Source of the DNA: Cellulomonas sp. HZM
Lineage (GTDB): Bacteria; Actinomycetota; Actinomycetes; Actinomycetales; Cellulomonadaceae
NCBI RefSeq assembly: GCF_000708885.1
Contig: NZ_JEOE01000005.1
Coordinates: 62,001 to 126,000 of the forward strand
DNA: 64,000 nucleotides
Direction of reading: 5' to 3'
The position numbers and the translations under genes are program-made. The notes beneath the pieces were generated by a model, which saw nothing but the letters and a program-made list of their open reading frames with translations, did no database searches and was not told the origin of the DNA. Shown piece after piece: positions 1-64,000 of this stretch. Position 1 is the first letter of the stretch. The number at the start of each line of letters is the position of its first letter.

Positions 1-1
1 C

Positions 2-3000
2 CAGGGACGCCCGATCGTGGGCTCGTCGACCACGCAGGGCTACGTCGCCGCCAACGCGGTCGACGGCTCGCGCAGCTCGTACTGGGAGGCCGCCTCGGCC
101 GCCAGCACCCTCGACGTCACGCTCGCCGCGCCGTCCGACCTCACCGCCGTGAACGTGCTGCTCAACCCGGACGCCGCCTGGGGCGCCCGTACGCAGACGT
201 TCGCCGTTCTCGGCCGCACGGGCTCGAGCGGGTCCTGGACGACGATCAAGCCGTCCGCGACGTACGCGTTCGCACCCAGCAGCGGCAACCAGGTCGCGGT
301 CCCCGTGACCGCGGCCGCCTCCGAGGTCCGGCTCCAGTTCTCCGGCAACACCGGTGCGACCGGCGCCCAGGTCGCGGAGCTGCAGGTGATCGGCACGCCG
401 TCGAGCACGCCGACGGCCCCCGACCTGCAGGTCAGCCTCCTGGCGACCTCTCCCTCGGCACCGACCACCACGACCCCGGTGACCCTGTCCGCCAACGTCC
501 GCAACGCCGGGACCGGCGCAGCCACGGCGACGACCGTCGTGCTCACCGTGGACGGCACGACGGCGGCGACCGTCGCCGTCCCAGCCCTCGCCGCCGGCGC
601 CTCGACGACCGTCACCGCCGTCGTCGGCACGCGCGCCGCCGGGACGCACGCGGTCGTCGCCACGGTCGACCCCGCCGGGGCCGTCACCGAGTCCGACGAG
701 TCCAACAACACCGCGACCGGCTCGTTCACCGTCAGCCCGGACGGTGTGCCGGTCAAGGCCGACCTCGTCGTGCAGGGCCTGACCACCATGCCCGCCTCGC
801 CGACGACGGCCGATGTCATCACTCTCGGCGCCACCGTCCGCAACCAGGGCACCGGCGCCTCGGCGGCCACCACCGTGGCGTTCGCCGTCGCGGGGCAGCA
901 GGTCGGGACCGCGACCGTCCCGGCGCTCGCGGTCGGTGCGTCGTCCGGCGTCACCCTGACGCTCGGAACTCGCGCCGCGGGCACCTACACGCTGGGCGCG
1001 ACCGTCGACCCGACGAACGTCGTCGCCGAGTCCGACGAGGGCAACAACTCCGCCACCGGCAGCGTCACCGTCACCGCCGGCCCCACCGGAGGCGACCCGG
1101 TCGACCTCACCACCCACCGTCCCGCCACGGCGTCCTCGTCGGTCGGGTCGCTCGACGCCGCCAAGGCCACCGACGGTGACACCGCCACCTACTGGGAGGG
1201 CGGCAGCGGCGCCTACCCCGGGACCCTCGCGGTGACCCTCGCGTCGGTGTCCACGCTGCAGCAGGTGACCGTCAAGCTCCCGCCGAGCGACGCCTGGGGG
1301 CCGCGCACCCAGACCTTCTCGGTCGAGGCCCGCACCGGGACCGGCTCGTGGACGACGATCGCCGCGTCCAAGGCGTACGCGTTCACCAACGCGACCGCGT
1401 CGAACTCCGTCACCTTCCCGGTGACCGGCTCCGGCAACGAGGTGCGCCTGTCGTTCACGGGCAACACCGGCGCAGGCAACGGGCAGGTCGCCGAGCTCGT
1501 CGTCGTCGGCGTCCCGGCACCCAACCCCGACCTGGTCGTCACGAGCGTGGCGACGACGCCGACGGCACCGACGGCCGCCGACGCGGTCACCGCGACGGTC
1601 GTCGTCAGGAACACCGGCAACCTCGCCGCCTCGGCAACCACGGTCGACGTGCTGATCGACGGCGCCGCGACGGCCAGCGCAGCCGTCCCGGCGCTCGCGG
1701 CCGGCGCCTCGGCCACCGTGACCGCGTCGCTCGGCAAGCTCGCCTCCGGCTCGTACACGCTCGGGGCGAAGGTCGACCCGGCCGGCACGGTCGTCGAGAA
1801 GGACGAGACCAACAACGTCCTGACCAGCACCGCGGCGCTCGTCGTCACGGACGCCCCCGGCCCCGACCTGCAGGTCATCGACCTCACCACCAGCCCGGCG
1901 AACCCGGCGGTCGGCGCGGCGGTCTCGTTCACCGTGCAGGTGAAGAACCGTGGGACGACGGCGGTCGCCGCCGGGACCGTCACCCGCGTCACGATCGGCT
2001 CGACGACGCTCAACGGCACCACGCCCGCGATCGCCGCCGGCGCGACCGTCACCGTCGCGATCGCCGGGACCTGGACCGCGACCAGCGGGGGCGCGACCGC
2101 GACGGCCACGGCCGACGCGACGAACGTCGTCGCGGAGACCAACGAGGCGAACAACACCCTCGCCACGGCGATCGTCGTCGGACGCGGTGCCGCCGCGCCG
2201 TTCACGTCCTACGAGGCCGAGAACGGCACGACGAACGGCACCGTCGTGCGCGCCGACGCCGAGCGCACCTTCGGGCACACCAACTTCGCCACCGAGTCCT
2301 CGGGGCGGGCGTCGGTGCGGCTCGACGCGCAGGGCCAGTACGTGCAGTTCACGTCGACGGTGGCGACGAACTCGATCGTCGTGCGCAACTCCATCCCGGA
2401 CGCGAACGGCGGCCAGGGGCAGGAGAAGACGATCAGCCTGTACGCGAACGGGACCTTCGTGCAGAAGCTCACGCTCTCGTCGCACTACTCGTGGCTGTAC
2501 GGCACGACGGACCAGCCCGAGGGCCTGACGAACACCCCGGGCGGTGACGCCCGCCGGCTGTTCGACGAGTCGCACGCGCTGCTGGCCCGCTCCTACCCGG
2601 TCGGCACCGTGTTCCGCCTCCAGCGGGACGCCGGGGACGACGCGGCGTTCTACTACATCGACCTCGTGGACCTCGAGCAGGTCGCGCCGGCGCTGACCCA
2701 GCCGGCGGGGTGCGTGCCCATCACGCAGTACGGCGCGGTGCCGAACGACGGCATCGACGACTCGGCTGCGATCCAGGCGGCCGTCACGGCGGACCAGAAC
2801 GGGCAGATCAGCTGCGTGTGGATCCCGGCGGGGCAGTGGCGGCAGGAGAAGAAGATCCTCACCGTCGACCCCCAGCACCGCGGGACGTACAACCAGGTCG
2901 GCATCAGCGACGTCACGATCCGTGGCGCTGGGATGTGGTACTCGCAGCTCTACTCGTTGACGGAGCCGCAGGACGCCAACACGATCAACCACCCGCACGA

Positions 3001-3934
3001 GGGCAACTTCGGGTTCGACATCGACAAGAACGTGACGCTGTCCGACATCGCGATCTTCGGCTCAGGCCGTATCCGCGGTGGCGACGGCAACGCCGAGGGC
3101 GGCGTCGGGCTCAACGGTCGGTTCGGCACCGGCACGTCGATCAGCAACGTGTGGATCGAGCACGCCAACGTCGCCGTCTGGGTGGGCCGCGACTACGACA
3201 ACATCCCCGACCTGTGGGGACCGGCCGACGGGCTGCAGTTCAGCGGCATGCGCATCCGCGACACCTACGCCGACGGCATCAACTTCTCCAACGGCACGCG
3301 CAACTCACGCGTGTTCAACTCGACGTTCCGCACCACGGGCGACGACTCGTTGGCGATGTGGGCCAACCCGTACGTCAAGGACCGGACCGTCGACAACGAG
3401 CACGACAACCACTTCGTCAACAACACGATCGCGCTGCCCTGGCGTGCCAACGGCATCGCGATCTACGGCGGCTCGAACAATTCGATCGAGAACAACCTCG
3501 TCTCCGACACCATGAACTACCCGGGAATCATGCTGGCGACCGACCACAGCCCGCTGCCGTTCGGGGGCACCACGCTGATCGCCAACAACGGGCTCTACCG
3601 CACCGGCGGCGCGTTCTGGAACGAGGACCAGGAGTTCGGGGCCATCACCCTGTTCCCGTCGACGCTCGACATCACGGGCGTGACCATCCGGGACACGGAC
3701 ATCGACGACTCCACGTACGACGGGATCCAGTTCAAGAACGGCGGCGGGAACATGCCCGGCGTCAAGATCACGAACGTGCGGATCGACAGGTCGAACAACG
3801 GGTCGGGCATCCTCGCGATGAGCGGCGCTCGCGGTGACGCGACGCTGACGAACGTGACGATCACGCGATCGCGCGACGGGGACGTGCTCAAGGAGCCCGG
3901 CAGCCAGTTCGTCCTCACGGGCACGACGAGCTGA
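2..3934 (+). CDS. Secreted GH87-type alpha-1,3-glucanase/mycodextranase, 5'-truncated by window edge
   Basis: The reading frame is open from base 2, so the start and signal peptide lie upstream of the window. Visible modules in order: a discoidin (F5/8 type C) domain, two CARDB-like beta-sandwiches, a second discoidin domain with the signature TYWEGG, two further CARDB-like units, a CBM6/CBM35-like module beginning near SYEAENG (base 2210), and a C-terminal parallel beta-helix starting at ITQYGAVPNDGIDD. In the helix, the Asp of ADGI (codon at 3272) lies 23 and 24 residues before the two Asp of GDD (3341 and 3344). That is the spacing of the three essential Asp residues described in GH87 alpha-1,3-glucanases. 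Role (family knowledge): endo-hydrolysis of alpha-1,3-glucan or nigeran in fungal walls or biofilms. A full-length paralogue with the same module types lies at 55532-59626. Another parallel beta-helix glucanase family is the main alternative. Confidence 0.8.
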   Translation, partial: QGRPIVGSSTTQGYVAANAVDGSRSSYWEAASAASTLDVTLAAPSDLTAVNVLLNPDAAWGARTQTFAVLGRTGSSGSWTTIKPSATYAFAPSSGNQVAVPVTAAASEVRLQFSGNTGATGAQVAELQVIGTPSSTPTAPDLQVSLLATSPSAPTTTTPVTLSANVRNAGTGAATATTVVLTVDGTTAATVAVPALAAGASTTVTAVVGTRAAGTHAVVATVDPAGAVTESDESNNTATGSFTVSPDGVPVKADLVVQGLTTMPASPTTADVITLGATVRNQGTGASAATTVAFAVAGQQVGTATVPALAVGASSGVTLTLGTRAAGTYTLGATVDPTNVVAESDEGNNSATGSVTVTAGPTGGDPVDLTTHRPATASSSVGSLDAAKATDGDTATYWEGGSGAYPGTLAVTLASVSTLQQVTVKLPPSDAWGPRTQTFSVEARTGTGSWTTIAASKAYAFTNATASNSVTFPVTGSGNEVRLSFTGNTGAGNGQVAELVVVGVPAPNPDLVVTSVATTPTAPTAADAVTATVVVRNTGNLAASATTVDVLIDGAATASAAVPALAAGASATVTASLGKLASGSYTLGAKVDPAGTVVEKDETNNVLTSTAALVVTDAPGPDLQVIDLTTSPANPAVGAAVSFTVQVKNRGTTAVAAGTVTRVTIGSTTLNGTTPAIAAGATVTVAIAGTWTATSGGATATATADATNVVAETNEANNTLATAIVVGRGAAAPFTSYEAENGTTNGTVVRADAERTFGHTNFATESSGRASVRLDAQGQYVQFTSTVATNSIVVRNSIPDANGGQGQEKTISLYANGTFVQKLTLSSHYSWLYGTTDQPEGLTNTPGGDARRLFDESHALLARSYPVGTVFRLQRDAGDDAAFYYIDLVDLEQVAPALTQPAGCVPITQYGAVPNDGIDDSAAIQAAVTADQNGQISCVWIPAGQWRQEKKILTVDPQHRGTYNQVGISDVTIRGAGMWYSQLYSLTEPQDANTINHPHEGNFGFDIDKNVTLSDIAIFGSGRIRGGDGNAEGGVGLNGRFGTGTSISNVWIEHANVAVWVGRDYDNIPDLWGPADGLQFSGMRIRDTYADGINFSNGTRNSRVFNSTFRTTGDDSLAMWANPYVKDRTVDNEHDNHFVNNTIALPWRANGIAIYGGSNNSIENNLVSDTMNYPGIMLATDHSPLPFGGTTLIANNGLYRTGGAFWNEDQEFGAITLFPSTLDITGVTIRDTDIDDSTYDGIQFKNGGGNMPGVKITNVRIDRSNNGSGILAMSGARGDATLTNVTITRSRDGDVLKEPGSQFVLTGTTS

Positions 3935-3963
3935 TGCGTGGCTGACGGGTGGCACCTGAACCA

Positions 3964-4006
3964 CGACGAGGGGAGCGCGGCCATCGCGGCCGGGCTCCCC
4001 TCGTCG
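3964..4006. terminator. Hairpin terminator after the GH87 gene
   Basis: A perfect 13-bp inverted repeat (cgacgaggggagc at 3964-3976 and its complement at 3994-4006) begins 30 bp after the stop codon. The loop contains a second GGCC-type dyad. No T-tract follows. It sits between converging genes and could serve both strands. Confidence 0.75.
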
Positions 4007-4056
4007 TCTGCGGCTGCGGGACCGGCGGCCGACGAGGCCTGAGGCCCGCGGCCGGG

Positions 4057-4677
4057 CTACGTGTGCTGGGCGACCACGCCGTGCGCCGCGAGGCGTGCAC
4101 GCAGCACGTCGTGCCCCTCGTCGAGGTGCCACACCACGGCAGGCATGCCCGCCGCCCGCGCGCCCTCGACGTTGGGTGCGGTGTCGTCGACGAACAGGAT
4201 CGTCCCCGGGTCGGCTCCGATCCGCCGAGCCGCCTCGACGAAGAAGCCGGGGTCCGGCTTGGCGACCCCCAGGTCGTGCGAGTAGCAGCTGACGTCGAAC
4301 AGGTCGTCGTAGCCGAGCGACGTGCGCATGTACGCGCCGCGCATGCTCTCCTGGTTGGTGCCCAGGTGCACCCCGTAGCCGCCGGCGCGCAGCGCCGCGA
4401 CGAGCGCGAGGGACTCGTCGTGGACCTCGATCCGGTGCCACACGTCTGCGTACACCACCTCGACGGGCGTCTCGACCCCGTGCTCGGCGAGCGCCGCGGC
4501 GAGCACAGGCAGGTACTCGCCGCGTCCCGCGAGCATCGGCAGCTCGTCCTTCCACGTCGCGTGCAGGAACGTGCGCGCGCGGTCACCGAGGTACGGCTCC
4601 ATCGCGGCGTACCAGCCGCCGGGTATCTGCTGCAGCACGCCGTCGGCGTCGAGCAGCACGTGCCGGATCGTCGTCAT
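4057..4677 (-). CDS. HAD-superfamily hydrolase
   Basis: A 206-residue cytoplasmic haloacid-dehalogenase-like phosphatase. Motif I is LLDADGV (Asp10 nucleophile, Asp12 acid/base), motif II is the GTNQ segment in mid-protein, and motif IV is FVDDTAPN, followed by VEGARAAGM as in HAD-IA proteins. An alpha-helical cap lies between motifs I and II. The ATG at 4677 is chosen because the fold begins directly after it; the frame stays open upstream but only as antisense coding. The start overlaps the stop of the small gene at 4674-4979 by 4 bp (ATGA), which implies translational coupling. The substrate cannot be read from the sequence. Confidence 0.85.
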   Translation of the reverse strand: MTTIRHVLLDADGVLQQIPGGWYAAMEPYLGDRARTFLHATWKDELPMLAGRGEYLPVLAAALAEHGVETPVEVVYADVWHRIEVHDESLALVAALRAGGYGVHLGTNQESMRGAYMRTSLGYDDLFDVSCYSHDLGVAKPDPGFFVEAARRIGADPGTILFVDDTAPNVEGARAAGMPAVVWHLDEGHDVLRARLAAHGVVAQHT

Positions 4678-4979
4678 CGGTCGACCGACCCCTCGGCCCC
4701 GAACCCGGTGTGGGCCGCCCACCGGCGTGCGGCGCTCGAGGCGGCGTCCGTCACGAGGTCGCGCAGCTCCGGGACGTCCGGGACGCGGAACGAGACGTAG
4801 CCGCCTCGCCCCCCGGCGACCGGGCGGCCGTACGCCTTGGCCGCGAGCGTGCCGTCCGGCAGCAGCCGCACGGTGATCGACTGCAGCTCGAACTCCTCGC
4901 CGCGGCGGGTGTCGCGCCAGCGCATGTGCTCGGGCACGACGACGTTGACGGCGAGGGCGGAGAGCTCGGGTTCCGGCAC
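4674..4979 (-). CDS. Small conserved-looking hypothetical protein
   Basis: A 101-residue soluble protein with a GTG start and a weak GAGG about 12 bp upstream. It is rich in beta-strand-like alternation (ITVRLLPDGTLAAKAYGR) with a C-terminal amphipathic helix. No signal peptide or membrane segment is present. It lies immediately upstream of the HAD hydrolase and overlaps it by 4 bp, so the two are probably co-transcribed. I do not recognise a family; the coupling and normal codon use are the reasons for calling it real. Confidence 0.6.
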   Translation of the reverse strand: MPEPELSALAVNVVVPEHMRWRDTRRGEEFELQSITVRLLPDGTLAAKAYGRPVAGGRGGYVSFRVPDVPELRDLVTDAASSAARRWAAHTGFGAEGSVDR

Positions 4980-5016
4980 GACGCCATCCTCGCGCGTGCG
5001 TGTGGGTCTCGGTGCG

Positions 5017-7308
5017 TCAGTGGCGCAGCAGGACCCACGAGCGGATGTAGGACCTCGTGACCCGCTCGTGCGGGTACGGGGTGACCTCGTCGAAGGACAC
5101 GAAGTTGTCGTCGTCGCGCCAGCGGAGCGTCACGTACTTCCACCCGGTCGTCGACGACGTGGTGCGCACGGGCATGATCTTGTCGCCGACCTGCACGTCG
5201 AACGTCCCGCACGTGGGGCAGGTGCGCACGAGCAGACGGATCCCGACCGCACCGTCCTGGTGGAACTGCGACGCGCTGGAGGAGCCCGAGTGGTGGACCG
5301 AGTTCTGCAGCACCGCGACGGTGTGGCCACCGACCTTCTTCGTCTTCCCGTAGACGGTGAAGCCCTTCGCCGTCACCGGCGCGGCGACATCCGTGCAGTG
5401 CGGGGCTGACCACGGGCTCGTGCGGCCGAGCTCGTCGCGCGCGCGCACCTCGTAGCAGGCCTCCTCGCCGGCGCGCAGCGTATGGGTCACCGACCGCTTC
5501 GTCGTGTGCGACGCGAGCGGCGCCCAGAGGCCGAGGCCCTCGTCGATGCGGGCGACCTTGACGCGCACGTCGTACGACGTGACGCCCCGGTCGTCGGTGC
5601 CCGCGAACGTCACGGTCGAGCGCAGCCTGCCGCTCGTCGGGACCCCACGCCAGCGCGGCACCGAGACCTTCGTGACCTTCGGCGCCGCGGTGTCGGTGCC
5701 GAGGCAGCGGCTAGAAGACCACGCCGAGACGTGGCCCTGCCGGTCGCGCACGCGGGCCGCGAAGCAGATGCGCTGGCCGGTCGTGATCGTCACCGACGCC
5801 TTCTGGCTCGTCGTGCCCTGGAACGACGAGCGGTACGTCCACGCGCCGTACGCCGACGAGCCGCGCGGCCACACCTTGTAGCGGACGTCGAAGCTGCCGA
5901 TGCCGGTCGCGTCGGTCGCCGCGTACGTGACGGTCGCGGTCGCGCGGCCAGCCTTGACGATCACGGCCGGGGGCACGGAGACCTTCGTGAGCGTGGGCGC
6001 GGCGAGGTCGGACAGCGTGCACTCGGGCTGTGACCAGTCCGAGGTGTTGCCGAACCGGTCGCGGGCCCGTGCCTCGAAGCAGGTGGAGCGGCCGTCGACG
6101 GCCCTGACGCTGCGCGTGGTGCCCGCGGTCGGGGTGCTCCACGGCGTGGACGAGTCGCCCGGGCGCGCCTGGCGGGAGCGCATCTCGACGGTGACGCCCC
6201 CGGCCGCGACGAACGGGAACGTCGCGACGTCGGTGGGCACGTAGGTGGTGGCGACGACCGTCGTCCCGGCGCTCACCGGTGGCAGCGAGGCGACCCAGGG
6301 GACGTTCGGCGCGTCGTGGTCCTCGACCTGCGTCGCGGCCGCCGGCAAGCCGGACAGATCGACGAGGCGCGCGTGGCCGACGGCGTCGACATACACCGCG
6401 CTCGTCCCGGACTCGTCGACGTCCGGCTGCGCGCCGGAGGCGGGGCCGTAGCTCGTCGTCGTACGGTCCTTGCCGAGATCAGCCACGACGAAGGCGCCGC
6501 CCGCACGATCGAGCCCGACCGCGACGTCGCGACCGGTGACGAACGTGTCGCGGTCCTCGTACGGCGCGGCCCAGCTGTCGAGCACCCCGGTCAGGTCGCG
6601 CACGAACCGAGTCGGGTACCCGGGGGTGGTGACCGTCGCCCACCGGCCCGCGGGTGCGACGGCCAGGACCCGGCTGGCGAAGGGCGCCGAGGAGATCGAC
6701 GTCTGCGTCCCGAGGTCGAGCTCGCGCAGCTCGCGCACCTCGCCGGGCGCGGACGCTGCCACGAGCACCCACAGGTGGTCGCCGTCGATCGCCGCCGTCG
6801 ACCCGGCCGCGACGGCGTAGTCCCACACCTCGTCGCCCGTGCGCGCATCGCGGACGAGCCAGCCGTCGGTCGACTCGTGCAGCGCGTACCGCGCCCCACG
6901 TCCCAGGACCGTGCCGTCGGGCACCTCGCGCGCGGACCAGCTGCCGTCCGCCTGCTGCCACGCGATCTCGTCGTGCTCGCCGGCGTCCACCAGGAGCGTG
7001 CCGGAGTCGGCGTCCAGGAGGTTCCCGACGAGGCGAGCGCCGTCGACGTCGACCGGGGTCCACGCCGTGCGCGGGCCGGAGCGGTCGAGGGTCGAGATGC
7101 CGTCCGCGGTCTGCGCGACGACCAGGTCGTCGGTGAGCCCCACGGCCGTGACGAGCGTCGCGTCGCCGACGAGCACGCCCTGCGGGAGCGCCGCCTCGGC
7201 GTGCACTCCCGTCGCGACCGCCCCCGCGGAGAGCCCCGCGGCGACGAGGCCCGCGGCGGTCGCGGTCGCCCACGCTCGTCGTGCTGTCCCAGCGGTGGCG
7301 CGGCTCAT
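5017..7308 (-). CDS. Secreted protein with propeller-like N-terminus and three Fn3-like repeats
   Basis: A 763-residue exported protein. The start is the ATG at 7308, preceded by AGGGGG and followed by a typical signal peptide (Arg-rich n-region, alanine/leucine core, cleavage near HAEAALP). Residues about 40-380 contain repeated short beta-strand units with W and DG turns, compatible with a beta-propeller. Residues about 385-680 hold three repeats of about 95 residues, each with a TxVTYAATDxxGxxSFDVRYK-type start, a Cys near the end (ICFAARVRD, ACYEVRARD) and a DxxAPxxTKVSVP linker. The C-terminal 85 residues form a separate domain with a CPTC pair. No catalytic motif is visible. It is probably an extracellular adhesive or scaffold protein; the function is unknown. 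Confidence 0.7.
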   Translation of the reverse strand: MSRATAGTARRAWATATAAGLVAAGLSAGAVATGVHAEAALPQGVLVGDATLVTAVGLTDDLVVAQTADGISTLDRSGPRTAWTPVDVDGARLVGNLLDADSGTLLVDAGEHDEIAWQQADGSWSAREVPDGTVLGRGARYALHESTDGWLVRDARTGDEVWDYAVAAGSTAAIDGDHLWVLVAASAPGEVRELRELDLGTQTSISSAPFASRVLAVAPAGRWATVTTPGYPTRFVRDLTGVLDSWAAPYEDRDTFVTGRDVAVGLDRAGGAFVVADLGKDRTTTSYGPASGAQPDVDESGTSAVYVDAVGHARLVDLSGLPAAATQVEDHDAPNVPWVASLPPVSAGTTVVATTYVPTDVATFPFVAAGGVTVEMRSRQARPGDSSTPWSTPTAGTTRSVRAVDGRSTCFEARARDRFGNTSDWSQPECTLSDLAAPTLTKVSVPPAVIVKAGRATATVTYAATDATGIGSFDVRYKVWPRGSSAYGAWTYRSSFQGTTSQKASVTITTGQRICFAARVRDRQGHVSAWSSSRCLGTDTAAPKVTKVSVPRWRGVPTSGRLRSTVTFAGTDDRGVTSYDVRVKVARIDEGLGLWAPLASHTTKRSVTHTLRAGEEACYEVRARDELGRTSPWSAPHCTDVAAPVTAKGFTVYGKTKKVGGHTVAVLQNSVHHSGSSSASQFHQDGAVGIRLLVRTCPTCGTFDVQVGDKIMPVRTTSSTTGWKYVTLRWRDDDNFVSFDEVTPYPHERVTRSYIRSWVLLRH

Positions 7309-7402
7309 CGTTCCCCCTGCTCGCGTGCGGTCGTCGGTCGAAACGTAGCGGCTGGCGACGCCGCGTGGGAGGGGTTCGCGCAGGCCGTACCCGTTCGGGC
7401 GC

Positions 7403-7951
7403 TCAGTCCTCCGGTCTGCGGCTGCGGCGTGTGATCTCCGCGAGCACGCGCGGGATGTACACGGGCACCGCGAGGTTCGTGTCCGCACCCGTCTCGAGCG
7501 TCGACCACTGCCAGTACGGGGTGACCGCGGCCTCGCGCCCCTCGACCTCGAGCCGCAGGTCCAGCAGCACCGCGTACCGGTACCCGAACCGGTGCTGCAG
7601 CGCCTGCGCCGCAGCGAGCGCGGGGCGGTCCTCGTCGGCGTCGTCGACCGCGACGTGCATGAGCAGCAGGTTGTGCTCGGGGCCGAGCAGCCCGCGGTGG
7701 TGGACGATGAGGTTCGGTACGTCGACGCCGAGCGCGACCGACCGCTCGAGCAGCATCCCCGAGCGGTCGTACTCGCTGTCGACGCTCCACTCGCGCGGCA
7801 CCATCTGGCGCAGGTACCACCCGAGGTGGAACGCGAGCGTGCGCGCGCTGGGGCGGCTCGTGCCGGTCGTCGGCGCGAACAGCGACCACTCCTCGACGAG
7901 CGTGTTGGTCAGCGCGATGCGCACGCGCGACTGCAGGTCGGCCAGGATCAT
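7403..7951 (-). CDS. Conserved hypothetical protein
   Basis: A 182-residue soluble protein with an ATG start and no clear ribosome binding site. It has an Arg/Trp-rich helical N-terminal half (FHLGWYLRQMVPREW) and a strand-rich C-terminal half (NLLLMHVAVDDADE, YAVLLDLRLEVEG). There is no signal peptide or recognised motif. It stands alone, about 95 bp from the secreted protein gene on the same strand. I do not recognise the family. Its codon use matches the neighbours, which supports a real gene. Confidence 0.55.
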   Translation of the reverse strand: MILADLQSRVRIALTNTLVEEWSLFAPTTGTSRPSARTLAFHLGWYLRQMVPREWSVDSEYDRSGMLLERSVALGVDVPNLIVHHRGLLGPEHNLLLMHVAVDDADEDRPALAAAQALQHRFGYRYAVLLDLRLEVEGREAAVTPYWQWSTLETGADTNLAVPVYIPRVLAEITRRSRRPED

Positions 7952-8084
7952 GCCCGGACGCTACGGGCGCGATGTGTCGCCAGACTGGGCCCTTCGGCTA
8001 CGGGCGTGTGACATCTCGAGCTGGTGGCAGCCGGCTCGGCTCGGGAGCCGGGTCCCACCCGGTCGGCGCCCGGCGCGCGGCGGG

Positions 8085-8723
8085 TCAGCGGCGGCGCAGG
8101 TGCAGGACCGCGTCGTGCAGCGTGATCTCCTCGCCGTCGACCGTCGCCGGGCGGGGGACCTTCGCGGCCGTCACCGTCTCCCACTCGTCGTCGCCCAGCA
8201 CGGCCGCGAGGTCCGCCGCGTCGGCGAACATCTCCTTGGGGTGCGGGCGATCGACGACCTCGGTGTCGGAGCCGTGGTGACCGACGACGACGAGCGAACC
8301 GCCCGGAGCCACCAGCGCGGCGACCGCGACCAGCCAGCGCTCGCGGATCCCGAGCGGCAGGTGCAGGTACGCGGACGTCACCAGGTCGAAGCGCTCGTCG
8401 GTGCTCCACGTGCGTGCGTCGGCTCGCACCCACGTCACGCGGTCGGCGACGCCCACGGACTGCGCCGCCGCACGCCCGCGGGCCAGCGCGTTCTCCGCGA
8501 CGTCCAGCGCGGTCACGGTCCACCCGTGCTGCGCGAGCCAGATCGCGTCGCCCCCCTCGCCGGCGGCCACGTCGAGCGCCGTCCCGGGCACCAGCCCCGC
8601 GACCTCGGAGACCACCGTCCCGTTGGCGCGCCCGGACCACACGCGGTCGTCGCCCGCGTACCGCTCCTCCCAGAAGTCGCGGTCGTGCAGATGCGTCAGG
8701 TCGTGCTCGTGGTCGTGGCTCAT
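8085..8723 (-). CDS. Class I SAM-dependent methyltransferase
   Basis: A 212-residue cytoplasmic enzyme. The His/Asp-rich N-terminus (MSHDHEHDLTHLHD) leads into FWEERYAGDDRVWSG, typical of TehB-like methyltransferases. Motif I is ALDVAAGEGGDAIWLA, the acidic residue of strand 2 is in ALDVAENAL, and motif IV is FDLVTSAYLHLP. The ATG at 8723 is chosen because upstream sequence in frame reads as low-complexity antisense. It lies 28 bp downstream of the YqgE-like gene and may share its transcript. The substrate is unknown; the His-rich leader could bind metal (inference). Confidence 0.85.
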   Translation of the reverse strand: MSHDHEHDLTHLHDRDFWEERYAGDDRVWSGRANGTVVSEVAGLVPGTALDVAAGEGGDAIWLAQHGWTVTALDVAENALARGRAAAQSVGVADRVTWVRADARTWSTDERFDLVTSAYLHLPLGIRERWLVAVAALVAPGGSLVVVGHHGSDTEVVDRPHPKEMFADAADLAAVLGDDEWETVTAAKVPRPATVDGEEITLHDAVLHLRRR

Positions 8724-8751
8724 CGTGGCCTCTCGTGACGGGTGCGCGGCC

Positions 8752-9318
8752 TCAGTTGAGGCTCGCGTCCTCGGGGTAGCTGGCGACGATCGCGAGGTCG
8801 CCGCCCTGACGGCGCAGCACCCTGCGCCAGAGCTGGTCGGGTTCCGGGGTGAACGCATCGGCCGTCTCGGCGGGCACCACGAACCACGAGCCCTCCTCGA
8901 TCTCGGCCTCGAGCTGCCCACCGCCCCAGCCGGAGTGCCCCGCGAACACGCGAAGGCCCGTGAGCGCGCCGACGAGCGGCTCCGGGTCCGAGTCCAGGTC
9001 GATCAGCCCGAACGGCGCCGCCATGAGGTCCAGCGAGCCGCCGCCGACCGCGACGCCGATCGCCCCGTCGAGCCCGACCGGGCCGCCCTGGAACAGCGTG
9101 CTCGGGCCGCTGACGGCGGCGCCCCAGCCGGGCAGCACGTCGTCGACCTCGACCTCGAGCGGTCGGTTCAGCACCACGCCGAAGGTGCCCTCGTCCGTGT
9201 GGTCGAGGAGCAGGACCACGGTGCGGTGGAAGTTGGGGTCGTCGAGCTGGTGCCGCGCCACCAGCAGCTGCCCCCGCAGACCCTCCATGCCCCCATCATC
9301 CCCGTCGGCTGACGTCAT
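8752..9318 (-). CDS. YqgE/AlgH (UPF0301) family protein
   Basis: A 188-residue protein with the full family signature: LRGQLLVARHQLDDPNF, then TVVLLLDHTDEGTFGVVLNRP, GGPVG, and the FAGHSGWGGGQLEAEI segment with E.GSWFVVPA. The family is widespread, cytoplasmic, and has no settled biochemical role. Two starts are possible: ATG at 9318, used here, and ATG at 9288, which begins MEGLRGQLL and matches the usual family N-terminus more closely. The methyltransferase gene follows after 28 bp. Confidence 0.9.
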   Translation of the reverse strand: MTSADGDDGGMEGLRGQLLVARHQLDDPNFHRTVVLLLDHTDEGTFGVVLNRPLEVEVDDVLPGWGAAVSGPSTLFQGGPVGLDGAIGVAVGGGSLDLMAAPFGLIDLDSDPEPLVGALTGLRVFAGHSGWGGGQLEAEIEEGSWFVVPAETADAFTPEPDQLWRRVLRRQGGDLAIVASYPEDASLN

Positions 9319-9350
9319 CGCGTCCCCGCCCGTGCGGCCCGTCGACCGAG

Positions 9351-9430
9351 TCAGCGGTACTTGTGACGCATGGCGACTCGTGGGGCGCGATCGGGTCGAC
9401 TTCAGTCCCTCCCGTCACAAGTGCCGCTGA
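9351..9430. repeat. Long intergenic palindrome, family 2 copy 1
   Basis: Outer arms of 18 bp (tcagcggtacttgtgacg at 9351-9368 and 9413-9430) with one wobble position enclose a 44-bp centre. The arms and the motif actcgtggggcgc after the left arm are shared with the copy at 23416-23498. It lies between the start of the YqgE gene and the end of the marR gene. No T-tract follows. Confidence 0.85.
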
Positions 9431-9501
9431 TCCTGATCGGGAGCGGCGACCGGAGGGGGTGCGGGCCGCCGGCGCGGGCGACGAGGCGCGCCCCTGCGAC
9501 G

Positions 9502-9906
9502 TCAGCGCTGGGCGACCAGCCGCCGCGCCGCCGCGACCAGGGCCGCCCGGTCCGCCGGGTCGAGCGCGGCCAGGAGCGTGCCGAGCCGCGCCTCGACGGC
9601 GGCCGCCCCGCGCGCCGAGAGCTCGCGCCCCGCGTCGGTGACCTGCACGTGCACCACGCGGCGGTCGTGCGCGCCGGCGCTGCGGATGACCAGCCCGCGC
9701 CGCTGCGCGCGGTCCACGAGCCCGCTGACGCTCGACTTGTCGAGCCCGAGGTGGGCGCCCAGCTGGGCCATGGTCGGCTCGTGGTCGCGCAGGATGCCGA
9801 GCAGCCGGAGCTGCGCCACCGTGACGTCGTGCTCCGCGGCGACGGCTGCGACGGCGCCCTGCACCGCGAACGTGAGCTCCACGAGGGCGTCGACGTCTTC
9901 GCTCAT
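9502..9906 (-). CDS. MarR family transcriptional regulator
   Basis: A 134-residue dimeric winged-helix repressor type. The recognition region reads PTMAQLGAHLGLDKSSVSGLVDRAQRRGLV, followed by the wing (SAGAHDRRVVHVQVTDAG) and a C-terminal dimerisation helix. The ATG at 9906 (MSEDVDAL) is preferred to an in-frame ATG 33 bp upstream, because the upstream start would fall in the operator region. It is divergent from the oxidoreductase at 9982, with two operator-like palindromes in the 75-bp gap. It likely represses that gene, and possibly itself, and is relieved by a small phenolic or electrophilic ligand (family inference). Confidence 0.88.
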   Translation of the reverse strand: MSEDVDALVELTFAVQGAVAAVAAEHDVTVAQLRLLGILRDHEPTMAQLGAHLGLDKSSVSGLVDRAQRRGLVIRSAGAHDRRVVHVQVTDAGRELSARGAAAVEARLGTLLAALDPADRAALVAAARRLVAQR

Positions 9907-9928
9907 GTCACCGAGACTACTCGACAAG

Positions 9929-9965
9929 GTTCGCGCCACGAACTACTGTAGTTCGCGCCACGAAC
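9929..9965. promoter_or_regulatory. Tandem MarR-type operator
   Basis: The 15-bp sequence gttcgcgccacgaac occurs twice, at 9929-9943 and 9951-9965. Each copy is an inverted repeat (GTTCG-N5-CGAAC). Their 22-bp period places both on one DNA face. The right copy ends 5 bp before the GGAGG ribosome binding site (9971-9975) of the plus-strand gene, and the left lies 23 bp from the marR start, so both genes could be controlled. Confidence 0.82.
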
Positions 9966-9981
9966 TATCTGGAGGTGCGAG

Positions 9982-10929
9982 ATGCACACCGAAGCCGCCG
10001 TCGTCCGTTCGTTCGACGCCCCACCGCGCTACGAGCAGATCGACGTGCCCGATCCCACGGACCGGGAGGTGGCTCTCGACGTCCTCGCGGTCGGGCTGCA
10101 CCCGCGCGTCCGGTCGGGCGCCTCCGGCGCGCACTACACCAGCTCGGGGCGCCTGCCGATGGTCCCGGGGGTGGACGGCGTCGGCCGGCTGGACGACGGC
10201 TCGCTCGTCTACTTCGCGGTGGACGACGACGTCTCCGGCTCGATGGCTCGCCGCCTCGCGGTCGACCCGCGCCGCACGGTCCCCCTGCCCGCGGGCACCG
10301 ACCCGGTGCTCGTCGCGGCCGCCATGAACCCCGCGATGTCGTCGTGGACCGCGCTGCGACGCCGCACGCGGCTCCAGCCGGGGCAGTCCGTGCTGGTCCT
10401 CGGCGCGACGGGAAACGCCGGGGGGATGGCCCTGCAGGTCGCGCGGCTGCTCGGCGCGGGGAGGGTGGTCGGGGCCGGGCGCGACGCCGCCGCGCTCGCG
10501 CGCCTGGACGCGGACGCCACGGTCCGGCTCGACCAGTCGGAGACCGCGGCGGCGCTCGCGGACGCCGCCGCCGAGGTCGATGTCGTCGTCGACTACCTCT
10601 GGGGGCCGCCCGCGATGGCAGCCATGGAGGCGATCCTGCGCGCGCGGTCCGACCGCAGCCGCCCGCTCGACTGGGTGCAGGTCGGTTCTGTCGCGGGTCG
10701 GACCGCGGAGTTGCCGTCGGCGCTGCTGCGGCAGGCCGGGCTGCGTGTCATGGGCAGCGGGCAGGGGTCGGTGTCGCTCGCCGGGTACGTGGCCGAGCTG
10801 CCCGCGCTGGTCGAACAGCTCGCGGCCGGCGCCCTCACCGTCCGCACCCGCACGGCGCCGCTCGCGGACGTCGAGCGCGTGTGGGGCGAGCCCGACGAGC
10901 AGGGGGTGCGCACGGTGCTCGTCGCATGA
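9982..10929 (+). CDS. Zinc-type alcohol dehydrogenase-like/quinone oxidoreductase (MDR superfamily)
   Basis: A 315-residue cytoplasmic medium-chain dehydrogenase/reductase. The N-terminal GroES-like domain contains VGLHPRVRSGASG and VPGVDGVGRL; the Rossmann domain carries VLVLGATGNAGGMALQVARLLGAGRVV. The catalytic-zinc Cys/His ligands are absent, as in the zinc-free quinone oxidoreductase branch. The start is set by GGAGG at 9971. It is the first gene right of the MarR operator and is followed by a related enzyme after 102 bp. The likely role is NAD(P)H-dependent reduction of quinones or enones; the substrate is unknown. Confidence 0.82.
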   Translation: MHTEAAVVRSFDAPPRYEQIDVPDPTDREVALDVLAVGLHPRVRSGASGAHYTSSGRLPMVPGVDGVGRLDDGSLVYFAVDDDVSGSMARRLAVDPRRTVPLPAGTDPVLVAAAMNPAMSSWTALRRRTRLQPGQSVLVLGATGNAGGMALQVARLLGAGRVVGAGRDAAALARLDADATVRLDQSETAAALADAAAEVDVVVDYLWGPPAMAAMEAILRARSDRSRPLDWVQVGSVAGRTAELPSALLRQAGLRVMGSGQGSVSLAGYVAELPALVEQLAAGALTVRTRTAPLADVERVWGEPDEQGVRTVLVA

Positions 10930-11031
10930 GCCGTCGCGCGCCGACGGCCGAGCCGCAAGCCCGCCACCCGTGCCCGACGTCACGCTCGCGCGGGCGCGCA
11001 CGTGCCGACCGGCGGGCATAGCGTCGAGAGC

Positions 11032-11958
11032 ATGCGAGCGATCACCTACTCCCGCTTCGGCGGCGCCGACGTCCTCGAGCTGACAGACCAGCCGGTGCCC
11101 AAGGTGGGCCCGGACTCGGTGCTTGTCCGTGTGCGGGCGTCGTCGGTCAACCCCGTCGACTGGAAGGTGCGCGCCGGGTACCTCGACGGCCTCATGGACA
11201 CCCAGTTCCCGGTGGTGCCGGGCTGGGACGTCGCGGGTGTCGTCGAGCGCGTCGGCCTCGACACCCCGGAGCTCGCCGCGGGCGACGAGGTGTACGGGTA
11301 CGTGCGCAAGGACTGGATGCACGGCGGCACGCTCGCCGAGTACGTCGCCGCGCCCGTGCGCACGCTCGCGCACAAGCCCGCGTCGCTCTCGTTCGAGGAG
11401 GCGGCGGCGGTCCCGCTCGCGGGGCTGACCGCCTTCCAGACGATCGAGCGCGCGGGCATCACTTCCGGGCAGACCGTGCTGGTGCATGCGGCGGCCGGTG
11501 GCGTCGGGCAGTTCGCGGTGCAGATCGCTGTGGCGCGCGGTGCGCGGGTGATCGGCACCGCGTCGCCGACGAACCACGCCCACCTGGCCTCGCTCGGCGC
11601 GGAGCCGGTCGAGTACGGCGACGGCCTCGTCGACCGCGTGCGTGCGCTCGCGCCCGACGGCATCGACGTGGTGCTCGACTACGGCGCGCAGGACCTCGTC
11701 GAGACCACCCGTGCGCTGCTCACCGACGGCGGCACCGTCGCGTCGATCGTCGACGCCGCGGCGCGAGACGAGCTGGGCGGCCACTACGTGTGGGTGCGCC
11801 CCTCGTCGTCCGACCTCGACGCGCTGACCGGGCTGATCGAGGCCGGGAAGGTCAAGGTCGACGTGGCGCAGGTGTTCGAGCTGGAAGACGCGGCCGCCGC
11901 GCACGAGGCCAGCCAGGGCGGGCACGTGCGCGGCAAGGTCGTCGTCCGCGTGGGCTGA
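11032..11958 (+). CDS. NADP-dependent quinone oxidoreductase-like protein (MDR superfamily)
   Basis: A 308-residue protein starting at MRAITYSRFGG (ATG 11032), the standard opening of this family. Landmarks are VRASSVNPVDWKVRAG, PVVPGWDVAGVVE, and the nucleotide-binding VLVHAAAGGVGQFAVQIA. It ends with GGHVRGKVVVRV, as in zinc-free quinone oxidoreductases. An in-frame ATG 30 bp upstream is less likely because it would extend past the conserved N-terminus. It shares only family-level similarity with the gene at 9982 and has its own 102-bp leader, so co-regulation by the MarR protein is possible but not shown. Confidence 0.85.
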   Translation: MRAITYSRFGGADVLELTDQPVPKVGPDSVLVRVRASSVNPVDWKVRAGYLDGLMDTQFPVVPGWDVAGVVERVGLDTPELAAGDEVYGYVRKDWMHGGTLAEYVAAPVRTLAHKPASLSFEEAAAVPLAGLTAFQTIERAGITSGQTVLVHAAAGGVGQFAVQIAVARGARVIGTASPTNHAHLASLGAEPVEYGDGLVDRVRALAPDGIDVVLDYGAQDLVETTRALLTDGGTVASIVDAAARDELGGHYVWVRPSSSDLDALTGLIEAGKVKVDVAQVFELEDAAAAHEASQGGHVRGKVVVRVG

Positions 11959-12007
11959 CGCGCACGGCGGCTGCCGGCGCGGTTGTTCTCCGCCTGTTCG
12001 CCCAGAC

Positions 12008-14014
12008 GTGGCCGCGAGTACGTCCAAGCCCGCCACGCTCGTCCCCGTGAACCGTGGACTCGCGCGCCTCCTCGCGCCCCTCGCCGCCCTGTCCGTCCTG
12101 AGCGCGGTCGTCGTGGCCGCCCCCGCCGGCGCGCAGGCCGCCGCTGCGATCGATCCGGGCTGGGCGAGCATCCACGTCAACGAGGTGTCGTCGGACAACG
12201 GCAGCACGCCCGTGGCCGACGCGATCGAGCTCTCCAACAGCAGCGGCCAGGCCGTGAGCATCGCGGGGTGGCTGCAGATCGACAGCGGCGCGGCGTCGGC
12301 CGCGAAGACGTTCACGGCGTACCTGGCCGACGGCTCCGCGACGAGCGTCGTGCCCGCGCACGGCTTCGTCTACCTGTCGTCGACCAAGGGTCTCGGCAGC
12401 GGCGGGGACGGCGTGAAGTTGTACCTGCCGGACGGGCCGTCGGGCACCGCGGGCACGCTCGTCGACCATGTCACGTACACCGCCGGCCAGGCGGGCGACG
12501 ACGAGTCGAACGGCTTCGGTGCCGGGGCGCTCGCGCGCTGCCCGGACAGCACGGGTGCGTTCGTCTCGGTCGCGGACAAGAGCTTCGGCGCATCCAACTC
12601 CAGCGCGTGCCAGCACCCGCTGAAGGACCCGACGACGACCGTCCCGACCCTGCCGTGCGAGCCCGAGGCGCCGTCGGGCAGCGGGTCGCTCCCGGCCACC
12701 GCACTCGCGCCGACGACGTGGCCCGGCTCGTCGGCCGTGACCGTCGCCGACGCCGCCTGCGCCTGGACCACCGCGACCGGCCCCGAGGGCCGCGACGTGA
12801 GCGGGCTCGTCTTCGACCCTTCCGACCCCGGCGTGCTGTACGCGGTGAAGAACAAGAGCTGGGTGTTCCGCCTGGTGCAGCGGGACGGCCTGTGGACCCC
12901 GGACACGAGCAACGGGTGGGCGGGCGGCAAGGAGATCTTCTTCCCCGGCAGCAGCGACCCGGCGACCAACCAGCCCGACTCCGAGGGCCTGACGGTCGGC
13001 CCGGACGGCGCGCTCTACGTCACCACCGAGCGCAACAACGCCGCCAACACCATCCCGCTCAACTCGATCCTGCGCATCGACCCGACGCAGCCCGGAACTC
13101 AGCTCGTCGCGACCGCGCAGTGGGACCTGACCGCCGACTTCCCCGAGCTGCACGCCGGCAGCAAGACGGAGGCGAACCTCGGCTTCGAGGGCGTCACGTT
13201 CGTGCCGGACTCCTACCTCGTGGACAACGGGTTCGTCGACGCCTCGACCGGCCGCACGTACGACCCCGCGGCCTACCCGAAGCACGGCTCGGGCCTGTAC
13301 TTCGCGGCACTCGAGAACGACGGCAAGCTCTACGCCTACGCGCTGGGCAGCGACGGCTCGGCGCACCGGGTCGCCGTCGTCGACACCGGCATGGGCCACG
13401 TCATGGACGTGCAGTACGACGCGACGACTCAGCGCATCTGGGCGTTGTGCGACAACACGTGCGGCGTCGTGTCGACGGTGCTGAAGGTCGGCTCGACCGG
13501 CGCGATCGTGCCCGACGTCGCGTACAGCCGCCCCGCCGGGCTGCCCGACGACAACCTCGAGGGCTTCGCCCTGGCGCCGACGTGCGTCGACGGCACGCGC
13601 GCCGTCCTGTGGTCCGACGACGGCATCTACGGCACCGGCGCGGGTTCGGCCGGCGAGGGGCACGCGCTGTACGCCGGGCGGATCTCGTGCGACCTCGGGC
13701 TGGGCGGGCAGGGCGTGCCGCGGCCTCCGGCCTGGGTGCGTGCCGCGGTGTACGTCGGCGGGGACGTCGTGTCCTACGGCAGGTCCGTGTTCCGGGCGCA
13801 GTGGTGGACCTCGGGCGAGGTCCCGGGGTCCAGCGCGTACGGGTCGTGGGAGGAGATCGCGACGACTGCCGACGGCACGGCCGTGTGGACCGCGTCGCGC
13901 GTGTTCACCGGCGGTGACGTCGTGGCGTACGGCGGGAAGAGGTACCGGGCGATGTGGTGGACCCGCAACCAGGTGCCGACGACGCCGTGGGGGCCGTGGC
14001 AGCTCGTCGGCTGA
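12008..14014 (+). CDS. Secreted lamin-tail/esterase-like-activity protein with two chitin-binding modules
   Basis: A 668-residue exported protein. A signal peptide (LLAPLAALSVLSAVVVAAPAG) is followed by a lamin-tail domain at about residues 50-150 (IHVNEVSSDNG, DAIELSNSSG). A central propeller of the esterase-like-activity/phytase-like type follows at about 240-560 (VLYAVKNKSWVFRL, LTVGPDGALYVTTER, DNLEGFAL). The C-terminus has two CBM5/12-type modules from about residue 575, each with the Y.GGDVV.Y....RA.WWT pattern. The CBM pair implies binding to chitin or a similar insoluble polymer outside the cell; the central domain's substrate is unknown. The start is GTG at 12008, with a second GTG at 12047; neither has a good ribosome binding site. 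Confidence 0.78.
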   Translation: MAASTSKPATLVPVNRGLARLLAPLAALSVLSAVVVAAPAGAQAAAAIDPGWASIHVNEVSSDNGSTPVADAIELSNSSGQAVSIAGWLQIDSGAASAAKTFTAYLADGSATSVVPAHGFVYLSSTKGLGSGGDGVKLYLPDGPSGTAGTLVDHVTYTAGQAGDDESNGFGAGALARCPDSTGAFVSVADKSFGASNSSACQHPLKDPTTTVPTLPCEPEAPSGSGSLPATALAPTTWPGSSAVTVADAACAWTTATGPEGRDVSGLVFDPSDPGVLYAVKNKSWVFRLVQRDGLWTPDTSNGWAGGKEIFFPGSSDPATNQPDSEGLTVGPDGALYVTTERNNAANTIPLNSILRIDPTQPGTQLVATAQWDLTADFPELHAGSKTEANLGFEGVTFVPDSYLVDNGFVDASTGRTYDPAAYPKHGSGLYFAALENDGKLYAYALGSDGSAHRVAVVDTGMGHVMDVQYDATTQRIWALCDNTCGVVSTVLKVGSTGAIVPDVAYSRPAGLPDDNLEGFALAPTCVDGTRAVLWSDDGIYGTGAGSAGEGHALYAGRISCDLGLGGQGVPRPPAWVRAAVYVGGDVVSYGRSVFRAQWWTSGEVPGSSAYGSWEEIATTADGTAVWTASRVFTGGDVVAYGGKRYRAMWWTRNQVPTTPWGPWQLVG

Positions 14015-14203
14015 TCGAAACCTGCCCAAACTAGGTCCGCGCGATCATTCGCGGGCAACGTACCGGGAATCTCGTGCCGTGTTCGAGACGTCTCGGTCAG
14101 TAGTCGATGGGATGCGGAGTGAGAAGTGCGGGCGCGTCGCAGCCGCCACATCACGCTGAAAATCACCCGTACGCCCACTGAGTGTATCCGTTATGGTCGG
14201 GGC

Positions 14204-15235
14204 ATGAGGCGAGTGGTTCCCGAACACACGAAGAGCGCGGTGGGCCGTGCGAGTAAGGTCGTTGGAAAGGGCGTTGGCTCAGCCGGTGAGATTGAAGCCG
14301 CGCGGGCGGTGCTTAGCAACTTTCGGAGCGCGCACGCGTTCCCGCTGAATGCCGTCACGGTCACCGTGCGTCAGCGGGCGCTAGACGTGAATCCCAATGC
14401 TGTCGTCGCACAGCGACTCAAGCGACTGCCGACAATTCTAGACAAACTGACGCGAATTCCTACAATGAGCGTCACAACGATGCACGACCTGGGTGGCTGC
14501 CGGGTTGTGTTCGAAACCGTGGAAGAGGTTGACGCCCTGGTCTCGGTGCTGCGAGATCTACCCAGGGCCAGGAACCGTGTTACCCGTGTCTACGATTACC
14601 TGCGCGACGATCCAGGTCCAAAGGCCTCCGGTTACAGAGGAATGCACCTCGCCTACGAATATGGCGCGTCAATGGCCGAGTATCACGGTCTACGCATCGA
14701 ACTGCAGGTGCGCACCCAGCTGCAGCACGCGTGGGCCACAGCGGTCGAGACCATGGACCTGTTTTCAGGGAGTGAACTCAAGTACAGCAAGGGGGATCGG
14801 GACGTCATTCGGTTCTTCGCGATCGTTAGTTCGCTGATGGCATACGAGGAGCGCACGGCGCCCGTTCCTGGCGCTGAGCAAGCTCCCGGCGCTCTGCTCG
14901 CGGAACTCGACGAGTTAGAGTCTCGTCTCGGAATAGTTGGGCGCCTTCGGGGCTATGCCGCCATCGTTGGCGATCATGCCAGCAGTGATCGTCGCAGTGC
15001 GCTCACGCTTGCCCTGCAGAGACGCGAAGGGCGCCTTACCGTGACCGTTCACGAGACAATGGCCGAAGCCGAAGCGCGGCTCAACGAGTTGGAGTCCCAG
15101 AATGACCCCGAGGTCGATGCAGTTCTTGTAAACATCGCGCGCATCGGCCAACTGCAAGCCGCATATCCAAATTATTATGCGGACACTTCCATGTTCACCG
15201 ACTTCGTTGTTTCTCGACTAATGTCGTTCGCGTAG
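14204..15235 (+). CDS. Stand-alone RelA/SpoT-domain (p)ppGpp synthetase-like protein
   Basis: A 343-residue soluble protein with an apparently complete nucleotide pyrophosphokinase core and no HD hydrolase, TGS or ACT domain. Visible motifs: QRLKRLPTILDKL (ATP side), HDLGGCRVVF with Asp95 (metal), KASGYRGMH with Lys140 and the G-loop Tyr, and IELQVRTQLQHAWA with Glu166. About 130 C-terminal residues of unknown role follow, ending in YPNYYADTSMFTDF. The ATG at 14204 is preferred; an in-frame GTG-type start 78 bp upstream has no better signal. Base composition is clearly more A/T than all neighbours (codons such as aat, ttt, tat), which suggests transfer. It could be an alarmone synthetase or a toxic ToxSAS/CapRel-type enzyme. 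No separate antitoxin gene is adjacent. Confidence 0.8.
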   Translation: MRRVVPEHTKSAVGRASKVVGKGVGSAGEIEAARAVLSNFRSAHAFPLNAVTVTVRQRALDVNPNAVVAQRLKRLPTILDKLTRIPTMSVTTMHDLGGCRVVFETVEEVDALVSVLRDLPRARNRVTRVYDYLRDDPGPKASGYRGMHLAYEYGASMAEYHGLRIELQVRTQLQHAWATAVETMDLFSGSELKYSKGDRDVIRFFAIVSSLMAYEERTAPVPGAEQAPGALLAELDELESRLGIVGRLRGYAAIVGDHASSDRRSALTLALQRREGRLTVTVHETMAEAEARLNELESQNDPEVDAVLVNIARIGQLQAAYPNYYADTSMFTDFVVSRLMSFA

Positions 15236-15301
15236 CCTGGGGCGCTCAGTATGCGTAGTTCCCGATCGTGTGCTCGAGCGCGCCCGTGTTCTGCGTCGCC
15301 C

Positions 15302-17227
15302 TCAGCGCGGCGACGCCGCCAGCCACGCGTCGAACGCGTCGAACGACGACGGCCGCCCCAGGAACCGCTCGACGAGCTCGGCGGCGTCCGCGCTGCCGCC
15401 CGGCTCGAGGATGCACTCGCGGTAGCGCCGGCCCACCTCGGGGTCCATGAGGTCGTCGCCGAACGCGGTCCGCAGGTCCTTCGCGATGACCAGGCTCCAG
15501 AGGTACGTGTAGTACGCGGAGCCGTAGCCGTCGAGGTGCCCGAAGCCCGCGTACTGGTGCGTGCCCGGGATCGGTGCGAACGGGCCGTAGTGCTCGTCGA
15601 CCTGCGCCGTGAACGCGTCGAGGTCCGCCGGCGGGTTCGCGTGCAGGCCGTAGGACAAGGCCGTGAAGTTGAGCTGGCGACGCGTCCAGGCTCCGCGGCC
15701 GAACGCGTCCGCGGTGCGCATGCGCTCGACGAGGTCGGCGGGGATCGGCTCACCCGTCTCGTTCGTCGCGAAGCCCTGCAGGACCCCGACGTCCCAGCCC
15801 CACTCCTCGAGCAGCTGGCTGGGGGCCTCGACGAAGTCCCACTCGGTCGCGACGCCGGTCTGCTCCGCCCACGCCTGGCCGCCGCCGACGATCTCGTGCA
15901 GCAGGTGGCCGATCTCGTGGAAGAACGTCAGCACGTCGTCGTGCTCCATGAGGCCGGTCGGGAAGTTGCACACGAGCACGCCCTCGGGCAGCTGGCGGCC
16001 CGCGATGCCCGGCACGAGCGGGAACTGCGCCGCGTGGTTGTACTTGCCGGCGCGCGGGTGCATGTCGAGGTACACACGGCCGATCACGGTGCCGTCGTCG
16101 ACCACGTCGTACACGTCGACGTCCTCGTGCCACGTCTGCACCTGCACGGGCCGCAGCGCGAGCCCGAACAGCCGGCACATCGTGGACAGCACGCCCTCCT
16201 TCACGGCCTCCCAGCGGAAGTACGGGCGCAGCGCCTGCGGGTCCACGTCGAACCGCTCGCGGCGGATCGCGGCGTCGTAGAACAGGCTGTCGGCGGGCGT
16301 GATCGCCTCGAGCGTCGGGTCGTCCTGCCGCGCGCGCTCGAGGAGCACCTGCACGTCCGCCGCCGCAGGCTCGGCCGTGAGCGCGTCGAGCCGCTCGATG
16401 AACTCGGCGACCGCCGCGCCCGATCCGATCATGCGCGTCTCGACCTCGTATGTCGGCCAGTCCGGGTAGCCCAGCAGCTCGGCGCGGCGCGCGCGGAGCC
16501 GGAGCAGCTCGGCGAGGACGGCCTCGTTCTCCGGCCACGCGAGGCGCAGGTACTCGGTCATGAGCTCGCGGCGCACGCCCGCGTCGGTCGCGTACGTGCG
16601 CACCGGGACCAGATCGGGGTACTCGGTGGTGAGGGTGACGAGCCCGTCCTCGTCGGCCGGGTGCGCCTCGACGAAGTCCTCCGGCAGCCCGGCGAGCCGC
16701 GCGGCCTCGACGCGGATGGACCGCGTGCCCTCGCGGATCGCGCGCGAGAACTCGAGCCCCAGCTCGGTGCAGCGCCGCGCGAGCTCGCGCAGCTCCTCGC
16801 GCTCCTCGTCGGACCGGTCCACGCCGGCGCGGCGGAAGTCACGCAGCGCGTGCTCGCGCACGCGGGCCGCCTTCGAGTCCAGGCCGTCGGCGGACGTGCC
16901 GTCGAGCACGCGCCGCAGGTCGACGTCGAGGCTGCGCTCGGTCGCGAGGTCCTCCGACGCCTGCGCGCCCTCCTCCGCCGCGGCCCGGACGTCGGCGTCC
17001 GGGTGCACCTCGGAGAGCAGGTGCGCGAGCGCGCTCGCCCCGCCGTGCACCACGGCGGCGTCGTTCCACAGCGCGAGCACGTCGTCGGTGCTGCGCTCGG
17101 TCCCGTCCTTCAGCCGGTCGAGCAGCTCACGCGTGCGTGCGAGCCCGCCATCGACCGCCTCCGCCAGGTAGGGGAGCCATCCGGCCGCGTCGGTCGGGAA
17201 GGCGGTGGGGAATGCGCTGGGAGCCAT
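15302..17227 (-). CDS. M3 family metallopeptidase (thimet oligopeptidase/Dcp type)
   Basis: A 641-residue cytoplasmic zinc peptidase. The metal-binding motif FFHEIGHLLHE places His437, Glu438 and His441, with the third ligand expected in the downstream helix (WDFVEAPSQLLEEW). The family signature RVYLDMHPRAGKYNHAAQF and the C-terminal GYGSAYYTYLWS are also present. Length is normal for M3A enzymes, which degrade short peptides in the cytosol. The ATG at 17227 follows a GGGTGCGGGC stretch. No partner gene is obvious. Its 3' end borders the AT-richer RelA/SpoT gene in convergent orientation. Confidence 0.92.
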   Translation of the reverse strand: MAPSAFPTAFPTDAAGWLPYLAEAVDGGLARTRELLDRLKDGTERSTDDVLALWNDAAVVHGGASALAHLLSEVHPDADVRAAAEEGAQASEDLATERSLDVDLRRVLDGTSADGLDSKAARVREHALRDFRRAGVDRSDEEREELRELARRCTELGLEFSRAIREGTRSIRVEAARLAGLPEDFVEAHPADEDGLVTLTTEYPDLVPVRTYATDAGVRRELMTEYLRLAWPENEAVLAELLRLRARRAELLGYPDWPTYEVETRMIGSGAAVAEFIERLDALTAEPAAADVQVLLERARQDDPTLEAITPADSLFYDAAIRRERFDVDPQALRPYFRWEAVKEGVLSTMCRLFGLALRPVQVQTWHEDVDVYDVVDDGTVIGRVYLDMHPRAGKYNHAAQFPLVPGIAGRQLPEGVLVCNFPTGLMEHDDVLTFFHEIGHLLHEIVGGGQAWAEQTGVATEWDFVEAPSQLLEEWGWDVGVLQGFATNETGEPIPADLVERMRTADAFGRGAWTRRQLNFTALSYGLHANPPADLDAFTAQVDEHYGPFAPIPGTHQYAGFGHLDGYGSAYYTYLWSLVIAKDLRTAFGDDLMDPEVGRRYRECILEPGGSADAAELVERFLGRPSSFDAFDAWLAASPR

Positions 17228-17267
17228 GCCCGCACCCTACGGCCCGCATCCGACACGGCCCGAGCGC

Positions 17268-17693
17268 TTAAGCCGCCGCGCCCCGCAGGTGCCCGCGGCG
17301 ACCGCTGACCACCGACCCGGCCGCGACGATCTCGTCGGCCCCGACGACCGCGCGCTCCTGCACGACGACCCCGGCTCCGAACCGCACGTTGCTGCCCACG
17401 CGCGCACCGTCGCCGACGACCGTCCCGGCCGCCACGTGCACGTTGCGCCCCAGGACCGCCCGCGCGCCCACGCGTGCGTCACGTTCCACCCAGCTGCCCG
17501 TCCCGAGCCGCGCGCGCGGCCCGACCACGGCTCCGGCCTCGACGTACGCGCCGGGGTCCACCTGGGCGTCGTCGGCCACGTGCGCGTGCGGCGACACGTA
17601 GCCGCCGCCGTTGGCGTGCCGGTCGTACTGCACGACCGTGCCCTCGTCGGTCTCGAACTCGATGCGTCCTGCTCGTCGCGGCACCCGCGACAC
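17268..17693 (-). CDS. Hexapeptide-repeat (left-handed beta-helix) protein
   Basis: A 141-residue protein made almost entirely of imperfect [V/A]-G-x(4) hexapeptides (VDPGAYVEAGAVVG, RNVHVAAGTVVGDGARVG), the left-handed beta-helix of acyltransferases and gamma-carbonic anhydrases. No acceptor domain or catalytic His of an acyltransferase is evident, so it may be structural or a nucleotide-sugar/DapH-like regulator. The GTG at 17693 lies only 2 bp after GGAGG; the GTG at 17684 would have better spacing and is an alternative start. Confidence 0.75.
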   Translation of the reverse strand: MSRVPRRAGRIEFETDEGTVVQYDRHANGGGYVSPHAHVADDAQVDPGAYVEAGAVVGPRARLGTGSWVERDARVGARAVLGRNVHVAAGTVVGDGARVGSNVRFGAGVVVQERAVVGADEIVAAGSVVSGRRGHLRGAAA

Positions 17694-17753
17694 CTCCTCC
17701 GTCTGGGAATCGCTCTCATCACCAACGGTCGGAAGGCCTCGGATGTTCCTGTG

Positions 17754-18131
17754 TCAGGCAGGTTCTCGGTGGGCGGCGAACGCAGCCGTGGCGACGACGA
17801 GGAAGCCGACCCCCCACCACGGCAGCCCGGCGACGACCAGCAGGGCGGCGACGACGACGAACACCCCGACCTGCGCCGCGAGCCGCGGCCCCCGCGCGAG
17901 CCGCTGCTTCGAGCGCGGCGCCATCCACCGCCCCCAGACGGCGACCACCACCAGCACGAACGCGACGGCGAGCAGCGCGCCCCACAGTCCACCGCCGCCG
18001 ATGCGCCAGCCCGCGACCGCGAGCAGCACGAGCATCGCCAGCTCGGCGACGAACGCGAGGATCGCGAGGGGGCCGAGGGACGGGGCGGCGGACGGGCCGG
18101 GAGCAGCGGGTTCGTCGGGCACGACGAGCAA
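17754..18131 (-). CDS. YrdB-like (DUF2568) four-helix membrane protein
   Basis: A 125-residue integral membrane protein with four hydrophobic segments (LAILAFVAELAMLVLL, LWGALLAVAFVLVVVAVWG, QVGVFVVVAALLVVAG, GVGFLVVATAAFAA). A basic loop containing WMAPRSKQRL lies between the second and third segments, a feature of the YrdB family. The N-terminus is Pro/Ala-rich. Its function is unknown. It is separated by about 60 bp from the hexapeptide gene on the same strand. Confidence 0.65.
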   Translation of the reverse strand: MLVVPDEPAAPGPSAAPSLGPLAILAFVAELAMLVLLAVAGWRIGGGGLWGALLAVAFVLVVVAVWGRWMAPRSKQRLARGPRLAAQVGVFVVVAALLVVAGLPWWGVGFLVVATAAFAAHREPA

Positions 18132-18175
18132 CCTACGCCTGGCGTGCCTGCCCGGTCGCGTGCTGGGATGCCGTC

Positions 18176-18637
18176 ATGGACATCGAGCTGCGCGACGAAC
18201 CGACCCGCCTGGTGGCGGTGCACCGCGAGACCGTGCGCATGGACGAGCTGCCCGGGTTCTACGACCGTGCGTACCGGTCGGTCGTCGCCGCGGTGCAGGC
18301 CGCCGGGGGCACGCTCGTCGGGCCGGCCATCGGGTGGTACCGGGGCATGCCGACGGACACCACCGACGTGTCCGCGGGGTTCCCTGTCGCGGGTCTCGAC
18401 GAGGGCGAGGTCGTCGACGGGGTCGTCGTCGAGCCGCTGCCCGGGGGTCGGGTGGCCGCGGGTCTGCACGTCGGACCGTACGACGGCCTGCGCGACGCGT
18501 GGATGAGCCTCGAGGACTGGCGCCGCGCGCACGGCGTCACTCCGCGCGGGGACTTCTGGGAGGTCTACCTCACGGACCCGTCGCCCGACGGCGACCCCGG
18601 GCTCAACGAGACGCTGGTGGTGCTCCCGTTGGTGTGA
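18176..18637 (+). CDS. GyrI-like/effector-binding domain protein
   Basis: A 153-residue protein consisting of one GyrI-like (AraC effector-binding) domain. It opens with DIELRDEPTRLVAVHRETV, has the central IGWYRGMP and AGFPVAGL motifs, and ends ETLVVLPLV. The family binds small hydrophobic ligands or inhibits gyrase; which applies here is open. No DNA-binding domain is attached. The last 35 bp overlap the 3' end of the minus-strand membrane gene at 18603-19688. Confidence 0.72.
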   Translation: MDIELRDEPTRLVAVHRETVRMDELPGFYDRAYRSVVAAVQAAGGTLVGPAIGWYRGMPTDTTDVSAGFPVAGLDEGEVVDGVVVEPLPGGRVAAGLHVGPYDGLRDAWMSLEDWRRAHGVTPRGDFWEVYLTDPSPDGDPGLNETLVVLPLV

Positions 18638-19688
18638 CGCGCGCCCGCGCACGCCACACCGCGAGCACCACGGCCCCCAGCGCGAGCGTCCCCGCGATCG
18701 TCACACCGCGCCACACCAGCACGCCCGCGACGACCGCGGGCTCGGCGTCGGCCCCCGCCACCGCGGTGACGGCGCCGACCAGCACCGCGTCGAGCGGCCC
18801 GAACCCGAACAGCGGCATGAGCGTGAGCGGGTAGGCCACGAGGAACGCGACGACGACCTCGGCGGCCGGGACGTGCACCCCGACGGCCCGCAGCGCGACG
18901 ACGAGGATCGCCGCATCGGTCAGCACCATGAGCACGAGGGCGACGAGCGCGCGCACCAGCCCGGCCCGCAGGCTGTCCGCCGAGCGGCGCCGCAGGTCCA
19001 CCACCGCGTCCGCCCACCTCTCGGGGTCGATCTGCGCACGCACCCGCCGCAGCGCACGGCCCGACGAGCGCCCGATCCACGCCGCGAGCTCGTCGCTGCG
19101 GAGCAGCAGCGCGAGGGCGACGAGCATGACGACCGAGACCAGGCCGCACGCGAGCGCCACGAACCACTGGCGTCGCTCGATGCCGTGCTCGACCGCGACC
19201 GCCAGCCCGAGCAGCACCCCGAGGACGGGCGCGACGAACCGCACGGCGTAGAACGTCACGGTGTTGAGCGCGGACCCGGCCAGCCCGATGGCAGGTTCGA
19301 TCTCCCACGAGCGGAACATCGCGACGCGCACCACGACGTCCCCCGGCGGCGGCGCGAACGTGCCGGCGACGTTGGCGCCGAGGTCGTTCTGCACGGAGTG
19401 GCGCAGCCCGAGGCCGGGCACGTAGAGCGCGAGCGGGATCGCGTTGAGCACCTGCCGGGCACCCAGCAGCGCGAGCAGCGGGACGAACGCCCACCCGGGC
19501 ACCCGCCCGAACGACTGCCCCACCTCGCGCCAGTCGATCGCACCGATCAGCGCGCGCAGCGCGAACCAGGCGAACACCCCGAGGCCGAGCCACAGCGCGA
19601 GTCGCGCCCACAGGGGCCAGCGCCGCCGCTCGGGCACGTCGTCCGGCGCGCTCGCGGGTGCGGTATCGGGCGTGCTCACGGCGCTCAC
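18603..19688 (-). CDS. YbhN/lysylphosphatidylglycerol-synthase-type transmembrane protein
   Basis: A 361-residue polytopic membrane protein of the flippase-like (UPF0104) family, with about eight hydrophobic segments. It carries the family features APPPGDVVVRVAMFRSW, a conserved loop near LRLRS-type arginines, and FLVAYPLTLMPLFGFGPLDAVLVGAV near the C-terminus. Members move lipids or lipid-linked precursors across the membrane. A glycosyltransferase of GT-C type lies immediately upstream (19723-21216), so a joint role in cell-envelope glycolipid assembly is plausible. The start is GTG at 19688, with a second GTG three codons downstream. Confidence 0.78.
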   Translation of the reverse strand: MSAVSTPDTAPASAPDDVPERRRWPLWARLALWLGLGVFAWFALRALIGAIDWREVGQSFGRVPGWAFVPLLALLGARQVLNAIPLALYVPGLGLRHSVQNDLGANVAGTFAPPPGDVVVRVAMFRSWEIEPAIGLAGSALNTVTFYAVRFVAPVLGVLLGLAVAVEHGIERRQWFVALACGLVSVVMLVALALLLRSDELAAWIGRSSGRALRRVRAQIDPERWADAVVDLRRRSADSLRAGLVRALVALVLMVLTDAAILVVALRAVGVHVPAAEVVVAFLVAYPLTLMPLFGFGPLDAVLVGAVTAVAGADAEPAVVAGVLVWRGVTIAGTLALGAVVLAVWRARARVTPTGAPPASR

Positions 19689-19722
19689 CGTAGGGACAGG
19701 GAACGCCCTGGGGGAAGCGGGG

Positions 19723-21216
19723 TCAGCCGGCGGTCGTCCGTTCGGGCGGCAGGACGAGCGTCACGCCGTCGACCTGCACGACGCGGCGGCCTCGCTCGAT
19801 GTCGTCGCGCGTGCCGGGTGCGATCCCCTGCGGGATCGCTCCGCGGACCAGCAGCGTCGCGGCACCCGAGCCGTAGTACCTCGCGGCGACGGCCTGCCAC
19901 ACGCGGTTGTCGAGCCTCGACACGGGCCGCCCGTGCGGGTCCCGGCTGCCCGCGCCGTAGCTCACGCCCGAGACGTCGACGGGGATGTCGCACCCCTCGT
20001 CGAGCTCACGCGACAGCCGGCCGAGCAGCGCGAGCGTGCCGGGGGAGTCGGTGCGGATGCAGCCGTCGGCCGGCAGCAGCGCCTCGAGGCGCGCGACGGG
20101 GAACGCCTTCACGTGCGTCGGGAACCAGGGTCCGGTCGCGAGGACGAGCACGAGCGAGGCCGCCACGGCGACCGGTGCGCGCACGGGGACCGGCATCGTC
20201 GACGCGCCCGCGGCGACGACGAGGACGAGCGCGGCCGCCGCGAACGACGCGTAGTGCCACAGGAACGACGGCGACGCGACCAGCACGCCCAGCTGCACCG
20301 CGAGCATCACGACCCACAGCCGTTCGCGCCGCGCCCGCCACGCTGCCACGGCCGCGAGCACGACGACAGTGCCGACGAGCACCACGAGCCACGTGCGCCC
20401 CGCGGCGTCCGGGCCGAGCCCGCTGTGCCGCACGTCGAGGATCTGCTCGAGCCGGTCGACGAGCGTGCCCGGGTAGCGCGGCCGGCCGAGCTGGTCGCGC
20501 ACGACGAGCTGCCACATGCGCGCGCCCGCGAGCGCCGCGAACGGCCCCACGACGAGCAGGAACGAACCCGCCGCCGCGCCCGTGGCGCGCGCTGCGACCG
20601 GCCACCCGCGCGTCACCACCAGCCACGCGAGCACGACGACGACGGGGACGACGCCCCAGATCTTCGTCGTCGGCGCGAGTCCCAGCACGGCGCCGCCCGC
20701 GAGCACCGCCGCGGGGGTGCCGCGGCGCAGCAGCACCACCGCGCCCAGCACCGCTGCCGTCCCGAGCGGCTCGATCAGCGTGATGTACTCGCTGCCCGCG
20801 GCGATCGGCAGCACCGCGTAGAGCGCGCCCGCGGTGACCGCGGAGGCCATGCCCCAGCGGGTCGCGAGCCGCACCACGAGCACCGTGTTCAGCACGCCGA
20901 CCAGCACGAACGCCAGGCGGGAGAGCAGCACGCCGTCCGCGTCGCCGACCCACCGCCCGAGCTCCGCGAACGGCGCGAGCACCAGCATCACGCCCGGCGG
21001 GTGGAGCAGGACGAAGTCGCGGTAGGGCACGTTCCCGTGCACGAGCGAGGCCGCGGCGGCGTAGTAGACCCCGTCGTCGTACCCCTGGTACGCGCGCAGC
21101 CCGACGAGCCCGCCGCCGCGCGCGATGCGCACGACGAACGCGAGCACCCCCGCGAGCCCGGCGACGACCCACGCCCGGCGCCCGCGCACCGGGACACCGC
21201 CCCCGCGTGCACCCAT
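19723..21216 (-). CDS. GT-C-fold membrane glycosyltransferase (GT39/ArnT-like)
   Basis: A 496-residue protein with about eleven membrane segments. The first periplasmic loop carries the catalytic-type acidic pair in GYDDGVYYAAAASL and then PYRDFVLLHPPGVML, typical of dolichyl/polyprenyl-phosphate-sugar-dependent transferases. The C-terminal approximately 120 residues form a soluble extracytoplasmic domain. The ATG at 21216 (MGARGGG) is chosen; upstream in-frame residues are compositionally odd and lie in the divergent promoter gap. Acceptor and sugar are unknown. It ends 34 bp before the flippase-like gene. Confidence 0.78.
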   Translation of the reverse strand: MGARGGGVPVRGRRAWVVAGLAGVLAFVVRIARGGGLVGLRAYQGYDDGVYYAAAASLVHGNVPYRDFVLLHPPGVMLVLAPFAELGRWVGDADGVLLSRLAFVLVGVLNTVLVVRLATRWGMASAVTAGALYAVLPIAAGSEYITLIEPLGTAAVLGAVVLLRRGTPAAVLAGGAVLGLAPTTKIWGVVPVVVVLAWLVVTRGWPVAARATGAAAGSFLLVVGPFAALAGARMWQLVVRDQLGRPRYPGTLVDRLEQILDVRHSGLGPDAAGRTWLVVLVGTVVVLAAVAAWRARRERLWVVMLAVQLGVLVASPSFLWHYASFAAAALVLVVAAGASTMPVPVRAPVAVAASLVLVLATGPWFPTHVKAFPVARLEALLPADGCIRTDSPGTLALLGRLSRELDEGCDIPVDVSGVSYGAGSRDPHGRPVSRLDNRVWQAVAARYYGSGAATLLVRGAIPQGIAPGTRDDIERGRRVVQVDGVTLVLPPERTTAG

Positions 21217-21310
21217 GCTCGGGACGGTACGCGCGCAGGCTGAGCGATATGCGGGGTTCTGGTGTGACCTGCGTCTCCGCACGATGCTGCGGACGCTAGG
21301 TTCGTGCACC

Positions 21311-22153
21311 GTGAGCCCGACGAGCCCGGTGGACAACGCCTTCGACGCGGCCGAGCGCGAGACGTGGCGGGGCAGAGCGCAGGCCTACCGCGACACCTAC
21401 GCGCTGCTGTGCGCGGCGACCGTGCCGGTCCTGCTCGACGCGGTGACGGCCGGGCCGGGCACCCGCCTGCTCGACGTCGGCACCGGCACCGGTTCGGTCG
21501 CGCTCGCGGCCGTCGAACGAGGTGCGCGCGTGGTGGCCGTGGACGCCGAGCCGTCCATGGTGGAGCTGACGGCCGCGCGGCTCCCGGCTTCGGCACCGGC
21601 GCTCGTCGCAGCTCTCCCCGTGCTGCCGTTCGCCGACGCGTCCTTCGACGCGGTGACCGCGAACTTCGTGCTCAACCACGTGGGACGGCCGCGTTCCGCG
21701 CTCGAGGAGACGCGCCGCGTGCTCCGCCCGGGCGGAGTGCTGGCAGCGACGATCTGGGCGACGCCCGCCGAGGTCGGGCAGCGGCTCGTGCCGGAGGCGC
21801 TCGCAGCTGCCGGTGCGGTGCGGCCGTCGGACCTGCCCGTGCTCGCGGCGGAAGACGACTTCGAGCGGTCCGCCGCCGGTCTTGCCGGCCTGGTGCGCTC
21901 GGCGGGCTTCGTGGACGTCGCGGTGCGCACCGAGCGGTGGGTGCACGTCGTCGCCCGCGACGACTGGTGGGCGGGGCCCGCCGCGGGGATCGCGGCGGTG
22001 GGGCGCACGCTCGTCGCGCAGCCGGAGAAGGTGCGGCGTGCGGCCTACGAGCGGTTCGTCGAGGCGGGCACGGCTCTCGTCGGACCCGACGGCCTGCTGC
22101 GCCTGCCGCACGCGGCTTTCCTGGTCACAGGGCGGGCGCCGGCGGGCGGCTAG
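21311..22153 (+). CDS. SAM-dependent methyltransferase (UbiE/Methyltransf_11 type)
   Basis: A 280-residue cytoplasmic methyltransferase with motif I LLDVGTGTGSVALAA, acidic AVDAEPSMVELTA, motif II PFADASFDAVTANFVLNHV, and post-motif RVLRPGGVLAATIW. The start is GTG at 21311, near the edge of the Rossmann fold's leading helix; it is divergent from the glycosyltransferase with a 94-bp gap. The stop overlaps the converging TfoX-like gene by 4 bp. The substrate is not deducible. Confidence 0.85.
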   Translation: MSPTSPVDNAFDAAERETWRGRAQAYRDTYALLCAATVPVLLDAVTAGPGTRLLDVGTGTGSVALAAVERGARVVAVDAEPSMVELTAARLPASAPALVAALPVLPFADASFDAVTANFVLNHVGRPRSALEETRRVLRPGGVLAATIWATPAEVGQRLVPEALAAAGAVRPSDLPVLAAEDDFERSAAGLAGLVRSAGFVDVAVRTERWVHVVARDDWWAGPAAGIAAVGRTLVAQPEKVRRAAYERFVEAGTALVGPDGLLRLPHAAFLVTGRAPAGG

Positions 22154-22476
22154 TCCGAGGCGGGGAGCGTCGCCGTGAAGTCGAGCGCGCGGGCTACCCA
22201 CGCGCGCAGCGCCTCGTCGTCGACCGACGCCGGGTCCACGTGGACCCAGTCGCGCATCACGCGCTCCCCCATGACCGCGGGGCGTGCGGCGGGTTCGTCG
22301 GGCAGGTCGGCGACCGCGGCCCGGCCGATGCGCACCAGGAGCCTCCCCGAGCCGGTCGCCGCGACGAGGTTGCCGTGCAGCAGGAAGCACGGGCCGCCGA
22401 ACATCCGCTTCTCGGTGATCCCGTCGATGCCGTCGAGCGCCACCCGCACGCGGGAGGCGAGGTCGAGGTCGGCCAT
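22150..22476 (-). CDS. TfoX/Sxy N-terminal domain protein
   Basis: A 108-residue single-domain protein with the TfoX N-terminal hallmarks: ITEKRMFGGPCFLLHGNLVA, LLVRIG, and a C-terminal helical segment with ALRAWVARAL. Stand-alone copies are common in actinobacteria and have no proven competence role. The start is ATG 22476 (MADLDLASRV); an in-frame ATG 18 bp upstream is possible. It converges on the methyltransferase. Confidence 0.82.
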   Translation of the reverse strand: MADLDLASRVRVALDGIDGITEKRMFGGPCFLLHGNLVAATGSGRLLVRIGRAAVADLPDEPAARPAVMGERVMRDWVHVDPASVDDEALRAWVARALDFTATLPASD

Positions 22477-22557
22477 CGCGTCATCGTCGCGCACGGGTTG
22501 ACGGACGTCACGCCCCGAGGCATAGTTGCGACATCACGTAATTGCGGAGGTAGCTAA

Positions 22558-22920
22558 GTGACCGTGACCGACGACATCGACGCGGTGTTCGCCGCGCTCG
22601 CGGACCCGACACGCCGCGCGATGCTCGCGCGACTCACGCAGGGCACCGCGACCGTCGGGCAGCTCGCCGAGCCGTTCGAGATCAGCCTCCCGTCGGTGTC
22701 CCGGCACCTCAAGGTGCTCGAGAGCGCGGGGCTGGTCAGCAAGGGCCGCGAGGCGCAGTGGCGCGTGTGCCGGCTCGAGCCGGAGCCGCTGCGCCGTGTC
22801 GACGACTGGATGGCGCCCTACCGCGAGTTCTTCGGCGGGCGGTTCGACCGCCTCGCTGCTCAGCTGCAGGCCATGGGTGCACCGGCGCCCGCAACAGACG
22901 GAGGAAGCGATGAGCACTGA
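22558..22920 (+). CDS. ArsR family transcriptional regulator
   Basis: A 120-residue winged-helix regulator: ADPTRRAMLARLTQGTATVGQLAEPFEISLPSVSRHLKVLESAGLV, then wing RVCRLEP and a C-terminal helix (VDDWMAPYREFF). It has no metal-binding Cys pair, so it belongs to the non-metal SdpR/YgaV-like subgroup usually paired with SRPBCC genes. The GTG start is set by GGAGG at 22546-22550. It overlaps the next gene by 11 bp, so the pair is one operon, and the regulator likely controls its own promoter. Confidence 0.9.
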   Translation: MTVTDDIDAVFAALADPTRRAMLARLTQGTATVGQLAEPFEISLPSVSRHLKVLESAGLVSKGREAQWRVCRLEPEPLRRVDDWMAPYREFFGGRFDRLAAQLQAMGAPAPATDGGSDEH

Positions 22921-23404
22921 CGCGACGACGATGACCGGCCGCACGCTGACCATCACCCGGGAGCTGCCCGCCTCGCGCGGCGCCGTGTACCGCGCCTGGA
23001 CCGAGCCGGAGCACCTGGTGTGGTTCTTCAACGACTCCATGCCGCGCCCGTCCGACCTCCCGACCGTGGACCTGCGTGTCGGCGGGACGTGGCGACTGCT
23101 CATGGTGGTGAACGACGAGCTGCAGTACTGGACCGGCGGGGTCTACCGCGACGTGGTCCCCGACGAGCGGCTCGTGTTCGCGTGGGGAGCGACCGACGGG
23201 TGGCCGGCGATCGACCCCGCCGACCTCGACGCAGGTCCTCAGGTCACGGTCGAGCTCGTGGACAGCGACGCGCACCCGGGCGGGACGCGCATGGACGTCA
23301 CGGTCGAGCTCCCCGAGGGGTGGTCGCACGAGACGGTGCAGGAGTGGCTGGACATGGGCATCGAGAGCGGCTGGAGGACGACCCTGGACCGCCTCGAAGC
23401 CTGA
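22910..23404 (+). CDS. SRPBCC/AHSA1 domain protein
   Basis: A 164-residue START-like ligand-binding domain: LTITRELPASRGAVYRAWTEPEHLVWFF at the N-terminus, VGGTWRLLM in the middle, and HETVQEWLDMGIESGWRTTLDRL in the long C-terminal helix. The start ATG follows GAGGAA (22901). It overlaps the ArsR gene by 11 bp. This ArsR-AHSA1 pairing is common in actinobacteria. The ligand is unknown; binding of a hydrophobic compound is the family expectation. Confidence 0.85.
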   Translation: MSTDATTMTGRTLTITRELPASRGAVYRAWTEPEHLVWFFNDSMPRPSDLPTVDLRVGGTWRLLMVVNDELQYWTGGVYRDVVPDERLVFAWGATDGWPAIDPADLDAGPQVTVELVDSDAHPGGTRMDVTVELPEGWSHETVQEWLDMGIESGWRTTLDRLEA

Positions 23405-23415
23405 CCACGAACGAG

Positions 23416-23498
23416 ATCAGCGGCACTTGTGACGTGTGCCTACTCGTGGGGCGCCGTGGAGGGCGCACGAGTAGTCAGCTGTCACAAGTGCCGCTGAT
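23416..23498. repeat. Long intergenic palindrome, family 2 copy 2
   Basis: Perfect 18-bp outer arms (23416-23433 and 23481-23498, atcagcggcacttgtgac) enclose a perfect 9-bp inner stem (ctactcgtg at 23440-23448 and cacgagtag at 23466-23474). It lies between the converging SRPBCC and NlpC/P60 genes. It shares its outer arms and the actcgtggggcgc centre motif with 9351-9430; the inner stem is absent there. Confidence 0.88.
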
Positions 23499-23572
23499 CA
23501 TGATCCGGCCGCGCCGGAGCCGTCCCGACGGACGACATCACGCTGCGAGCAGGAGAACGCGGCGAGCAGGCG

Positions 23573-24367
23573 TCAGGCCGAGACGGCCTTGCTGCTCACG
23601 CGGATGAACGTCGGGTGCGACTGCCAGATCGCGCGGACCTGGATGGTCTTGCCCGGGCGGGGGGCGTCGATCTGCTTGTTGCCGCCGAGGTAGATCGCGA
23701 CGTGGCCCGGCGTCCAGATGAGGTCGCCCGGCTTGGCGGCGCTGCGCGAGATCTTCTTGCCCTGGTGGCGCTGCACCGAGGAGCTGTGCGACAGCGTCTT
23801 GATGCCGGCCTTCTTGTAGACGTACCGCGTGAAGCCCGAGCAGTCGAACGCCTTGGGGCCGGACGCGCCGTGGCGGTAGGGCTTGCCGACGTACTCCTTG
23901 GCGACCGTGACGACCTTGGGCGTGCCCTTCTTGACGTGCACGAGGTGTGCGGACGCGGAGCCCTTCGCGCTCGACGAGCCGAGGTAGCGCACGACGATGC
24001 GGTGCGCGCCGACCTTCAGCGAGGACGGCAGGCGGTACGTCGCGACGCCCTTGTGGAGCGTGAGGGTGCGCAGCTTGTGCGTGCCGTCCTTGACGACCAC
24101 GCGGCCGGTCGCGTGCTTCGAGCCGACCGTGACGGTCGTGCGCAGCTTCGCGGCGGTCTTGCCGTGCGTCTGCGTGCGCTTGGAGAGGTGGAACGTCGTG
24201 CGGGACGACTTCTTGGTGATCTTCTTGGTGACCGTCGTGGTGGTGGCGGCCGATGCGGTGGCGGCGGTCGCGACGGGTGCCGCGACGACGAGGGCCAGGC
24301 CTCCGGCGAGCAGCGCGAGGCTGCGGGTGAACCGGCGGCGGGGCGTGGGGGTGACGGAGTTCGTCAT
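23573..24367 (-). CDS. NlpC/P60 family peptidoglycan hydrolase
   Basis: A 264-residue secreted cysteine peptidase. The signal peptide (ARSL-type hydrophobic core ending near ASAATTTT) is followed by a very Lys/Ser/Thr-rich segment with two Ig-like repeats (TVTVGSKHATGRVVV, RLPSSLKVGAHRIVV). The C-terminal NlpC/P60 domain spans about residues 160-264, with Cys176 in FDCSGF and His222 in GHVAIYLG. It probably cleaves D-Glu-mDAP-type peptide bonds in cell-wall stems. The ATG at 24367 directly follows a c-di-AMP riboswitch leader, so expression should fall or rise with c-di-AMP, as is known for this gene class in actinobacteria. Confidence 0.9.
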   Translation of the reverse strand: MTNSVTPTPRRRFTRSLALLAGGLALVVAAPVATAATASAATTTTVTKKITKKSSRTTFHLSKRTQTHGKTAAKLRTTVTVGSKHATGRVVVKDGTHKLRTLTLHKGVATYRLPSSLKVGAHRIVVRYLGSSSAKGSASAHLVHVKKGTPKVVTVAKEYVGKPYRHGASGPKAFDCSGFTRYVYKKAGIKTLSHSSSVQRHQGKKISRSAAKPGDLIWTPGHVAIYLGGNKQIDAPRPGKTIQVRAIWQSHPTFIRVSSKAVSA

Positions 24368-24375
24368 AGAGGTGA

Positions 24376-24566
24376 CCTCGGACGCCTGCGAGCTGAGCTG
24401 TCGGATGCTCCGTGGACGCGCTGTGGGTCGATGCGCGAGCCGGCGGGACGGTGTCCCGTGTGCACCCCGAGTGCGGGACGAGCCCGGCACGTACTGATGT
24501 GGGTCGCCCGTCGCTGCCGTGGGGGTATTCGGGGGATCCGGGGCGGCGGCAGCGCTCGGCGTCCGG
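24376..24566 (-). promoter_or_regulatory. c-di-AMP riboswitch (ydaO/yuaA leader)
   Basis: The minus-strand leader of the NlpC/P60 gene carries the conserved blocks of the actinobacterial ydaO motif in order. These are GCCGAGCGCUGCC, a long GC stem closing at CGGCAGCGACGGG, CGACCCA, CGGGGUG, GGGACACC, and finally CCGACAGCU followed by CUCGCAGGCGUC just before the start codon. The motif commonly precedes cell-wall hydrolases. Boundaries are approximate; the rest of the 375-bp gap (24567-24742) holds the promoter, but I see no clear hexamers. Confidence 0.85.
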
Positions 24567-24742
24567 CCCGGAGCTCCGGGGCTGGAGGCCCTCGGAACGC
24601 AGACGACCGTAGGCCACCGCGTGTGAAGGTAACGATCCGATCACGGCCCCTGAGGTGGAGGGCGTGTGAAGATCGCCGCGCCAACCGTCAGAATCCGGAC
24701 GAAGCGGTCGGCCGACGGGCCCGGGACCGTCGGCCGGGACCG

Positions 24743-25759
24743 TCAGTGCGGCGCGGCCGCGGTCGACTCCCGGACGACGAGCTCGAGGTCGAACAGGAGC
24801 TCCGAGTTCTGCGCGGGAGCCCCGTCGATCCGGGCGACGAGGGTGTCGACGGTCGCGCGCGCCATCGCCTCGATCGGCTGCCGCACGGTGGTCAGCGGAG
24901 GGTTGGTCCACGCGACGAACGGCGAGTCGTCGTACCCGATCACCGAGACGTCGCGCGGCACGGACAGGCCACGCTGGCGTGCGGCGCGCAGCGCCCCGAG
25001 GGCCATGACGTCGGACGCGCACAGGATCGCGGTGTGCCCGGACTCGAGCAGCCGGGTCGCCGCGGACTGGCCGCCCTCGACCGTGTAGAACGAGATCGCG
25101 ACGTGCTCGTCGGCGGTCGTCTCGTCGGCCAGGCCGTGCGCGACGAGCTGCTCGTGGAACGCGTCGATCTTGCGCTGCGCGGGCACGAACCGGCGCGGCC
25201 CGACGACGAGCCCGATGCGCGAGTGGCCCAGGCTGACGAGGTGGCGCACCGCCATGGCGACGCCCGCGGCGTCGTCGGCCGAGACGAACGGCGCCTCGAT
25301 CGCGGGCGAGTACCCGTTGATGAGCACCATCGGCATGCCGCTCGACGTCAGCCGCCGGTAGCGGCCGGGGTCGGCCTCGGTGTCGGCGTGCCGGCCCGAG
25401 ACGAACACTATGCCGTCGACCTTGTGGTGCAGCAGGGTCTCGACGTACTCGTCCTCGGTGGTCCCGCCGGGTGACTGCGTGCACAGCAGCGGTGTGAACC
25501 CGTGCCCGGCGAGCAGCGTCTCGATGGTCTGGGCGAACGCGGGGAAGACGGGGTTGGTGAGCTCCGGCACGACGAGGCCGACGAGCCCGGCGGGCTCGTT
25601 GCGCAGCGTGGCGGGGCGCTCGTAGCCGAGCACGTCGAGGGCGGCGAGCACACGCTGGCGGGCGTCGTCGGAGACCCCGGGCTTGCCGTTGACGACGCGC
25701 GAGACCGTCGAGATGCTCACGCCCGCCTGCTCGGCGAGGTCGGTGAGGCGAGTACGCAC
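24743..25759 (-). CDS. LacI family transcriptional regulator (MalR-like)
   Basis: A 338-residue repressor with an N-terminal helix-turn-helix (LTDLAEQAGVSISTVSRVVNGKPGVS) and hinge, then a periplasmic-binding-protein-like sugar domain (GLVVPELTNPVFPAFAQTIE, GIVFVSG, GHSRIGLVVGP, SVIGYDDSPFVAWTNPPLTTV). The start is GTG 25759, immediately before VRTRLTDLAEQ; upstream in-frame sequence is not LacI-like. It is divergent from the GH13 amylase, with a palindrome typical of LacI operators in the gap. The effector is probably maltose or a maltodextrin (inferred from the neighbour). Confidence 0.9.
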   Translation of the reverse strand: MRTRLTDLAEQAGVSISTVSRVVNGKPGVSDDARQRVLAALDVLGYERPATLRNEPAGLVGLVVPELTNPVFPAFAQTIETLLAGHGFTPLLCTQSPGGTTEDEYVETLLHHKVDGIVFVSGRHADTEADPGRYRRLTSSGMPMVLINGYSPAIEAPFVSADDAAGVAMAVRHLVSLGHSRIGLVVGPRRFVPAQRKIDAFHEQLVAHGLADETTADEHVAISFYTVEGGQSAATRLLESGHTAILCASDVMALGALRAARQRGLSVPRDVSVIGYDDSPFVAWTNPPLTTVRQPIEAMARATVDTLVARIDGAPAQNSELLFDLELVVRESTAAAPH

Positions 25760-25867
25760 CCTCGGAGAGTACGGGAGCGCTCCCCGACACCGGGGGACCG
25801 AGGGCCCGGGACGCGTGCGCGTCACCCGGCAGGACGAGTCTCTCGACCGGTCCGCCCGGCTTTGCTA

Positions 25868-25909
25868 CGTTTGCGCAAACGCGCTGGCATTTGCAGCAAC
25901 CCTTGCAGT
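25868..25909. promoter_or_regulatory. LacI/MalR-type operator region upstream of amylase
   Basis: A perfect 14-bp palindrome cgtttgcgcaaacg (25868-25881) with a central CG has the form of a LacI-family operator. Two TTGCAG elements follow (near 25891 and 25904), resembling the direct repeats reported for MalR sites in streptomycetes. It lies about 110 bp from the regulator start and 134 bp before the amylase ATG, in the 255-bp divergent gap. Confidence 0.78.
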
Positions 25910-26014
25910 GGCACGCGTCGTCCACGCCCTGGCAGGCCGACACGGCCGCGCGGCAGCGACCGCCCACGGGCACCCCGACCGGCAACGACGCCGGTCGTCC
26001 CGGAAGGAAACCGC

Positions 26015-28108
26015 ATGCGCACCACCGCACCGCAGCGTTGGGCCCGGCGCCTGACTGCGCTGTCCCTCTCGGCCGTCCTGGCCGTCGGGGCGCTCGTCGC
26101 CCTGCAGGGGAACGACACCGCCTCCGCGTCCGCCCCGAAGACCGCCAAGGGTGACGCGATCCTCAACCTGTTCCAGTGGACGTGGCCGGCCGTCGCGTCC
26201 GAGTGCACGTCCACGATCGGACCCGAGGGGTTCGCCTACGTGCAGGTCTCACCGCCCCAGGAGAGCATCCAGGGCACGCAGTGGTGGACCTCGTACCAGC
26301 CCGTCAGCTACAAGCTCGACTCGAAGCTCGGCAACCGCGCCCAGTTCGCGGACATGGTCGCGACCTGCAAGGCCGCGGGCGTCGGCGTGATCGTCGACGC
26401 CGTGATCAACCACATGGCGGGCGTCGGCCGCACCGGCACGGGGACCGGCGGGTCGTCGTTCGGCGACGACAGCTTCCCCGCGGTGCCGTACGGCTACGGC
26501 GACTTCAACGACTGCCGCACCAACATCTCGAACTACGGCGACCGGTACCAGGTGCAGAGCTGCCGGCTCGTCGGCCTGCAGGACCTGCGCACGGGCTCGG
26601 ACTACGTGCGCGACAAGATCGCGGGCTACCTGAACGACCTCATCGGCCTCGGCGTCGCGGGCTTCCGCATCGACGCGGCCAAGCACATCCCGGCGTCCGA
26701 CCTCGTCGCGATCAAGCAGCGCCTGAGCAACCCCGGCATCTACTGGGTGCAGGAGGTGATCGGTGCGTCCGGCGAACCGATCCAGCCGTCCGAGTACCTC
26801 GGCACGGGTGACTCGCACGAGTTCAGCTACGCACGCACGCTCAAGTCGCGGTTCGACGGCAACATCGCCGACCTCAAGAACGTCGCGAACGGGCTGCTGC
26901 CCTCGGCGAACGCGGGTGTCTTCGTCGACAACCACGACACCGAGCGCAACGGCGAGACGATGAGCTACAAGTGGGGCGCCAAGTACAAGCTGGCCAACAC
27001 GTTCATGCTCTCCTACCCGTACGGCTCGCCCGCGGTGTACTCGGGCTACACGTTCACCGACACCGACGCCGGTGCACCCGGCGCGTCCGCGACGAGCGTG
27101 CCCGCCGCCGATTGCTCGAGCAGTGCGTGGACCTGCGTGCAGCGCTGGACCGAGACCCGCGGCATGGTCGCGTTCCACAACACGGTCGGCGACGCCGCGC
27201 TCACCAACTGGTACGACGACGGCGCCAACCTCGTCGCGTACGGCCGCGGGGCCAAGGGCTACGTGGTGATCAACAACGCGTCGAACGCCGTCACGCGCAC
27301 CTACACGACGTCGCTGCCCGACGGGACCTACTGCGACGTCGTCGCGGCGAGCGACTGCTCGCGCACGGTGGCGGTCCGCGGCGGCACGTTCAGCGCGACC
27401 GTGCCGGCCTACGGCGCCCTCGCGCTGCACGTCGGTGCTCTCTCCGGGACGACGTCGACACCGACGCCCACCACGACCGCCGGCACGTCGACCACGGTGT
27501 ACTACTCGACCGCAGCAGGATGGGGTGCCTACAAGATCCACTACAAGGTGGGCAGCGGCTCGTGGACCACGGTCCCGGGCGAGGCCATGACCGCGGCCTG
27601 CACCGGCTGGGTGAGCAAGCAGGTCGCGTCGGGCGGGTCGACCGTCACGGCCGCGTTCAACGACGGCAACGGCACGTGGGACAACAACGGCGGCAAGGAC
27701 TACGCGCTCAGCGGCTCCGTGGTCGCGGTCAAGGGCGGGGCGGTCACGACGAGCGACCCGTGCGGGACGACGAGCACGCCCACCCCGACTCCCACCGCGA
27801 CGCCGACGTCCACCACGGCCGCGCTCGCGTTCAGCGTGACCGCGACGACGAGCTGGGGCCAGAACCTGTTCGTCGTCGGCGACGTCGCGGCGCTCGGCGC
27901 GTGGGACACGTCGAAGGCCGTCGCGCTGTCGTCGGCCGCGTACCCGGTGTGGCGCGCGAGCGTCCAGCTCCCCGCGGGGACGGCCGTGCAGTACAAGTAC
28001 GTCCGCAAGGACGCGACGGGCGCGGTGACGTGGGAGAGCGGCGCGAACCGCACGGCGACCGTCCCCGCGAGCGGGACGCTCTCGCTCGCCGACACCTGGC
28101 GAGGCTGA
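26015..28108 (+). CDS. Secreted GH13 alpha-amylase with CBM25/26 and CBM20
   Basis: A 697-residue extracellular enzyme cleaving alpha-1,4 bonds in starch and glycogen. A signal peptide is followed by a GH13 catalytic barrel of the actinobacterial/animal type (starts DAILNLFQWTWPAVASEC). The catalytic residues are Asp220 (GFRIDAAKH), Glu247 (WVQEVIG) and Asp308 (VDNHDT); DAVINHM is also present. A beta-sandwich C-domain follows, then a TPTP linker, a CBM25/26-like module (VYYSTAAGWGAYKIHYK), a second linker, and a C-terminal CBM20 (LFVVGDVAALGAWDTSKA ... VQYKYVRKD). The start ATG at 26015 has AAGGA upstream. It is divergent from, and likely repressed by, the LacI protein at 24743-25759. A strong terminator follows. 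Confidence 0.96.
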   Translation: MRTTAPQRWARRLTALSLSAVLAVGALVALQGNDTASASAPKTAKGDAILNLFQWTWPAVASECTSTIGPEGFAYVQVSPPQESIQGTQWWTSYQPVSYKLDSKLGNRAQFADMVATCKAAGVGVIVDAVINHMAGVGRTGTGTGGSSFGDDSFPAVPYGYGDFNDCRTNISNYGDRYQVQSCRLVGLQDLRTGSDYVRDKIAGYLNDLIGLGVAGFRIDAAKHIPASDLVAIKQRLSNPGIYWVQEVIGASGEPIQPSEYLGTGDSHEFSYARTLKSRFDGNIADLKNVANGLLPSANAGVFVDNHDTERNGETMSYKWGAKYKLANTFMLSYPYGSPAVYSGYTFTDTDAGAPGASATSVPAADCSSSAWTCVQRWTETRGMVAFHNTVGDAALTNWYDDGANLVAYGRGAKGYVVINNASNAVTRTYTTSLPDGTYCDVVAASDCSRTVAVRGGTFSATVPAYGALALHVGALSGTTSTPTPTTTAGTSTTVYYSTAAGWGAYKIHYKVGSGSWTTVPGEAMTAACTGWVSKQVASGGSTVTAAFNDGNGTWDNNGGKDYALSGSVVAVKGGAVTTSDPCGTTSTPTPTPTATPTSTTAALAFSVTATTSWGQNLFVVGDVAALGAWDTSKAVALSSAAYPVWRASVQLPAGTAVQYKYVRKDATGAVTWESGANRTATVPASGTLSLADTWRG

Positions 28109-28113
28109 CCAGG

Positions 28114-28151
28114 GCCGGTGGCGCGGACCGCGACAGGTCCGCGCCACCGGC
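28114..28151. terminator. Strong hairpin terminator after amylase
   Basis: A perfect 16-bp stem (gccggtggcgcggacc at 28114-28129, complement 28136-28151) with a 6-nt loop starts 5 bp after the stop codon. No T-run follows. It lies between converging genes. Confidence 0.88.
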
Positions 28152-28169
28152 GCACGGGTCAAGCGCCGG

Positions 28170-28529
28170 TCACGCGCCGCTCAGCAGCAGACCCGCCCAG
28201 CACGCCGCGACGCTGAGCAGCAGCATCCCGCCCGCGTGCACCGCGGCCCCCCAGGGGCGCCCCGCGCGCAGCAGGCGCGCACCCTCGACGCTCGCGGTGC
28301 TGAACGTCGAGTAGCCGCCCAGGAAGCCGGTGCCGAGCACGGTCCGCAGGTCGTCGTGGCCGACGAGCAACCAGCCCGCGAGCAGCCCGATCGCGAGGCA
28401 TGCGGTGACGTTCACCGCGATCGTCCCGAGCGGCACCGCGGCCCGCAGGCGGCGCCCGACGAACGAGTCGAGCCAGAACCGGCACGCCGCACCGATCCCG
28501 CCGGCGAGCGCCAGCAGCACCCACGTCAT
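28170..28529 (-). CDS. crcB: CrcB/Fluc fluoride channel subunit
   Basis: A 119-residue four-helix membrane protein. Family motifs are GGIGAACRFWLD, TIAVNVTACLAIG (pore Asn region) and GFLGGYSTFSTASVE (phenylalanine box and central Na+ site). It is translationally coupled to the preceding crcB gene by a 4-bp ATGA overlap. Fluc channels are dual-topology dimers; where two crcB genes are adjacent, as here, the two products typically form an antiparallel heterodimer. The role is export of cytoplasmic fluoride. Confidence 0.93.
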   Translation of the reverse strand: MTWVLLALAGGIGAACRFWLDSFVGRRLRAAVPLGTIAVNVTACLAIGLLAGWLLVGHDDLRTVLGTGFLGGYSTFSTASVEGARLLRAGRPWGAAVHAGGMLLLSVAACWAGLLLSGA

Positions 28530-28933
28530 GCGGCCGCCCTCCGCTGCGCGAGCGCCATGCCGGCCCCGGCGGCCGCGATGCCGACGACGACGCTGACCAG
28601 CGCGTAGGAGAACCCGACCGCGGCGTGGCCACCGCGCACCAGGCGGTCCGTCTCGAGCACGAACGTGCTGTACGTGGTGAAGCCGCCGACGATCCCGGTG
28701 CCGACTCCGAGCCGGACGGTCCTGCGCACGCCCTCGTCGGGTCCGCGCACCGCGAGCGACTGCAGCAGCAGCCCGAGCACGAACGACCCGACGAGGTTGA
28801 TGACGAAGGTGGTCCAGGGCCAGCTCCCCGCGCGCGCGGGGAACCAGGTCTCGAGCGCGGCGCGTGCGGTGGTGCCGAGCGCCCCCCCGAGCACGATCCA
28901 CGCGACGACGGGCACGCGGGTCAGTCGTCCCAC
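28526..28933 (-). CDS. crcB: CrcB/Fluc fluoride channel subunit (second copy)
   Basis: A 135-residue four-helix membrane protein: GGALGTTARAALE, TFVINLVGSFVLG with the pore Asn, and GIVGGFTTYSTFVLE. It is distinct in sequence from the downstream crcB, as expected of a heterodimer partner with opposite topology. The start is GTG 28933, overlapping the universal-stress gene by 13 bp; GTG 28915 is an alternative that leaves the domain intact. It is the middle gene of a three-gene operon. Confidence 0.92.
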   Translation of the reverse strand: MGRLTRVPVVAWIVLGGALGTTARAALETWFPARAGSWPWTTFVINLVGSFVLGLLLQSLAVRGPDEGVRRTVRLGVGTGIVGGFTTYSTFVLETDRLVRGGHAAVGFSYALVSVVVGIAAAGAGMALAQRRAAA

Positions 28934-29463
28934 GCCGTGCGTGCCTTCCAGTCGACGACGCTGAGCGGCACCGTGAGCACCGGGCGGTGCTGGTGCCGCG
29001 CGAGGCGCATCGGCACCGAGGTGTCGACGAGCTCGCGCAGGCGCGTGCCCGGACCCGCGGCGCTCGCGCCCACGACGTACAGCGCGGCGTCGACCGCACG
29101 GGCGAGGTGGGTCAGCGAGCGGTCGGGGCGCCCGGCCAGGTAGCGCAGCTCCCAGCTCACGTCCTGGCCGTCGAGCACGCGCGTCAGGTAGGCGTGCAGC
29201 TCGTCGTGCGTGCGCTTCCACGACTCGTCGCCCGAGTCGGGGTCGATCGGGGAGTGGCTCACCGAGCCGTCGGCGTGCTCGGCGTCGACGACGCGAGCGG
29301 TGTCGACGTACGCGAACCACAGCGTGCCGCCCGTCGCGCGCGCCCAGGACGCAGCCGTGAGGGCGACGAGCTCGGGCTGCCCCGGGACGATCCCGACGAC
29401 GGCGCCGTGCCCGGCGACCTCGACGAGCCGCTCGGGGCTCGGCTGGGGTACCTCGTGGTGCAC
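28921..29463 (-). CDS. Universal stress protein family protein
   Basis: A 180-residue single UspA-type domain: AVVGIVPGQPELVALTAASWARA at the first strand-helix, LWFAYVDT, SWELRYLAGRPDRSLTHLARAVDAALYVVGAS, and a final RPVLTVPLS. The nucleotide-binding G-2x-G-9x-G motif is partly recognisable (GASAAGPGTRLRELVDTSVPMRL). The GTG at 29463 has GGAGG upstream. It heads the operon with both crcB genes. The association with fluoride export is by position only. Confidence 0.82.
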   Translation of the reverse strand: MHHEVPQPSPERLVEVAGHGAVVGIVPGQPELVALTAASWARATGGTLWFAYVDTARVVDAEHADGSVSHSPIDPDSGDESWKRTHDELHAYLTRVLDGQDVSWELRYLAGRPDRSLTHLARAVDAALYVVGASAAGPGTRLRELVDTSVPMRLARHQHRPVLTVPLSVVDWKARTAWDD

Positions 29464-29595
29464 GGCGTCCTCCGGTCGCTGGTCCTCCCCGCACCTTACG
29501 GCCGCGCACCACGGCGCGGGTGATTCCGGTCGCATCGCGGCACGGCAGGAGGTGCGGCCCTGGAGAACTGGACAGTTGCCCGGCACAATGCGGAG

Positions 29596-32500
29596 GTGCT
29601 CCGTCACCGCAGGTCCTGGACCATCACCCGCGCCGTCGCGGTGGCCGCGACGACGGCCCTCGTCGCCGTCCTGCTCGGACCGCTCGACGCCGCGGTCGCG
29701 GCGCCCGGCATCACGGCGACCAAGAGCGCGGACGGGGAGTCGCTCGCGGGAGCGCCGATCGCCTACACCCTCACGGCGCGCAACCCGTCGAGCAACGCGG
29801 ACGCCGTGGACGAGTACAACGTCTCGTTCCGCGACCAGCTCGCTCCGGGGCTGACGTACGTGGGTCCGACGACGCCCGCGAGCGCCGGCGAACCGACCGT
29901 GCACACCGACGCCGTGACGGGCGCCCAGACCCTCGTGTGGTCGAACGTCAGCGACCTCTCGGTCGACGGGTCCATCGCGATCCACTACTCCGTGCAGCCG
30001 GACCCGGCGGTGTTCCCCGTCGGGTCCACCGTCACCGACACCGCCTCGGCGTACGCCTCGAACGACCCGTTCACGGTCCCCGCGTTCGACGACTCCGGCG
30101 TCTTCGTGCCCGACGCCGCGGTGCAGCAGACGAGCACCGGCACCACCGCGACGACGATGAGCGGCGTCTCGGTCGAGAAGTCGGAGCCCAGCCCGGAGGG
30201 CGAGCTGCTGCGCGGCGTCCACGACCACCCGACCGTGTTCACGCTGCATGCCCGCACGACGCGCCTCGCCGGCAGCGACGACGTCGTGCTCGTCGACTAC
30301 CTCCCGGCCGCGCTCGAGTTCCTGGGCTGCGGCGGCGTCGACAACTCGTCGGCACCCGAGTACGTGGGCGCTCCGTCGCTCACGGCGACGCCCACGCCGG
30401 CGGGCTGCCGCCAGCCGGATGCGGTGTCGACGGTCGTGAACCCGGCGCCGACCGGCTCGACGACGTACCCCCCGGGCACCTACACGCGCGTCGAGTGGGA
30501 CCTGGGCGACCTCCCCGCGAACGCCGACGTGACCATCCGGTACGCCGCGGGCGTGCCGCTGCGCGCGAACGTGGCGTGGGCAGCACCGGCTCCCGCCGAC
30601 GACGAGCAGATCGCCAACCTCGACAACAACACCGGCCCCTCGACCCGCGAGACGCTGACGGAGCAGTCTGCGACCAACGTCGCGCGCATCGACGGCACGT
30701 ACACCGGGCCCCTCGCGCCGGGCTCCGTCGCGCGCGCCGGGTCGAGCGACAGCACCACGGTCACCCTGGAGGACCTCGCGATCCAGAAGGGGGTCTCTCC
30801 TGACGACTTCACGGTCAACGGGCGTGTCACGTACACCGTCAAGGTCTCGACCAGCGAGTACACGTCCGCGTCGGACGTCGTGCTCACGGACACCGTCCCG
30901 GACGGCGTCTGCCCCCTCGGACCGGACGGCACCAACTACACGAGCGCGTCGATCCCGAACTGCGCGGGGTCGGACGCGACGGCTCCGCAGAACGCGACGT
31001 TCGACTCCGTCACGCAGAACCCGGACGGCACGTTCACGGTCGTGCTCGACCCGCTCGTGCTCGACCCGAGCGGCACGACCACGATCACCTACTACGGCAC
31101 GATGCTGCCGACGTACATCGGCAGCGGTGACCCCACGGCGACCGGCGACTCGTTCACCAACAACGTCGACGCGGCCGGGACCACCACCCCGATCGCGGGC
31201 ACGGGTGAGACCGGGACGCAGGGGGTGCTCGACAGCTCGAGCGCCACGCAGGGCTCGGGCAGCCTGACGATCGACAAGCTCATCGCCCCCAGGTCGTTGT
31301 CCGGCGGCACCGCGTGCCCGACGGACCTGAGCGAGTACGGGGAGCCGGGCGACTTCTCCGCCGACGAGATCTCCCTGATGCGCGGGGACACGATCTGCTT
31401 CGCGCTCGTCGCGAACTTCCCCGAGCGCACCCAGACCCGCAACCCGCTCGTGACGGACTACCTGCCGCCGGGCTTCACGTACGTGGCGGGCACCGCTCAG
31501 CAGGCGAGCACCGCCGTCGCCGCGCCGTTCACCGTGACGTCCGGCTCCTCGACGGTCCGGTTCACCATCGGCACCCCCGAGGCGGGCGGCCGCTACGTGC
31601 CGCCGAACGCGGTGTTCGCCGCGGTCTTCCAGGCGAGGCTGTCGCAGACGCCGACCGGCTCCTCGCCGCTGCAGCGCAGCAACCTCATGAAGCTGGTGGT
31701 CGCGAACACGGCGGGCCAGACGGAGTCGTTCCGCGACCAGCTCGAGCTGACGGTGGTCCCCGTGGCGCCGTTGGGCGTCGTGAAGGGCGTCGAGTCCGTC
31801 GACGACCCCGCCACCGGCCCGAACGGGCTGAACAGCGACGTCGACGGCGTCCCGGTCCACGAGGGCTCCAAGGTCACGTTCCGCGTCGACCTCACCAACA
31901 AGGGGACCGCGGCGACGCAGACGGACTACGCGATCGGTGCGTCCGACGTGTGGGACGTGCTGCCGCAGCAGATCGACTGCACGGACATCGACCTGGCGTC
32001 GGTGCACACGTTGCCCTCGGTCGCGGGCGTCACGGTGACCTGCACCGACCCCGGCGACCCGGGGCACCCGACGTTCGCGGGCTCGACGCTCGCCAGCCTG
32101 CTGCGGGTGACGTTCCCCGCCGTCACCGCGGCGAACGTCGGCACGGCAGGGATCGCTCCCGGCGGCTCCGTGTCGGTCCTCTACACCGCGACCGTCCGCA
32201 CGCCGAGCAGCCTCGGCACCACGCTGCGCAACACCGCCTACGTGCACAGCTACCAGGCCGTGACCAACTCGGGCGACGCGGCGACGTTCTACCCGAAGGA
32301 CAACGTCGACACGACGATCCCCGTCACGCAGCAGGACGCGCCCGCGGCGAGCGACCCCTCGTCGGTGGTCGTGCCGAGCGCGACCGTGGCGAAGACGGCG
32401 ACGACGTCGATCGACGAGAACAACAACAACCTGACCTCGCAGGCGACCGTCGGCGAGATCGTCACGTACACGTACTCGGTGACGATCCCGAAGCACACGT

Positions 32501-35500
32501 CGGCGTACTCCGGGGTGCTGTCGGACACGCTGCCCACGGGCCTGACGCTCGTGCCGGGCAGCGCCACGCTGGCCTTCTCGCCCGACGCCTCGGCTCCCGC
32601 GACGACCGCGCCCGCTCCCGCCGGCGTCACCCTCGACCCCGCGACCGGCACGCTGAGCCTCAGCGACGTCGGGCCGGGCTACACGTACTCGAACAGCACG
32701 GGCACCGACCAGCTGTTCGCGGTGACCGTGCGCACGACGGTCACGGGCGCGGCGCTCAGCACCACCGCGAACAACCAGGTACGGACCAACACCGCGACGT
32801 TCGTGAGCCTCGACTCGGTCGGCGGCTCCGCGCGGCCGCCGGCGAGCGCGACCGTCAACGTGACGCTGCGGCAGCCGAACCTGGTGCTGACGAAGTTCTC
32901 GTCGGCCGTCGTCCCGGTGCCGGGCGGCACACCCGTCGTCTACACGCTGCGGGTGGCGAACGAGAACGCCAACGGGACGGCCACCAACCGCACGCCGCTG
33001 CACGAGACCACGGTGCAGGACTGCGTCCCGGCGGGCCTCGTCGTGACCAACCCCGGCACGGCGACCGTCGAGACGACGACGGCGCCGTGCGCCACGGGCG
33101 AGACCCGGCTCACGTGGTCCGTCGGCACGGTCGTCGCCGGCACGCCGGTGACGCTGACGTACACGGCGACCACGCCGACGTCCGCGGTCGGCGGCTCGGT
33201 CTACACCAACCACGCGAGCGCGCAGGGCTGGTCGGTGCCGGGCGGCTCGGCGACGAACGGCGCCCGGCAGTACACGTCGACGGCGACCTCTGACGTCCGC
33301 ATCATCGGCGCCCTGGTCACGAAGACCGTGGACCCGTCGACCGCGACGATCGGCCAGCGCGTCTCGTGGACCCTCACGATGCTGCTGCCGGCGAACACGG
33401 CGTTCTACTACCCGACGATGATCGACTCGCTGCCGTCGGGCTTCGACGCCTCGTCGGTCACGCTCGACGACTTCACCTGCGAGATCCTCACGACGCCCGT
33501 CACGACGTGCGCCCCGGGGATCCACTTCCTGGCTCCGGTGCAGCAGGGCACGAACACGCTCATCGGCCTGTACTTCGCAGGTTCGGCGGGTGACCCGGCG
33601 CAGCGCGGCATCACGCTCGAGCTCTCGGGTGCCGTCGCCGACACCACGCCGGTCGCTGGGTCGCTTCTGACGAACACCGCGACGTCGAGGTGGGACACGT
33701 CGGACCACGGCGCGCCGACGTCCGTGACGGCCGCACGCGACACGACGGGTGGCTCCGCGTCGGCCACCGTGCGCGTGCTCGAGCCCAGCCTGACCGTCGA
33801 CAAGACGGTCGTGAGCACCACCCCGGCCCCGGCCGACGTCTTCGCATACCGCATCCGGGTCACGAACGCGACGGGCAGCGACGTGAGCACGGCGTACTCG
33901 ACCGTGGTCAAGGACGTCGTCCCGGCGGGCGTGGTCGTCGACCCGACGACGATCTCCGAGCCGGGTGCGCTGACCGGCGCCGACCCGGTGCTCGGCGGCG
34001 GGACGATCACGTGGACCCTCGACCGTGACGGCGACGGCATCCAGCCCGGTCAGTTCACCGACCTGAGCTACGAGGCCAGGCTCGCACCCTCTGCGGAGAT
34101 CACGACGGCGCGCCTGACCAACACCGCGACGATCTCGTCGTACCGGTCGCTCCTCGACGCCGGCCGCACGTACGCCGGGCCGTCGGACACCGCCGACGTG
34201 AGCCCGCACTTCCCGCACCTGACGACGACGAAGTCCACCGTGTCGACGAGCCCCGCGTACATCGGTGAGCCGTTCACGTGGAACATCCAGGTGACCAACG
34301 ACGGCAACGCGCGCGCCTACGCCGTCGGTGCGACCGACCTGCTCCCGCCGGGCTGGGAGTACGTCGCGGGCTCGGCGACGGTCACGCTCGCGAGCGGGTC
34401 GCCGGTCCCGGCGGAGCCGGAGGTCGACGGGCGCAACCTGACGTGGACGGACCTCGGCGGGCTCGACGGCGGGGTCGCGGCGAGCATCCGGTACCAGGCG
34501 AGGCCGACGGCGTCCGTGGTGACCGCCCCGGGCGTCGGCAGCGCCGTCCCGCACACCAACACCGCGCAGGCCTACGGCGAGGACGCGACGACGGCCACGG
34601 GGAACAAGACGGGTTCGTACGTCGGGCCCGCATCCACCGCCTCGACGCACGTGGACGCGGCAGATCTCGTCGTGACCAAGACGCACTCCACGCCGGTGGT
34701 CGCGGGCCGCGACGCGACGTGGACGGTCACCGTGAAGAACAACGGTGCCGACACGGCCGTCGGCCCCTTCACGGTGACGGACGCGCTCCCGACGGGCCTC
34801 GGCTACGTCTCGGCGACGGGCCCCGGGTGGACCTGCACGCCGAGCGGGGGCGCGACCCCGACGACCGTGACCTGCACGCGCGGCACGACCACGACGACGC
34901 TCGCCGGCGGAGCGACCCTGCCGCTCATCACGGTGACGACGAGCGTCCCCGCCGAGACTCTCGCGGGCACGACGTTCACCAACGGTGCGTCGGTGTCCGG
35001 CCGCACGTACGACCCGGTCCCGTCGAACAACTCCACGACCGACACCGCCACGGTGACGGCCGCGGCCGACCTGCGCCTGACGAAGGGCCACACGGGCACC
35101 GCGGTCGCCGGGCAGCCGTTCACGTGGACGATCGACGTCGCGAACCTCGGCCCGTCCGACTCGCAGCCGGACATCACCGTGACGGACACGCTCGCGAGCG
35201 GCACCACGTTCGTCTCGGGCAGCGGCGCGGGCTGGGACTGCTCGGCCTCCGGACAGCTCGTCACCTGCACGCGTGACACGCTCGTCGCGTCGGGTGCCTC
35301 GGCCCCGCAGATCGCGCTCACGGTGGACGTCGCGCCCTCGCGCACGGGCACCCTGGCCAACTCGGCGACGGTCGCGGGCACCACGCCGGACCCGGTGACG
35401 ACCAACAACACGGGGACCGACCAGGTCACGGTCGGCACGTCGGCGGACCTCCAGCTCGAGAAGTCGCACGAGGGTGCGTTCGTCGCCGGCGCGACCGGAA

Positions 35501-38292
35501 CGTACGTGCTCACGGTGCACAACATCGGCCCGTCCGACGCGGCCGCTCCCGTGACGATCACGGACGCCCTTCCCGACGGCCTGACGTTCCAGGGCTCGAC
35601 CTCGCGCGAGGGCACCTGGACCTGCTCCGCGACGTCAGGCGACACGCAGGTCACGTGCACGATGAGCGGTGCCCTGGCGTTCGACGACACGGCCACCGTG
35701 GCGATCACGGTCCTCGTGGCCGACGACGCCGGGACCGGCTCGTTCCACAACGAGGCGACCGTGAGCTCGCCGACGGCCGACCCGGTGCTCTCGAACAACA
35801 CCGACGACGACGACACCGCGTTCTCCTCGGAGGCGGACCTCGGGATCGTGAAGTCCCACACGGGTGACGCGACCGCGGGCTCGACGTTCGACTGGACGCT
35901 CGCCGTCACGAACCACGGCCCGTCGGTGTCGCCGGGGACCATCACCGTGACGGACTCCGTGCCTGCCTCGGTCGACGTGCTCACCGCGTCCGGGACCGGC
36001 TGGACGTGCACCACGGAGGACGGGGCGGGCGGTCGCACGCTCGTGACCTGCGAACGGACCACCGCGCTGGGTTCGGGTGCCGACGCGCCCGACATCACCC
36101 TGCACGTGCGCGTCCACCCGGACGCCGGCCCGGGGACGATCGTCAACATCGCGTCGGTCGACGGCCCGCTCGCGGACCCGAAGCTGACCAACAACGCGTC
36201 CACGGACACCGTCACGATCGGCGACGACGCGAACGTCACGCTGAGGAAGGTCGCGGACGCGACGGGCCCGGTCGTGGCAGGGACGTCGACGACGTTCACG
36301 CTCACGGTCGGCAACGAGGGGCCGTCGGACGCGGATGCGGTGCGCGTGGTCGACGACCTCCCGTCGGGCCTGACGGCGACCGACGCCACGGGCGCGGGCT
36401 GGGACTGCGACGTCACCGCCGCGCAGGTCGTGTGCACGCGTGACACGCTCGCGGCGACCGTCGGCGGGACCACGACGAGCACGATCACGGTGACCGCCCT
36501 CGTCGGCAGCACGGTGCCCGACGGCACGACGCTGACCAACACCGCGACGGTGTCGACGTCATCGCCGGGCGACGACCCCGACGACAACACCGGCACGGCA
36601 GACGTCGACGTCGTCGCGCACGCCGACCTGGTGCTCGTGAAGTCGCACGACGCGGACGACGAGCCGGCGATCGCCGGCCGGGACGCGACGTTCGACATCG
36701 CGGTCCGCAACGACGGACCGTCCGCTGCGGTCGGCCCGATCACGGTCGTCGACACGCTGCCCACGGGCACGACGTACGTCTCGTCGGCCGGCCCCTGGAC
36801 CTGCACCCCTGCGGCCGACGGCGAGAGCGTCACGTGCGTGCTCACCGACGTGGACACGCTCGCAGACGGTGCGCATGCCCCGGGCCTGAAGATCACGGTG
36901 GCGCTCGCGGCGGACGAGCAGCGCGACGAGATCACGAACACCGCGACGGTCTCGTCGGCCACCACCGACACGGACGAGGACAACAACACCGACGACGACG
37001 TGTTCCCCGTCGACCGCATCGCGGACCTGTCGGTGACGAAGTCGCACGACGCCCCGGCCCGCGTGGGCGACCCGCTCACGTGGACCCTCACGGTGACGAA
37101 CGCGGGCCCGTCGGACGCCGCCGGCGTGACGCTCGACGACGCGCTGCCCGCGGGGGTCACGTACGTCGACGCGACCGGTGACGGCTGGGTGTGCGCGCTC
37201 GACGACGGCACGGTGCACTGCGGGCTGGACGCCCCGCTCGCGCCGGGCGATACCGCCGCGCCGGTCTCGCTCGTCGTGACGGTGGACCCGGGGGCGTTCC
37301 CGTCGGTGACCAACTCGGTGCACGCGGCGACCACGACGCCCGAGACGGCGCTCGCGGACAACGACGCGTTCGACACCGTCCCCGTCCCGCCGCAGGTGGA
37401 TCTCACGATCACCAAGACGCACGACGCGGACTTCGTCGTCGGCGGCACGGGAACATGGGACCTCGTCGTCACGAACGACGGCCCGACGCCCGACGACACG
37501 CCCGCGACGATCACCGACCGGCTCCCCACCGGCACCACGTACGTCTCCTCCAGCTCCGACGACGGCGTGACCTGCACCGTCGACGGGCAGGACGTGACCT
37601 GCACGGTCCCGGCGCTGAAGGTCGACGAGAAGGCGCACGTCTCGATCGTCGTGAACGTGCTCGCGAACGCGTACCCGTCCGTGGTGAACGCAGCGACGGT
37701 CACGACGCCGTCGGAGGACACCGACCCGGGCAACAACACCGCGACGGACACCGCGCCCGTGACGCCGGTCTCGGCGCTCGCGATCGACAAGTCGGTCACG
37801 CACCAGGACGGCCGTGACGTCACCTACCGGATCAGGGTGACCAACCAGGGCCCGAACGCGACGACGCTGCCCGTGCAGGTCAGCGACCCGGCGCCGCTGG
37901 GCCTGAGGTTCACCGACGCGAGCGGCGAGGGCTGGACCTGCACGCAGTCCTCGAAGCAGGTCACGTGCAGCTACCCGGGCGAGGTGAAGGACGGCAAGCA
38001 CGCGCCGGACATCACCGTGACCGGGCACCTGACGGCCGACGAGGGCACCGACGTGGTCAACACCGCGACCGCGAGCGGCGCCTGCCCGGTGTGCGACGCG
38101 GTGAGCGACACCGCGACGGCCGGCGTGCCGGTGACCCCGACGCCGACCCCCACGCCCACACCGACGCCGAGCCCGACGAACCCCGGCACGATCGCGACCA
38201 CGGGCGCCGAGTCGTGGCCCGTCGCGATGCTCGCGGTGCTGCTGCTCGCCGCGGGCGGTCTCGCGTTGGGCCTGCGACGCCGGCACGGCTGA
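29596..38292 (+). CDS. Giant DUF11-repeat surface protein with C-terminal sorting signal
   Basis: A 2,898-residue secreted protein. After a signal peptide (AVAVAATTALVAVLLGPLDAAVAAPG) it consists of about 19 DUF11/isopeptide-type Ig-like repeats. Roughly ten divergent ones lie in the first 1,700 residues, and nine regular ones follow with the pattern V[T/V]KSH...V.G...TW...V.N.GPS...V.D.LP.G. A TPTPTPTPSP stretch leads to IATTG, a hydrophobic segment and LRRRHG, an arrangement like a sortase (LPxTG/LAxTG-type) anchor. It is probably a wall-anchored fibrous stalk or adhesin; no catalytic or binding domain is visible. The GTG start lacks a ribosome binding site but follows CACAAT by 6 bp, so the mRNA may be leaderless. 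Confidence 0.88.
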   Translation: MLRHRRSWTITRAVAVAATTALVAVLLGPLDAAVAAPGITATKSADGESLAGAPIAYTLTARNPSSNADAVDEYNVSFRDQLAPGLTYVGPTTPASAGEPTVHTDAVTGAQTLVWSNVSDLSVDGSIAIHYSVQPDPAVFPVGSTVTDTASAYASNDPFTVPAFDDSGVFVPDAAVQQTSTGTTATTMSGVSVEKSEPSPEGELLRGVHDHPTVFTLHARTTRLAGSDDVVLVDYLPAALEFLGCGGVDNSSAPEYVGAPSLTATPTPAGCRQPDAVSTVVNPAPTGSTTYPPGTYTRVEWDLGDLPANADVTIRYAAGVPLRANVAWAAPAPADDEQIANLDNNTGPSTRETLTEQSATNVARIDGTYTGPLAPGSVARAGSSDSTTVTLEDLAIQKGVSPDDFTVNGRVTYTVKVSTSEYTSASDVVLTDTVPDGVCPLGPDGTNYTSASIPNCAGSDATAPQNATFDSVTQNPDGTFTVVLDPLVLDPSGTTTITYYGTMLPTYIGSGDPTATGDSFTNNVDAAGTTTPIAGTGETGTQGVLDSSSATQGSGSLTIDKLIAPRSLSGGTACPTDLSEYGEPGDFSADEISLMRGDTICFALVANFPERTQTRNPLVTDYLPPGFTYVAGTAQQASTAVAAPFTVTSGSSTVRFTIGTPEAGGRYVPPNAVFAAVFQARLSQTPTGSSPLQRSNLMKLVVANTAGQTESFRDQLELTVVPVAPLGVVKGVESVDDPATGPNGLNSDVDGVPVHEGSKVTFRVDLTNKGTAATQTDYAIGASDVWDVLPQQIDCTDIDLASVHTLPSVAGVTVTCTDPGDPGHPTFAGSTLASLLRVTFPAVTAANVGTAGIAPGGSVSVLYTATVRTPSSLGTTLRNTAYVHSYQAVTNSGDAATFYPKDNVDTTIPVTQQDAPAASDPSSVVVPSATVAKTATTSIDENNNNLTSQATVGEIVTYTYSVTIPKHTSAYSGVLSDTLPTGLTLVPGSATLAFSPDASAPATTAPAPAGVTLDPATGTLSLSDVGPGYTYSNSTGTDQLFAVTVRTTVTGAALSTTANNQVRTNTATFVSLDSVGGSARPPASATVNVTLRQPNLVLTKFSSAVVPVPGGTPVVYTLRVANENANGTATNRTPLHETTVQDCVPAGLVVTNPGTATVETTTAPCATGETRLTWSVGTVVAGTPVTLTYTATTPTSAVGGSVYTNHASAQGWSVPGGSATNGARQYTSTATSDVRIIGALVTKTVDPSTATIGQRVSWTLTMLLPANTAFYYPTMIDSLPSGFDASSVTLDDFTCEILTTPVTTCAPGIHFLAPVQQGTNTLIGLYFAGSAGDPAQRGITLELSGAVADTTPVAGSLLTNTATSRWDTSDHGAPTSVTAARDTTGGSASATVRVLEPSLTVDKTVVSTTPAPADVFAYRIRVTNATGSDVSTAYSTVVKDVVPAGVVVDPTTISEPGALTGADPVLGGGTITWTLDRDGDGIQPGQFTDLSYEARLAPSAEITTARLTNTATISSYRSLLDAGRTYAGPSDTADVSPHFPHLTTTKSTVSTSPAYIGEPFTWNIQVTNDGNARAYAVGATDLLPPGWEYVAGSATVTLASGSPVPAEPEVDGRNLTWTDLGGLDGGVAASIRYQARPTASVVTAPGVGSAVPHTNTAQAYGEDATTATGNKTGSYVGPASTASTHVDAADLVVTKTHSTPVVAGRDATWTVTVKNNGADTAVGPFTVTDALPTGLGYVSATGPGWTCTPSGGATPTTVTCTRGTTTTTLAGGATLPLITVTTSVPAETLAGTTFTNGASVSGRTYDPVPSNNSTTDTATVTAAADLRLTKGHTGTAVAGQPFTWTIDVANLGPSDSQPDITVTDTLASGTTFVSGSGAGWDCSASGQLVTCTRDTLVASGASAPQIALTVDVAPSRTGTLANSATVAGTTPDPVTTNNTGTDQVTVGTSADLQLEKSHEGAFVAGATGTYVLTVHNIGPSDAAAPVTITDALPDGLTFQGSTSREGTWTCSATSGDTQVTCTMSGALAFDDTATVAITVLVADDAGTGSFHNEATVSSPTADPVLSNNTDDDDTAFSSEADLGIVKSHTGDATAGSTFDWTLAVTNHGPSVSPGTITVTDSVPASVDVLTASGTGWTCTTEDGAGGRTLVTCERTTALGSGADAPDITLHVRVHPDAGPGTIVNIASVDGPLADPKLTNNASTDTVTIGDDANVTLRKVADATGPVVAGTSTTFTLTVGNEGPSDADAVRVVDDLPSGLTATDATGAGWDCDVTAAQVVCTRDTLAATVGGTTTSTITVTALVGSTVPDGTTLTNTATVSTSSPGDDPDDNTGTADVDVVAHADLVLVKSHDADDEPAIAGRDATFDIAVRNDGPSAAVGPITVVDTLPTGTTYVSSAGPWTCTPAADGESVTCVLTDVDTLADGAHAPGLKITVALAADEQRDEITNTATVSSATTDTDEDNNTDDDVFPVDRIADLSVTKSHDAPARVGDPLTWTLTVTNAGPSDAAGVTLDDALPAGVTYVDATGDGWVCALDDGTVHCGLDAPLAPGDTAAPVSLVVTVDPGAFPSVTNSVHAATTTPETALADNDAFDTVPVPPQVDLTITKTHDADFVVGGTGTWDLVVTNDGPTPDDTPATITDRLPTGTTYVSSSSDDGVTCTVDGQDVTCTVPALKVDEKAHVSIVVNVLANAYPSVVNAATVTTPSEDTDPGNNTATDTAPVTPVSALAIDKSVTHQDGRDVTYRIRVTNQGPNATTLPVQVSDPAPLGLRFTDASGEGWTCTQSSKQVTCSYPGEVKDGKHAPDITVTGHLTADEGTDVVNTATASGACPVCDAVSDTATAGVPVTPTPTPTPTPTPSPTNPGTIATTGAESWPVAMLAVLLLAAGGLALGLRRRHG

Positions 38293-38318
38293 GCTGCCGG
38301 AGCGAGAGGAGACAGAGC

Positions 38319-38612
38319 ATGTCGTTCCAGGCGTACCTCGACGCGATCGAGGGCAAGACCGGCCGCACCCCGCGCTCGCTCGTGGAGGAGGCGAAGGCGA
38401 AGGGCTTCGACGCTCCCGACGTGAAGGCGGGGACGATCGTCGACTGGCTCAAGGACGACTACGGGCTGGGTCGCGGGCACGCGATGGCGCTCGTGCACGT
38501 GATCCGCAACGGGCCGACGATCGGTGACAAGCACGTCGGCTCGGGCGGGACGCACAGCGACGAGTCGACCGAGCTGTGGCTCGACGGGAAGGCGACGAAG
38601 CCGTCGTCGTGA
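38319..38612 (+). CDS. DUF4287 domain protein
   Basis: A 97-residue cytoplasmic protein beginning MSFQAYLDAIEGKTGRTPRS and containing KAGTIVDWLKDDYGLGRGHAMALVHVI, the core DUF4287 signature. The C-terminal 25 residues are Gly/Ser/Thr-rich. The start is fixed by GAGAGGA at 38303. It sits 26 bp downstream of the giant surface-protein gene, so it may be read from the same transcript, with no evident functional link. The biochemical role of the family is unknown. Confidence 0.88.
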   Translation: MSFQAYLDAIEGKTGRTPRSLVEEAKAKGFDAPDVKAGTIVDWLKDDYGLGRGHAMALVHVIRNGPTIGDKHVGSGGTHSDESTELWLDGKATKPSS

Positions 38613-38633
38613 GCTGCCTGGAACCGCGGCGCG

Positions 38634-40922
38634 TCAGACCTTGACGTCGAACTCCGCGCTCAGCAGCACCTCGTCACGCGACGACGGGCCGACGAGCAGC
38701 TCGAACGTGCCGGCCTCGACCACGCGGTTGCCCTCGGGGTCGACGAGCGTGCAGTCCGCGACGGCGAGCTCGAGGTCGACGACCACGGACTCGCCGGGCT
38801 CGACGCGCACCTGCCGGAAGGCCTTGAGCTCCTTGACCGCCCACGTCACGCTCGAGACGACGTCGTGCACGTACACCTGCACCGTCTCGAGCGCAGGACG
38901 GTCGCCCGTGTTCCGCAGCGTGACGGCCGCGCGCACGGTGTCGTCGACGCCGACCGACGGGTTCTCGACCCGCAGGTCCGAGTACTCGACCGTCGTGTAG
39001 GACAGTCCCTCGCCGAACGCGAACGCCGGGCTCTGCGTGAGGTCGGCGTAGCGCTGACCGTGCTGCCCGGGGATCTGGTTGTAGAACGTCGGCTGCTGGC
39101 CCACGTGGCGCGCGTAGCTCAGCGGGAGGCGGCCGGTCGGCTCGATCAGGCCGAGCGTGAGCTCCGCGATCGCGCGGCCGCCGCGCATGCCGGGGTTGGC
39201 GGCGTGGATGATCGCGGCCGCCGAGTGCGCCGAGGGCGGCAGCACGAGCGGCTTGGAGCTGATCACGACGACGACCATCGGCGTGCCCGTCGCGGCGAGC
39301 GCGTCGAGCAGCGCCACCTGGCCGCCGATGAGGTCGAGCGTCGCGGTCGAGCGGCCCTCGCCGATGAGCTCGATGCGGTCGCCGACCACCGCGACGACGT
39401 AGTCCGCCTCGCGCGCGGCCGCGACGGCCTGCGAGACGAGCGCCTCGTCGGGCTCGGCGGGGACCACCACGGGCGGGCGGGGCTGGCCGTCGGGGAAGAA
39501 CGCGCCCTCCGGGTCGGGGCCGACGGACAGGATCTCGGCGCCCTGCGCGTACGTGATCGTCCAGTCGGCGGGCGCGTGGTCGCGGAAGCCGTCGAGGACG
39601 GTCTGCGTGAGCTCGCGCGGGTGGCCGTCGGGCAGCCAGTCGGTCTGGCCCGACGCACCGGCCCAGTCGCCGAGCTGCGCGTGCTGGTCGTCGGCGTTGG
39701 GTCCGACCACCGCGATGCGGCGGGCGGTGCCGGTGGCGAGCGCGCGGCCCTCGTCGTCCGCGGTGAACCCGCCCTCGAGCGGCAGCGTGCCGTCGTTGGT
39801 GAGCAGCACGAGCGAGCGGCGCGCGACCTCGAGGTTGAGCGCGGCGTGGTCGGGGTGCTGGATGACCTCGGCCTGGCGCGCGGCGTCGGGGTGGCGCGGG
39901 TCCTCGAACAGGCCGAGCTCGAACTTGAGCGTGAGGATGCGGGCGACGGCCGCGTCGAGCGCGGACTCCTCCACGAGGCCGCGCGCGATCGCGTCCTGTG
40001 CGCCCTCGAAGAACTTGGGCGTGACCATGACCATGTCGTTGCCCGCGTTGAGCGCGCGCGCCGAGGCCTCGGTGTAGTCCGCCGCGATGTGCTGCTCCCA
40101 CACCATGCGGCCGACGTTGTCCCAGTCGGTGATGAGCGTGCCGGTGTAGCCCCACTCGCCGCGCAGCACGTCGTTGAGCAGCCAGCTGTTCACCGTGATC
40201 GGCACGCCGTCCATCGACTGGTAGCCCAGCATGAACGTGCGGCAGCCCTCCTTCGCCACGCGCTCGAACGGCGGCAGGAACCAGGAGCGCAGCTTGCGGC
40301 GGCTGATGTCCGCCTCGGACGCGTCGCGCCCGCCCTGCGTCTCGGAGTAGCCGGCGAAGTGCTTGGCGGTCGCGAGGATCGCGGTGGGGTCGTCGAGCCC
40401 GTCGCCCTGGTAGCCGCGGACCATCGCGGACGCGAGCTCGCCGATGAGGAACGGGTCCTCGCCGAACGTCTCGCTCACGCGGCCCCAGCGCAGGTCCCGC
40501 GTGATGCAGAGCACGGGGGAGAACGTCCAGTGGATGCCGGTCGCGGCGACCTCGACGGCCGTCACGCGGGCCGCGCGCTCGAGCAGGTCCGCGTCCCAGG
40601 TGGCGGCCATGCCGAGCTGGGTCGGGAAGATCGTCGCGCCCTCCCAGAAGGAGTGGCCGTGGATGCAGTCCTCGGCGACGAGCAGCGGGATGCGCAGGCG
40701 CGTCCGCTCGGTGAGCTCGGCGGCCTCGAGCACGCGCTCGGGCGACGCGTGCAGGATCGAGCCCGCGTGCTTGTCCTCGATCGCGCTGCGCACGCCGTCC
40801 TTGGCGTTGAGCTGCAGCATCTGCCCGACCTTCTCGGGCAGCGTCATGCGCGCGAGCAGGTCGGCGACGCGCTCGCGCACGGGCAACGAGGCGTCCTGAT
40901 AGGGCAGCGTGGGCGTGCTCAC
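38634..40922 (-). CDS. GH3 beta-glucosidase
   Basis: A 762-residue glycoside hydrolase family 3 enzyme with the usual three parts. The (beta/alpha)8 domain (LLARMTLPEKVGQMLQ ... EDCIHGHSFWEGATIFP ... KHFAGYSETQGGRDAS) carries the nucleophile Asp in LITDWDNVGRM. An alpha/beta-sandwich follows (RIAVVGPNADDQHAQLGDW), then a C-terminal Fn3-like domain (VRAAVTLRNTGDRPALETVQVYVHD). There is no signal peptide, so the enzyme is intracellular and would act on imported beta-glucan oligomers. The GTG start at 40922 is supported by GGAAGGA. Its promoter lies in the gap that also holds the family 1 palindrome at 41083. Confidence 0.94.
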   Translation of the reverse strand: MSTPTLPYQDASLPVRERVADLLARMTLPEKVGQMLQLNAKDGVRSAIEDKHAGSILHASPERVLEAAELTERTRLRIPLLVAEDCIHGHSFWEGATIFPTQLGMAATWDADLLERAARVTAVEVAATGIHWTFSPVLCITRDLRWGRVSETFGEDPFLIGELASAMVRGYQGDGLDDPTAILATAKHFAGYSETQGGRDASEADISRRKLRSWFLPPFERVAKEGCRTFMLGYQSMDGVPITVNSWLLNDVLRGEWGYTGTLITDWDNVGRMVWEQHIAADYTEASARALNAGNDMVMVTPKFFEGAQDAIARGLVEESALDAAVARILTLKFELGLFEDPRHPDAARQAEVIQHPDHAALNLEVARRSLVLLTNDGTLPLEGGFTADDEGRALATGTARRIAVVGPNADDQHAQLGDWAGASGQTDWLPDGHPRELTQTVLDGFRDHAPADWTITYAQGAEILSVGPDPEGAFFPDGQPRPPVVVPAEPDEALVSQAVAAAREADYVVAVVGDRIELIGEGRSTATLDLIGGQVALLDALAATGTPMVVVVISSKPLVLPPSAHSAAAIIHAANPGMRGGRAIAELTLGLIEPTGRLPLSYARHVGQQPTFYNQIPGQHGQRYADLTQSPAFAFGEGLSYTTVEYSDLRVENPSVGVDDTVRAAVTLRNTGDRPALETVQVYVHDVVSSVTWAVKELKAFRQVRVEPGESVVVDLELAVADCTLVDPEGNRVVEAGTFELLVGPSSRDEVLLSAEFDVKV

Positions 40923-41082
40923 GGCGATCCTTCCGGTCTGCGCCGGGGCCGACGACGCACAGCAGGGCGGCCCGCCGAAGCGGCTGACCGAACGGTAAGT
41001 ATTACTCACCTGTCAGCCTCCCGTCGAGTGCCGCGCGGCGCGCGGCCGGCGCCGATCGGCCTCGATGCGGGGGTGTTCGCCT

Positions 41083-41152
41083 GCGAGTGCGCCAGTTTCG
41101 GACGAGAGACGAAGTCCAGACGCGCGCGCTCGTCCGAAACTGGCGCACTCGC
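41083..41152. repeat. 70-bp palindromic element, family 1 copy 1
   Basis: Perfect 24-bp arms (41083-41106 and 41129-41152, gcgagtgcgccagtttcgga...) surround a 22-nt loop that begins agacgaagtccaga. Nearly the same sequence recurs at 45135 and 55383. It lies 11 bp beyond the stop of the minus-strand gene ending at 41164. No T-tract follows. Confidence 0.92.
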
Positions 41153-41163
41153 TAGCGGTCCTG

Positions 41164-41598
41164 TCAGGGGGACGGGTGGCGGCGGTACGACGAGAGGAGG
41201 CGGTAGCTCTTCGTCGGGCCGGTGACCGACCACTCCTCGTCGAAGGCGTGCGGGCCGAGCCAGCGGCCCGTCACCACGTACTCGTCGGCGCCGCAGGGGT
41301 GCACCGCGGTCCACTCGCCGGCCACCGGGCGGTAGACGTAGAACGGGCGGCCGTCGGCGAACCGCACCTGGACGCCGTCGGCGCTGCCCGGCCCCCACAG
41401 CAGGTGCCGCTCGGCAGGCCCGCGGTGGTCCCCGTACGTGAGCTCACCGGCCTCGGTCTGGACCACGCCGCCGTCGTCGGCCGCGAACGTCGCGGTCCCG
41501 ACGAACTCCCCGCGCGTGCCGGCCAGCGAGTCGAGCACGAGGCGCCGCACGTCCCACGTGCCGACGAGTCCGTCCAGTCCATCGACCGATCGTGGCAC
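41164..41598 (-). CDS. DUF6314 family protein
   Basis: A 144-residue lipocalin-like beta-barrel candidate: LVGTWDVRRLVLDSLAGTRGEFVGTATF, LTYGDHRGPAERHLLWGPG, VRFADGRPFYVYRP, and VHPCGADEYVVTGRWLG. These are the conserved DUF6314 segments. It is the last gene of the marR-MFS-isochorismatase run, 4 bp after the isochorismatase stop, and so probably co-transcribed. The role is unknown; binding of a small ligand is an inference from the fold. Confidence 0.78.
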   Translation of the reverse strand: MPRSVDGLDGLVGTWDVRRLVLDSLAGTRGEFVGTATFAADDGGVVQTEAGELTYGDHRGPAERHLLWGPGSADGVQVRFADGRPFYVYRPVAGEWTAVHPCGADEYVVTGRWLGPHAFDEEWSVTGPTKSYRLLSSYRRHPSP

Positions 41599-41602
41599 GA
41601 GC

Positions 41603-42175
41603 TCACGCGCCGACGAGCGCCAGCACCTCGTCCGTCGTCCCGGTCTCGCCCAGGCGCGGGAAGATCGCCTCGACCGCGCGCTCGTGGCTCGTCCCGACCA
41701 TGTCGGCCATCGCGTCGGTCACGAGCGTCACGTGGTACCCGTGCTCGTGCGCCGCCCGCGCGGTCGACTCGACGCCCATGCTCGTCGCGATGCCGGTGAG
41801 CACCACCTGCGTGATCCCGCGGCGACGCAGCTGCAGGTCGAGGTCGGTGCCGTAGAAGGCGCCCCAGTTCCGCTTGGTCACGACGACGTCCTGCGGGTGG
41901 CCCGCGAGCTCGTCGACGATCACGTCCCAGCCCTCCGCCCGTGCCGCGGCGGGGCCGCGCTCGGTCCGGCCGTGCGCCCCGTCGGCACCGTCGGCCGCGC
42001 GCGAGACGCGGACCAGCACGACGAGCCGCCCCGCGGCCCGGAACGCGTCGGCCAAGCGGGCGGTCCGCTCGACCACCTCGGCGGCCGTGTGGGGGACGGT
42101 CGGGGCGGCGACGATGCCCCGCTGCAGGTCGATGACGACGAGCGCGCTGGTGGGGTCGATGGTCGAGAGGGTCAT
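41603..42175 (-). CDS. Isochorismatase-like hydrolase
   Basis: A 190-residue cysteine-hydrolase family protein. The Asp of ALVVIDLQRGI, the Lys of TKRNWGAFYGTDLD, and the expected catalytic position in VVLTGIATSMGVESTARAAHEHGY line up with the family. The usual nucleophile Cys (GI.T..CV..TA) is replaced by Met in ATSMGVEST, an odd feature that may mean altered or no catalysis. It is coupled to the MFS gene by a 4-bp overlap. Confidence 0.85.
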   Translation of the reverse strand: MTLSTIDPTSALVVIDLQRGIVAAPTVPHTAAEVVERTARLADAFRAAGRLVVLVRVSRAADGADGAHGRTERGPAAARAEGWDVIVDELAGHPQDVVVTKRNWGAFYGTDLDLQLRRRGITQVVLTGIATSMGVESTARAAHEHGYHVTLVTDAMADMVGTSHERAVEAIFPRLGETGTTDEVLALVGA

Positions 42176-43689
42176 GCGGAGGTCTCCTTGCGGGTGGGGG
42201 TGCCGAGGCCGCGCAGCGAGCGGTCCAGCAGGGTGACGACGACGAGCAGGCCGGCCGCCGCGAGGCAGAACCAGCCCATGTCGTGCAGGCCTGAGGTGGT
42301 GGCGCCGTCGGCGAAGAACGTGGCGTTCGCGGCGGAGGCGACGATCGCGCCGAGGTACGTGAAGGTGCGCAGGAGCCCGGCGGCCGCGCCGATCCGCGCG
42401 GGATCCGCCTGGTGGTAGAGCGCGTTCTGGTTGGCGAGGCTGTTGAGCCCCTGCGGCACGCCCGCGAGCAGCGCGAGGCCGACGAGCAGCGGCACGGGCG
42501 TCGTCGACCCGACGAGCACCAGCGGTGCGCACGCGACGACGAGCGACACCGCACCGACGACGAGCTTGCCGCGCACCTGGGGCCGCCGCCCGGACACGGT
42601 CGTGACGACGATCGCGCCCGCGAACATCGGCAGCAGCACGAGCCCTGCCTGCGACGGCGTGAGCCCGTGCCCGGCCTCGAGCCACTGCGTGTACCCGTAC
42701 AGGAACGAGTACGACACCGTGAGCGCGAGCACCTGGCGGACGTACGTCGCGAGCAGCGGACGGTTGCCGCCGAACACGCGCAGGTCGATGAACGGCTCGC
42801 GCGTGCGCAGCTCCCGCAGCGCGAACCCCACGCCCGCGACGACGGTCACGACGAGGAGCCACGCGGTCCCGGTGCGCGGGTGCATGCCGAACAGCATCAG
42901 GGTCACGAGCGCGGCGCCGAACAGCGCGATCCCCGCGAGGTCCAGCCCGGGCCTCGGCCCGGCCGCCCGCGGGACCCGCGGCAGCCGCCACGTGCCGAGC
43001 ACCAGGCACGCGACCGAGAGCGGCACGTTGACGGTGAAGATCGCGCGCCAGCCGTCGAGCGCGATGAGCAGCCCGCCGAGCGTCGGCCCGACGACCGCGA
43101 CGACCTGGTTGGTGACCGCGAGCAGCGTGAGGATCCCGCTGGGGCTCTCCTGCCCCGTGCGCCGCGACTCGCTGCGGATGAGGTACATCGCCGCGGGGTA
43201 GCCGGCGCACGTGCCGAGCCCGATGAGGACGCGCGCGGCGATCAGCGTGCCGAGGTTCGGCGCGAACGCCCCGAGCAGGCCACCGACCCCGACCATCGCC
43301 GTCCCCGACAGGAACAGCGGCCGCGGACCGTAGGTGTCGACGAGCCGGCCGACGACGGGCTGGCCGACCGACGTCGCGAGGTACAGCGCCGTGACCAGCC
43401 ACGCGGTCGCCGACGGCGGGGCGCCGAACGCGATCCCGATCGGCACGAGCGCGACGGCCAGCATCGAGGAGTTGACCGGGTTGAGCAGCGACCCGAGCAC
43501 CATCGGCGGCACGAGCCGGCGGTCGAACCGCCCGGCCGGAGCCCCGTCGAGCCCGACCCCGCCGGTCGCGCCCGCCGCGGGCGCCTCGTCCCGTCGACGT
43601 GGGCCCTCCCGTCGCGAACGGCCCCCGTCCGGCGCAGCAACCCCCACCTCGCGCGGGGCGGCCGCGCTCGGGCCGGCCGCCCGCGTCAC
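42172..43689 (-). CDS. MFS multidrug exporter (EmrB/QacA-type)
   Basis: A 505-residue membrane transporter with a long charged N-terminal extension (about 45 residues) and about 14 hydrophobic segments. The signature loop reads VGQPVVGRLVDTYGPRPLFLSGT, and the antiporter motif C-like region is VVGPTLGGLLIALDGWRAIFTVNVP, typical of DHA2 drug:H+ antiporters. The start GTG overlaps the marR stop by 4 bp (GTGA), so translation is coupled to the regulator. It probably exports a hydrophobic compound whose presence relieves MarR repression. Confidence 0.88.
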   Translation of the reverse strand: MTRAAGPSAAAPREVGVAAPDGGRSRREGPRRRDEAPAAGATGGVGLDGAPAGRFDRRLVPPMVLGSLLNPVNSSMLAVALVPIGIAFGAPPSATAWLVTALYLATSVGQPVVGRLVDTYGPRPLFLSGTAMVGVGGLLGAFAPNLGTLIAARVLIGLGTCAGYPAAMYLIRSESRRTGQESPSGILTLLAVTNQVVAVVGPTLGGLLIALDGWRAIFTVNVPLSVACLVLGTWRLPRVPRAAGPRPGLDLAGIALFGAALVTLMLFGMHPRTGTAWLLVVTVVAGVGFALRELRTREPFIDLRVFGGNRPLLATYVRQVLALTVSYSFLYGYTQWLEAGHGLTPSQAGLVLLPMFAGAIVVTTVSGRRPQVRGKLVVGAVSLVVACAPLVLVGSTTPVPLLVGLALLAGVPQGLNSLANQNALYHQADPARIGAAAGLLRTFTYLGAIVASAANATFFADGATTSGLHDMGWFCLAAAGLLVVVTLLDRSLRGLGTPTRKETSA

Positions 43690-44114
43690 CGGGCCGTCGC
43701 CTCGTCCAGCAGGTCCATCGCGCGCTGGATCGTCGCCACGTCCTCGTCGGGCAGGGCCGCCAGGCGGGTTGCGAGCCACTCCGCGCGGGCCTCGCGGTCG
43801 CCGGCCGCGCGCTCGCGGCCCGCGTCCGTCAGGACGACGAGCTGGCGACGACCGTCGTCGGGGTCCGCGACCCGCGTGACGAACCCGCGCTCGTCGAGCA
43901 CGGCGATCGTCGCGGCCATCGACTGCGGCCGCACGCCCTCCGCGGCGGCGAACGTGCTGGCGGTGCCGACCTCGCCCTTGCCGAGCCGGATCAGCACCGC
44001 GAGCTGGCTCGCGGACAGGTCGTCGGCCTGCGCGACCTCCCGCATCCGGCGGCGCAGCCGTCCGAAGACGACGCGCACCTGCGTGGCCGTGTCCGCGGCG
44101 GTGGTGGTGGGCAC
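43686..44114 (-). CDS. MarR family transcriptional regulator
   Basis: A 142-residue winged-helix regulator: VFGRLRRRMREVAQADDLSASQLAVLIRLGKGEVG, recognition region TFAAAEGVRPQSMAATIAVLDERGFV, and wing VADPDDGRRQLVVLTDAG. The GTG at 44114 is used; there is no clear ribosome binding site. It is the first gene of a four-gene operon (regulator, exporter, isochorismatase-like, DUF6314). The short dyad ACTG-N2-CAGT at 44144-44153 lies 30 bp upstream and could be its operator. Confidence 0.88.
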   Translation of the reverse strand: MPTTTAADTATQVRVVFGRLRRRMREVAQADDLSASQLAVLIRLGKGEVGTASTFAAAEGVRPQSMAATIAVLDERGFVTRVADPDDGRRQLVVLTDAGRERAAGDREARAEWLATRLAALPDEDVATIQRAMDLLDEATAR

Positions 44115-44179
44115 GCCATCGACGGTACGCCTCGACAGCCCAAACTGCACAGTCCAACCTGTCGATCGCGTCCTGGGTC

Positions 44180-44241
44180 CGCCGAGCAAGCAGGTGGTCT
44201 CGCCATGGACCGGCTGAACGAAACCAACCGCTTGCTCGGCG
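44180..44241. repeat. 12-bp inverted repeat with 38-bp loop in divergent gap
   Basis: cgccgagcaagc at 44180-44191 is perfectly repeated in inverted form at 44230-44241. It lies 28 bp upstream of the MBL-fold gene and 66 bp from the marR start, so it could be a leader hairpin or paired operator sites. No known riboswitch motif was recognised. Confidence 0.6.
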
Positions 44242-44268
44242 CGGTCGGCGCGGGCAGGCTCGGGGCGC

Positions 44269-45081
44269 ATGTGGTGGATCTGCGCGACGTGTGGCGTCGA
44301 GCACGGGGAGCGGGTCGACGTGTGCGCCGTGTGCGCCGACGAGCGGCAGTGGGTGCCCGCGTCCGGGCAGTCGTGGACCACGCTCGACGAGCTCGCGGCC
44401 GCCGGCACGCACGTCGACGTGCGCGAGCTCGAGCCCGACCTCTTCGGGCTGACGACCTCGCCCGGCGTGGGGATCGGCCAGGAGTCCAAGGTGGTCCGGA
44501 CGTCGGTCGGGATGCTGCTGTGGGACCCGCTCGGGTACGTGGACGACGAGGCGGTCGCCGCGGTGCGTGCGCTCGGGGAGGTCGTGGCCGTCGTCGCGAG
44601 CCACCCGCACATGTTCGGCGTGCAGGTCGAGTGGTCGCGCGCGGTGGGTGGCGTGCCGGTGCTCGTCGCAGAGGCGGACCGGCACTGGGTGGCGCGCGAG
44701 GACCCGGCGATCGAGTCGTGGCGCGGCGAGCTCGAGGTGCTGCCGGGGGTCGTGCTGTCCCAGCCGGGCGGTCACTTCCCGGGCAGCGCGGTGGTCCACT
44801 GGGCGGCGGGGGCCGACGGGCGCGGCGCGCTGCTGAGCGGGGACACGATCTTCGCCAACCCCGACCGCACGTCGGTCAGCTTCATGCGGAGCTACCCCAA
44901 CCGCATCCCGCTGTCGGGCGCGGTCGCCGAGCGGGTGGCGGCCCACGTCGCGCGCCGCCCGTTCGAGCGGATGTACAACAACTTCGAGGGTGTCATCCCG
45001 GCGGACGCGCGCGAGGTCGTCCTGCGCTCGGCCGCCCGCCACGCCGCCTGGACCCGCGGCGACCACGACTCCCTGACCTGA
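44269..45081 (+). CDS. MBL-fold hydrolase with N-terminal zinc ribbon
   Basis: A 270-residue protein. The first 30 residues hold a CxxC...CxxC knuckle (ICATCGVEHGERVDVCAVCADERQ), a rubredoxin/zinc-ribbon type. A metallo-beta-lactamase fold follows: VVAVVASHPHMFG in the position of HxHxDH, GGHFPGSAVVHW, and ALLSGDTIFANPDR with the bridging Asp. The first metal motif lacks the Asp-His pair and the last His is not evident, so metal loading may be partial. The start ATG at 44269 places the zinc ribbon at the very N-terminus. Function unknown. Confidence 0.78.
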   Translation: MWWICATCGVEHGERVDVCAVCADERQWVPASGQSWTTLDELAAAGTHVDVRELEPDLFGLTTSPGVGIGQESKVVRTSVGMLLWDPLGYVDDEAVAAVRALGEVVAVVASHPHMFGVQVEWSRAVGGVPVLVAEADRHWVAREDPAIESWRGELEVLPGVVLSQPGGHFPGSAVVHWAAGADGRGALLSGDTIFANPDRTSVSFMRSYPNRIPLSGAVAERVAAHVARRPFERMYNNFEGVIPADAREVVLRSAARHAAWTRGDHDSLT

Positions 45082-45115
45082 CCAGGCCTGACCTGACCAG
45101 GCCTGACCTGGCCGG
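45072..45115. repeat. 15-bp tandem repeat
   Basis: The unit cctgacctgaccagg occurs twice in full (45072-45086, 45087-45101), with a third partial and diverged copy to 45115. It begins inside the last codons of the MBL-fold gene and supplies its stop codon, so recent slippage may have altered the C-terminus. Confidence 0.8.
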
Positions 45116-45134
45116 CCCGGTCCGGCCCCGCCCA

Positions 45135-45204
45135 CCGAGTGCGCAAGTTTCCGACGAGAGACGCAGTCCAGACTGGCGCACTCGTCGGAAACCCGCGCAC
45201 TCGG
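45135..45204. repeat. 70-bp palindromic element, family 1 copy 2
   Basis: Arms at 45135-45158 and 45181-45204 (22 of 24 pairs) enclose a 22-nt loop, agacgcagtccaga.... Relative to the copy at 41083, base pairs 1 and 18 have both partners exchanged (G-C to C-G), so pairing is kept. It lies between the converging MBL and GH30 genes. Confidence 0.92.
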
Positions 45205-45222
45205 CGCGGACGGCGGGCGGGA

Positions 45223-47154
45223 TCAGCGGTAGACGCGGATGTCGGCCAGGCTCCACCACGAGCCCGACGACGCCGTCGTCGTGACCCGCACGTATCGGGC
45301 CGTCGTCCGGCCGAGGTCGAGGCGGAGCAGCTGGCCCGTCCCGGTGCCGGCCGCGACCTGGTGCCAGATGTGCCCGTCGCGGCTCGTCGTCACCGTGTAC
45401 CCGCGTGCGTAGTCGCCGAGGTTGTCCCCGGAGTCCACGTCGAGGGTCGAGAACGTGCGCACGCGCCCGAGGTCCACCTGCAGGTACTGACCCGGCTCCT
45501 GTGCGGCTCCCGACGACCAGCGGGTCGACGCGTCGCCGTCGACCGCGAGCGCCGCGTCACCCGCGTTCACCGACGCCGTGGCCGACGAGACCGGGACCGA
45601 CCGCAGGTCGGAGCGCAGCGCCTTCGACGCCGGCCAGGTGAACGTCGCCAGGGCACCCCCGGGCAGCGTGTACTCGAACGAGCGGGACCCCACGCGCACC
45701 GCGAACGAGCGCGGGTCGTCGTTCTCGTTGTGCACGACGAGCGCCGTCGACCCGTCGGGGTTCCGGAACGCGACGTCCATGATCTGCCCGTTCCACCCGG
45801 TGGTCCCGAAGGACGTCGACCCGATGCGGACCGCGCCGGGCTTCACGAACTTCGAGAGGTGGCCGATCGTGTAGTACTCGGCGTCGGTGCGGACCGTCCC
45901 GTCGTCGAGCACGGTGACCAGTCCGGTGCACGTGTCGCAGCCGCCGTTGTGCGGGCCGCCGTTCTCGTCGAGCGCGATGTTCCAGTTGACCACCGACTTC
46001 GCCCAGTTCCGCGGGGTGCCGATCGTGAGCGTGCGGGCGTGCCACGTGAGCGTGCCGCGGAAGATCTGCGCGTCGGTGTCGTCGGGCCCGTGCGAGCCCG
46101 AGCACTCGGTGAACCAGATGCCCTTGCGCGGGTACGCGTCGTGCAGCGCGGTCTGCGCCGACGGGTCGCCGTAGTAGCAGTGGTAGGCGGTGCCGGCGAC
46201 CCACCTCGCGGCGGCGCTGTCGAGCAGCTGGTACGGGTAGTCCGTCCCGGGGTCCTCGCCCGGGGGCGTGCTCGCGGCGTCGTTGGGGTGGGTCTGCCAG
46301 TTGTGGTCGTAGCCGAGGATCTTGGTGCGCGGGCTGGCCTTCTTGAGCAGCGGGCCGAGCGCCTCGATCACCTTGATCTCCTGCGTGACCGGCATGTCCG
46401 TGCCGGGGTAGCCGCTGGGCGTGCGGTTCTGCGGCTCGTTCTGCACGGTGAGGTAGTCGACCGGGACGCCGGCGCGGGCGTACGCCTGCACGAACTTCAC
46501 GAGGTAGCGGGCGTAGGCGTCGTAGACCTTCGGGTCGTCCTTGAGCCGGCCGCCGACGAGCGAGTCGCCGGTCTTCATCCACGCCGGCGGGCTCCACGGC
46601 GTCGCGAGCACTGTCAGCTGCGGGTTGAGCTTCTTGGCCTGGCGCAGCAGCGGGAGGACCTGCTTCTCGTCGTGAGCGATCGAGAAGTGCTTCAGCGCGA
46701 AGTCCGTCTTCCCAGGGGCGACGTCGTCGAACGTGTAGTGCTCGGCCTCGGCGGTGAAGTCCGACGAGCCGACGGGCTGGCGCAGGAAGCTCACGCCGAT
46801 GCCCGTGCGCGGGTCGAACAGCTTCTTCATCGTGGCGTCGCGCTGCGTCTTCGGAAGCGCGGACAGGACGTGGGCCGACGAGTCCGTGATGGACGCGCCG
46901 AACCCGTCCATCGTCTGGAACGTCTGGTCGGGGTCGACGACGATCGTCGAGAGATCCGACGAGCCCTGCGTGAACGGCACCGAGGCGCGCTGGTGCAGCA
47001 GCTCGGACCGGTCGACCGTGGTGACCCACACCTGGGCCTGCGGCGTCGCGCCGCCGGTCGGGTGGCCGTGCCGGTCGTCGTGCGCGGCCGCCGGGGGGAC
47101 GGCCAGCGCGATCGCGGCGGTGGCGCCGACGAGCGCGAGGGTGGTTCTCCTCAT
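45223..47154 (-). CDS. Secreted GH30 endo-beta-1,6-glucanase-like enzyme with discoidin/CBM32 module
   Basis: A 643-residue secreted enzyme. A signal peptide ending near PPAAAHDD is followed by a GH30 barrel starting at FQTMDGFGASITDSSAHVL. The acid/base Glu240 is in VQNEPQN and the nucleophile Glu350 is in FTECSG; PWSPPAWMKT is also typical. The GH30 beta-sandwich follows, and a C-terminal discoidin domain occupies about residues 515-643 (DGDASTRWSSGAAQEPGQYLQVDLG). Features fit subfamily GH30_3, whose members cut beta-1,6-glucan of fungal walls; glucosylceramidase-type activity is an alternative. The ATG at 47154 has GGAG upstream. It is divergent from a LacI regulator, with likely operators between. 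Confidence 0.88.
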   Translation of the reverse strand: MRRTTLALVGATAAIALAVPPAAAHDDRHGHPTGGATPQAQVWVTTVDRSELLHQRASVPFTQGSSDLSTIVVDPDQTFQTMDGFGASITDSSAHVLSALPKTQRDATMKKLFDPRTGIGVSFLRQPVGSSDFTAEAEHYTFDDVAPGKTDFALKHFSIAHDEKQVLPLLRQAKKLNPQLTVLATPWSPPAWMKTGDSLVGGRLKDDPKVYDAYARYLVKFVQAYARAGVPVDYLTVQNEPQNRTPSGYPGTDMPVTQEIKVIEALGPLLKKASPRTKILGYDHNWQTHPNDAASTPPGEDPGTDYPYQLLDSAAARWVAGTAYHCYYGDPSAQTALHDAYPRKGIWFTECSGSHGPDDTDAQIFRGTLTWHARTLTIGTPRNWAKSVVNWNIALDENGGPHNGGCDTCTGLVTVLDDGTVRTDAEYYTIGHLSKFVKPGAVRIGSTSFGTTGWNGQIMDVAFRNPDGSTALVVHNENDDPRSFAVRVGSRSFEYTLPGGALATFTWPASKALRSDLRSVPVSSATASVNAGDAALAVDGDASTRWSSGAAQEPGQYLQVDLGRVRTFSTLDVDSGDNLGDYARGYTVTTSRDGHIWHQVAAGTGTGQLLRLDLGRTTARYVRVTTTASSGSWWSLADIRVYR

Positions 47155-47211
47155 CTCACTCTCCATCGAGTAGACGTGGGGCCGCCCGAGTGAAACAACC
47201 TGTAACATCGG

Positions 47212-47277
47212 GCGAACCGGTTGCAACCGTACAGAACACCCCGCGACGATGCGCATGTCAACTGCAGCGAACGGTTC
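47212..47277. promoter_or_regulatory. Putative LacI-type operators between GH30 and its regulator
   Basis: Two dyads lie in the 150-bp divergent gap: gcgaaccggttgc (47212-47224, core AACCGGTT) and gaacggttc (47269-47277). The first has the central-CG form expected of LacI-family sites. Direct repeats of GAAAC...TGTAACA near both starts may be promoter parts. Confidence 0.62.
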
Positions 47278-47304
47278 CCTTCGATGAAACGGCGGATGTA
47301 ACAC

Positions 47305-48321
47305 ATGCCCACTGTCCGCGACGTCGCCGCCCAGGCCGGCGTCTCCATCGCCACCGTCTCGCGCGTCCTCAACGGCGCCGACAACGTCGCACCCGCGACC
47401 CGCGCCCGTGTCGAGCAGGCGCTCGCGGCCGGAGGCACCACGGCCCCCGTGCCGCGCGCGTCGACGGGCGCCCGCAGCGGCCCGGTGTTCGTGCGCTGCC
47501 CGTACGTGCTCTCGGACTACTTCGGGCCCATCGTCTCCGCCGTCGCGGAGGCGCTCGACCTGCACGGCCGCACCATGCTGCTCGACGCGGGCGAGTCGGC
47601 GCAGGCGGGCCACCCGTTGTCGACGCTGCCGGTGCGCGACGTCGCCGGCGCGGTCCTGGTGCTCCCGCCGGAACCGGGCGAGGAGCTCGTCGCGCTGCGC
47701 CGACGAGGCTTCCCGTTCGTCGTCGTCGACCCGCGCGTGCCGCCCCCGCGGGACGTCGCCGCGGTCTCCGCCGCCCACTTCTCCGGCGCGCGCCAGGTCA
47801 CGCAGCACCTGCTCGCGCTCGGGCACCGTCGGATCGGCCTTGTGGCCGGCCCGCGCGAGTGGGTCGCCGGCAACGACCGCTACGCGGGCCACGCCGCGGC
47901 GATGGTCGACGTCGGGATCCTGCCCCCGCCCGAGCTGGTCCGGCACGCGCACGCCACCACGCAGGACGGCCACCGCGCGGCGGGCGAGCTGCTCGACCTG
48001 CCCGACCGGCCCACCGCGATCGTCTGCTTCAACGACCAGACCGCGGTGGGCGCGCTGCACGCCGCCGCGGAGCGCGGGCTGCGCGTCCCGGACGACGTCT
48101 CGGTGACCGGGTTCGACGACATCGAGGTGAGCCGCGCGACGACGCCCGAGCTCACGACCGTGCGCCAGCCGCTCGCGGAGATGGGGCGCATCGCCGTGAG
48201 CCTGCTCGCCCGACTCGTGGCGCGGCAGAAGGTCGACGCGCTGCACGTGGAGCTCGCGACCGAGCTGGTGGTGCGGGGGTCGACGGGCGCCGTGCGGTCG
48301 TCGCCTGGAGCAAACGGGTGA
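47305..48321 (+). CDS. LacI family transcriptional regulator
   Basis: A 338-residue repressor: TVRDVAAQAGVSIATVSRVLNGADNVAPATRARV helix-turn-helix and hinge, and a sugar-binding domain with FVRCPYVLSDYFGPIVSAVAEAL, GHRRIGLVAGPREWVAGNDRY, AIVCFNDQTAVGAL, and SVTGFDDIEVSRATTPELTTVRQP. The start ATG at 47305 lies 8 bp after GGCGGA. It is divergent from the GH30 gene and presumably controls it in response to a glucan oligosaccharide such as gentiobiose (inference). It is clearly different from the MalR-like protein at 24743-25759. Confidence 0.9.
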   Translation: MPTVRDVAAQAGVSIATVSRVLNGADNVAPATRARVEQALAAGGTTAPVPRASTGARSGPVFVRCPYVLSDYFGPIVSAVAEALDLHGRTMLLDAGESAQAGHPLSTLPVRDVAGAVLVLPPEPGEELVALRRRGFPFVVVDPRVPPPRDVAAVSAAHFSGARQVTQHLLALGHRRIGLVAGPREWVAGNDRYAGHAAAMVDVGILPPPELVRHAHATTQDGHRAAGELLDLPDRPTAIVCFNDQTAVGALHAAAERGLRVPDDVSVTGFDDIEVSRATTPELTTVRQPLAEMGRIAVSLLARLVARQKVDALHVELATELVVRGSTGAVRSSPGANG

Positions 48322-48464
48322 TCTGCGGACCGCCCGTGCGTGCCGGCTCATGCGTCGTCGAGACTCTGCCGAAGATGTTCGGGTCTGGGTGAAATGTCTC
48401 GAGGGGGATCGGTGCGCAGGTTGTTCGGTCGGGCGACGACGAGCGGGGTCCGGGGTGAGCGCGC

Positions 48465-49529
48465 TTGAGGTTCCATGACGTCCCGCTGGACCAGGCAGAG
48501 CTGTTCCGGGACCACGTGATCGCGCGGGAGCCGTACATGTTGCGGGAGCTGGCGTCGTGGATGGAGCAGACGGGCGGCCCGATCGAGCTGATGGACGCCT
48601 CGGTCACTTCTCTGATCCGGATGTGCGACTGGTATCTCGACTTAGCACGCGCCGGGTTCTTGGGCCTGGTCGACGACGCCGTCCCGGCGAGGTACCCAGA
48701 GCTGACGCTCGCGGAACAGAGGTCGCATCCGCACGCCGTGGCTCGGCGTCTGTCCGCGGCTGCCGGGGATCGTCTCGTGCACTACGTGCGCCTGGTCTGG
48801 GGTCGCTTGGTGCCCGAGTCCTACTGGGGTGTGTACACGGAACGACGCAGGCCCTTCGCGGAAAATCTCCGTCATCAGACCGTGGTCTTCTTGCCCGGAT
48901 GGCACTGGCCCGACCGCAAAGACATCGACTGGTCCGTCTTCGTGCAGGACAGCGCCGGCATCGGCTTCGGGGCCATGACCGGGGCGGCCGGGGAGTCCGA
49001 CCGGCTGGCATGGAGTGTTGCCAGCAGCTGCCCCCGGGACCTCAGGCCATGGCAGCAGTCCCGAGAGTCATCTGTTCTCACGGGCTATCTCGAGGCCGAC
49101 CTGCCGCCGATGCCTGAGATCGCGCGGGTGACTCCGGCGTTGGCGTGGGTGAGTGCGCCGGTGGAGCCGGAGGTGCGCGCAGCGGGCGACGGTGAGTGGG
49201 ACGAGATGGTGTTGGCGAAGGGGCCGGTGGGCGGGCTCGAGGAGCCGGGGCTGTTGGTGCCGTTGCCGGTGGATGCGGTGGTGGGGGCCTTGCGGGCCGC
49301 GGGGTTCGTCGGTGTCGATGCTCGTGGTGTCCTGGCGGAGGGGGAGTTCGAGCACGCCGAGGGTGTCGCGCACGTGATGACGTTGGTCCACGGAGGTGAG
49401 CTCAGGGCGGTGCACGTGGAGCCGGTGTCGCCCTCGGAGTCGTCGTGGGAGGCGGTGCTCGCGCCCCTGCGGATGCTGGCGGTCGACCTCGGGGCGAACT
49501 TCGGCCCGGCCGGCGACTACCCGGCGTGA
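48465..49529 (+). CDS. Orphan hypothetical protein
   Basis: A 354-residue soluble protein with a TTG start at 48465 after GGGGTGAG. The N-terminal 120 residues are helical and charged (FRDHVIAREPYMLRELASWMEQ, RMCDWYLDLARAGFLG). The middle is Trp-rich (VRLVWGRLVPESYWGVYTERRRPF, FLPGWHWPDRKDIDW). The C-terminal 120 residues are acidic with repeated PVEPEV/GPVGGLEEPG/PVSPSE turns. No signal, membrane or catalytic motif is visible and I do not recognise a family. Its composition differs between halves: the C-terminal half uses many GTG/GAG codons. The gene is flanked by unrelated carbohydrate genes. Confidence 0.6.
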   Translation: MRFHDVPLDQAELFRDHVIAREPYMLRELASWMEQTGGPIELMDASVTSLIRMCDWYLDLARAGFLGLVDDAVPARYPELTLAEQRSHPHAVARRLSAAAGDRLVHYVRLVWGRLVPESYWGVYTERRRPFAENLRHQTVVFLPGWHWPDRKDIDWSVFVQDSAGIGFGAMTGAAGESDRLAWSVASSCPRDLRPWQQSRESSVLTGYLEADLPPMPEIARVTPALAWVSAPVEPEVRAAGDGEWDEMVLAKGPVGGLEEPGLLVPLPVDAVVGALRAAGFVGVDARGVLAEGEFEHAEGVAHVMTLVHGGELRAVHVEPVSPSESSWEAVLAPLRMLAVDLGANFGPAGDYPA

Positions 49530-49571
49530 TGCCTGGTGAACACGATTCACCGACCTACGCGGCGGTACGGG

Positions 49572-49599
49572 TTGACACGGATTGTCCGAAAGGTACGTT
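49572..49599 (+). promoter_or_regulatory. Sigma70-type promoter for the GH55-like gene
   Basis: TTGACA at 49572-49577 and TACGTT at 49594-49599 are separated by 16 bp, about 100 bp before the ATG at 49701. This is one of the best matches to a housekeeping promoter in the window. The leader between holds no recognised riboswitch. Confidence 0.65.
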
Positions 49600-49700
49600 G
49601 GGCCTGACCCGCGGCAGCCGACACCCCCCGACGCCAACGATGGCGAACGGTCCGGAGGCCTGACGGGCCTTGTCGATCCTCATCGTCGAAAGGTCGATCC

Positions 49701-51593
49701 ATGCTGCCCAGCACGCACCCACGTCGGCTCCGCCGGCCCCGCAGAGCGCTCTCCGCGCTGCTCGCGGTGGCCCTCGCCGGCACCGTCTCCGCCCTGGCCG
49801 TCGCGCCCGCGAGCGCGCACGGCTCGTCGTCGTCGGACCCCGATCTCGGCCCCCACACCATCGTGTTCGACCCGAGCATGCCGGTCGACCAGATCCAGGC
49901 GAAGGTCGACGCGATCCACGCCCAGCAGGTCGACGCCGAGATGGGCGACGGCCGCTACGCGATCCTGTTCAAGCCCGGCACGTACGGCACCACCGAGCAC
50001 CCGCTGCGCTTCCAGGTCGGGTACTACACCGAGGTCGCAGGGCTCGGGCAGAACCCCGGCGACGTCAAGATCAACGGCGCGATCGAGGTCTACAACCGCT
50101 GCCTGCCCGTCCCCGAGGGCTCGGACCCCAACTGCATCGCGCTCGTGAACTTCTGGCGCTCCCTGTCCAACCTGTCGATCAACTTCGTCGGCGGGGGCGA
50201 CGGCTGCCGCGACAGCGCCAACTTCTGGGCCGTGTCGCAGGCGGCGCCCATGCGCCGCGTCGAGCTCACGGGCGCCAACCTCTCGCTCATGGACTACTGC
50301 ACGGCCGGGCCGCAGTACGCGTCCGGCGGGTTCATCGCCGACTCGAAGATGCCGTTCGTGGTGAGCGGGAGCCAGCAGCAGTTCATCACCCGCAACAGCT
50401 CGGTCGAGGGCTGGAGCAACTTCGTGTGGAACCAGGTGTTCTCCGGCGTGGAGGGCGCGCCCGCGGGCGGTGCCTTCACCGACGACAACAAGTACACGAC
50501 GATCGCCGCGACGCCCGTCTCGCGTGAGAAGCCGTACCTGTACGTCGACGGCAAGGGGAAGTGGAACGTCTTCGTCCCCGCGGCGCAGAAGAGCTCGGTC
50601 GGGACGTCGTGGAAGAACGGCTCGACCCCGGGCCGGTCGGTGCCGCTGTCGAAGTTCTACGTCGCCAAGCCCGGTGACTCCGTCAAGCGCATCAACCTCG
50701 AGCTGCTCGCGGGCAAGAACCTGCTGCTCACGCCGGGGATCTACGACAACGACCGCACGATCCTCGTGCCGCGCGCCAACCAGGTGGTGCTGGGCCTGGG
50801 GCTCGCGACGATCGTGCCCGAGAACGGTGTCGTGGGGCTGCAGACGCTCGACGCGCCGGGCATCGACGTCGCCGGGCTCATGTTCGACGCGGGTGCCAAG
50901 AACTCGCCCGCGCTGCTCGTCGTCGGCACGCAGCTGTCGAAGATCGACGGCCTGCTCAAGAAGCAGCACCTGTCCGACCCGTCCAACCCGACCGCGCTGC
51001 AGGACGTGTTCTTCCGCGTCGGCGGTGCCCACGTCGGCAAGGCCACGCAGTCGCTCGTGGTCAACGCGAACAACGTCGTCGTGGACCACACGTGGGCGTG
51101 GCGCGCGGACCACGGCCAGGGCGTCGGCTGGACCGTCAACACCGCCGAGACCGGCGTGCTGGTCAACGGCAACGACGTGCTCGCGACGGGTCTGTTCGCC
51201 GAGCACTACCAGAAGTACAACGTCGTGTGGAACGGCGAGCGCGGCACGACGATCTTCTTCCAGAACGAGCTGCCGTACGACGCACCGAACCAGGCGGCGT
51301 GGAAGCACGGCTCGACGCTCGGCTGGGCCGCGTACAAGGTCGCGCCGAACGTGAAGAAGCACGAGGCGTGGGGTCTGGGCAGCTACATCTACACGAACGT
51401 CGACCCGACGCTGCACGCCACGCAGTCGTTCGAGGTGCCGACGACCGCGGGGGTCAAGCTGCGCAACATGATCATCGTGTCGCTCAACAACGCCGGGACC
51501 ATCGACCACGTCGTCAACGGCGTGGGCGGCCCGGCGGCGGCCGCGCCTGGTGGCTCGACCACGGCCTACCTCGCGGAGTACCCGCAGCCGTGA
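49701..51593 (+). CDS. Secreted GH55-like beta-1,3-glucanase
   Basis: A 630-residue secreted protein: a twin-Arg-like n-region (RRLRRPRRALSALLAVALAG) and signal peptide, then two parallel beta-helix halves. Segments such as HTIVFDPSMPVDQIQAKVDAI, AILFKPGTYG, VGYYTEVAGLG, FWRSLSNLSI, CTAGPQYASGGF and EGWSNFVWNQVFSG resemble bacterial GH55 laminarinases, often listed as coagulation-factor 5/8 domain proteins. Length matches that group. The QNELPYD segment with Glu523 is in the region of the GH55 general acid; I cannot align it rigorously. Expected activity is exo-hydrolysis of beta-1,3-glucan. The start has AAAGG at 49689. It is probably monocistronic, between its own promoter and a strong terminator. 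Confidence 0.72.
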   Translation: MLPSTHPRRLRRPRRALSALLAVALAGTVSALAVAPASAHGSSSSDPDLGPHTIVFDPSMPVDQIQAKVDAIHAQQVDAEMGDGRYAILFKPGTYGTTEHPLRFQVGYYTEVAGLGQNPGDVKINGAIEVYNRCLPVPEGSDPNCIALVNFWRSLSNLSINFVGGGDGCRDSANFWAVSQAAPMRRVELTGANLSLMDYCTAGPQYASGGFIADSKMPFVVSGSQQQFITRNSSVEGWSNFVWNQVFSGVEGAPAGGAFTDDNKYTTIAATPVSREKPYLYVDGKGKWNVFVPAAQKSSVGTSWKNGSTPGRSVPLSKFYVAKPGDSVKRINLELLAGKNLLLTPGIYDNDRTILVPRANQVVLGLGLATIVPENGVVGLQTLDAPGIDVAGLMFDAGAKNSPALLVVGTQLSKIDGLLKKQHLSDPSNPTALQDVFFRVGGAHVGKATQSLVVNANNVVVDHTWAWRADHGQGVGWTVNTAETGVLVNGNDVLATGLFAEHYQKYNVVWNGERGTTIFFQNELPYDAPNQAAWKHGSTLGWAAYKVAPNVKKHEAWGLGSYIYTNVDPTLHATQSFEVPTTAGVKLRNMIIVSLNNAGTIDHVVNGVGGPAAAAPGGSTTAYLAEYPQP

Positions 51594-51620
51594 CCGTGCG
51601 GCACGCGGGCTCACGCTAGA

Positions 51621-51683
51621 GGCCGACGACGAGCGGGCCGCCTCCCCTCACCGGGAGGTGGCCCGCTCGATCGTCGTCCGGCC
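51621..51683. terminator. Bidirectional hairpin terminator
   Basis: A long imperfect stem (ggccgacgacgagcgggcc... at 51621-51646 pairing with 51652-51683) with a 5-nt loop lies between the converging GH55-like and YCII genes, 28 bp and 8 bp from their stops. There is no T-tract. Confidence 0.85.
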
Positions 51684-51690
51684 CACCCGG

Positions 51691-52023
51691 CTACATCGCG
51701 GCGCGGACCTCGATCGGCAGCCCCGTCGCGTGCGCGAACCGCCCGGCCCACGAGACCGCCTCGGCACGGTCGTGCACCTCGACCACGGTGAACCCGCCGA
51801 CCGACTCGTCGGAGGCCACCACGGGGCCGGTCGACTCGTGCACGTCGCGGCCGTCGGCCCGGACGGTCGTCGTCTGCGCCGCGGGCTCGAGACCGCACGC
51901 GAACACCCACAGCCCCGCGGTGCGCAGCTCCTGGTCCAGCGCGTCGACGTCGCGCATGATCTCGTCGATGTTCGCGGGCGCCGGCCCCTGCGGCTGCACG
52001 AACGTGAGCACGAACTTGGCCAC
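51691..52023 (-). CDS. YCII-related domain protein
   Basis: A 110-residue dimeric alpha/beta-barrel (YCII) protein of the type often paired with ECF sigma factors: FVLTFVQPQG at the start, GLWVFACGLEPAAQTTTVRA, and DESVGGFTVVEVHDRAEAVSWAGRF. The start is GTG 52023 with GGAGG upstream. No sigma factor is adjacent here. Role unknown; family members are small-molecule-binding or dehalogenase-like proteins. Confidence 0.82.
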   Translation of the reverse strand: MAKFVLTFVQPQGPAPANIDEIMRDVDALDQELRTAGLWVFACGLEPAAQTTTVRADGRDVHESTGPVVASDESVGGFTVVEVHDRAEAVSWAGRFAHATGLPIEVRAAM

Positions 52024-52168
52024 CGTGTCCTCCAACGGTCCGGTGCCGCACGCGGTGCGCGGCGGGACCCATCTCACTCCGGTCGGCCCCGTCGCGCATC
52101 CTGCGTGCCTCCCGCGTGCAGCCGGCCGTGGGGTTGTCGTCGCCCGGCGCGCGTGGCAGCGTCGCCGT

Positions 52169-53149
52169 GTGACCGACGAGGACGCACAGCTCCCCGCCCA
52201 GCAGGTTCCCGACGAGCAGCTTCCCGACGAGTGGGACCCCGACCAGCTCCCCGCCCAGCACGGCCGCACGTTCGTCGTGACCGGCGCCAACAGCGGCACC
52301 GGTTTCGAGGCCGCGCTCGCGCTCGCGGGGGCGGGTGCGCACGTGGTGCTCGCGGTGCGCGACGGGTTCAAGGGCCAGGCCGCGGCGGACCGGATCCGCG
52401 GGCAGCACCCCGACGCGTCCCTCGACGTGCGCCGGGTGGACCTCGCGTCGCTGCGCTCGGTGCGCGGCTTCGCGGCCGACCTCCTGCGCGAGGTCCCGCG
52501 CATCGACGTGCTCGTCAACAACGCCGGCGTGATGGCCCCGCCGCGCCGGTTCCAGACGGTCGACGGCTTCGAGCTGCAGCTGGGCACCAACTTCCTGGGC
52601 CCGTTCGCGCTCACCAACCTGCTGCTCCCACGGCTGCTCGAGTCGCCCGCGCCCCGCGTCGTCACCATGAGCTCGGGCGTCGCGCTGTGGGGTCGCATCC
52701 ACCACCAGGACCTGCAGTGGGTGCACGGCTACCGACCGCAGCGCGCGTACGCGCAGTCCAAGCTGGCCGACCTCTACCTCGCGCAGCACCTCGCGCGTGC
52801 GGCGGACGCCCGGGGGTGGGACCTGCGCAGCACCGCCGCGCACCCCGGGTTCGCGCGCACCAACCTGCAGACCGCGGGGGCCGCCCTGGGCCGCGACAAG
52901 CCGCGCCGCTCGCTGTTCACCGTGCTCCCGGTGCCCTCGCAGTCGGCGGCCGCAGGCGCGGAGCCGCTGCTGGCGGCGGCCACCGACCCGGCCGTGGCGA
53001 ACGGCGCCTACCTCGGCCCGGCCGGCCCCCTCGGCCTCGTCGGCCCGCCCGCCCCGGTCCACCTGACGCGCCGCATGCGTGACCCGCGCGCTGCGGCATG
53101 GCTGTGGCAGGAGTCCGAGCGCCTCACAGGCACCCACCTGCCCCACTGA
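52169..53149 (+). CDS. Short-chain dehydrogenase/reductase (retinol-dehydrogenase-like)
   Basis: A 326-residue NAD(P)-dependent oxidoreductase. An unusual 30-residue N-terminal extension carries three QLPA/QLPDE-like repeats. It is followed by TFVVTGANSGTGFEAALALA (cofactor motif at 38-45), VLVNNAGVMAPP, MSSGVALWG and the catalytic Tyr194-Lys198 (YAQSK). The layout fits the WWOX/retinol-dehydrogenase-like SDR group. The start is GTG 52169. It is divergent from the YCII gene across 145 bp. The substrate is unknown. Confidence 0.88.
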   Translation: MTDEDAQLPAQQVPDEQLPDEWDPDQLPAQHGRTFVVTGANSGTGFEAALALAGAGAHVVLAVRDGFKGQAAADRIRGQHPDASLDVRRVDLASLRSVRGFAADLLREVPRIDVLVNNAGVMAPPRRFQTVDGFELQLGTNFLGPFALTNLLLPRLLESPAPRVVTMSSGVALWGRIHHQDLQWVHGYRPQRAYAQSKLADLYLAQHLARAADARGWDLRSTAAHPGFARTNLQTAGAALGRDKPRRSLFTVLPVPSQSAAAGAEPLLAAATDPAVANGAYLGPAGPLGLVGPPAPVHLTRRMRDPRAAAWLWQESERLTGTHLPH

Positions 53150-53406
53150 CCGGGGTCGGCTCGCGCCCGCCGGCTCCGCGTGACTCGTCGGCGTCGACGA
53201 GAGCGCGCGTCCGGCCCGAGAGCGAGGGTTCTACGTTCGACTCTCGCGCCGAAGGCTCGCGCTCGCGGGTGCCCGGCGCCCGCCGGGCGGGAGCCGGGGG
53301 CGCGGGGAGGAATGGTGAAAGAACGGGTGGCGGCGGGCTCCGCAGTGGTTGAGTGGGGCAAGGTTCCGCGACGAGCGGCGGCCTCACCCCCCTCGAAGGA
53401 GAGCAG
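53150..53406. other. Intergenic gap between SDR and PBP genes
   Basis: 257 bp without a credible gene. It contains a perfect 8-bp stem palindrome gcccggcg/cgccgggc (53271-53288) and, just before the PBP start, the ribosome binding site AAGGAGAG. No clear promoter hexamers were found. Confidence 0.6.
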
Positions 53407-55356
53407 ATGTCGCGTGCCGTGCGCCGGGTCCCCGTCCTCGCGCTGACCGCCGGGCTGAGCGCTGCCGCGCTCGTCGCCGGGCTCGCGGGGTGCTCGCACG
53501 AGCCGCCCGGGCCGCAGGCCGAGGCGAAGGCGTTGGCCGCCGCGCTCTCGTCGGGCAGCTTCACGGCCGTGCACCTGACGGACGGCACGGCGGCGGCCGA
53601 CGAGCGGACGGCGGCGTTCGAGGCGCTCGGGAACCGGACGCCCGAGGTGAAGGTCGCGTCGGTCGTCGTCGACCCGGACGACGACACGGCCGCGACCGTG
53701 AAGCTCGACTGGTCGTGGGACATGGCGGCGCCCGACGACTGGACGTACACCGTCGTCGGCGCGATGCACCGCGAGAAGGACGAGTGGTCCACGGCGTGGA
53801 ACCCCGCGCTGCTCGCGCCGGACCTCACGGCCGACGAGAAGGTCGTCGTGCACCGGGTGCAGGGCGCGCGGGCCGACGTGCTGGGCGCGAACGACGTGCC
53901 GCTCGTGACCGAGCGCGCGGTGCAGCGCATCGGCATCGACAAGACCCACGTCGCCGCCGCGGACCAGCCGAAGGCCGCGAAGGCCCTGGCCACGGCGCTC
54001 GACATCGACTCGGCGGCCTACGTGAAGCGGGTCGCGGGTGCCGGGTCGAAGGCGTTCGTCGAGGCGATCGTCGTCCGCGACGGCGACAAGGCGTACGACG
54101 TCGCGAAGCTGACCGCGATCGACGGGGTGTCTGCGGTCGCCGACAAGATCCCGCTCGCGCCGACCCGGACGTTCGCGCGGCCGGTGCTCGGCACGGTGGG
54201 CGCTGCGACCGCGGAGATCGTCGAGAAGTCCGACGGGCAGGTCGCGGCCGGCGACACCACGGGCCTGTCCGGCCTGCAGCGGCAGTACGACGCGCAGCTG
54301 CGCGGGACGCCGGGCATGACCGTGGACGCGGTCGACGGCGACGGCGCGGAGCGGCAGCTGTTCGAGGTCGCCGCGACGGACGGGACGCCGCTGCGCACGA
54401 CGATCGACGAGACGCTCCAGACGATCGCGGAGGACACGCTCGCGAAGGTCGGTCCGGCGAGCGCGCTCGTCGCGATCCGGCCCTCGACCGGGGACGTGCT
54501 CGCGGTCGCGAGCGGTCCGGGCGGCAACGGGATGTCCACCGCGACGCTCGGCCAGTTCGCACCGGGCTCCACGTTCAAGGTGGTCTCGACGCTCGCGCTG
54601 CTGCGCACGGGCCTGTCCGCGGACTCGGGGGTCACCTGCCCGACGAGCATCACGGTCGACGGCCGCGAGTTCCGCAACTTCCCCGACTACCCGAGCGCGC
54701 ACACCGGCGACATCGACCTGCGCACCGCGTTCGCCAACTCGTGCAACACGGCGTTCATCGGCCAGCGGGACACCGTCTCGCAGGACGACGTGATCGCCGC
54801 CGCGGGGTCGCTCGGGCTCACCGGCTCGGGCCCGCTCGGCTTCGCGGCGTTCCTGGGGGCGGTCCCCTCGGACTCCAAGGGCACCGACCACGCGGCGACG
54901 ATGATCGGCCAGGCGCGCGTGCTCGCCTCGCCGCTCGGCATGGCGACGGTCGCGGCGTCGGTCGCGCACGGCGCGACGGTGGTGCCGCGGCTCGTCGTGC
55001 CCTCGTCGGACGCGACGCCCACGCCCACGGCCTCGCTGTCCGCGACCCCGGCGCCCACCGAGTCTGCGCGACCCGTGGTCGCCCTCACCGCCGACGAGGC
55101 GAAGGAGCTGCACGGCCTCATGCGCGGCGTCGTGACGTCGGGCGGCGCGACGTTCCTGCAGGACGTGCCCGGCGGGGAGGTCGCGGCGAAGACCGGCACC
55201 GCCCAGTTCGGCACGGGCGACGACCTGAAGAACCACGTGTGGATGATCGCGATCCAGGGCGACCTGGCCGTGGCGGTCTTCGTCGACGAGGGCGTCTACG
55301 GCTCGACGACGGCCGGCCCGCTCCTGGAGCGCTTCCTCACCAACATCCCCCGCTGA
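53407..55356 (+). CDS. Class B penicillin-binding protein (lipoprotein transpeptidase)
   Basis: A 649-residue envelope enzyme that cross-links peptidoglycan stem peptides. The N-terminus has a lipobox (AGLAGC) instead of a transmembrane anchor. A MecA_N/NTF2-like domain follows (about 40-150), then a PBP-dimer domain (about 160-330). The transpeptidase domain carries Ser388-x-x-Lys391 (GSTFK), Ser445-Cys-Asn (SCN) and Lys595-Thr-Gly (KTG). This layout resembles the PBP2a/PbpA-like actinobacterial lipoproteins, which tend to have low beta-lactam affinity (family knowledge). A TPTPTASLSATPAPTES linker is inserted before the KTG motif. The ATG at 53407 has AAGGAG upstream. Confidence 0.92.
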   Translation: MSRAVRRVPVLALTAGLSAAALVAGLAGCSHEPPGPQAEAKALAAALSSGSFTAVHLTDGTAAADERTAAFEALGNRTPEVKVASVVVDPDDDTAATVKLDWSWDMAAPDDWTYTVVGAMHREKDEWSTAWNPALLAPDLTADEKVVVHRVQGARADVLGANDVPLVTERAVQRIGIDKTHVAAADQPKAAKALATALDIDSAAYVKRVAGAGSKAFVEAIVVRDGDKAYDVAKLTAIDGVSAVADKIPLAPTRTFARPVLGTVGAATAEIVEKSDGQVAAGDTTGLSGLQRQYDAQLRGTPGMTVDAVDGDGAERQLFEVAATDGTPLRTTIDETLQTIAEDTLAKVGPASALVAIRPSTGDVLAVASGPGGNGMSTATLGQFAPGSTFKVVSTLALLRTGLSADSGVTCPTSITVDGREFRNFPDYPSAHTGDIDLRTAFANSCNTAFIGQRDTVSQDDVIAAAGSLGLTGSGPLGFAAFLGAVPSDSKGTDHAATMIGQARVLASPLGMATVAASVAHGATVVPRLVVPSSDATPTPTASLSATPAPTESARPVVALTADEAKELHGLMRGVVTSGGATFLQDVPGGEVAAKTGTAQFGTGDDLKNHVWMIAIQGDLAVAVFVDEGVYGSTTAGPLLERFLTNIPR

Positions 55357-55382
55357 CCCCGCACTCACCCACCTAGCGCCGA

Positions 55383-55452
55383 GCGAGCGCGCCAGTTTCG
55401 GACGAGAGACGAAGTCCAGACGCGCTCACTCGTCCGAAACTGGCGCACTCGC
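55383..55452. repeat. 70-bp palindromic element, family 1 copy 3
   Basis: Arms at 55383-55406 and 55429-55452 (23 of 24 pairs; the exception is G-U when read from the minus strand) and a 22-nt loop starting agacgaagtccaga. It is almost identical to 41083-41152. It lies between the converging PBP and GH87 genes, 27 bp after the PBP stop. Confidence 0.92.
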
Positions 55453-55480
55453 CGCCGACCCGGGCGAGCCGCAGACGCCG

Positions 55481-55518
55481 CACGGGCGGCCGGGTCCAGG
55501 TGGACCCGACCGCCCGTG
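55481..55518 (-). terminator. Hairpin terminator of the second GH87 gene
   Basis: A 17-bp stem with one mismatch (cacgggcggccgggtcc at 55481-55497, partner 55502-55518) and a 4-nt loop sits 13 bp past the GH87 stop. Together with the adjacent 70-bp palindrome it makes a double hairpin in this gap. Confidence 0.82.
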
Positions 55519-55531
55519 GGCGTGGACGACG

Positions 55532-58500
55532 TCAGTCGCGGTTGATCGTGAACGTCGACGTGGTGTTCTTGATGTCCTGGAAGTTGTTGGACAGCTTCAG
55601 GTTGTGGAAGGTCACCGAGCCGACGGCCGGGCCCTGGCCCGCCTCCGGCATCTCGTTGACCCAGATGCCGAACCCGGACTTCGCGTCCCAGGCGTCGCCG
55701 GACTTCTTGGCGCCGCTGATGGAGACGTTGGTGAAGACCGTGTCGGTGATGGGGTTCTGCGCGGTGGAGCCGACGTAGTTCGTCTGGAACATGATCCCGG
55801 AGTAGGTCGGGTCGACGATGTCGACGTTGCTCACCCGGATGCCCTGGAACTTCTTCGACGCCGAGAACACCCAGATCGCGGGGAACGTCTGGTTGCCCCA
55901 GAAGTGGCCGCCCGCGCGGACGATCGAGATGTTGTCGAACGTCGTCGGCGACGCGGACCCGAACTCGTCCATCGGGTACCCGAAGTCCAGCGAGCTGATC
56001 GTGATGCCCGAGTAGACCAGGGTGTCCGCGATGTAGATGTTCCGGAACGTGTTGCCGTAGCCGCCGTAGACCGCGAGGCCGGCCGCGCGCCACGTGAGCA
56101 GCGAGGTCAGGTTCTCGTAGACGTTGCCGGTCTGGCCCGAGCCGCCGTTGTCGGTGGCCGCGAACAGGGCGAACGAGTCGTCACCCGTGCCGCGTGCCTC
56201 GATGTTGGCGACCCGGTTGTTCGCGCTGCCGTTGGTCATGTTGATGCCGTCGGCGAACGTGTCCCGGATACGGGAGTTCGTGATGGTGCTGGAGTCCATG
56301 TTCGACGCCCAGAACATGCAGATCATGTGCTCGACCCAGAGGTCGTCGACCGTCATGCTCGCGACGTTCGTGAAGTCCAGCACCTTGCCGGGGCCGTCGA
56401 TGCGCGACGTGTAGTTGCCCCAGTAGGAGAAGCTGCGGAACTTCGAGCCGTTCGCCGACGCCTCGGCCCGGAAGCCGATGTCGGTGTTCTCCTGGTCGGT
56501 CGGTGCGAAGAACCGGGTGAACCACGGGCCGGCGCCGACGATGTCGACCGCCTTGCCGTACACCTGGAACTTGTTCGCGGTGGAGTAGTCACCCTGGGGC
56601 AGGTAGACGCCCTTGAGCTTGCCGGTGGTGTCCTGGCGGAACTTGTCGAGCGCGTCCTGCACCGCCTGGTGCGTGAAGCCGGTGGGCGTCACGTACGCGG
56701 ACGGGTCCGGGTTCGCCTTGGGCGTCGCCAGCTCGGTGTTGATGAAGTCGACCGTGACGGGCTGCGGGTTGGACGCCGTCTTCTGCAGACGGATCGTGGT
56801 GCCCGCCTCCAGGGTCGTGCCGAGCAGGGTGTTGGCCTCGTCGTAGATGTGCCGGGGGCCGCCCGCGCTCGGGCTGTTGCCCGGATTGGTCTCGTTCCCG
56901 TACAGCCACGCGAACTTCGAGGTGAGGTCGAGGCGCTTGAGGAACGTCCCGCCCGCGTAGATGTCGATCGACCCGCTCTGGCCCGTGCCCGCCGCGTTGT
57001 CCGGGATGGAGAACCGGGTGACGAGCGTGTTGGTCGACTTCTTGAGCGTCCACTCGACGTAGGAGCCGTTGGTGGACAGCGTCACCGCGCGGCGCCCGGA
57101 GGCCTCGCCCGCGAGGTCGCCGACCGTGCGGTTGGGCGAGAGCACGGTCGCACCGCCGCCCGTCCGGCCGTCCTCGGCCTCGTAGGCGTCGTACGGCATG
57201 GAGGCGCCGCGGCCGACGAAGATCCCGCCGGACGTGGTGTTGTTGCCCTGCTTGCCGGCGACCTCCGTGGAGTCGGCCGCGACGGCGGACGTGACGGTGT
57301 AGTTCCCGTCGGCCGCCGTCCACGTGCCGAGCGTGACCTGCGCGCTCGTCGCGCCGGCCGCGATCGCGCCGCTCACCGAGCCGGTGAACGTCTTGACCGT
57401 CGCGCCCGACGAGTCCTTGAGCGTGACCGTGATGCCGTGCGAGCCCGACGACGTGGCGATGTTGCCCGCGTTGGTGATCGCGCCGGTGAACGTGACGGTC
57501 GCGCCGGCCGCCGGCGTCGACGGCGACCAGCTCACCGCGGGCACCAGGTCGGAGCTCGGCACCGCCGAGACGGCCAGCTTCGTCGGGCTCGCGTAGGAGT
57601 TGTTCGCCTCGTTCTGCTCGACGACGGTGTTGTCCGGGTCAGCCGTCGCGCCGATCGTGTAGCTGCCTGCGGCGAGCGCACCGATCGCCTTGGTGACGGT
57701 CGTCTGGCCGCCGGCCGCGATCGCGCCGACGTTCGCCGTGCCGACCGCGTTGCCGTCGACCGTGAACGCGACGGTCGTGGCCGCCGAGGCGAGCGTGCCG
57801 ACGTTCTTCACGGTCGCGCTCAGCGTGATCGTGTCCGACTCCACCGGGCTCGACGGAGACGCCGTGACGGCGCTGACCGTGAGGTCCGGGTTGGGCGCGG
57901 GCGTGCCGATCGCCTCGAGCTCGGCGACCTGCCCGTTGCCCGAGCCGCTGTTCGCGGTGAAGCTCAGGCGCACGTCGCTGGCCGTCGCGCTCACCGGGAT
58001 GCTCACCGCGTTGCCCGAGCCCGGCGCGAACGAGTACGTCGCGGACGACTTGATGGTCGACCACGAGCCGCTGCCCGTCTTCGCCTCGATCGAGAACGTC
58101 TGCGTGCGCGCGCCCCACGCCGAGTCGGGGTTGAGCTTGACGTTCACGCCCGTGACCGTGCTGGTCGAGGACAGGTTCACGGCGAGCGTGCTCGGGTACT
58201 GGCCGCCCGCGCCCTCCCAGTAGGTGGTGCGGTCGCCGTCGACCGCGTTGGCCGCGACGTAGGTCCACTCGGTCGACGAGGCCGTCGCCGGGCGGTTCAG
58301 CGCGAGGTTCTGGCCGGTCGGCGTGGTGCCGTTCGTGACCGTGAACGATCCGCTCGCCGAGTTGTTGGACTCGTTCGACTCGTCGATCGCGTTGGTCGGG
58401 TCGACGACCGCGGAGGTCGTGTACGTGCCGACGGCCTTGGTGCCGATGCTCGTCGAGACCGTCGTGCTCGCGCCCGCGGCCAGCGCCGGGACGGCGACCG

Positions 58501-59626
58501 TGGCGACGGCGGTGCCGCCCACGGACAGCTGCACGCTCGTGGCCGCGGCGGCGCCGTCACCGACGTTCTTCACCGTGGCGGCCAGCGTGATGGTGTCGCT
58601 CGTCGTCGGGCCAGCCGGCGTCGTCGTCACGGACTGCACCGTGAGGTCCGGCTTCGCGACGGGGTTCGTCGTCGGCGAGCCCCACACCTGCAGCTCGGCG
58701 ACCTGCCCGTTGCCCGCCCCGGTGTTCGCCGTGAACACGAGCCGGACGTCCGTGACGGTCGACGTCAGCGGGATCGTGACGAGGTTGCCCGACGACGGGC
58801 TGAACGCGTACGCCGCGGACGCCTTGATCGTCGACCACGCGCCGCTGCCGCTCTTGCCCTCGACGGAGAACGTCTGCGTGCGGTTCCCCCATGCCGAGTC
58901 CGGGTTGAGCTTCACGATGACGCCCGTGAGCGTGCTCGACGCCGCGAGGTTCACCGCGAGGTTGCTCGGGTACTGCCCGCTGGCGCCCTCCCAGTACGTG
59001 GAGGTGCTGCCGTCGACGGCGTTGCCCGCCGCGTAGGACTGCGTGTACGACGACGCCGTCGCCGGGCGGCCCTGCGAGAGGTTGCTGCCCGTGGGGGCGG
59101 GCGTCGTCGGGGTCGTCGGAGCCTGGCCGAGCACCTCGAGCTCCGAGAGCTGGGCGGCCGGCCAGCCGGTGTTCGCCGCGAACTGCAGGCGCACGTAGCG
59201 CACGGAGGAGTCGGTGACGTCCACCGGCACGTTGTTGCTCGAGCCGTCGAACGCGTACGAGGCCTGCGACTTGATCGTCGTGAACGTGCTGCCGTCCGTG
59301 GATCCCTGGACCGTGATGGTCTCGTTGCGGGCGCCCCAGCCGGCGGGCAGCTTGAGGTTGAGGTCGGTCACGGTCGACGCGGCACCGAGGTCCACCTGGA
59401 CCCACTGCGGGAACGCGTTGTTGTTCGACTCCCAGTAGCTGCTCTGGCTGCCGTCGGTCACGTTGCCCGACACGTAGGGGGAGTTGCTGCTGCTCGACGT
59501 GGTGGCCTTGCCGGCGGCGAGGTTGGTGGTCACGGCCTGCGCGCTCTGCAGCGCGACGAGCCCGAGGGGTACGACGAGCGCGACGGACGCCGTGGCGACG
59601 GTCGCTCTCCTGAGGGTGGTTCGCAT
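55532..59626 (-). CDS. Secreted GH87-type alpha-1,3-glucanase/mycodextranase, complete
   Basis: A 1,364-residue exported enzyme. A signal peptide ending near QSAQAVTT is followed by three discoidin domains (SYWESNNN, TYWEGASGQ and TYWEGAGGQ signatures), interspersed with three CARDB-like domains (PDLTVQSVTTTPAGP, PDLTVSAVTASPSSP, SSDLVPAVSWSPS). A CBM6/35-like module starts at YDAYEAEDGR. The C-terminal approximately 390 residues form a parallel beta-helix containing Asp1126 (ADGI) and Asp1149-Asp1150 (GDD), matching the spacing of the essential GH87 acids. The ATG at 59626 has AAGGA upstream. It is the paralogue of the truncated gene at 2-3934, differing in module count. It likely hydrolyses alpha-1,3-glucan. 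Confidence 0.82.
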   Translation of the reverse strand: MRTTLRRATVATASVALVVPLGLVALQSAQAVTTNLAAGKATTSSSSNSPYVSGNVTDGSQSSYWESNNNAFPQWVQVDLGAASTVTDLNLKLPAGWGARNETITVQGSTDGSTFTTIKSQASYAFDGSSNNVPVDVTDSSVRYVRLQFAANTGWPAAQLSELEVLGQAPTTPTTPAPTGSNLSQGRPATASSYTQSYAAGNAVDGSTSTYWEGASGQYPSNLAVNLAASSTLTGVIVKLNPDSAWGNRTQTFSVEGKSGSGAWSTIKASAAYAFSPSSGNLVTIPLTSTVTDVRLVFTANTGAGNGQVAELQVWGSPTTNPVAKPDLTVQSVTTTPAGPTTSDTITLAATVKNVGDGAAAATSVQLSVGGTAVATVAVPALAAGASTTVSTSIGTKAVGTYTTSAVVDPTNAIDESNESNNSASGSFTVTNGTTPTGQNLALNRPATASSTEWTYVAANAVDGDRTTYWEGAGGQYPSTLAVNLSSTSTVTGVNVKLNPDSAWGARTQTFSIEAKTGSGSWSTIKSSATYSFAPGSGNAVSIPVSATASDVRLSFTANSGSGNGQVAELEAIGTPAPNPDLTVSAVTASPSSPVESDTITLSATVKNVGTLASAATTVAFTVDGNAVGTANVGAIAAGGQTTVTKAIGALAAGSYTIGATADPDNTVVEQNEANNSYASPTKLAVSAVPSSDLVPAVSWSPSTPAAGATVTFTGAITNAGNIATSSGSHGITVTLKDSSGATVKTFTGSVSGAIAAGATSAQVTLGTWTAADGNYTVTSAVAADSTEVAGKQGNNTTSGGIFVGRGASMPYDAYEAEDGRTGGGATVLSPNRTVGDLAGEASGRRAVTLSTNGSYVEWTLKKSTNTLVTRFSIPDNAAGTGQSGSIDIYAGGTFLKRLDLTSKFAWLYGNETNPGNSPSAGGPRHIYDEANTLLGTTLEAGTTIRLQKTASNPQPVTVDFINTELATPKANPDPSAYVTPTGFTHQAVQDALDKFRQDTTGKLKGVYLPQGDYSTANKFQVYGKAVDIVGAGPWFTRFFAPTDQENTDIGFRAEASANGSKFRSFSYWGNYTSRIDGPGKVLDFTNVASMTVDDLWVEHMICMFWASNMDSSTITNSRIRDTFADGINMTNGSANNRVANIEARGTGDDSFALFAATDNGGSGQTGNVYENLTSLLTWRAAGLAVYGGYGNTFRNIYIADTLVYSGITISSLDFGYPMDEFGSASPTTFDNISIVRAGGHFWGNQTFPAIWVFSASKKFQGIRVSNVDIVDPTYSGIMFQTNYVGSTAQNPITDTVFTNVSISGAKKSGDAWDAKSGFGIWVNEMPEAGQGPAVGSVTFHNLKLSNNFQDIKNTTSTFTINRD

Positions 59627-60084
59627 GGGTCGTCCTTGATCTCCCGCGCGTGCGCGGGGTGGGCCGGTCCGGCGGTGCTGCAGTCGTGCGCGGCGCGTCG
59701 GGTCGCAGCGGTGCGACGGGGCGGGCCTGGTGCCGGGACGGCGGGCGGTCGTTCGACGGGTGGTGCCGTGGGCTGACGCGCCGCCGCCGGTCGAGGGGTC
59801 TGACCGGCGTGTCCGCGACGTGGTGCCGCCTCGGAGGGACGCAATGACCGGCGCGTGCTCACGCCGACCGTGACATGCGCGAGTTGCCAGACGTGCACAA
59901 CTTTGTGCGACCGATCTGTCAACTTCTTGCGTGTCGTAGTGCCAGACCCTACGAATCGAATCGGGACGCGTCAAGACGAACCGGGACACCGCACGCGCGG
60001 GTCGGAACTGGCTCGCCTGACGAGCCGATTCCCACCCGCTCCGGCCGGGGAGTGAGAGGCCGAACGAGGAGCGGGGAGCAGGGG
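59627..60084. other. 458-bp divergent intergenic region with palindrome
   Basis: There is no credible gene. On the minus strand, TTGACA (59922-59917) is a good -35 element for the GH87 gene, but the matching -10 is weak. A 14-bp palindrome gcacaactttgtgc (59895-59908) overlaps the spacer and would be placed to block that promoter. The leader of about 270 bp to the GH87 start shows no riboswitch I recognise. Confidence 0.6.
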
Positions 60085-60690
60085 GTGGCCTACTCTCTGG
60101 GCGTGAGCATCCGAAGCGCCGTCGCCCGCGGCTACTGGCGGCTGAGCCGCTGGCGGCTCGAGACCGAGCGCGTGCCGTCCGACGGCGCCGGCATCCTCAT
60201 CGGCGCACCGCACACCTCCAACTGGGACTTCGTGCTGATGCTGGCGATCGCCGGCGAGGCCGACCTGCCGATCCGCTGGCTCGGCAAGCACACGCTGTTC
60301 AAGAAGCCCTTCGGGCCGCTGATGCGCGCGCTGGGCGGCATCCCCGTGGACCGCCGCGACCCCGCGGGCCTGGTCGATGAGTTGACCGAGCGGCTGCGCA
60401 CCGGATCCGGCTTCTACCTCGTCGTGACGCCCGAGGGCACGCGCAGCGGTGACGGCTGGAAGTCCGGCTTCTACCGGATCGCGCGCGCGACCGACCTGCC
60501 CGTGACGCTGGGCTACGTGGACCGGACGACGATGACCACGGGCCTCGGCCCGACGATCCGGCTGACCGGCGACGTGGGCGCCGACATGGACGTCGTGCGC
60601 GCCTTCTATGCCGACAAGGCGGGCCTCGTGCCCGCGCGTCGGACCGAGCCGCGCCTGCGAGAGGAGCACCGCGGCGACACCGCGGGCTGA
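60085..60690 (+). CDS. 1-acyl-sn-glycerol-3-phosphate acyltransferase-like protein
   Basis: A 201-residue PlsC-type acyltransferase. The catalytic HTSNWD box holds His43 and Asp48, and a glycerol-phosphate-binding-like block reads PEGTRSGDGWKSGFYRIA. IRWLGKHTLFKKPFGPLMRALGGIPVDR is the usual motif II region. It is shorter than housekeeping PlsC and lacks a clear membrane anchor. The GTG at 60085 is preferred because GGGGAG stands 6 bp upstream; the GTG at 60103 is possible. It is divergent from the GH87 gene. Confidence 0.82.
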   Translation: MAYSLGVSIRSAVARGYWRLSRWRLETERVPSDGAGILIGAPHTSNWDFVLMLAIAGEADLPIRWLGKHTLFKKPFGPLMRALGGIPVDRRDPAGLVDELTERLRTGSGFYLVVTPEGTRSGDGWKSGFYRIARATDLPVTLGYVDRTTMTTGLGPTIRLTGDVGADMDVVRAFYADKAGLVPARRTEPRLREEHRGDTAG

Positions 60691-60764
60691 TCCCCCGTTC
60701 GGGGTGCGGGTCACCAGAGGTCGACGTAGGGTCAAGGCACCGTCAAGCCGCAGGGAGGTGCCGC

Positions 60765-60935
60765 ATGGGTCTCGACGACAAGATCCGCAACACGGCCGAG
60801 GAAGCCAAGGGCAAGATCAAGGAGGCCGCCGGCAAGGCGACCGACGACGAGAAGCTCGAGGCCGAGGGCAAGGGTGACCAGGCGAAGGCCGACGTGAAGC
60901 AGGCGGGCGAGAAGGTCAAGGACGCGTTCAGCTGA
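60765..60935 (+). CDS. CsbD family stress protein
   Basis: A 56-residue, highly charged, Lys/Glu/Ala-rich protein with the CsbD pattern DKIRNTAEEAKGKIKEAAGKATDDEKLEAEGK and no hydrophobic core. The start ATG follows GGGAGG at 60752. CsbD proteins are general-stress proteins of unknown mechanism, predicted to be mostly disordered or a loose helical bundle. It is followed by two hairpins. Confidence 0.92.
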   Translation: MGLDDKIRNTAEEAKGKIKEAAGKATDDEKLEAEGKGDQAKADVKQAGEKVKDAFS

Positions 60936-60947
60936 CATCCCACGGGT

Positions 60948-60980
60948 ACGTCGTCGGCCGTGGGCTGCAGCCGGCGACGT
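60948..60980. terminator. First hairpin after csbD
   Basis: An 11-bp stem with one wobble (acgtcgtcggc at 60948-60958, partner 60970-60980) begins 12 bp after the csbD stop. A second, stronger hairpin follows at 60994. Confidence 0.6.
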
Positions 60981-60993
60981 GGATGCCCAACAC

Positions 60994-61028
60994 CGAAGGG
61001 GTCCTTCCGCTTGCGGAGGGCCCCTTCG
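60994..61028 (+). terminator. Second hairpin after csbD
   Basis: A GC-rich stem (cgaaggggtccttccgc pairing with gcggagggccccttcg) with a short loop and a few internal mismatches. No T-tract follows. It probably ends the csbD transcript before the riboswitch region. Confidence 0.78.
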
Positions 61029-61230
61029 TGGCGTCCAGGGCCGGTTCGAGGCCGCGCCGCCTCTGAGGCACAGGTGATGCGCGACACACCCGATCGCGTG
61101 ACCTGCAGCGATGCAACGTCAGCCCCCGTTAGCGGATCGCGGGGCCGCAGCGCGCAGACCGGGCGGGTGAAATCCGCGGATGTCCGAATTAGCCTCGTTA
61201 GGGGTCTTTCCTAACCGGGTGGTCAGTGGG
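61029..61230. other. Intergenic region upstream of the riboswitch
   Basis: About 200 bp with no credible gene. A small hairpin GTTAGG-N7-CCTAAC (61197-61215) lies just before the riboswitch promoter and might be an operator. Confidence 0.55.
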
Positions 61231-61236
61231 TAATGT
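61231..61236 (+). promoter_or_regulatory. Probable -10 element for the c-di-GMP riboswitch transcript
   Basis: TAATGT at 61231-61236 stands 6 bp before the first base of the riboswitch P1 stem, the distance expected to a transcription start. No good -35 hexamer is visible. Confidence 0.6.
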
Positions 61237-61242
61237 CCCACT

Positions 61243-61326
61243 TGTCAGCGAAACGGCAAACCCTCCGCAAGGAGGGGACGCAAAGCCACGGGACCCACGA
61301 CGGTCAGCCGGGCTACCGAACAGACA
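61243..61326 (+). promoter_or_regulatory. c-di-GMP-I riboswitch (GEMM-I)
   Basis: The conserved aptamer blocks are all present. These are a TGTC/GACA closing stem, GGCAAACC, a CTCC-GCAA-GGAG hairpin with a GNRA loop (tetraloop receptor partner), GGGACGCAAAGCC, ACGGGACC, and a second hairpin ending AGCCGGGCTACCG. This is the actinobacterial form of GEMM-I. The aptamer ends 10 bp before an ATG, so control of translation initiation is more likely than termination. Whether the ligand is c-di-GMP or a variant dinucleotide was not resolved. Confidence 0.94.
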
Positions 61327-61336
61327 GGACACGAAG

Positions 61337-61480
61337 ATGGACACCACGGGATACCCCGCAGACCCGGCCGAGGTCACGTCCTTCCCCGCCGCTCGCACCG
61401 CGGCCTGGTCCGCGCTCGCGGCCCGCATGGGAACCCTCGCGCTCGTCCCCTCGCAGAACGACGACGGCATCGCCGCCTGA
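61337..61480 (+). CDS. 47-residue orphan peptide under c-di-GMP riboswitch control
   Basis: A 48-codon frame (MDTTGYPADPAEVTSFPAAR... ending NDDGIAA) starts 10 bp after the aptamer and ends 21 bp before a strong terminator, so it is the only possible product of the riboswitch transcript. There is no Cys, no membrane segment and no signal peptide. A central Ala-rich stretch (ARTAAWSALAARMGTLAL) could form an amphipathic helix. There is no classical ribosome binding site, but AGGAC/GAAG in the end of the riboswitch (61326-61335) could serve. I do not recognise the peptide. It may be a real effector or a leader. Confidence 0.65.
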   Translation: MDTTGYPADPAEVTSFPAARTAAWSALAARMGTLALVPSQNDDGIAA

Positions 61481-61501
61481 TCGTTCTGGACCCGTACATC
61501 A

Positions 61502-61536
61502 CGAAGGCGTCGCCCACAGCCCGGGCGGCGCCTTCG
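61502..61536 (+). terminator. Terminator of the riboswitch/peptide transcript
   Basis: A 14-bp stem with one wobble (cgaaggcgtcgccc at 61502-61515, partner 61523-61536) and a 7-nt loop, followed by tagttt. It closes the transcript after the 47-residue frame. Confidence 0.85.
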
Positions 61537-61692
61537 TAGTTTCCGCGATGTGCTCCGGACCGTACATCGTCGCAGGTCCGAGGGGTGACCACCCGTCGAG
61601 GGGTGATGGAACTACGGTGCCGTCGTGCACTAGCGTGCCCATGTCTGCACGCTTCGCCCCGATGCGTGCACCTTCGAAAGGGACAGCGCTCC

Positions 61693-62070
61693 ATGGACAG
61701 CTTCTGGGACTGGTTCTGGCTCCTGATCTGGTGGTTCGTCTTCTTCGCGTACCTCGTCATCCTGTTCCAGATCCTGGGTGACCTGTTCCGCGACCGCACG
61801 GCGAGCGGCTGGGCCAAGGCGGCCTGGATCGTCGGCCTCGTCATCTTCCCGTTCCTCACGGCCCTGGTCTACGTGATCGCACGCGGCAAGGGCATGGCCG
61901 AGCGCCAGGTCGCGGCCGTCGCGCAGGCGAAGCAGGACACGGACTCCTACATCCGCGAGGTCGCCGGCAAGTCGCCGGCCGAGCACATCGCGGACGCGAA
62001 GGCGCTGCTCGACCAGGGCGTCATCGACGATGCGGAGTTCGCCAAGCTCAAGGCCAAGGCGCTCGCCTGA
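61693..62070 (+). CDS. PLDc_N-type membrane protein with SHOCT domain
   Basis: A 125-residue protein: a Trp-rich hydrophobic N-terminus (FWDWFWLLIWWFVFFAYLVILFQI), a second membrane segment (AWIVGLVIFPFLTALVYVIA), as in PLDc_N two-helix proteins, then a charged linker. The C-terminal SHOCT motif reads PAEHIADAKALLDQGVIDDAEFAKLKAKAL. SHOCT domains are short oligomerisation modules. It lies in the same orientation as the riboswitch unit but beyond its terminator, with AAAGGGAC before the start, so it is transcribed separately. Role: unknown membrane-associated oligomeric protein. Confidence 0.85.
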   Translation: MDSFWDWFWLLIWWFVFFAYLVILFQILGDLFRDRTASGWAKAAWIVGLVIFPFLTALVYVIARGKGMAERQVAAVAQAKQDTDSYIREVAGKSPAEHIADAKALLDQGVIDDAEFAKLKAKALA

Positions 62071-62092
62071 CCTGAGCAGGACCGACGCAGGA

Positions 62093-62129
62093 CGAGAGCC
62101 CGGCACCCGCGGAGGGTGCCGGGCTCTCG
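62093..62129. terminator. Bidirectional terminator
   Basis: A perfect 15-bp stem (cgagagcccggcacc at 62093-62107, partner 62115-62129) with a 7-nt loop lies between the converging SHOCT and flippase genes. Confidence 0.9.
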
Positions 62130-62148
62130 TGCGTCGAGGAGCGCAGGA

Positions 62149-63999
62149 CTACAGCTCGCCCTGCCGCTGCAGCACGCGCATCGACACCCAGCCGATCGGG
62201 ATGCGCAGCCAGTAGGTGACGACGCGGAACAGGATCGCCACCGACGTCGCGATACCGATGTTGATGCCCGTCACGGCCGAGAGGGATCCCGCGAGCGCGG
62301 CCTCGATCGCACCCATGCCGCCCGGCGTCGGGACCATCGCGCCGGCGGTGTTGCCCGCGAGGTAGATGATCGCGACCTGGATGAGCGTCGCCTCCTGCCC
62401 GAACGCGCGCAGGCAGGCGTCGAACGCCGCGACGTACCCCAGCGTCATGAGCAGGTTGCCGCCCACGGCCAGCGCGAGCCGCCACGGCCGGCCGAGCACG
62501 TCGACCAGCCGGGGCCAGGTCTGGCGGATCGTCGGCATCGTCTTCGCCAGCACCCACTGGCGCACCGCCGGGATCAGCAGCGACGCGGCGACGAGCGCCG
62601 CGACGATCGCGATGACGAGCAGCACCACCGGGGAGACCGGGAGCGTCGACTCCTTGTTCCCGGACGCGATCGTCAGCACGACGAGCAGCGCGACCGTGAC
62701 GATGAACTGGCTGACCTGCACGAGCGCGACGGTCGCGCCCGCGAGGGTCGCGCTCACGCCACGCTTGGTGAGCAGCCGCAGGTTCATGGCTGCCGGCCCG
62801 ATGCCCGCGGGGGCCGCGAGCGCGACGAACGTCGCGGCGGACTGCACCAGCACCGTGCGCCACAGCGAGAGCTTCACGGGAGAGAACGCGACGAGCGCGA
62901 ACGCCGCCCCGAGGAGCGTGAGCAGGCCGAGCGCGAAGGCCAGCACGCTCCAGCGCCAGTCGCTCTGCGAGACGGCGTGCGTGATCTCGTCGAGGTTGAT
63001 CTGCGTGACGATGAAGATGACCGCGAAGATCGGCAGCACGATCGTCAGCACGGTCCGCATGCCGAACCGGACCAGCTGCTGCGGCTCGACGTCGGCCTCG
63101 GGCAGCCGCTCGACGAGGGCCGCGCGCAGCTCCGCGAGCACCTTCTTGTCCGCGCGCATCTCGTCGCGCGTCTGGCGTGGCAGCGAGATGGTCTGCAGGA
63201 GCGGGCCGATCGCGGCGATGTCCTGGTCGGACAGCACGCCGGCCGCGGAGTCGATCGCGCGCCGGGCGCCCACGCGCAGGGCCAGCAGCGCGAGCATCTG
63301 CGAGTCGTCCATGCGGCGGGCCAGCTCCGAGGACGCGACGTACCCCTGCTCCCAGCCGGTCACCCAGACGAACGGCCGTCCGGCGACGTTCTCGACGAGC
63401 ACCGTGTCGCTCGTGAGCGCGCGGTGCGCGAGGCCCGCCGAGTGGACCAGCTGCAGCTGGGCCCACACCTCGGCGAGCAGGTCGTCGGTCAGGTCGTCGG
63501 GCTCGAGCTCCGTCAGCGGGACCGCCCGCTCGGGACGTGTCTGCACCATCAGCATCGAGTCGTCGGCCTCGGCGACCGCGAGCAGGCTGGGCGTGCGCAC
63601 GCCGGCCGCGTGGGCGGCGTAGGACAGCAGCGCGTTGTGCTCGGCGGCCTGCCGCAGTCCGACGACCTGGCGCCCCTCGAGGCCGCGCAGCCGCAGCGAC
63701 CGCCACGCGCGCGAGAGCATGCCGGCCACCTGGCGGTCACCGTCGATGACGACGACGTCGAGCTTCTCGTCGTCCGCGGTCGTCAGCTCGTACGCGCGGT
63801 AGCCCGTCGCTCGCATGAGCGCACGCGCGGCCGCGTCGCCGCCCAGCGCGTGCGGGTCGTCGTCCGCCTCGGGGATGCGGCGCACGTGGGCCGGGTCGAA
63901 CCCGGCGCGACGGATGCCCGCGACCAACGCGTCGCCGTACGCGCGCTCGGACCGCACGCCGGACCAGAACCGCATCCCGAGGCCGGCGAGCCGTCCGAC
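62149..63999 (-). CDS. YbhN-like flippase fused to kinase-like domain, 5'-truncated
   Basis: The frame remains open to the window edge, so the N-terminus is missing; 617 residues are visible. Residues from about 63975 inward form a soluble domain resembling an atypical aminoglycoside/RIO-like kinase fold (NALLSYAAHAAGVRTPSLLAVAEADDSMLMVQ, ELVHSAGLAHRAL-type HxAL..DTVLVENV). The catalytic DxD is not clear, so it may be inactive. A UPF0104/lysylphosphatidylglycerol-synthase-type membrane domain follows with eight or more segments (NTAGAMVPTPGGMGAIEAAL is its hallmark). The role is probably flipping or regulated transport of a lipid-linked compound. This two-part architecture is known in actinobacteria. 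Confidence 0.8.
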   Translation of the reverse strand, partial: VGRLAGLGMRFWSGVRSERAYGDALVAGIRRAGFDPAHVRRIPEADDDPHALGGDAAARALMRATGYRAYELTTADDEKLDVVVIDGDRQVAGMLSRAWRSLRLRGLEGRQVVGLRQAAEHNALLSYAAHAAGVRTPSLLAVAEADDSMLMVQTRPERAVPLTELEPDDLTDDLLAEVWAQLQLVHSAGLAHRALTSDTVLVENVAGRPFVWVTGWEQGYVASSELARRMDDSQMLALLALRVGARRAIDSAAGVLSDQDIAAIGPLLQTISLPRQTRDEMRADKKVLAELRAALVERLPEADVEPQQLVRFGMRTVLTIVLPIFAVIFIVTQINLDEITHAVSQSDWRWSVLAFALGLLTLLGAAFALVAFSPVKLSLWRTVLVQSAATFVALAAPAGIGPAAMNLRLLTKRGVSATLAGATVALVQVSQFIVTVALLVVLTIASGNKESTLPVSPVVLLVIAIVAALVAASLLIPAVRQWVLAKTMPTIRQTWPRLVDVLGRPWRLALAVGGNLLMTLGYVAAFDACLRAFGQEATLIQVAIIYLAGNTAGAMVPTPGGMGAIEAALAGSLSAVTGINIGIATSVAILFRVVTYWLRIPIGWVSMRVLQRQGEL

Positions 64000-64000
64000 G

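Follow-up and report, generated by a model that had tools for sequence, protein, structure and literature searches.

Palindromes in the analysed window

The analysed window, a 64-kb stretch of a Cellulomonas genome, contains four palindromes, which are listed here with their positions.

41083-41153, no strand assigned: copy 1, with a 69-nt core at 41084-41152, direct units at 41084-41098 and 41103-41117, and inverted units at 41118-41132 and 41137-41151
45135-45205, no strand assigned: copy 2, architecture as copy 1
53197-53265, minus strand: copy 4, of a diverged subfamily (R2, 55.6 bits, E 1.9e-10; R1, E 1e-3)
55383-55453, no strand assigned: copy 3, architecture as copy 1

Copies 1 to 3 lie where the original prediction had placed them, and the gene context described there holds as well. 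Copy 1 ends 11 nt short of the stop codon at 41164, which belongs to a DUF6314 gene read leftward; copies 2 and 3 are each flanked by convergent genes, ending at 45081 (plus) and 45223 (minus), and at 55356 (plus) and 55532 (minus), respectively. The count of three has to be raised by the diverged copy 4, which is located between two rightward genes, the first ending at 53149 and the second starting at 53419.

The palindromes had been described as hairpins with 24-bp arms and a 22-nt loop. The centre indeed measures 22 nt, but the arms comprise 23 nt; those of copy 1 can be extended to 29 nt at 93%. With as many as three mismatches allowed, the loop pattern GAGAGACGMAGTCCAGAC occurs three times in the window, where 0.25 matches are expected, and in none of 100 shuffles does it occur that often. 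Relative to copy 1, copy 2 carries the two reported G-C to C-G exchanges that preserve pairing, namely at the outermost pair and at column 17 with 52, although two further arm pairs are broken (columns 10 and 11). Such covariation would also arise in a DNA palindrome, and the arms lend no specific support to a role as structured RNA. On the hairpins, Rfam searches gave no match at or above the gathering score of any family.

The element consists of 69 nt and is built from a 15-nt unit that is present twice in direct orientation, with a period of 19, and then twice inverted. Self-identity at a shift of 19 is 0.654 in the 5' half and 0.773 in the 3' half, compared with 0.27-0.29 in shuffles, and 81.3% of the pair cells stand, compared with 28-43% in slid controls. 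The terminal CGAG is paired. What appears as a loop in the hairpins is the inner pair of the four repeat units. It does not stand apart from the arms in 13 copies of the same subfamily, in which mean column identity is 0.90 and 0.91 in the arms, 0.88 in columns 24-38, and 0.73 in columns 39-45. The argument that terminators would not need a conserved loop fails, because the supposed loop is made up of two repeat units, which in the window subfamily are degenerate.

A dispersed family in genome and genus

Genome-wide, the family occupies at least 21 sites in the source genome, which excludes the possibility that only three copies exist, and the model R2 matches in 62 of the 81 genomes of the genus. 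The form is fixed at 69-72 nt with a unit period of 19-20, and the units are species-specific. Among 52 examined copies, convergent genes flank 19 and tandem genes another 19, and the distance past a stop codon is often 6-60 nt; these orientation figures are counts, as the background sample is small and itself contains element sites. Two of the 21 sites are inside genes, hemG and a copper ATPase gene, each with an in-frame element of 69 nt, or 23 codons. The insert in HemG is present in the source genome and absent from all 29 aligned orthologues.

The palindromes form a dispersed, REP-like family, and to this extent the earlier reading as a mobile REP/MITE-like element is partly supported; the Y1 partner, target duplication and isolated transposon ends that would go with it were not found. 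The Y1 transposase domain PF01797 is absent from the source genome and occurs in one (G052) of 48 genomes of the genus. The draft assembly contains no isolated transposon ends, since all 32 half-arm matches lie within full hairpins. The flanks of 16 copies show no excess of target-site duplications over shuffled flanks, and there is no excess of insertion into pre-existing hairpins. The sister genomes G026 and G044 have two element copies in common; an empty site at nucleotide level was not found, with the region of the third copy interrupted by contig ends in this pair. The exact arm pattern has no match in the named genomes, a set from which near relatives of the source genome may be absent.

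Small palindromic repeats occur in many bacterial genomes. To our knowledge, no enzymes other than HUH transposases, the RAYTs, have been connected with them. As described in PMC3733652, REPs are palindromes of 20-40 bp with an unpaired GTAG or CGTC tag and a RAYT as partner, and CGTC REPs are without a known enzyme. The Cellulomonas family resembles REPs and REPtrons in that its palindromes are dispersed mostly downstream of genes, come in species-specific families, and also flank an enzyme gene. It differs in its length of 69-72 nt, its four units, and the lack of an unpaired GTAG/CGTC tag. Rickettsia palindromic elements, of approximately 150 bp and with 44 in-gene integrations reported for one species in PMC10969869, are likewise palindromic and in frame within protein genes; in contrast to these, the Cellulomonas elements are mostly extragenic.

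Predicted nuclease genes bracketed by the palindrome

The enzyme gene flanked by the element encodes a protein of approximately 310 amino acids, whose predicted structure (pLDDT 94, pTM 0.91) comprises an AbiEi-like half and a half resembling the Vsr/I-Bth0305I endonucleases, for which the name EDxHD is used. Residues 3-186 match AbiEi (6y8q; Z 10.8, rmsd 6.4, 164 residues), the antitoxin of the type IV toxin–antitoxin system AbiE, and PADLOC AbiEi models match 22 of 22 family members. Unlike AbiEi, the protein carries a nuclease domain, and no gene for the toxin AbiEii was found among 10 neighbouring proteins at six loci. In the model, residues 191-292 adopt the fold of I-Bth0305I (3r3p) and Vsr (1cw0), with Z scores of 10.5 and 8.5, respectively, and with conserved acidic residues; D225, E236, D238 and K242 are invariant in 36 sequences. 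The fusion to an AbiEi-like half and the bracketing palindromes set it apart from these endonucleases. None of the PDB matches from Foldseek reaches E <= 0.001, the best being 1zel at 1.2e-3, with 3r3p at 0.036, and a sequence search of the PDB gave no match. Among plasmids, six partial matches were obtained, none covering 80% of the protein, and among phages there was none. Inheritance of the genes is often vertical, with one site common to 13 loci. At this shared site, three of the 13 genes contain an in-frame stop, and for 23 of 25 listed pairs, conservation of the protein falls below that of either neighbour.

The association of palindrome and nuclease is well supported. When the best match of the protein family was taken from each of 30 genomes, the element was found at one end or more in 23 loci and at both ends in 19 (E <= 0.05), or in 21 and 15, respectively, at E <= 1e-3. 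Removal of the three seed loci, which had been selected for their adjacency to elements, leaves 20 of 27 at one end or more and 17 of 27 at both. Four of the seven loci lacking the element (L208, L210, L218, L224) have strong palindromes of a different sequence. A further 20 family members were fetched by place, seven of which lack an R2 element. At E <= 0.01, the element lies beside none of 29 control HemG loci of relatives, and one weak match (24 bits) was obtained among 18 control DUF559 loci, a set that includes distant members of the nuclease family. In 80 named loci, partly from the same genomes as the 30-locus set, palindromes are present at both ends of 16/59 family genes versus 3/273 others and at either end of 42/59 versus 54/273, and 8-mers are shared in 23/59 versus 4/273. 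General DUF559 genes were considered as the partner and rejected: there are 0 to 2 per genome in 28 genomes, and the 18 loci are free of the element apart from the one weak match. The element-bracketed genes are the AbiEi-fused family rather than DUF559 genes in general.

Protein and palindrome also vary together. The units at the two ends of one nuclease gene agree with each other, and variation in the protein is correlated with variation in the palindrome across 22 loci (Mantel r 0.59, p 0.0001). In 10 of 18 genomes, the dispersed copies find their best fit (rank 1) in the brackets of that same genome, a result that none of 20,000 permutations achieved; in the other eight, the known brackets are not their best fit. 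The arrangement that marks a REPtron, an enzyme gene flanked by the dispersed palindrome, is thus present in these ten genomes, though for a different enzyme. The family gene is absent from all 54 dispersed-copy loci over the stretches fetched, which extend at most 1.5 kb to each side. With a strong protein match set at E 1e-50, a cut chosen after the table had been seen, both partners occur in 53 genomes, the protein alone in five, the element alone in nine, and neither in 14 (Fisher p 2.6e-6, kinship ignored). The search's own cut of 1e-15 gives 60, 14, 2 and 5 (p 0.007, kinship likewise ignored). The nine genomes with elements and no strong protein match include G006, with 32 element matches and no protein match, and G056 and G074, with weak protein matches only.

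Proposed partner enzyme and rival explanations

It is proposed, with a probability of roughly 0.6, that the palindromes are non-autonomous, REP-like DNA elements with the resident AbiEi-Vsr-like nuclease as their partner, a REPtron-like system devoid of an HUH transposase. On this view they would resemble minute genome parasites, with the nuclease, an enzyme of a type not known for this activity, as the agent of their spread. Its AbiEi-like half may recognise the 15-nt units and the nuclease half may cut or nick DNA, whereupon repair would copy the palindrome into new sites. Copies would survive chiefly near the 3' ends of genes, because insertion there does least harm. Where a RAYT of the Y1/HUH type serves REPs, the partner here would be, judging from its predicted fold, an AbiEi-Vsr-like nuclease. 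Several results count against the proposal: the often vertical inheritance of the nuclease genes, the two element copies common to the sister genomes, the failure to find an empty site or target-site duplications, the genomes with one partner and not the other, the eight genomes whose dispersed copies do not best fit the known brackets, the seven fetched family members lacking an R2 element, the in-frame stops at the shared site, and the Foldseek result.

Binding to inverted repeats in the promoter of their own gene is known for AbiEi proteins. The palindromes could be recognition or operator sites of the nuclease, for autoregulation or defence, with the dispersed copies as immobile regulatory targets or self marks. 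The AbiEi-like N-terminal half (6y8q; PADLOC 22/22), the promoter binding of AbiEi proteins and the vertical retention of bracketed genes speak for such a role, yet we consider it unlikely, as copies are also found 3' of the nuclease gene, beside the ends of genes unrelated to it, and as in-frame inserts in hemG and the copper ATPase gene, and AbiEii is missing among the 10 neighbouring proteins of the six loci. Still less probable are bidirectional terminators or mRNA-end hairpins that were multiplied by recombination and became linked to the nuclease secondarily. The convergent and tandem placement shortly after stop codons is what they would show, but the three window hairpins have no T-run in their immediate flanks, and the fixed fourfold form with species-specific units, the in-frame copies and the bracketing of one gene family speak against termination.

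The homing-endonuclease-like fold raises the prospect of a cassette of nuclease and palindrome that holds its own site only, leaving dispersed palindromes as relics of lost cassettes. The low conservation of the protein at the shared site and the nine genomes with elements and no strong protein match would agree with this. It is nevertheless very improbable, given that the gene is missing from the stretches fetched at all 54 dispersed-copy loci, that dispersed copies in 10 of 18 genomes best match the living cassette of their own genome, and that the HemG site argues for the gain of a single palindrome where a cassette never stood. A classical REP/RAYT system or a MITE of a DDE transposon would likewise yield small, dispersed, mostly extragenic palindromes in many copies; it is largely refuted by the lack of a Y1 transposase in the source genome, the confinement of half-arm matches to full hairpins, and the missing target-site duplication.

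Beyond the source organism, the nuclease-partnered palindromes may represent a new class of palindrome dispersal across the Micrococcales, in which a homing-endonuclease-like enzyme of Vsr type, equipped with an AbiEi-derived domain, reads the four units and spreads the palindrome through the genome, protein and units changing together in a species-specific manner; the chances of this wider proposal appear evenly balanced. The matches listed among open-licence PMC papers include no description of a link between palindrome and nuclease. If correct, this would amount to a REPtron that lacks an HUH transposase altogether. A palindrome-bracketed nuclease of another fold, sharing the palindrome sequence, offers a testable second answer to the question of repeat-linked enzymes, and the co-varying proteins and DNA units of the 22 loci constitute a natural specificity series. 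The finding may also explain some of the solitary AbiEi/DUF559-like genes of actinobacteria, which are often labelled as parts of toxin–antitoxin systems.

Fourfold palindromes within and beyond the window

The three hairpins of the original prediction (starting at 41083, 45135 and 55383; copies 1 to 3) exist at these positions, with three occurrences of the loop pattern in the window against 0.25 expected. A further copy is present:

53197-53265, minus strand: copy 4 (diverged), element-model match

Copy 1 ends 11 nt ahead of the stop of a leftward DUF6314 gene, convergent genes surround copies 2 and 3, and copy 4 has two rightward genes on its sides. Several glycoside hydrolase genes (GH3, GH30, alpha-1,3-glucanase) flank element copies in window 38634-59776. 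The window also includes a large inverted repeat at 23415-23499 (34-nt arms, 88% complementary, 17-nt spacing) between a rightward gene ending at 23404 and a leftward gene ending at 23573. Another inverted repeat lies at 44180-44241 (23-nt arms, 87% complementary), where two predicted rightward genes join, and a c-di-GMP-I-GGC riboswitch aptamer is found at 61247-61321 on the plus strand (61.1 bits, gathering score 59), 5' of a small predicted rightward gene.

The alignment of 32 copies over 69 columns has zero gaps, and each copy consists of two direct units followed by two inverted ones. When the 5' and 3' halves are shifted by 19 against themselves, their identity is 0.654 and 0.773, respectively, compared with 0.27-0.29 in shuffles; other species give 0.867 and 0.778. 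The 32-pair hairpin is paired in 81.3% of cells, against 70.0% with the 3' letters shuffled and 28-43% when slid, and its covariation score is 0.302 versus 0.124. The loop of the original prediction corresponds to the two inner units. Copies 1 to 3 belong to a subfamily in which these units have lost most of their pairing but are nearly as well kept in sequence as the arms, as shared descent explains.

The genome-wide covariance-model search proposed along with the original prediction raised the number of sites in the strain HZM genome from three to 21 (model R1, built from six copies; E ≤ 1e-3), with hits on opposite strands of a hairpin merged, and likewise those at the inverted ends of contig C54. 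At E ≤ 1, R1 yields 49 matches. At both ends of C54 (13.5 kb; locus L077), the same genes and element recur in inverted orientation, which probably reflects a fold-back of the assembly at palindromes. On contig C9, a 390-bp stretch between divergent genes (47878-48267; L075 3879-4268) carries four elements, in which two subfamilies alternate, arranged as a repeated block of 205-217 bp. The model R2, built from 32 copies of several species, detects the element in 62 of the 81 genomes searched in the genus Cellulomonas; its per-genome counts take in both strands, under strict filters, and cover at most 62 scored candidates. R1 has two matches in G096, a genome from another family of the order.

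A survey of 52 copies, based on its own gene finder and including weak matches, places 19 between convergent genes, 19 between tandem genes, 8 between divergent genes (four of these form a single cluster), 4 within predicted genes and 2 at the edges of contigs. Two of those inside genes, from strain HZM, lengthen hemG (ERAGLGRERVSGLARSSGTGALA) and a copper ATPase gene (ERASLGRETRSGHARSTGSGALA) by 69 nt without shifting the frame. The hemG insert is absent from all 29 aligned HemG orthologues; of the 76 genomes with a match, 30 went into the alignment. For the copper ATPase, the comparison covers a single orthologue, which has a shorter linker at the insert position. Sixteen copies show neither a target-site duplication nor excess pairing of their flanks. 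In G019 (C1:1099735-1101318), the HemG match splits in two near query residues 243-251, suggesting a further insertion in hemG.

A predicted nuclease gene bracketed by the element

The expected partner, a Y1 transposase, is absent from the HZM genome and was detected in one of 48 searched genus genomes (G052). There are no isolated half-arms in the draft assembly, as complete hairpins account for 32 of 32 half-arm matches. Genes of one protein family adjoin element copies in three species. A4, built from these three members and one more, finds a match at E ≤ 1e-15 in 74 of the 81 genus genomes.

R2 was applied to the best A4 match of 30 genomes, counting elements within 275 bp (Table).

Table. 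Family loci with R2 element matches.
At least one end, E ≤ 0.05: 23/30
Both ends, E ≤ 0.05: 19/30
5' side and 3' side, E ≤ 0.05: 20/30 and 22/30
At least one end and both ends, E ≤ 1e-3: 21/30 and 15/30
At least one end and both ends, three seed loci left out, E ≤ 0.05: 20/27 and 17/27

Among the seven loci without an R2 match, L208, L210, L218 and L224 have strong palindromes of different sequence, L226 has weaker ones, and L211 and L214 lack any. As controls at E ≤ 0.01, HemG loci of relatives carry the element in 0 of 29 cases, and DUF559 loci, some of which contain distant members of the bracketed family, show one weak match in 18. Another 20 family members were fetched by place; 13 of them carry an element (weak in one case), often with its own units, and 7 do not. 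In strain HZM, the member on C58, whose 5' side is cut off by the contig end, ends inside an element whose palindrome includes the stop codon TGA; a second member, on C21, has an in-frame stop and elements on either side.

Furthermore, 80 named loci from Cellulomonas, Cellulosimicrobium, Promicromonospora, Sanguibacter, Isoptericola, Actinotalea, Arthrobacter and others, partly the same genomes as in the genus survey, were scored for palindromes. A score of at least 13 occurs at one or more ends in 63 and at both ends in 28, the 95th percentile of 611 control windows being 12. Within the same loci, palindromes lie at either end of 42/59 family genes versus 54/273 other genes, and at both ends of 16/59 versus 3/273; 8-mers common to both ends occur in 23/59 versus 4/273. 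The two ends of one locus are best matches in 22 of the 28 loci with both palindromes (mean 0.303 versus 0.008).

In A6, an alignment of 36 sequences, D225, E236, D238, G239, K242 and Y243 are invariant. The structure is predicted with a pLDDT of 94 and a pTM of 0.91. Foldseek found nothing in the PDB at E ≤ 0.001, the best match being Rv2827c (1zel, 1.2e-3). With VIA-align, residues 3-186 of the predicted structure align with the AbiEi antitoxin 6y8q (Z 10.8, rmsd 6.4, 164 residues), and residues 191-292 with the homing endonuclease I-Bth0305I (3r3p; Z 10.5, rmsd 3.1, 94 residues) and Vsr (1cw0; Z 8.5). Weak Pfam matches among 22 members are to MTES_1575 REase (18), AbiEi_4 (10) and DUF559 (6), and PADLOC AbiEi models match all 22. 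No AbiEii toxin is encoded among ten neighbours at six loci. Searches for the family gave nothing in the phage collection and only partial matches on plasmids.

Correspondence of element and protein

In 10 of the 18 genomes having both, the dispersed copies fit the genome's own brackets better than any others, and the observed mean fit was reached in none of 20,000 permutations. Own brackets rank 2-4 in G041, G004 and G060, and 5-13 of 22 in G080, G025, G024, G043 and G075, whose dispersed copies do not match them. An earlier analysis with a smaller bracket set gave rank 1 in 6 of 16. The family gene itself is near dispersed copies in 0 of 54 loci, within the stretch fetched. Palindrome similarity tracks protein similarity (Mantel r 0.589, p 0.0001, 22 loci), with r of 0.61 for the N-terminal and 0.50 for the C-terminal half. 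Across the genus, 53 genomes have both element and protein, 5 protein only, 9 element only and 14 neither (Fisher p 2.6e-6) at a protein cut of E ≤ 1e-50, picked after the table was seen; at the 1e-15 of the search, the counts are 60/14/2/5 (p 0.007). Both tests ignore phylogeny.

The bracketed gene often occupies the same place in different species, and its inheritance is therefore largely vertical, with the palindromes at both ends changing in step; frequent movement of the gene itself is thus not claimed. RAYT genes are likewise largely vertical. One site is common to 13 loci, and at one of them, L220, the gene has an ECF-type sigma factor gene on one side and an Nramp gene on the other. 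In 23 of the 25 pairs listed for this site, both neighbours are better conserved than the protein (mean identity 56% over 78 pairs).

The analysis thus shows a dispersed family of fourfold form, copies inside genes, bracketing of one gene family, agreement of dispersed copies with brackets of the same genome, and co-variation of palindrome and protein. In a less probable reading, the palindromes may be binding sites with an autoregulatory or defence role. In the mechanism proposed for copying of the element, the AbiEi-like half would recognise the units, the Vsr-like half would cut, and repair would copy the palindrome.
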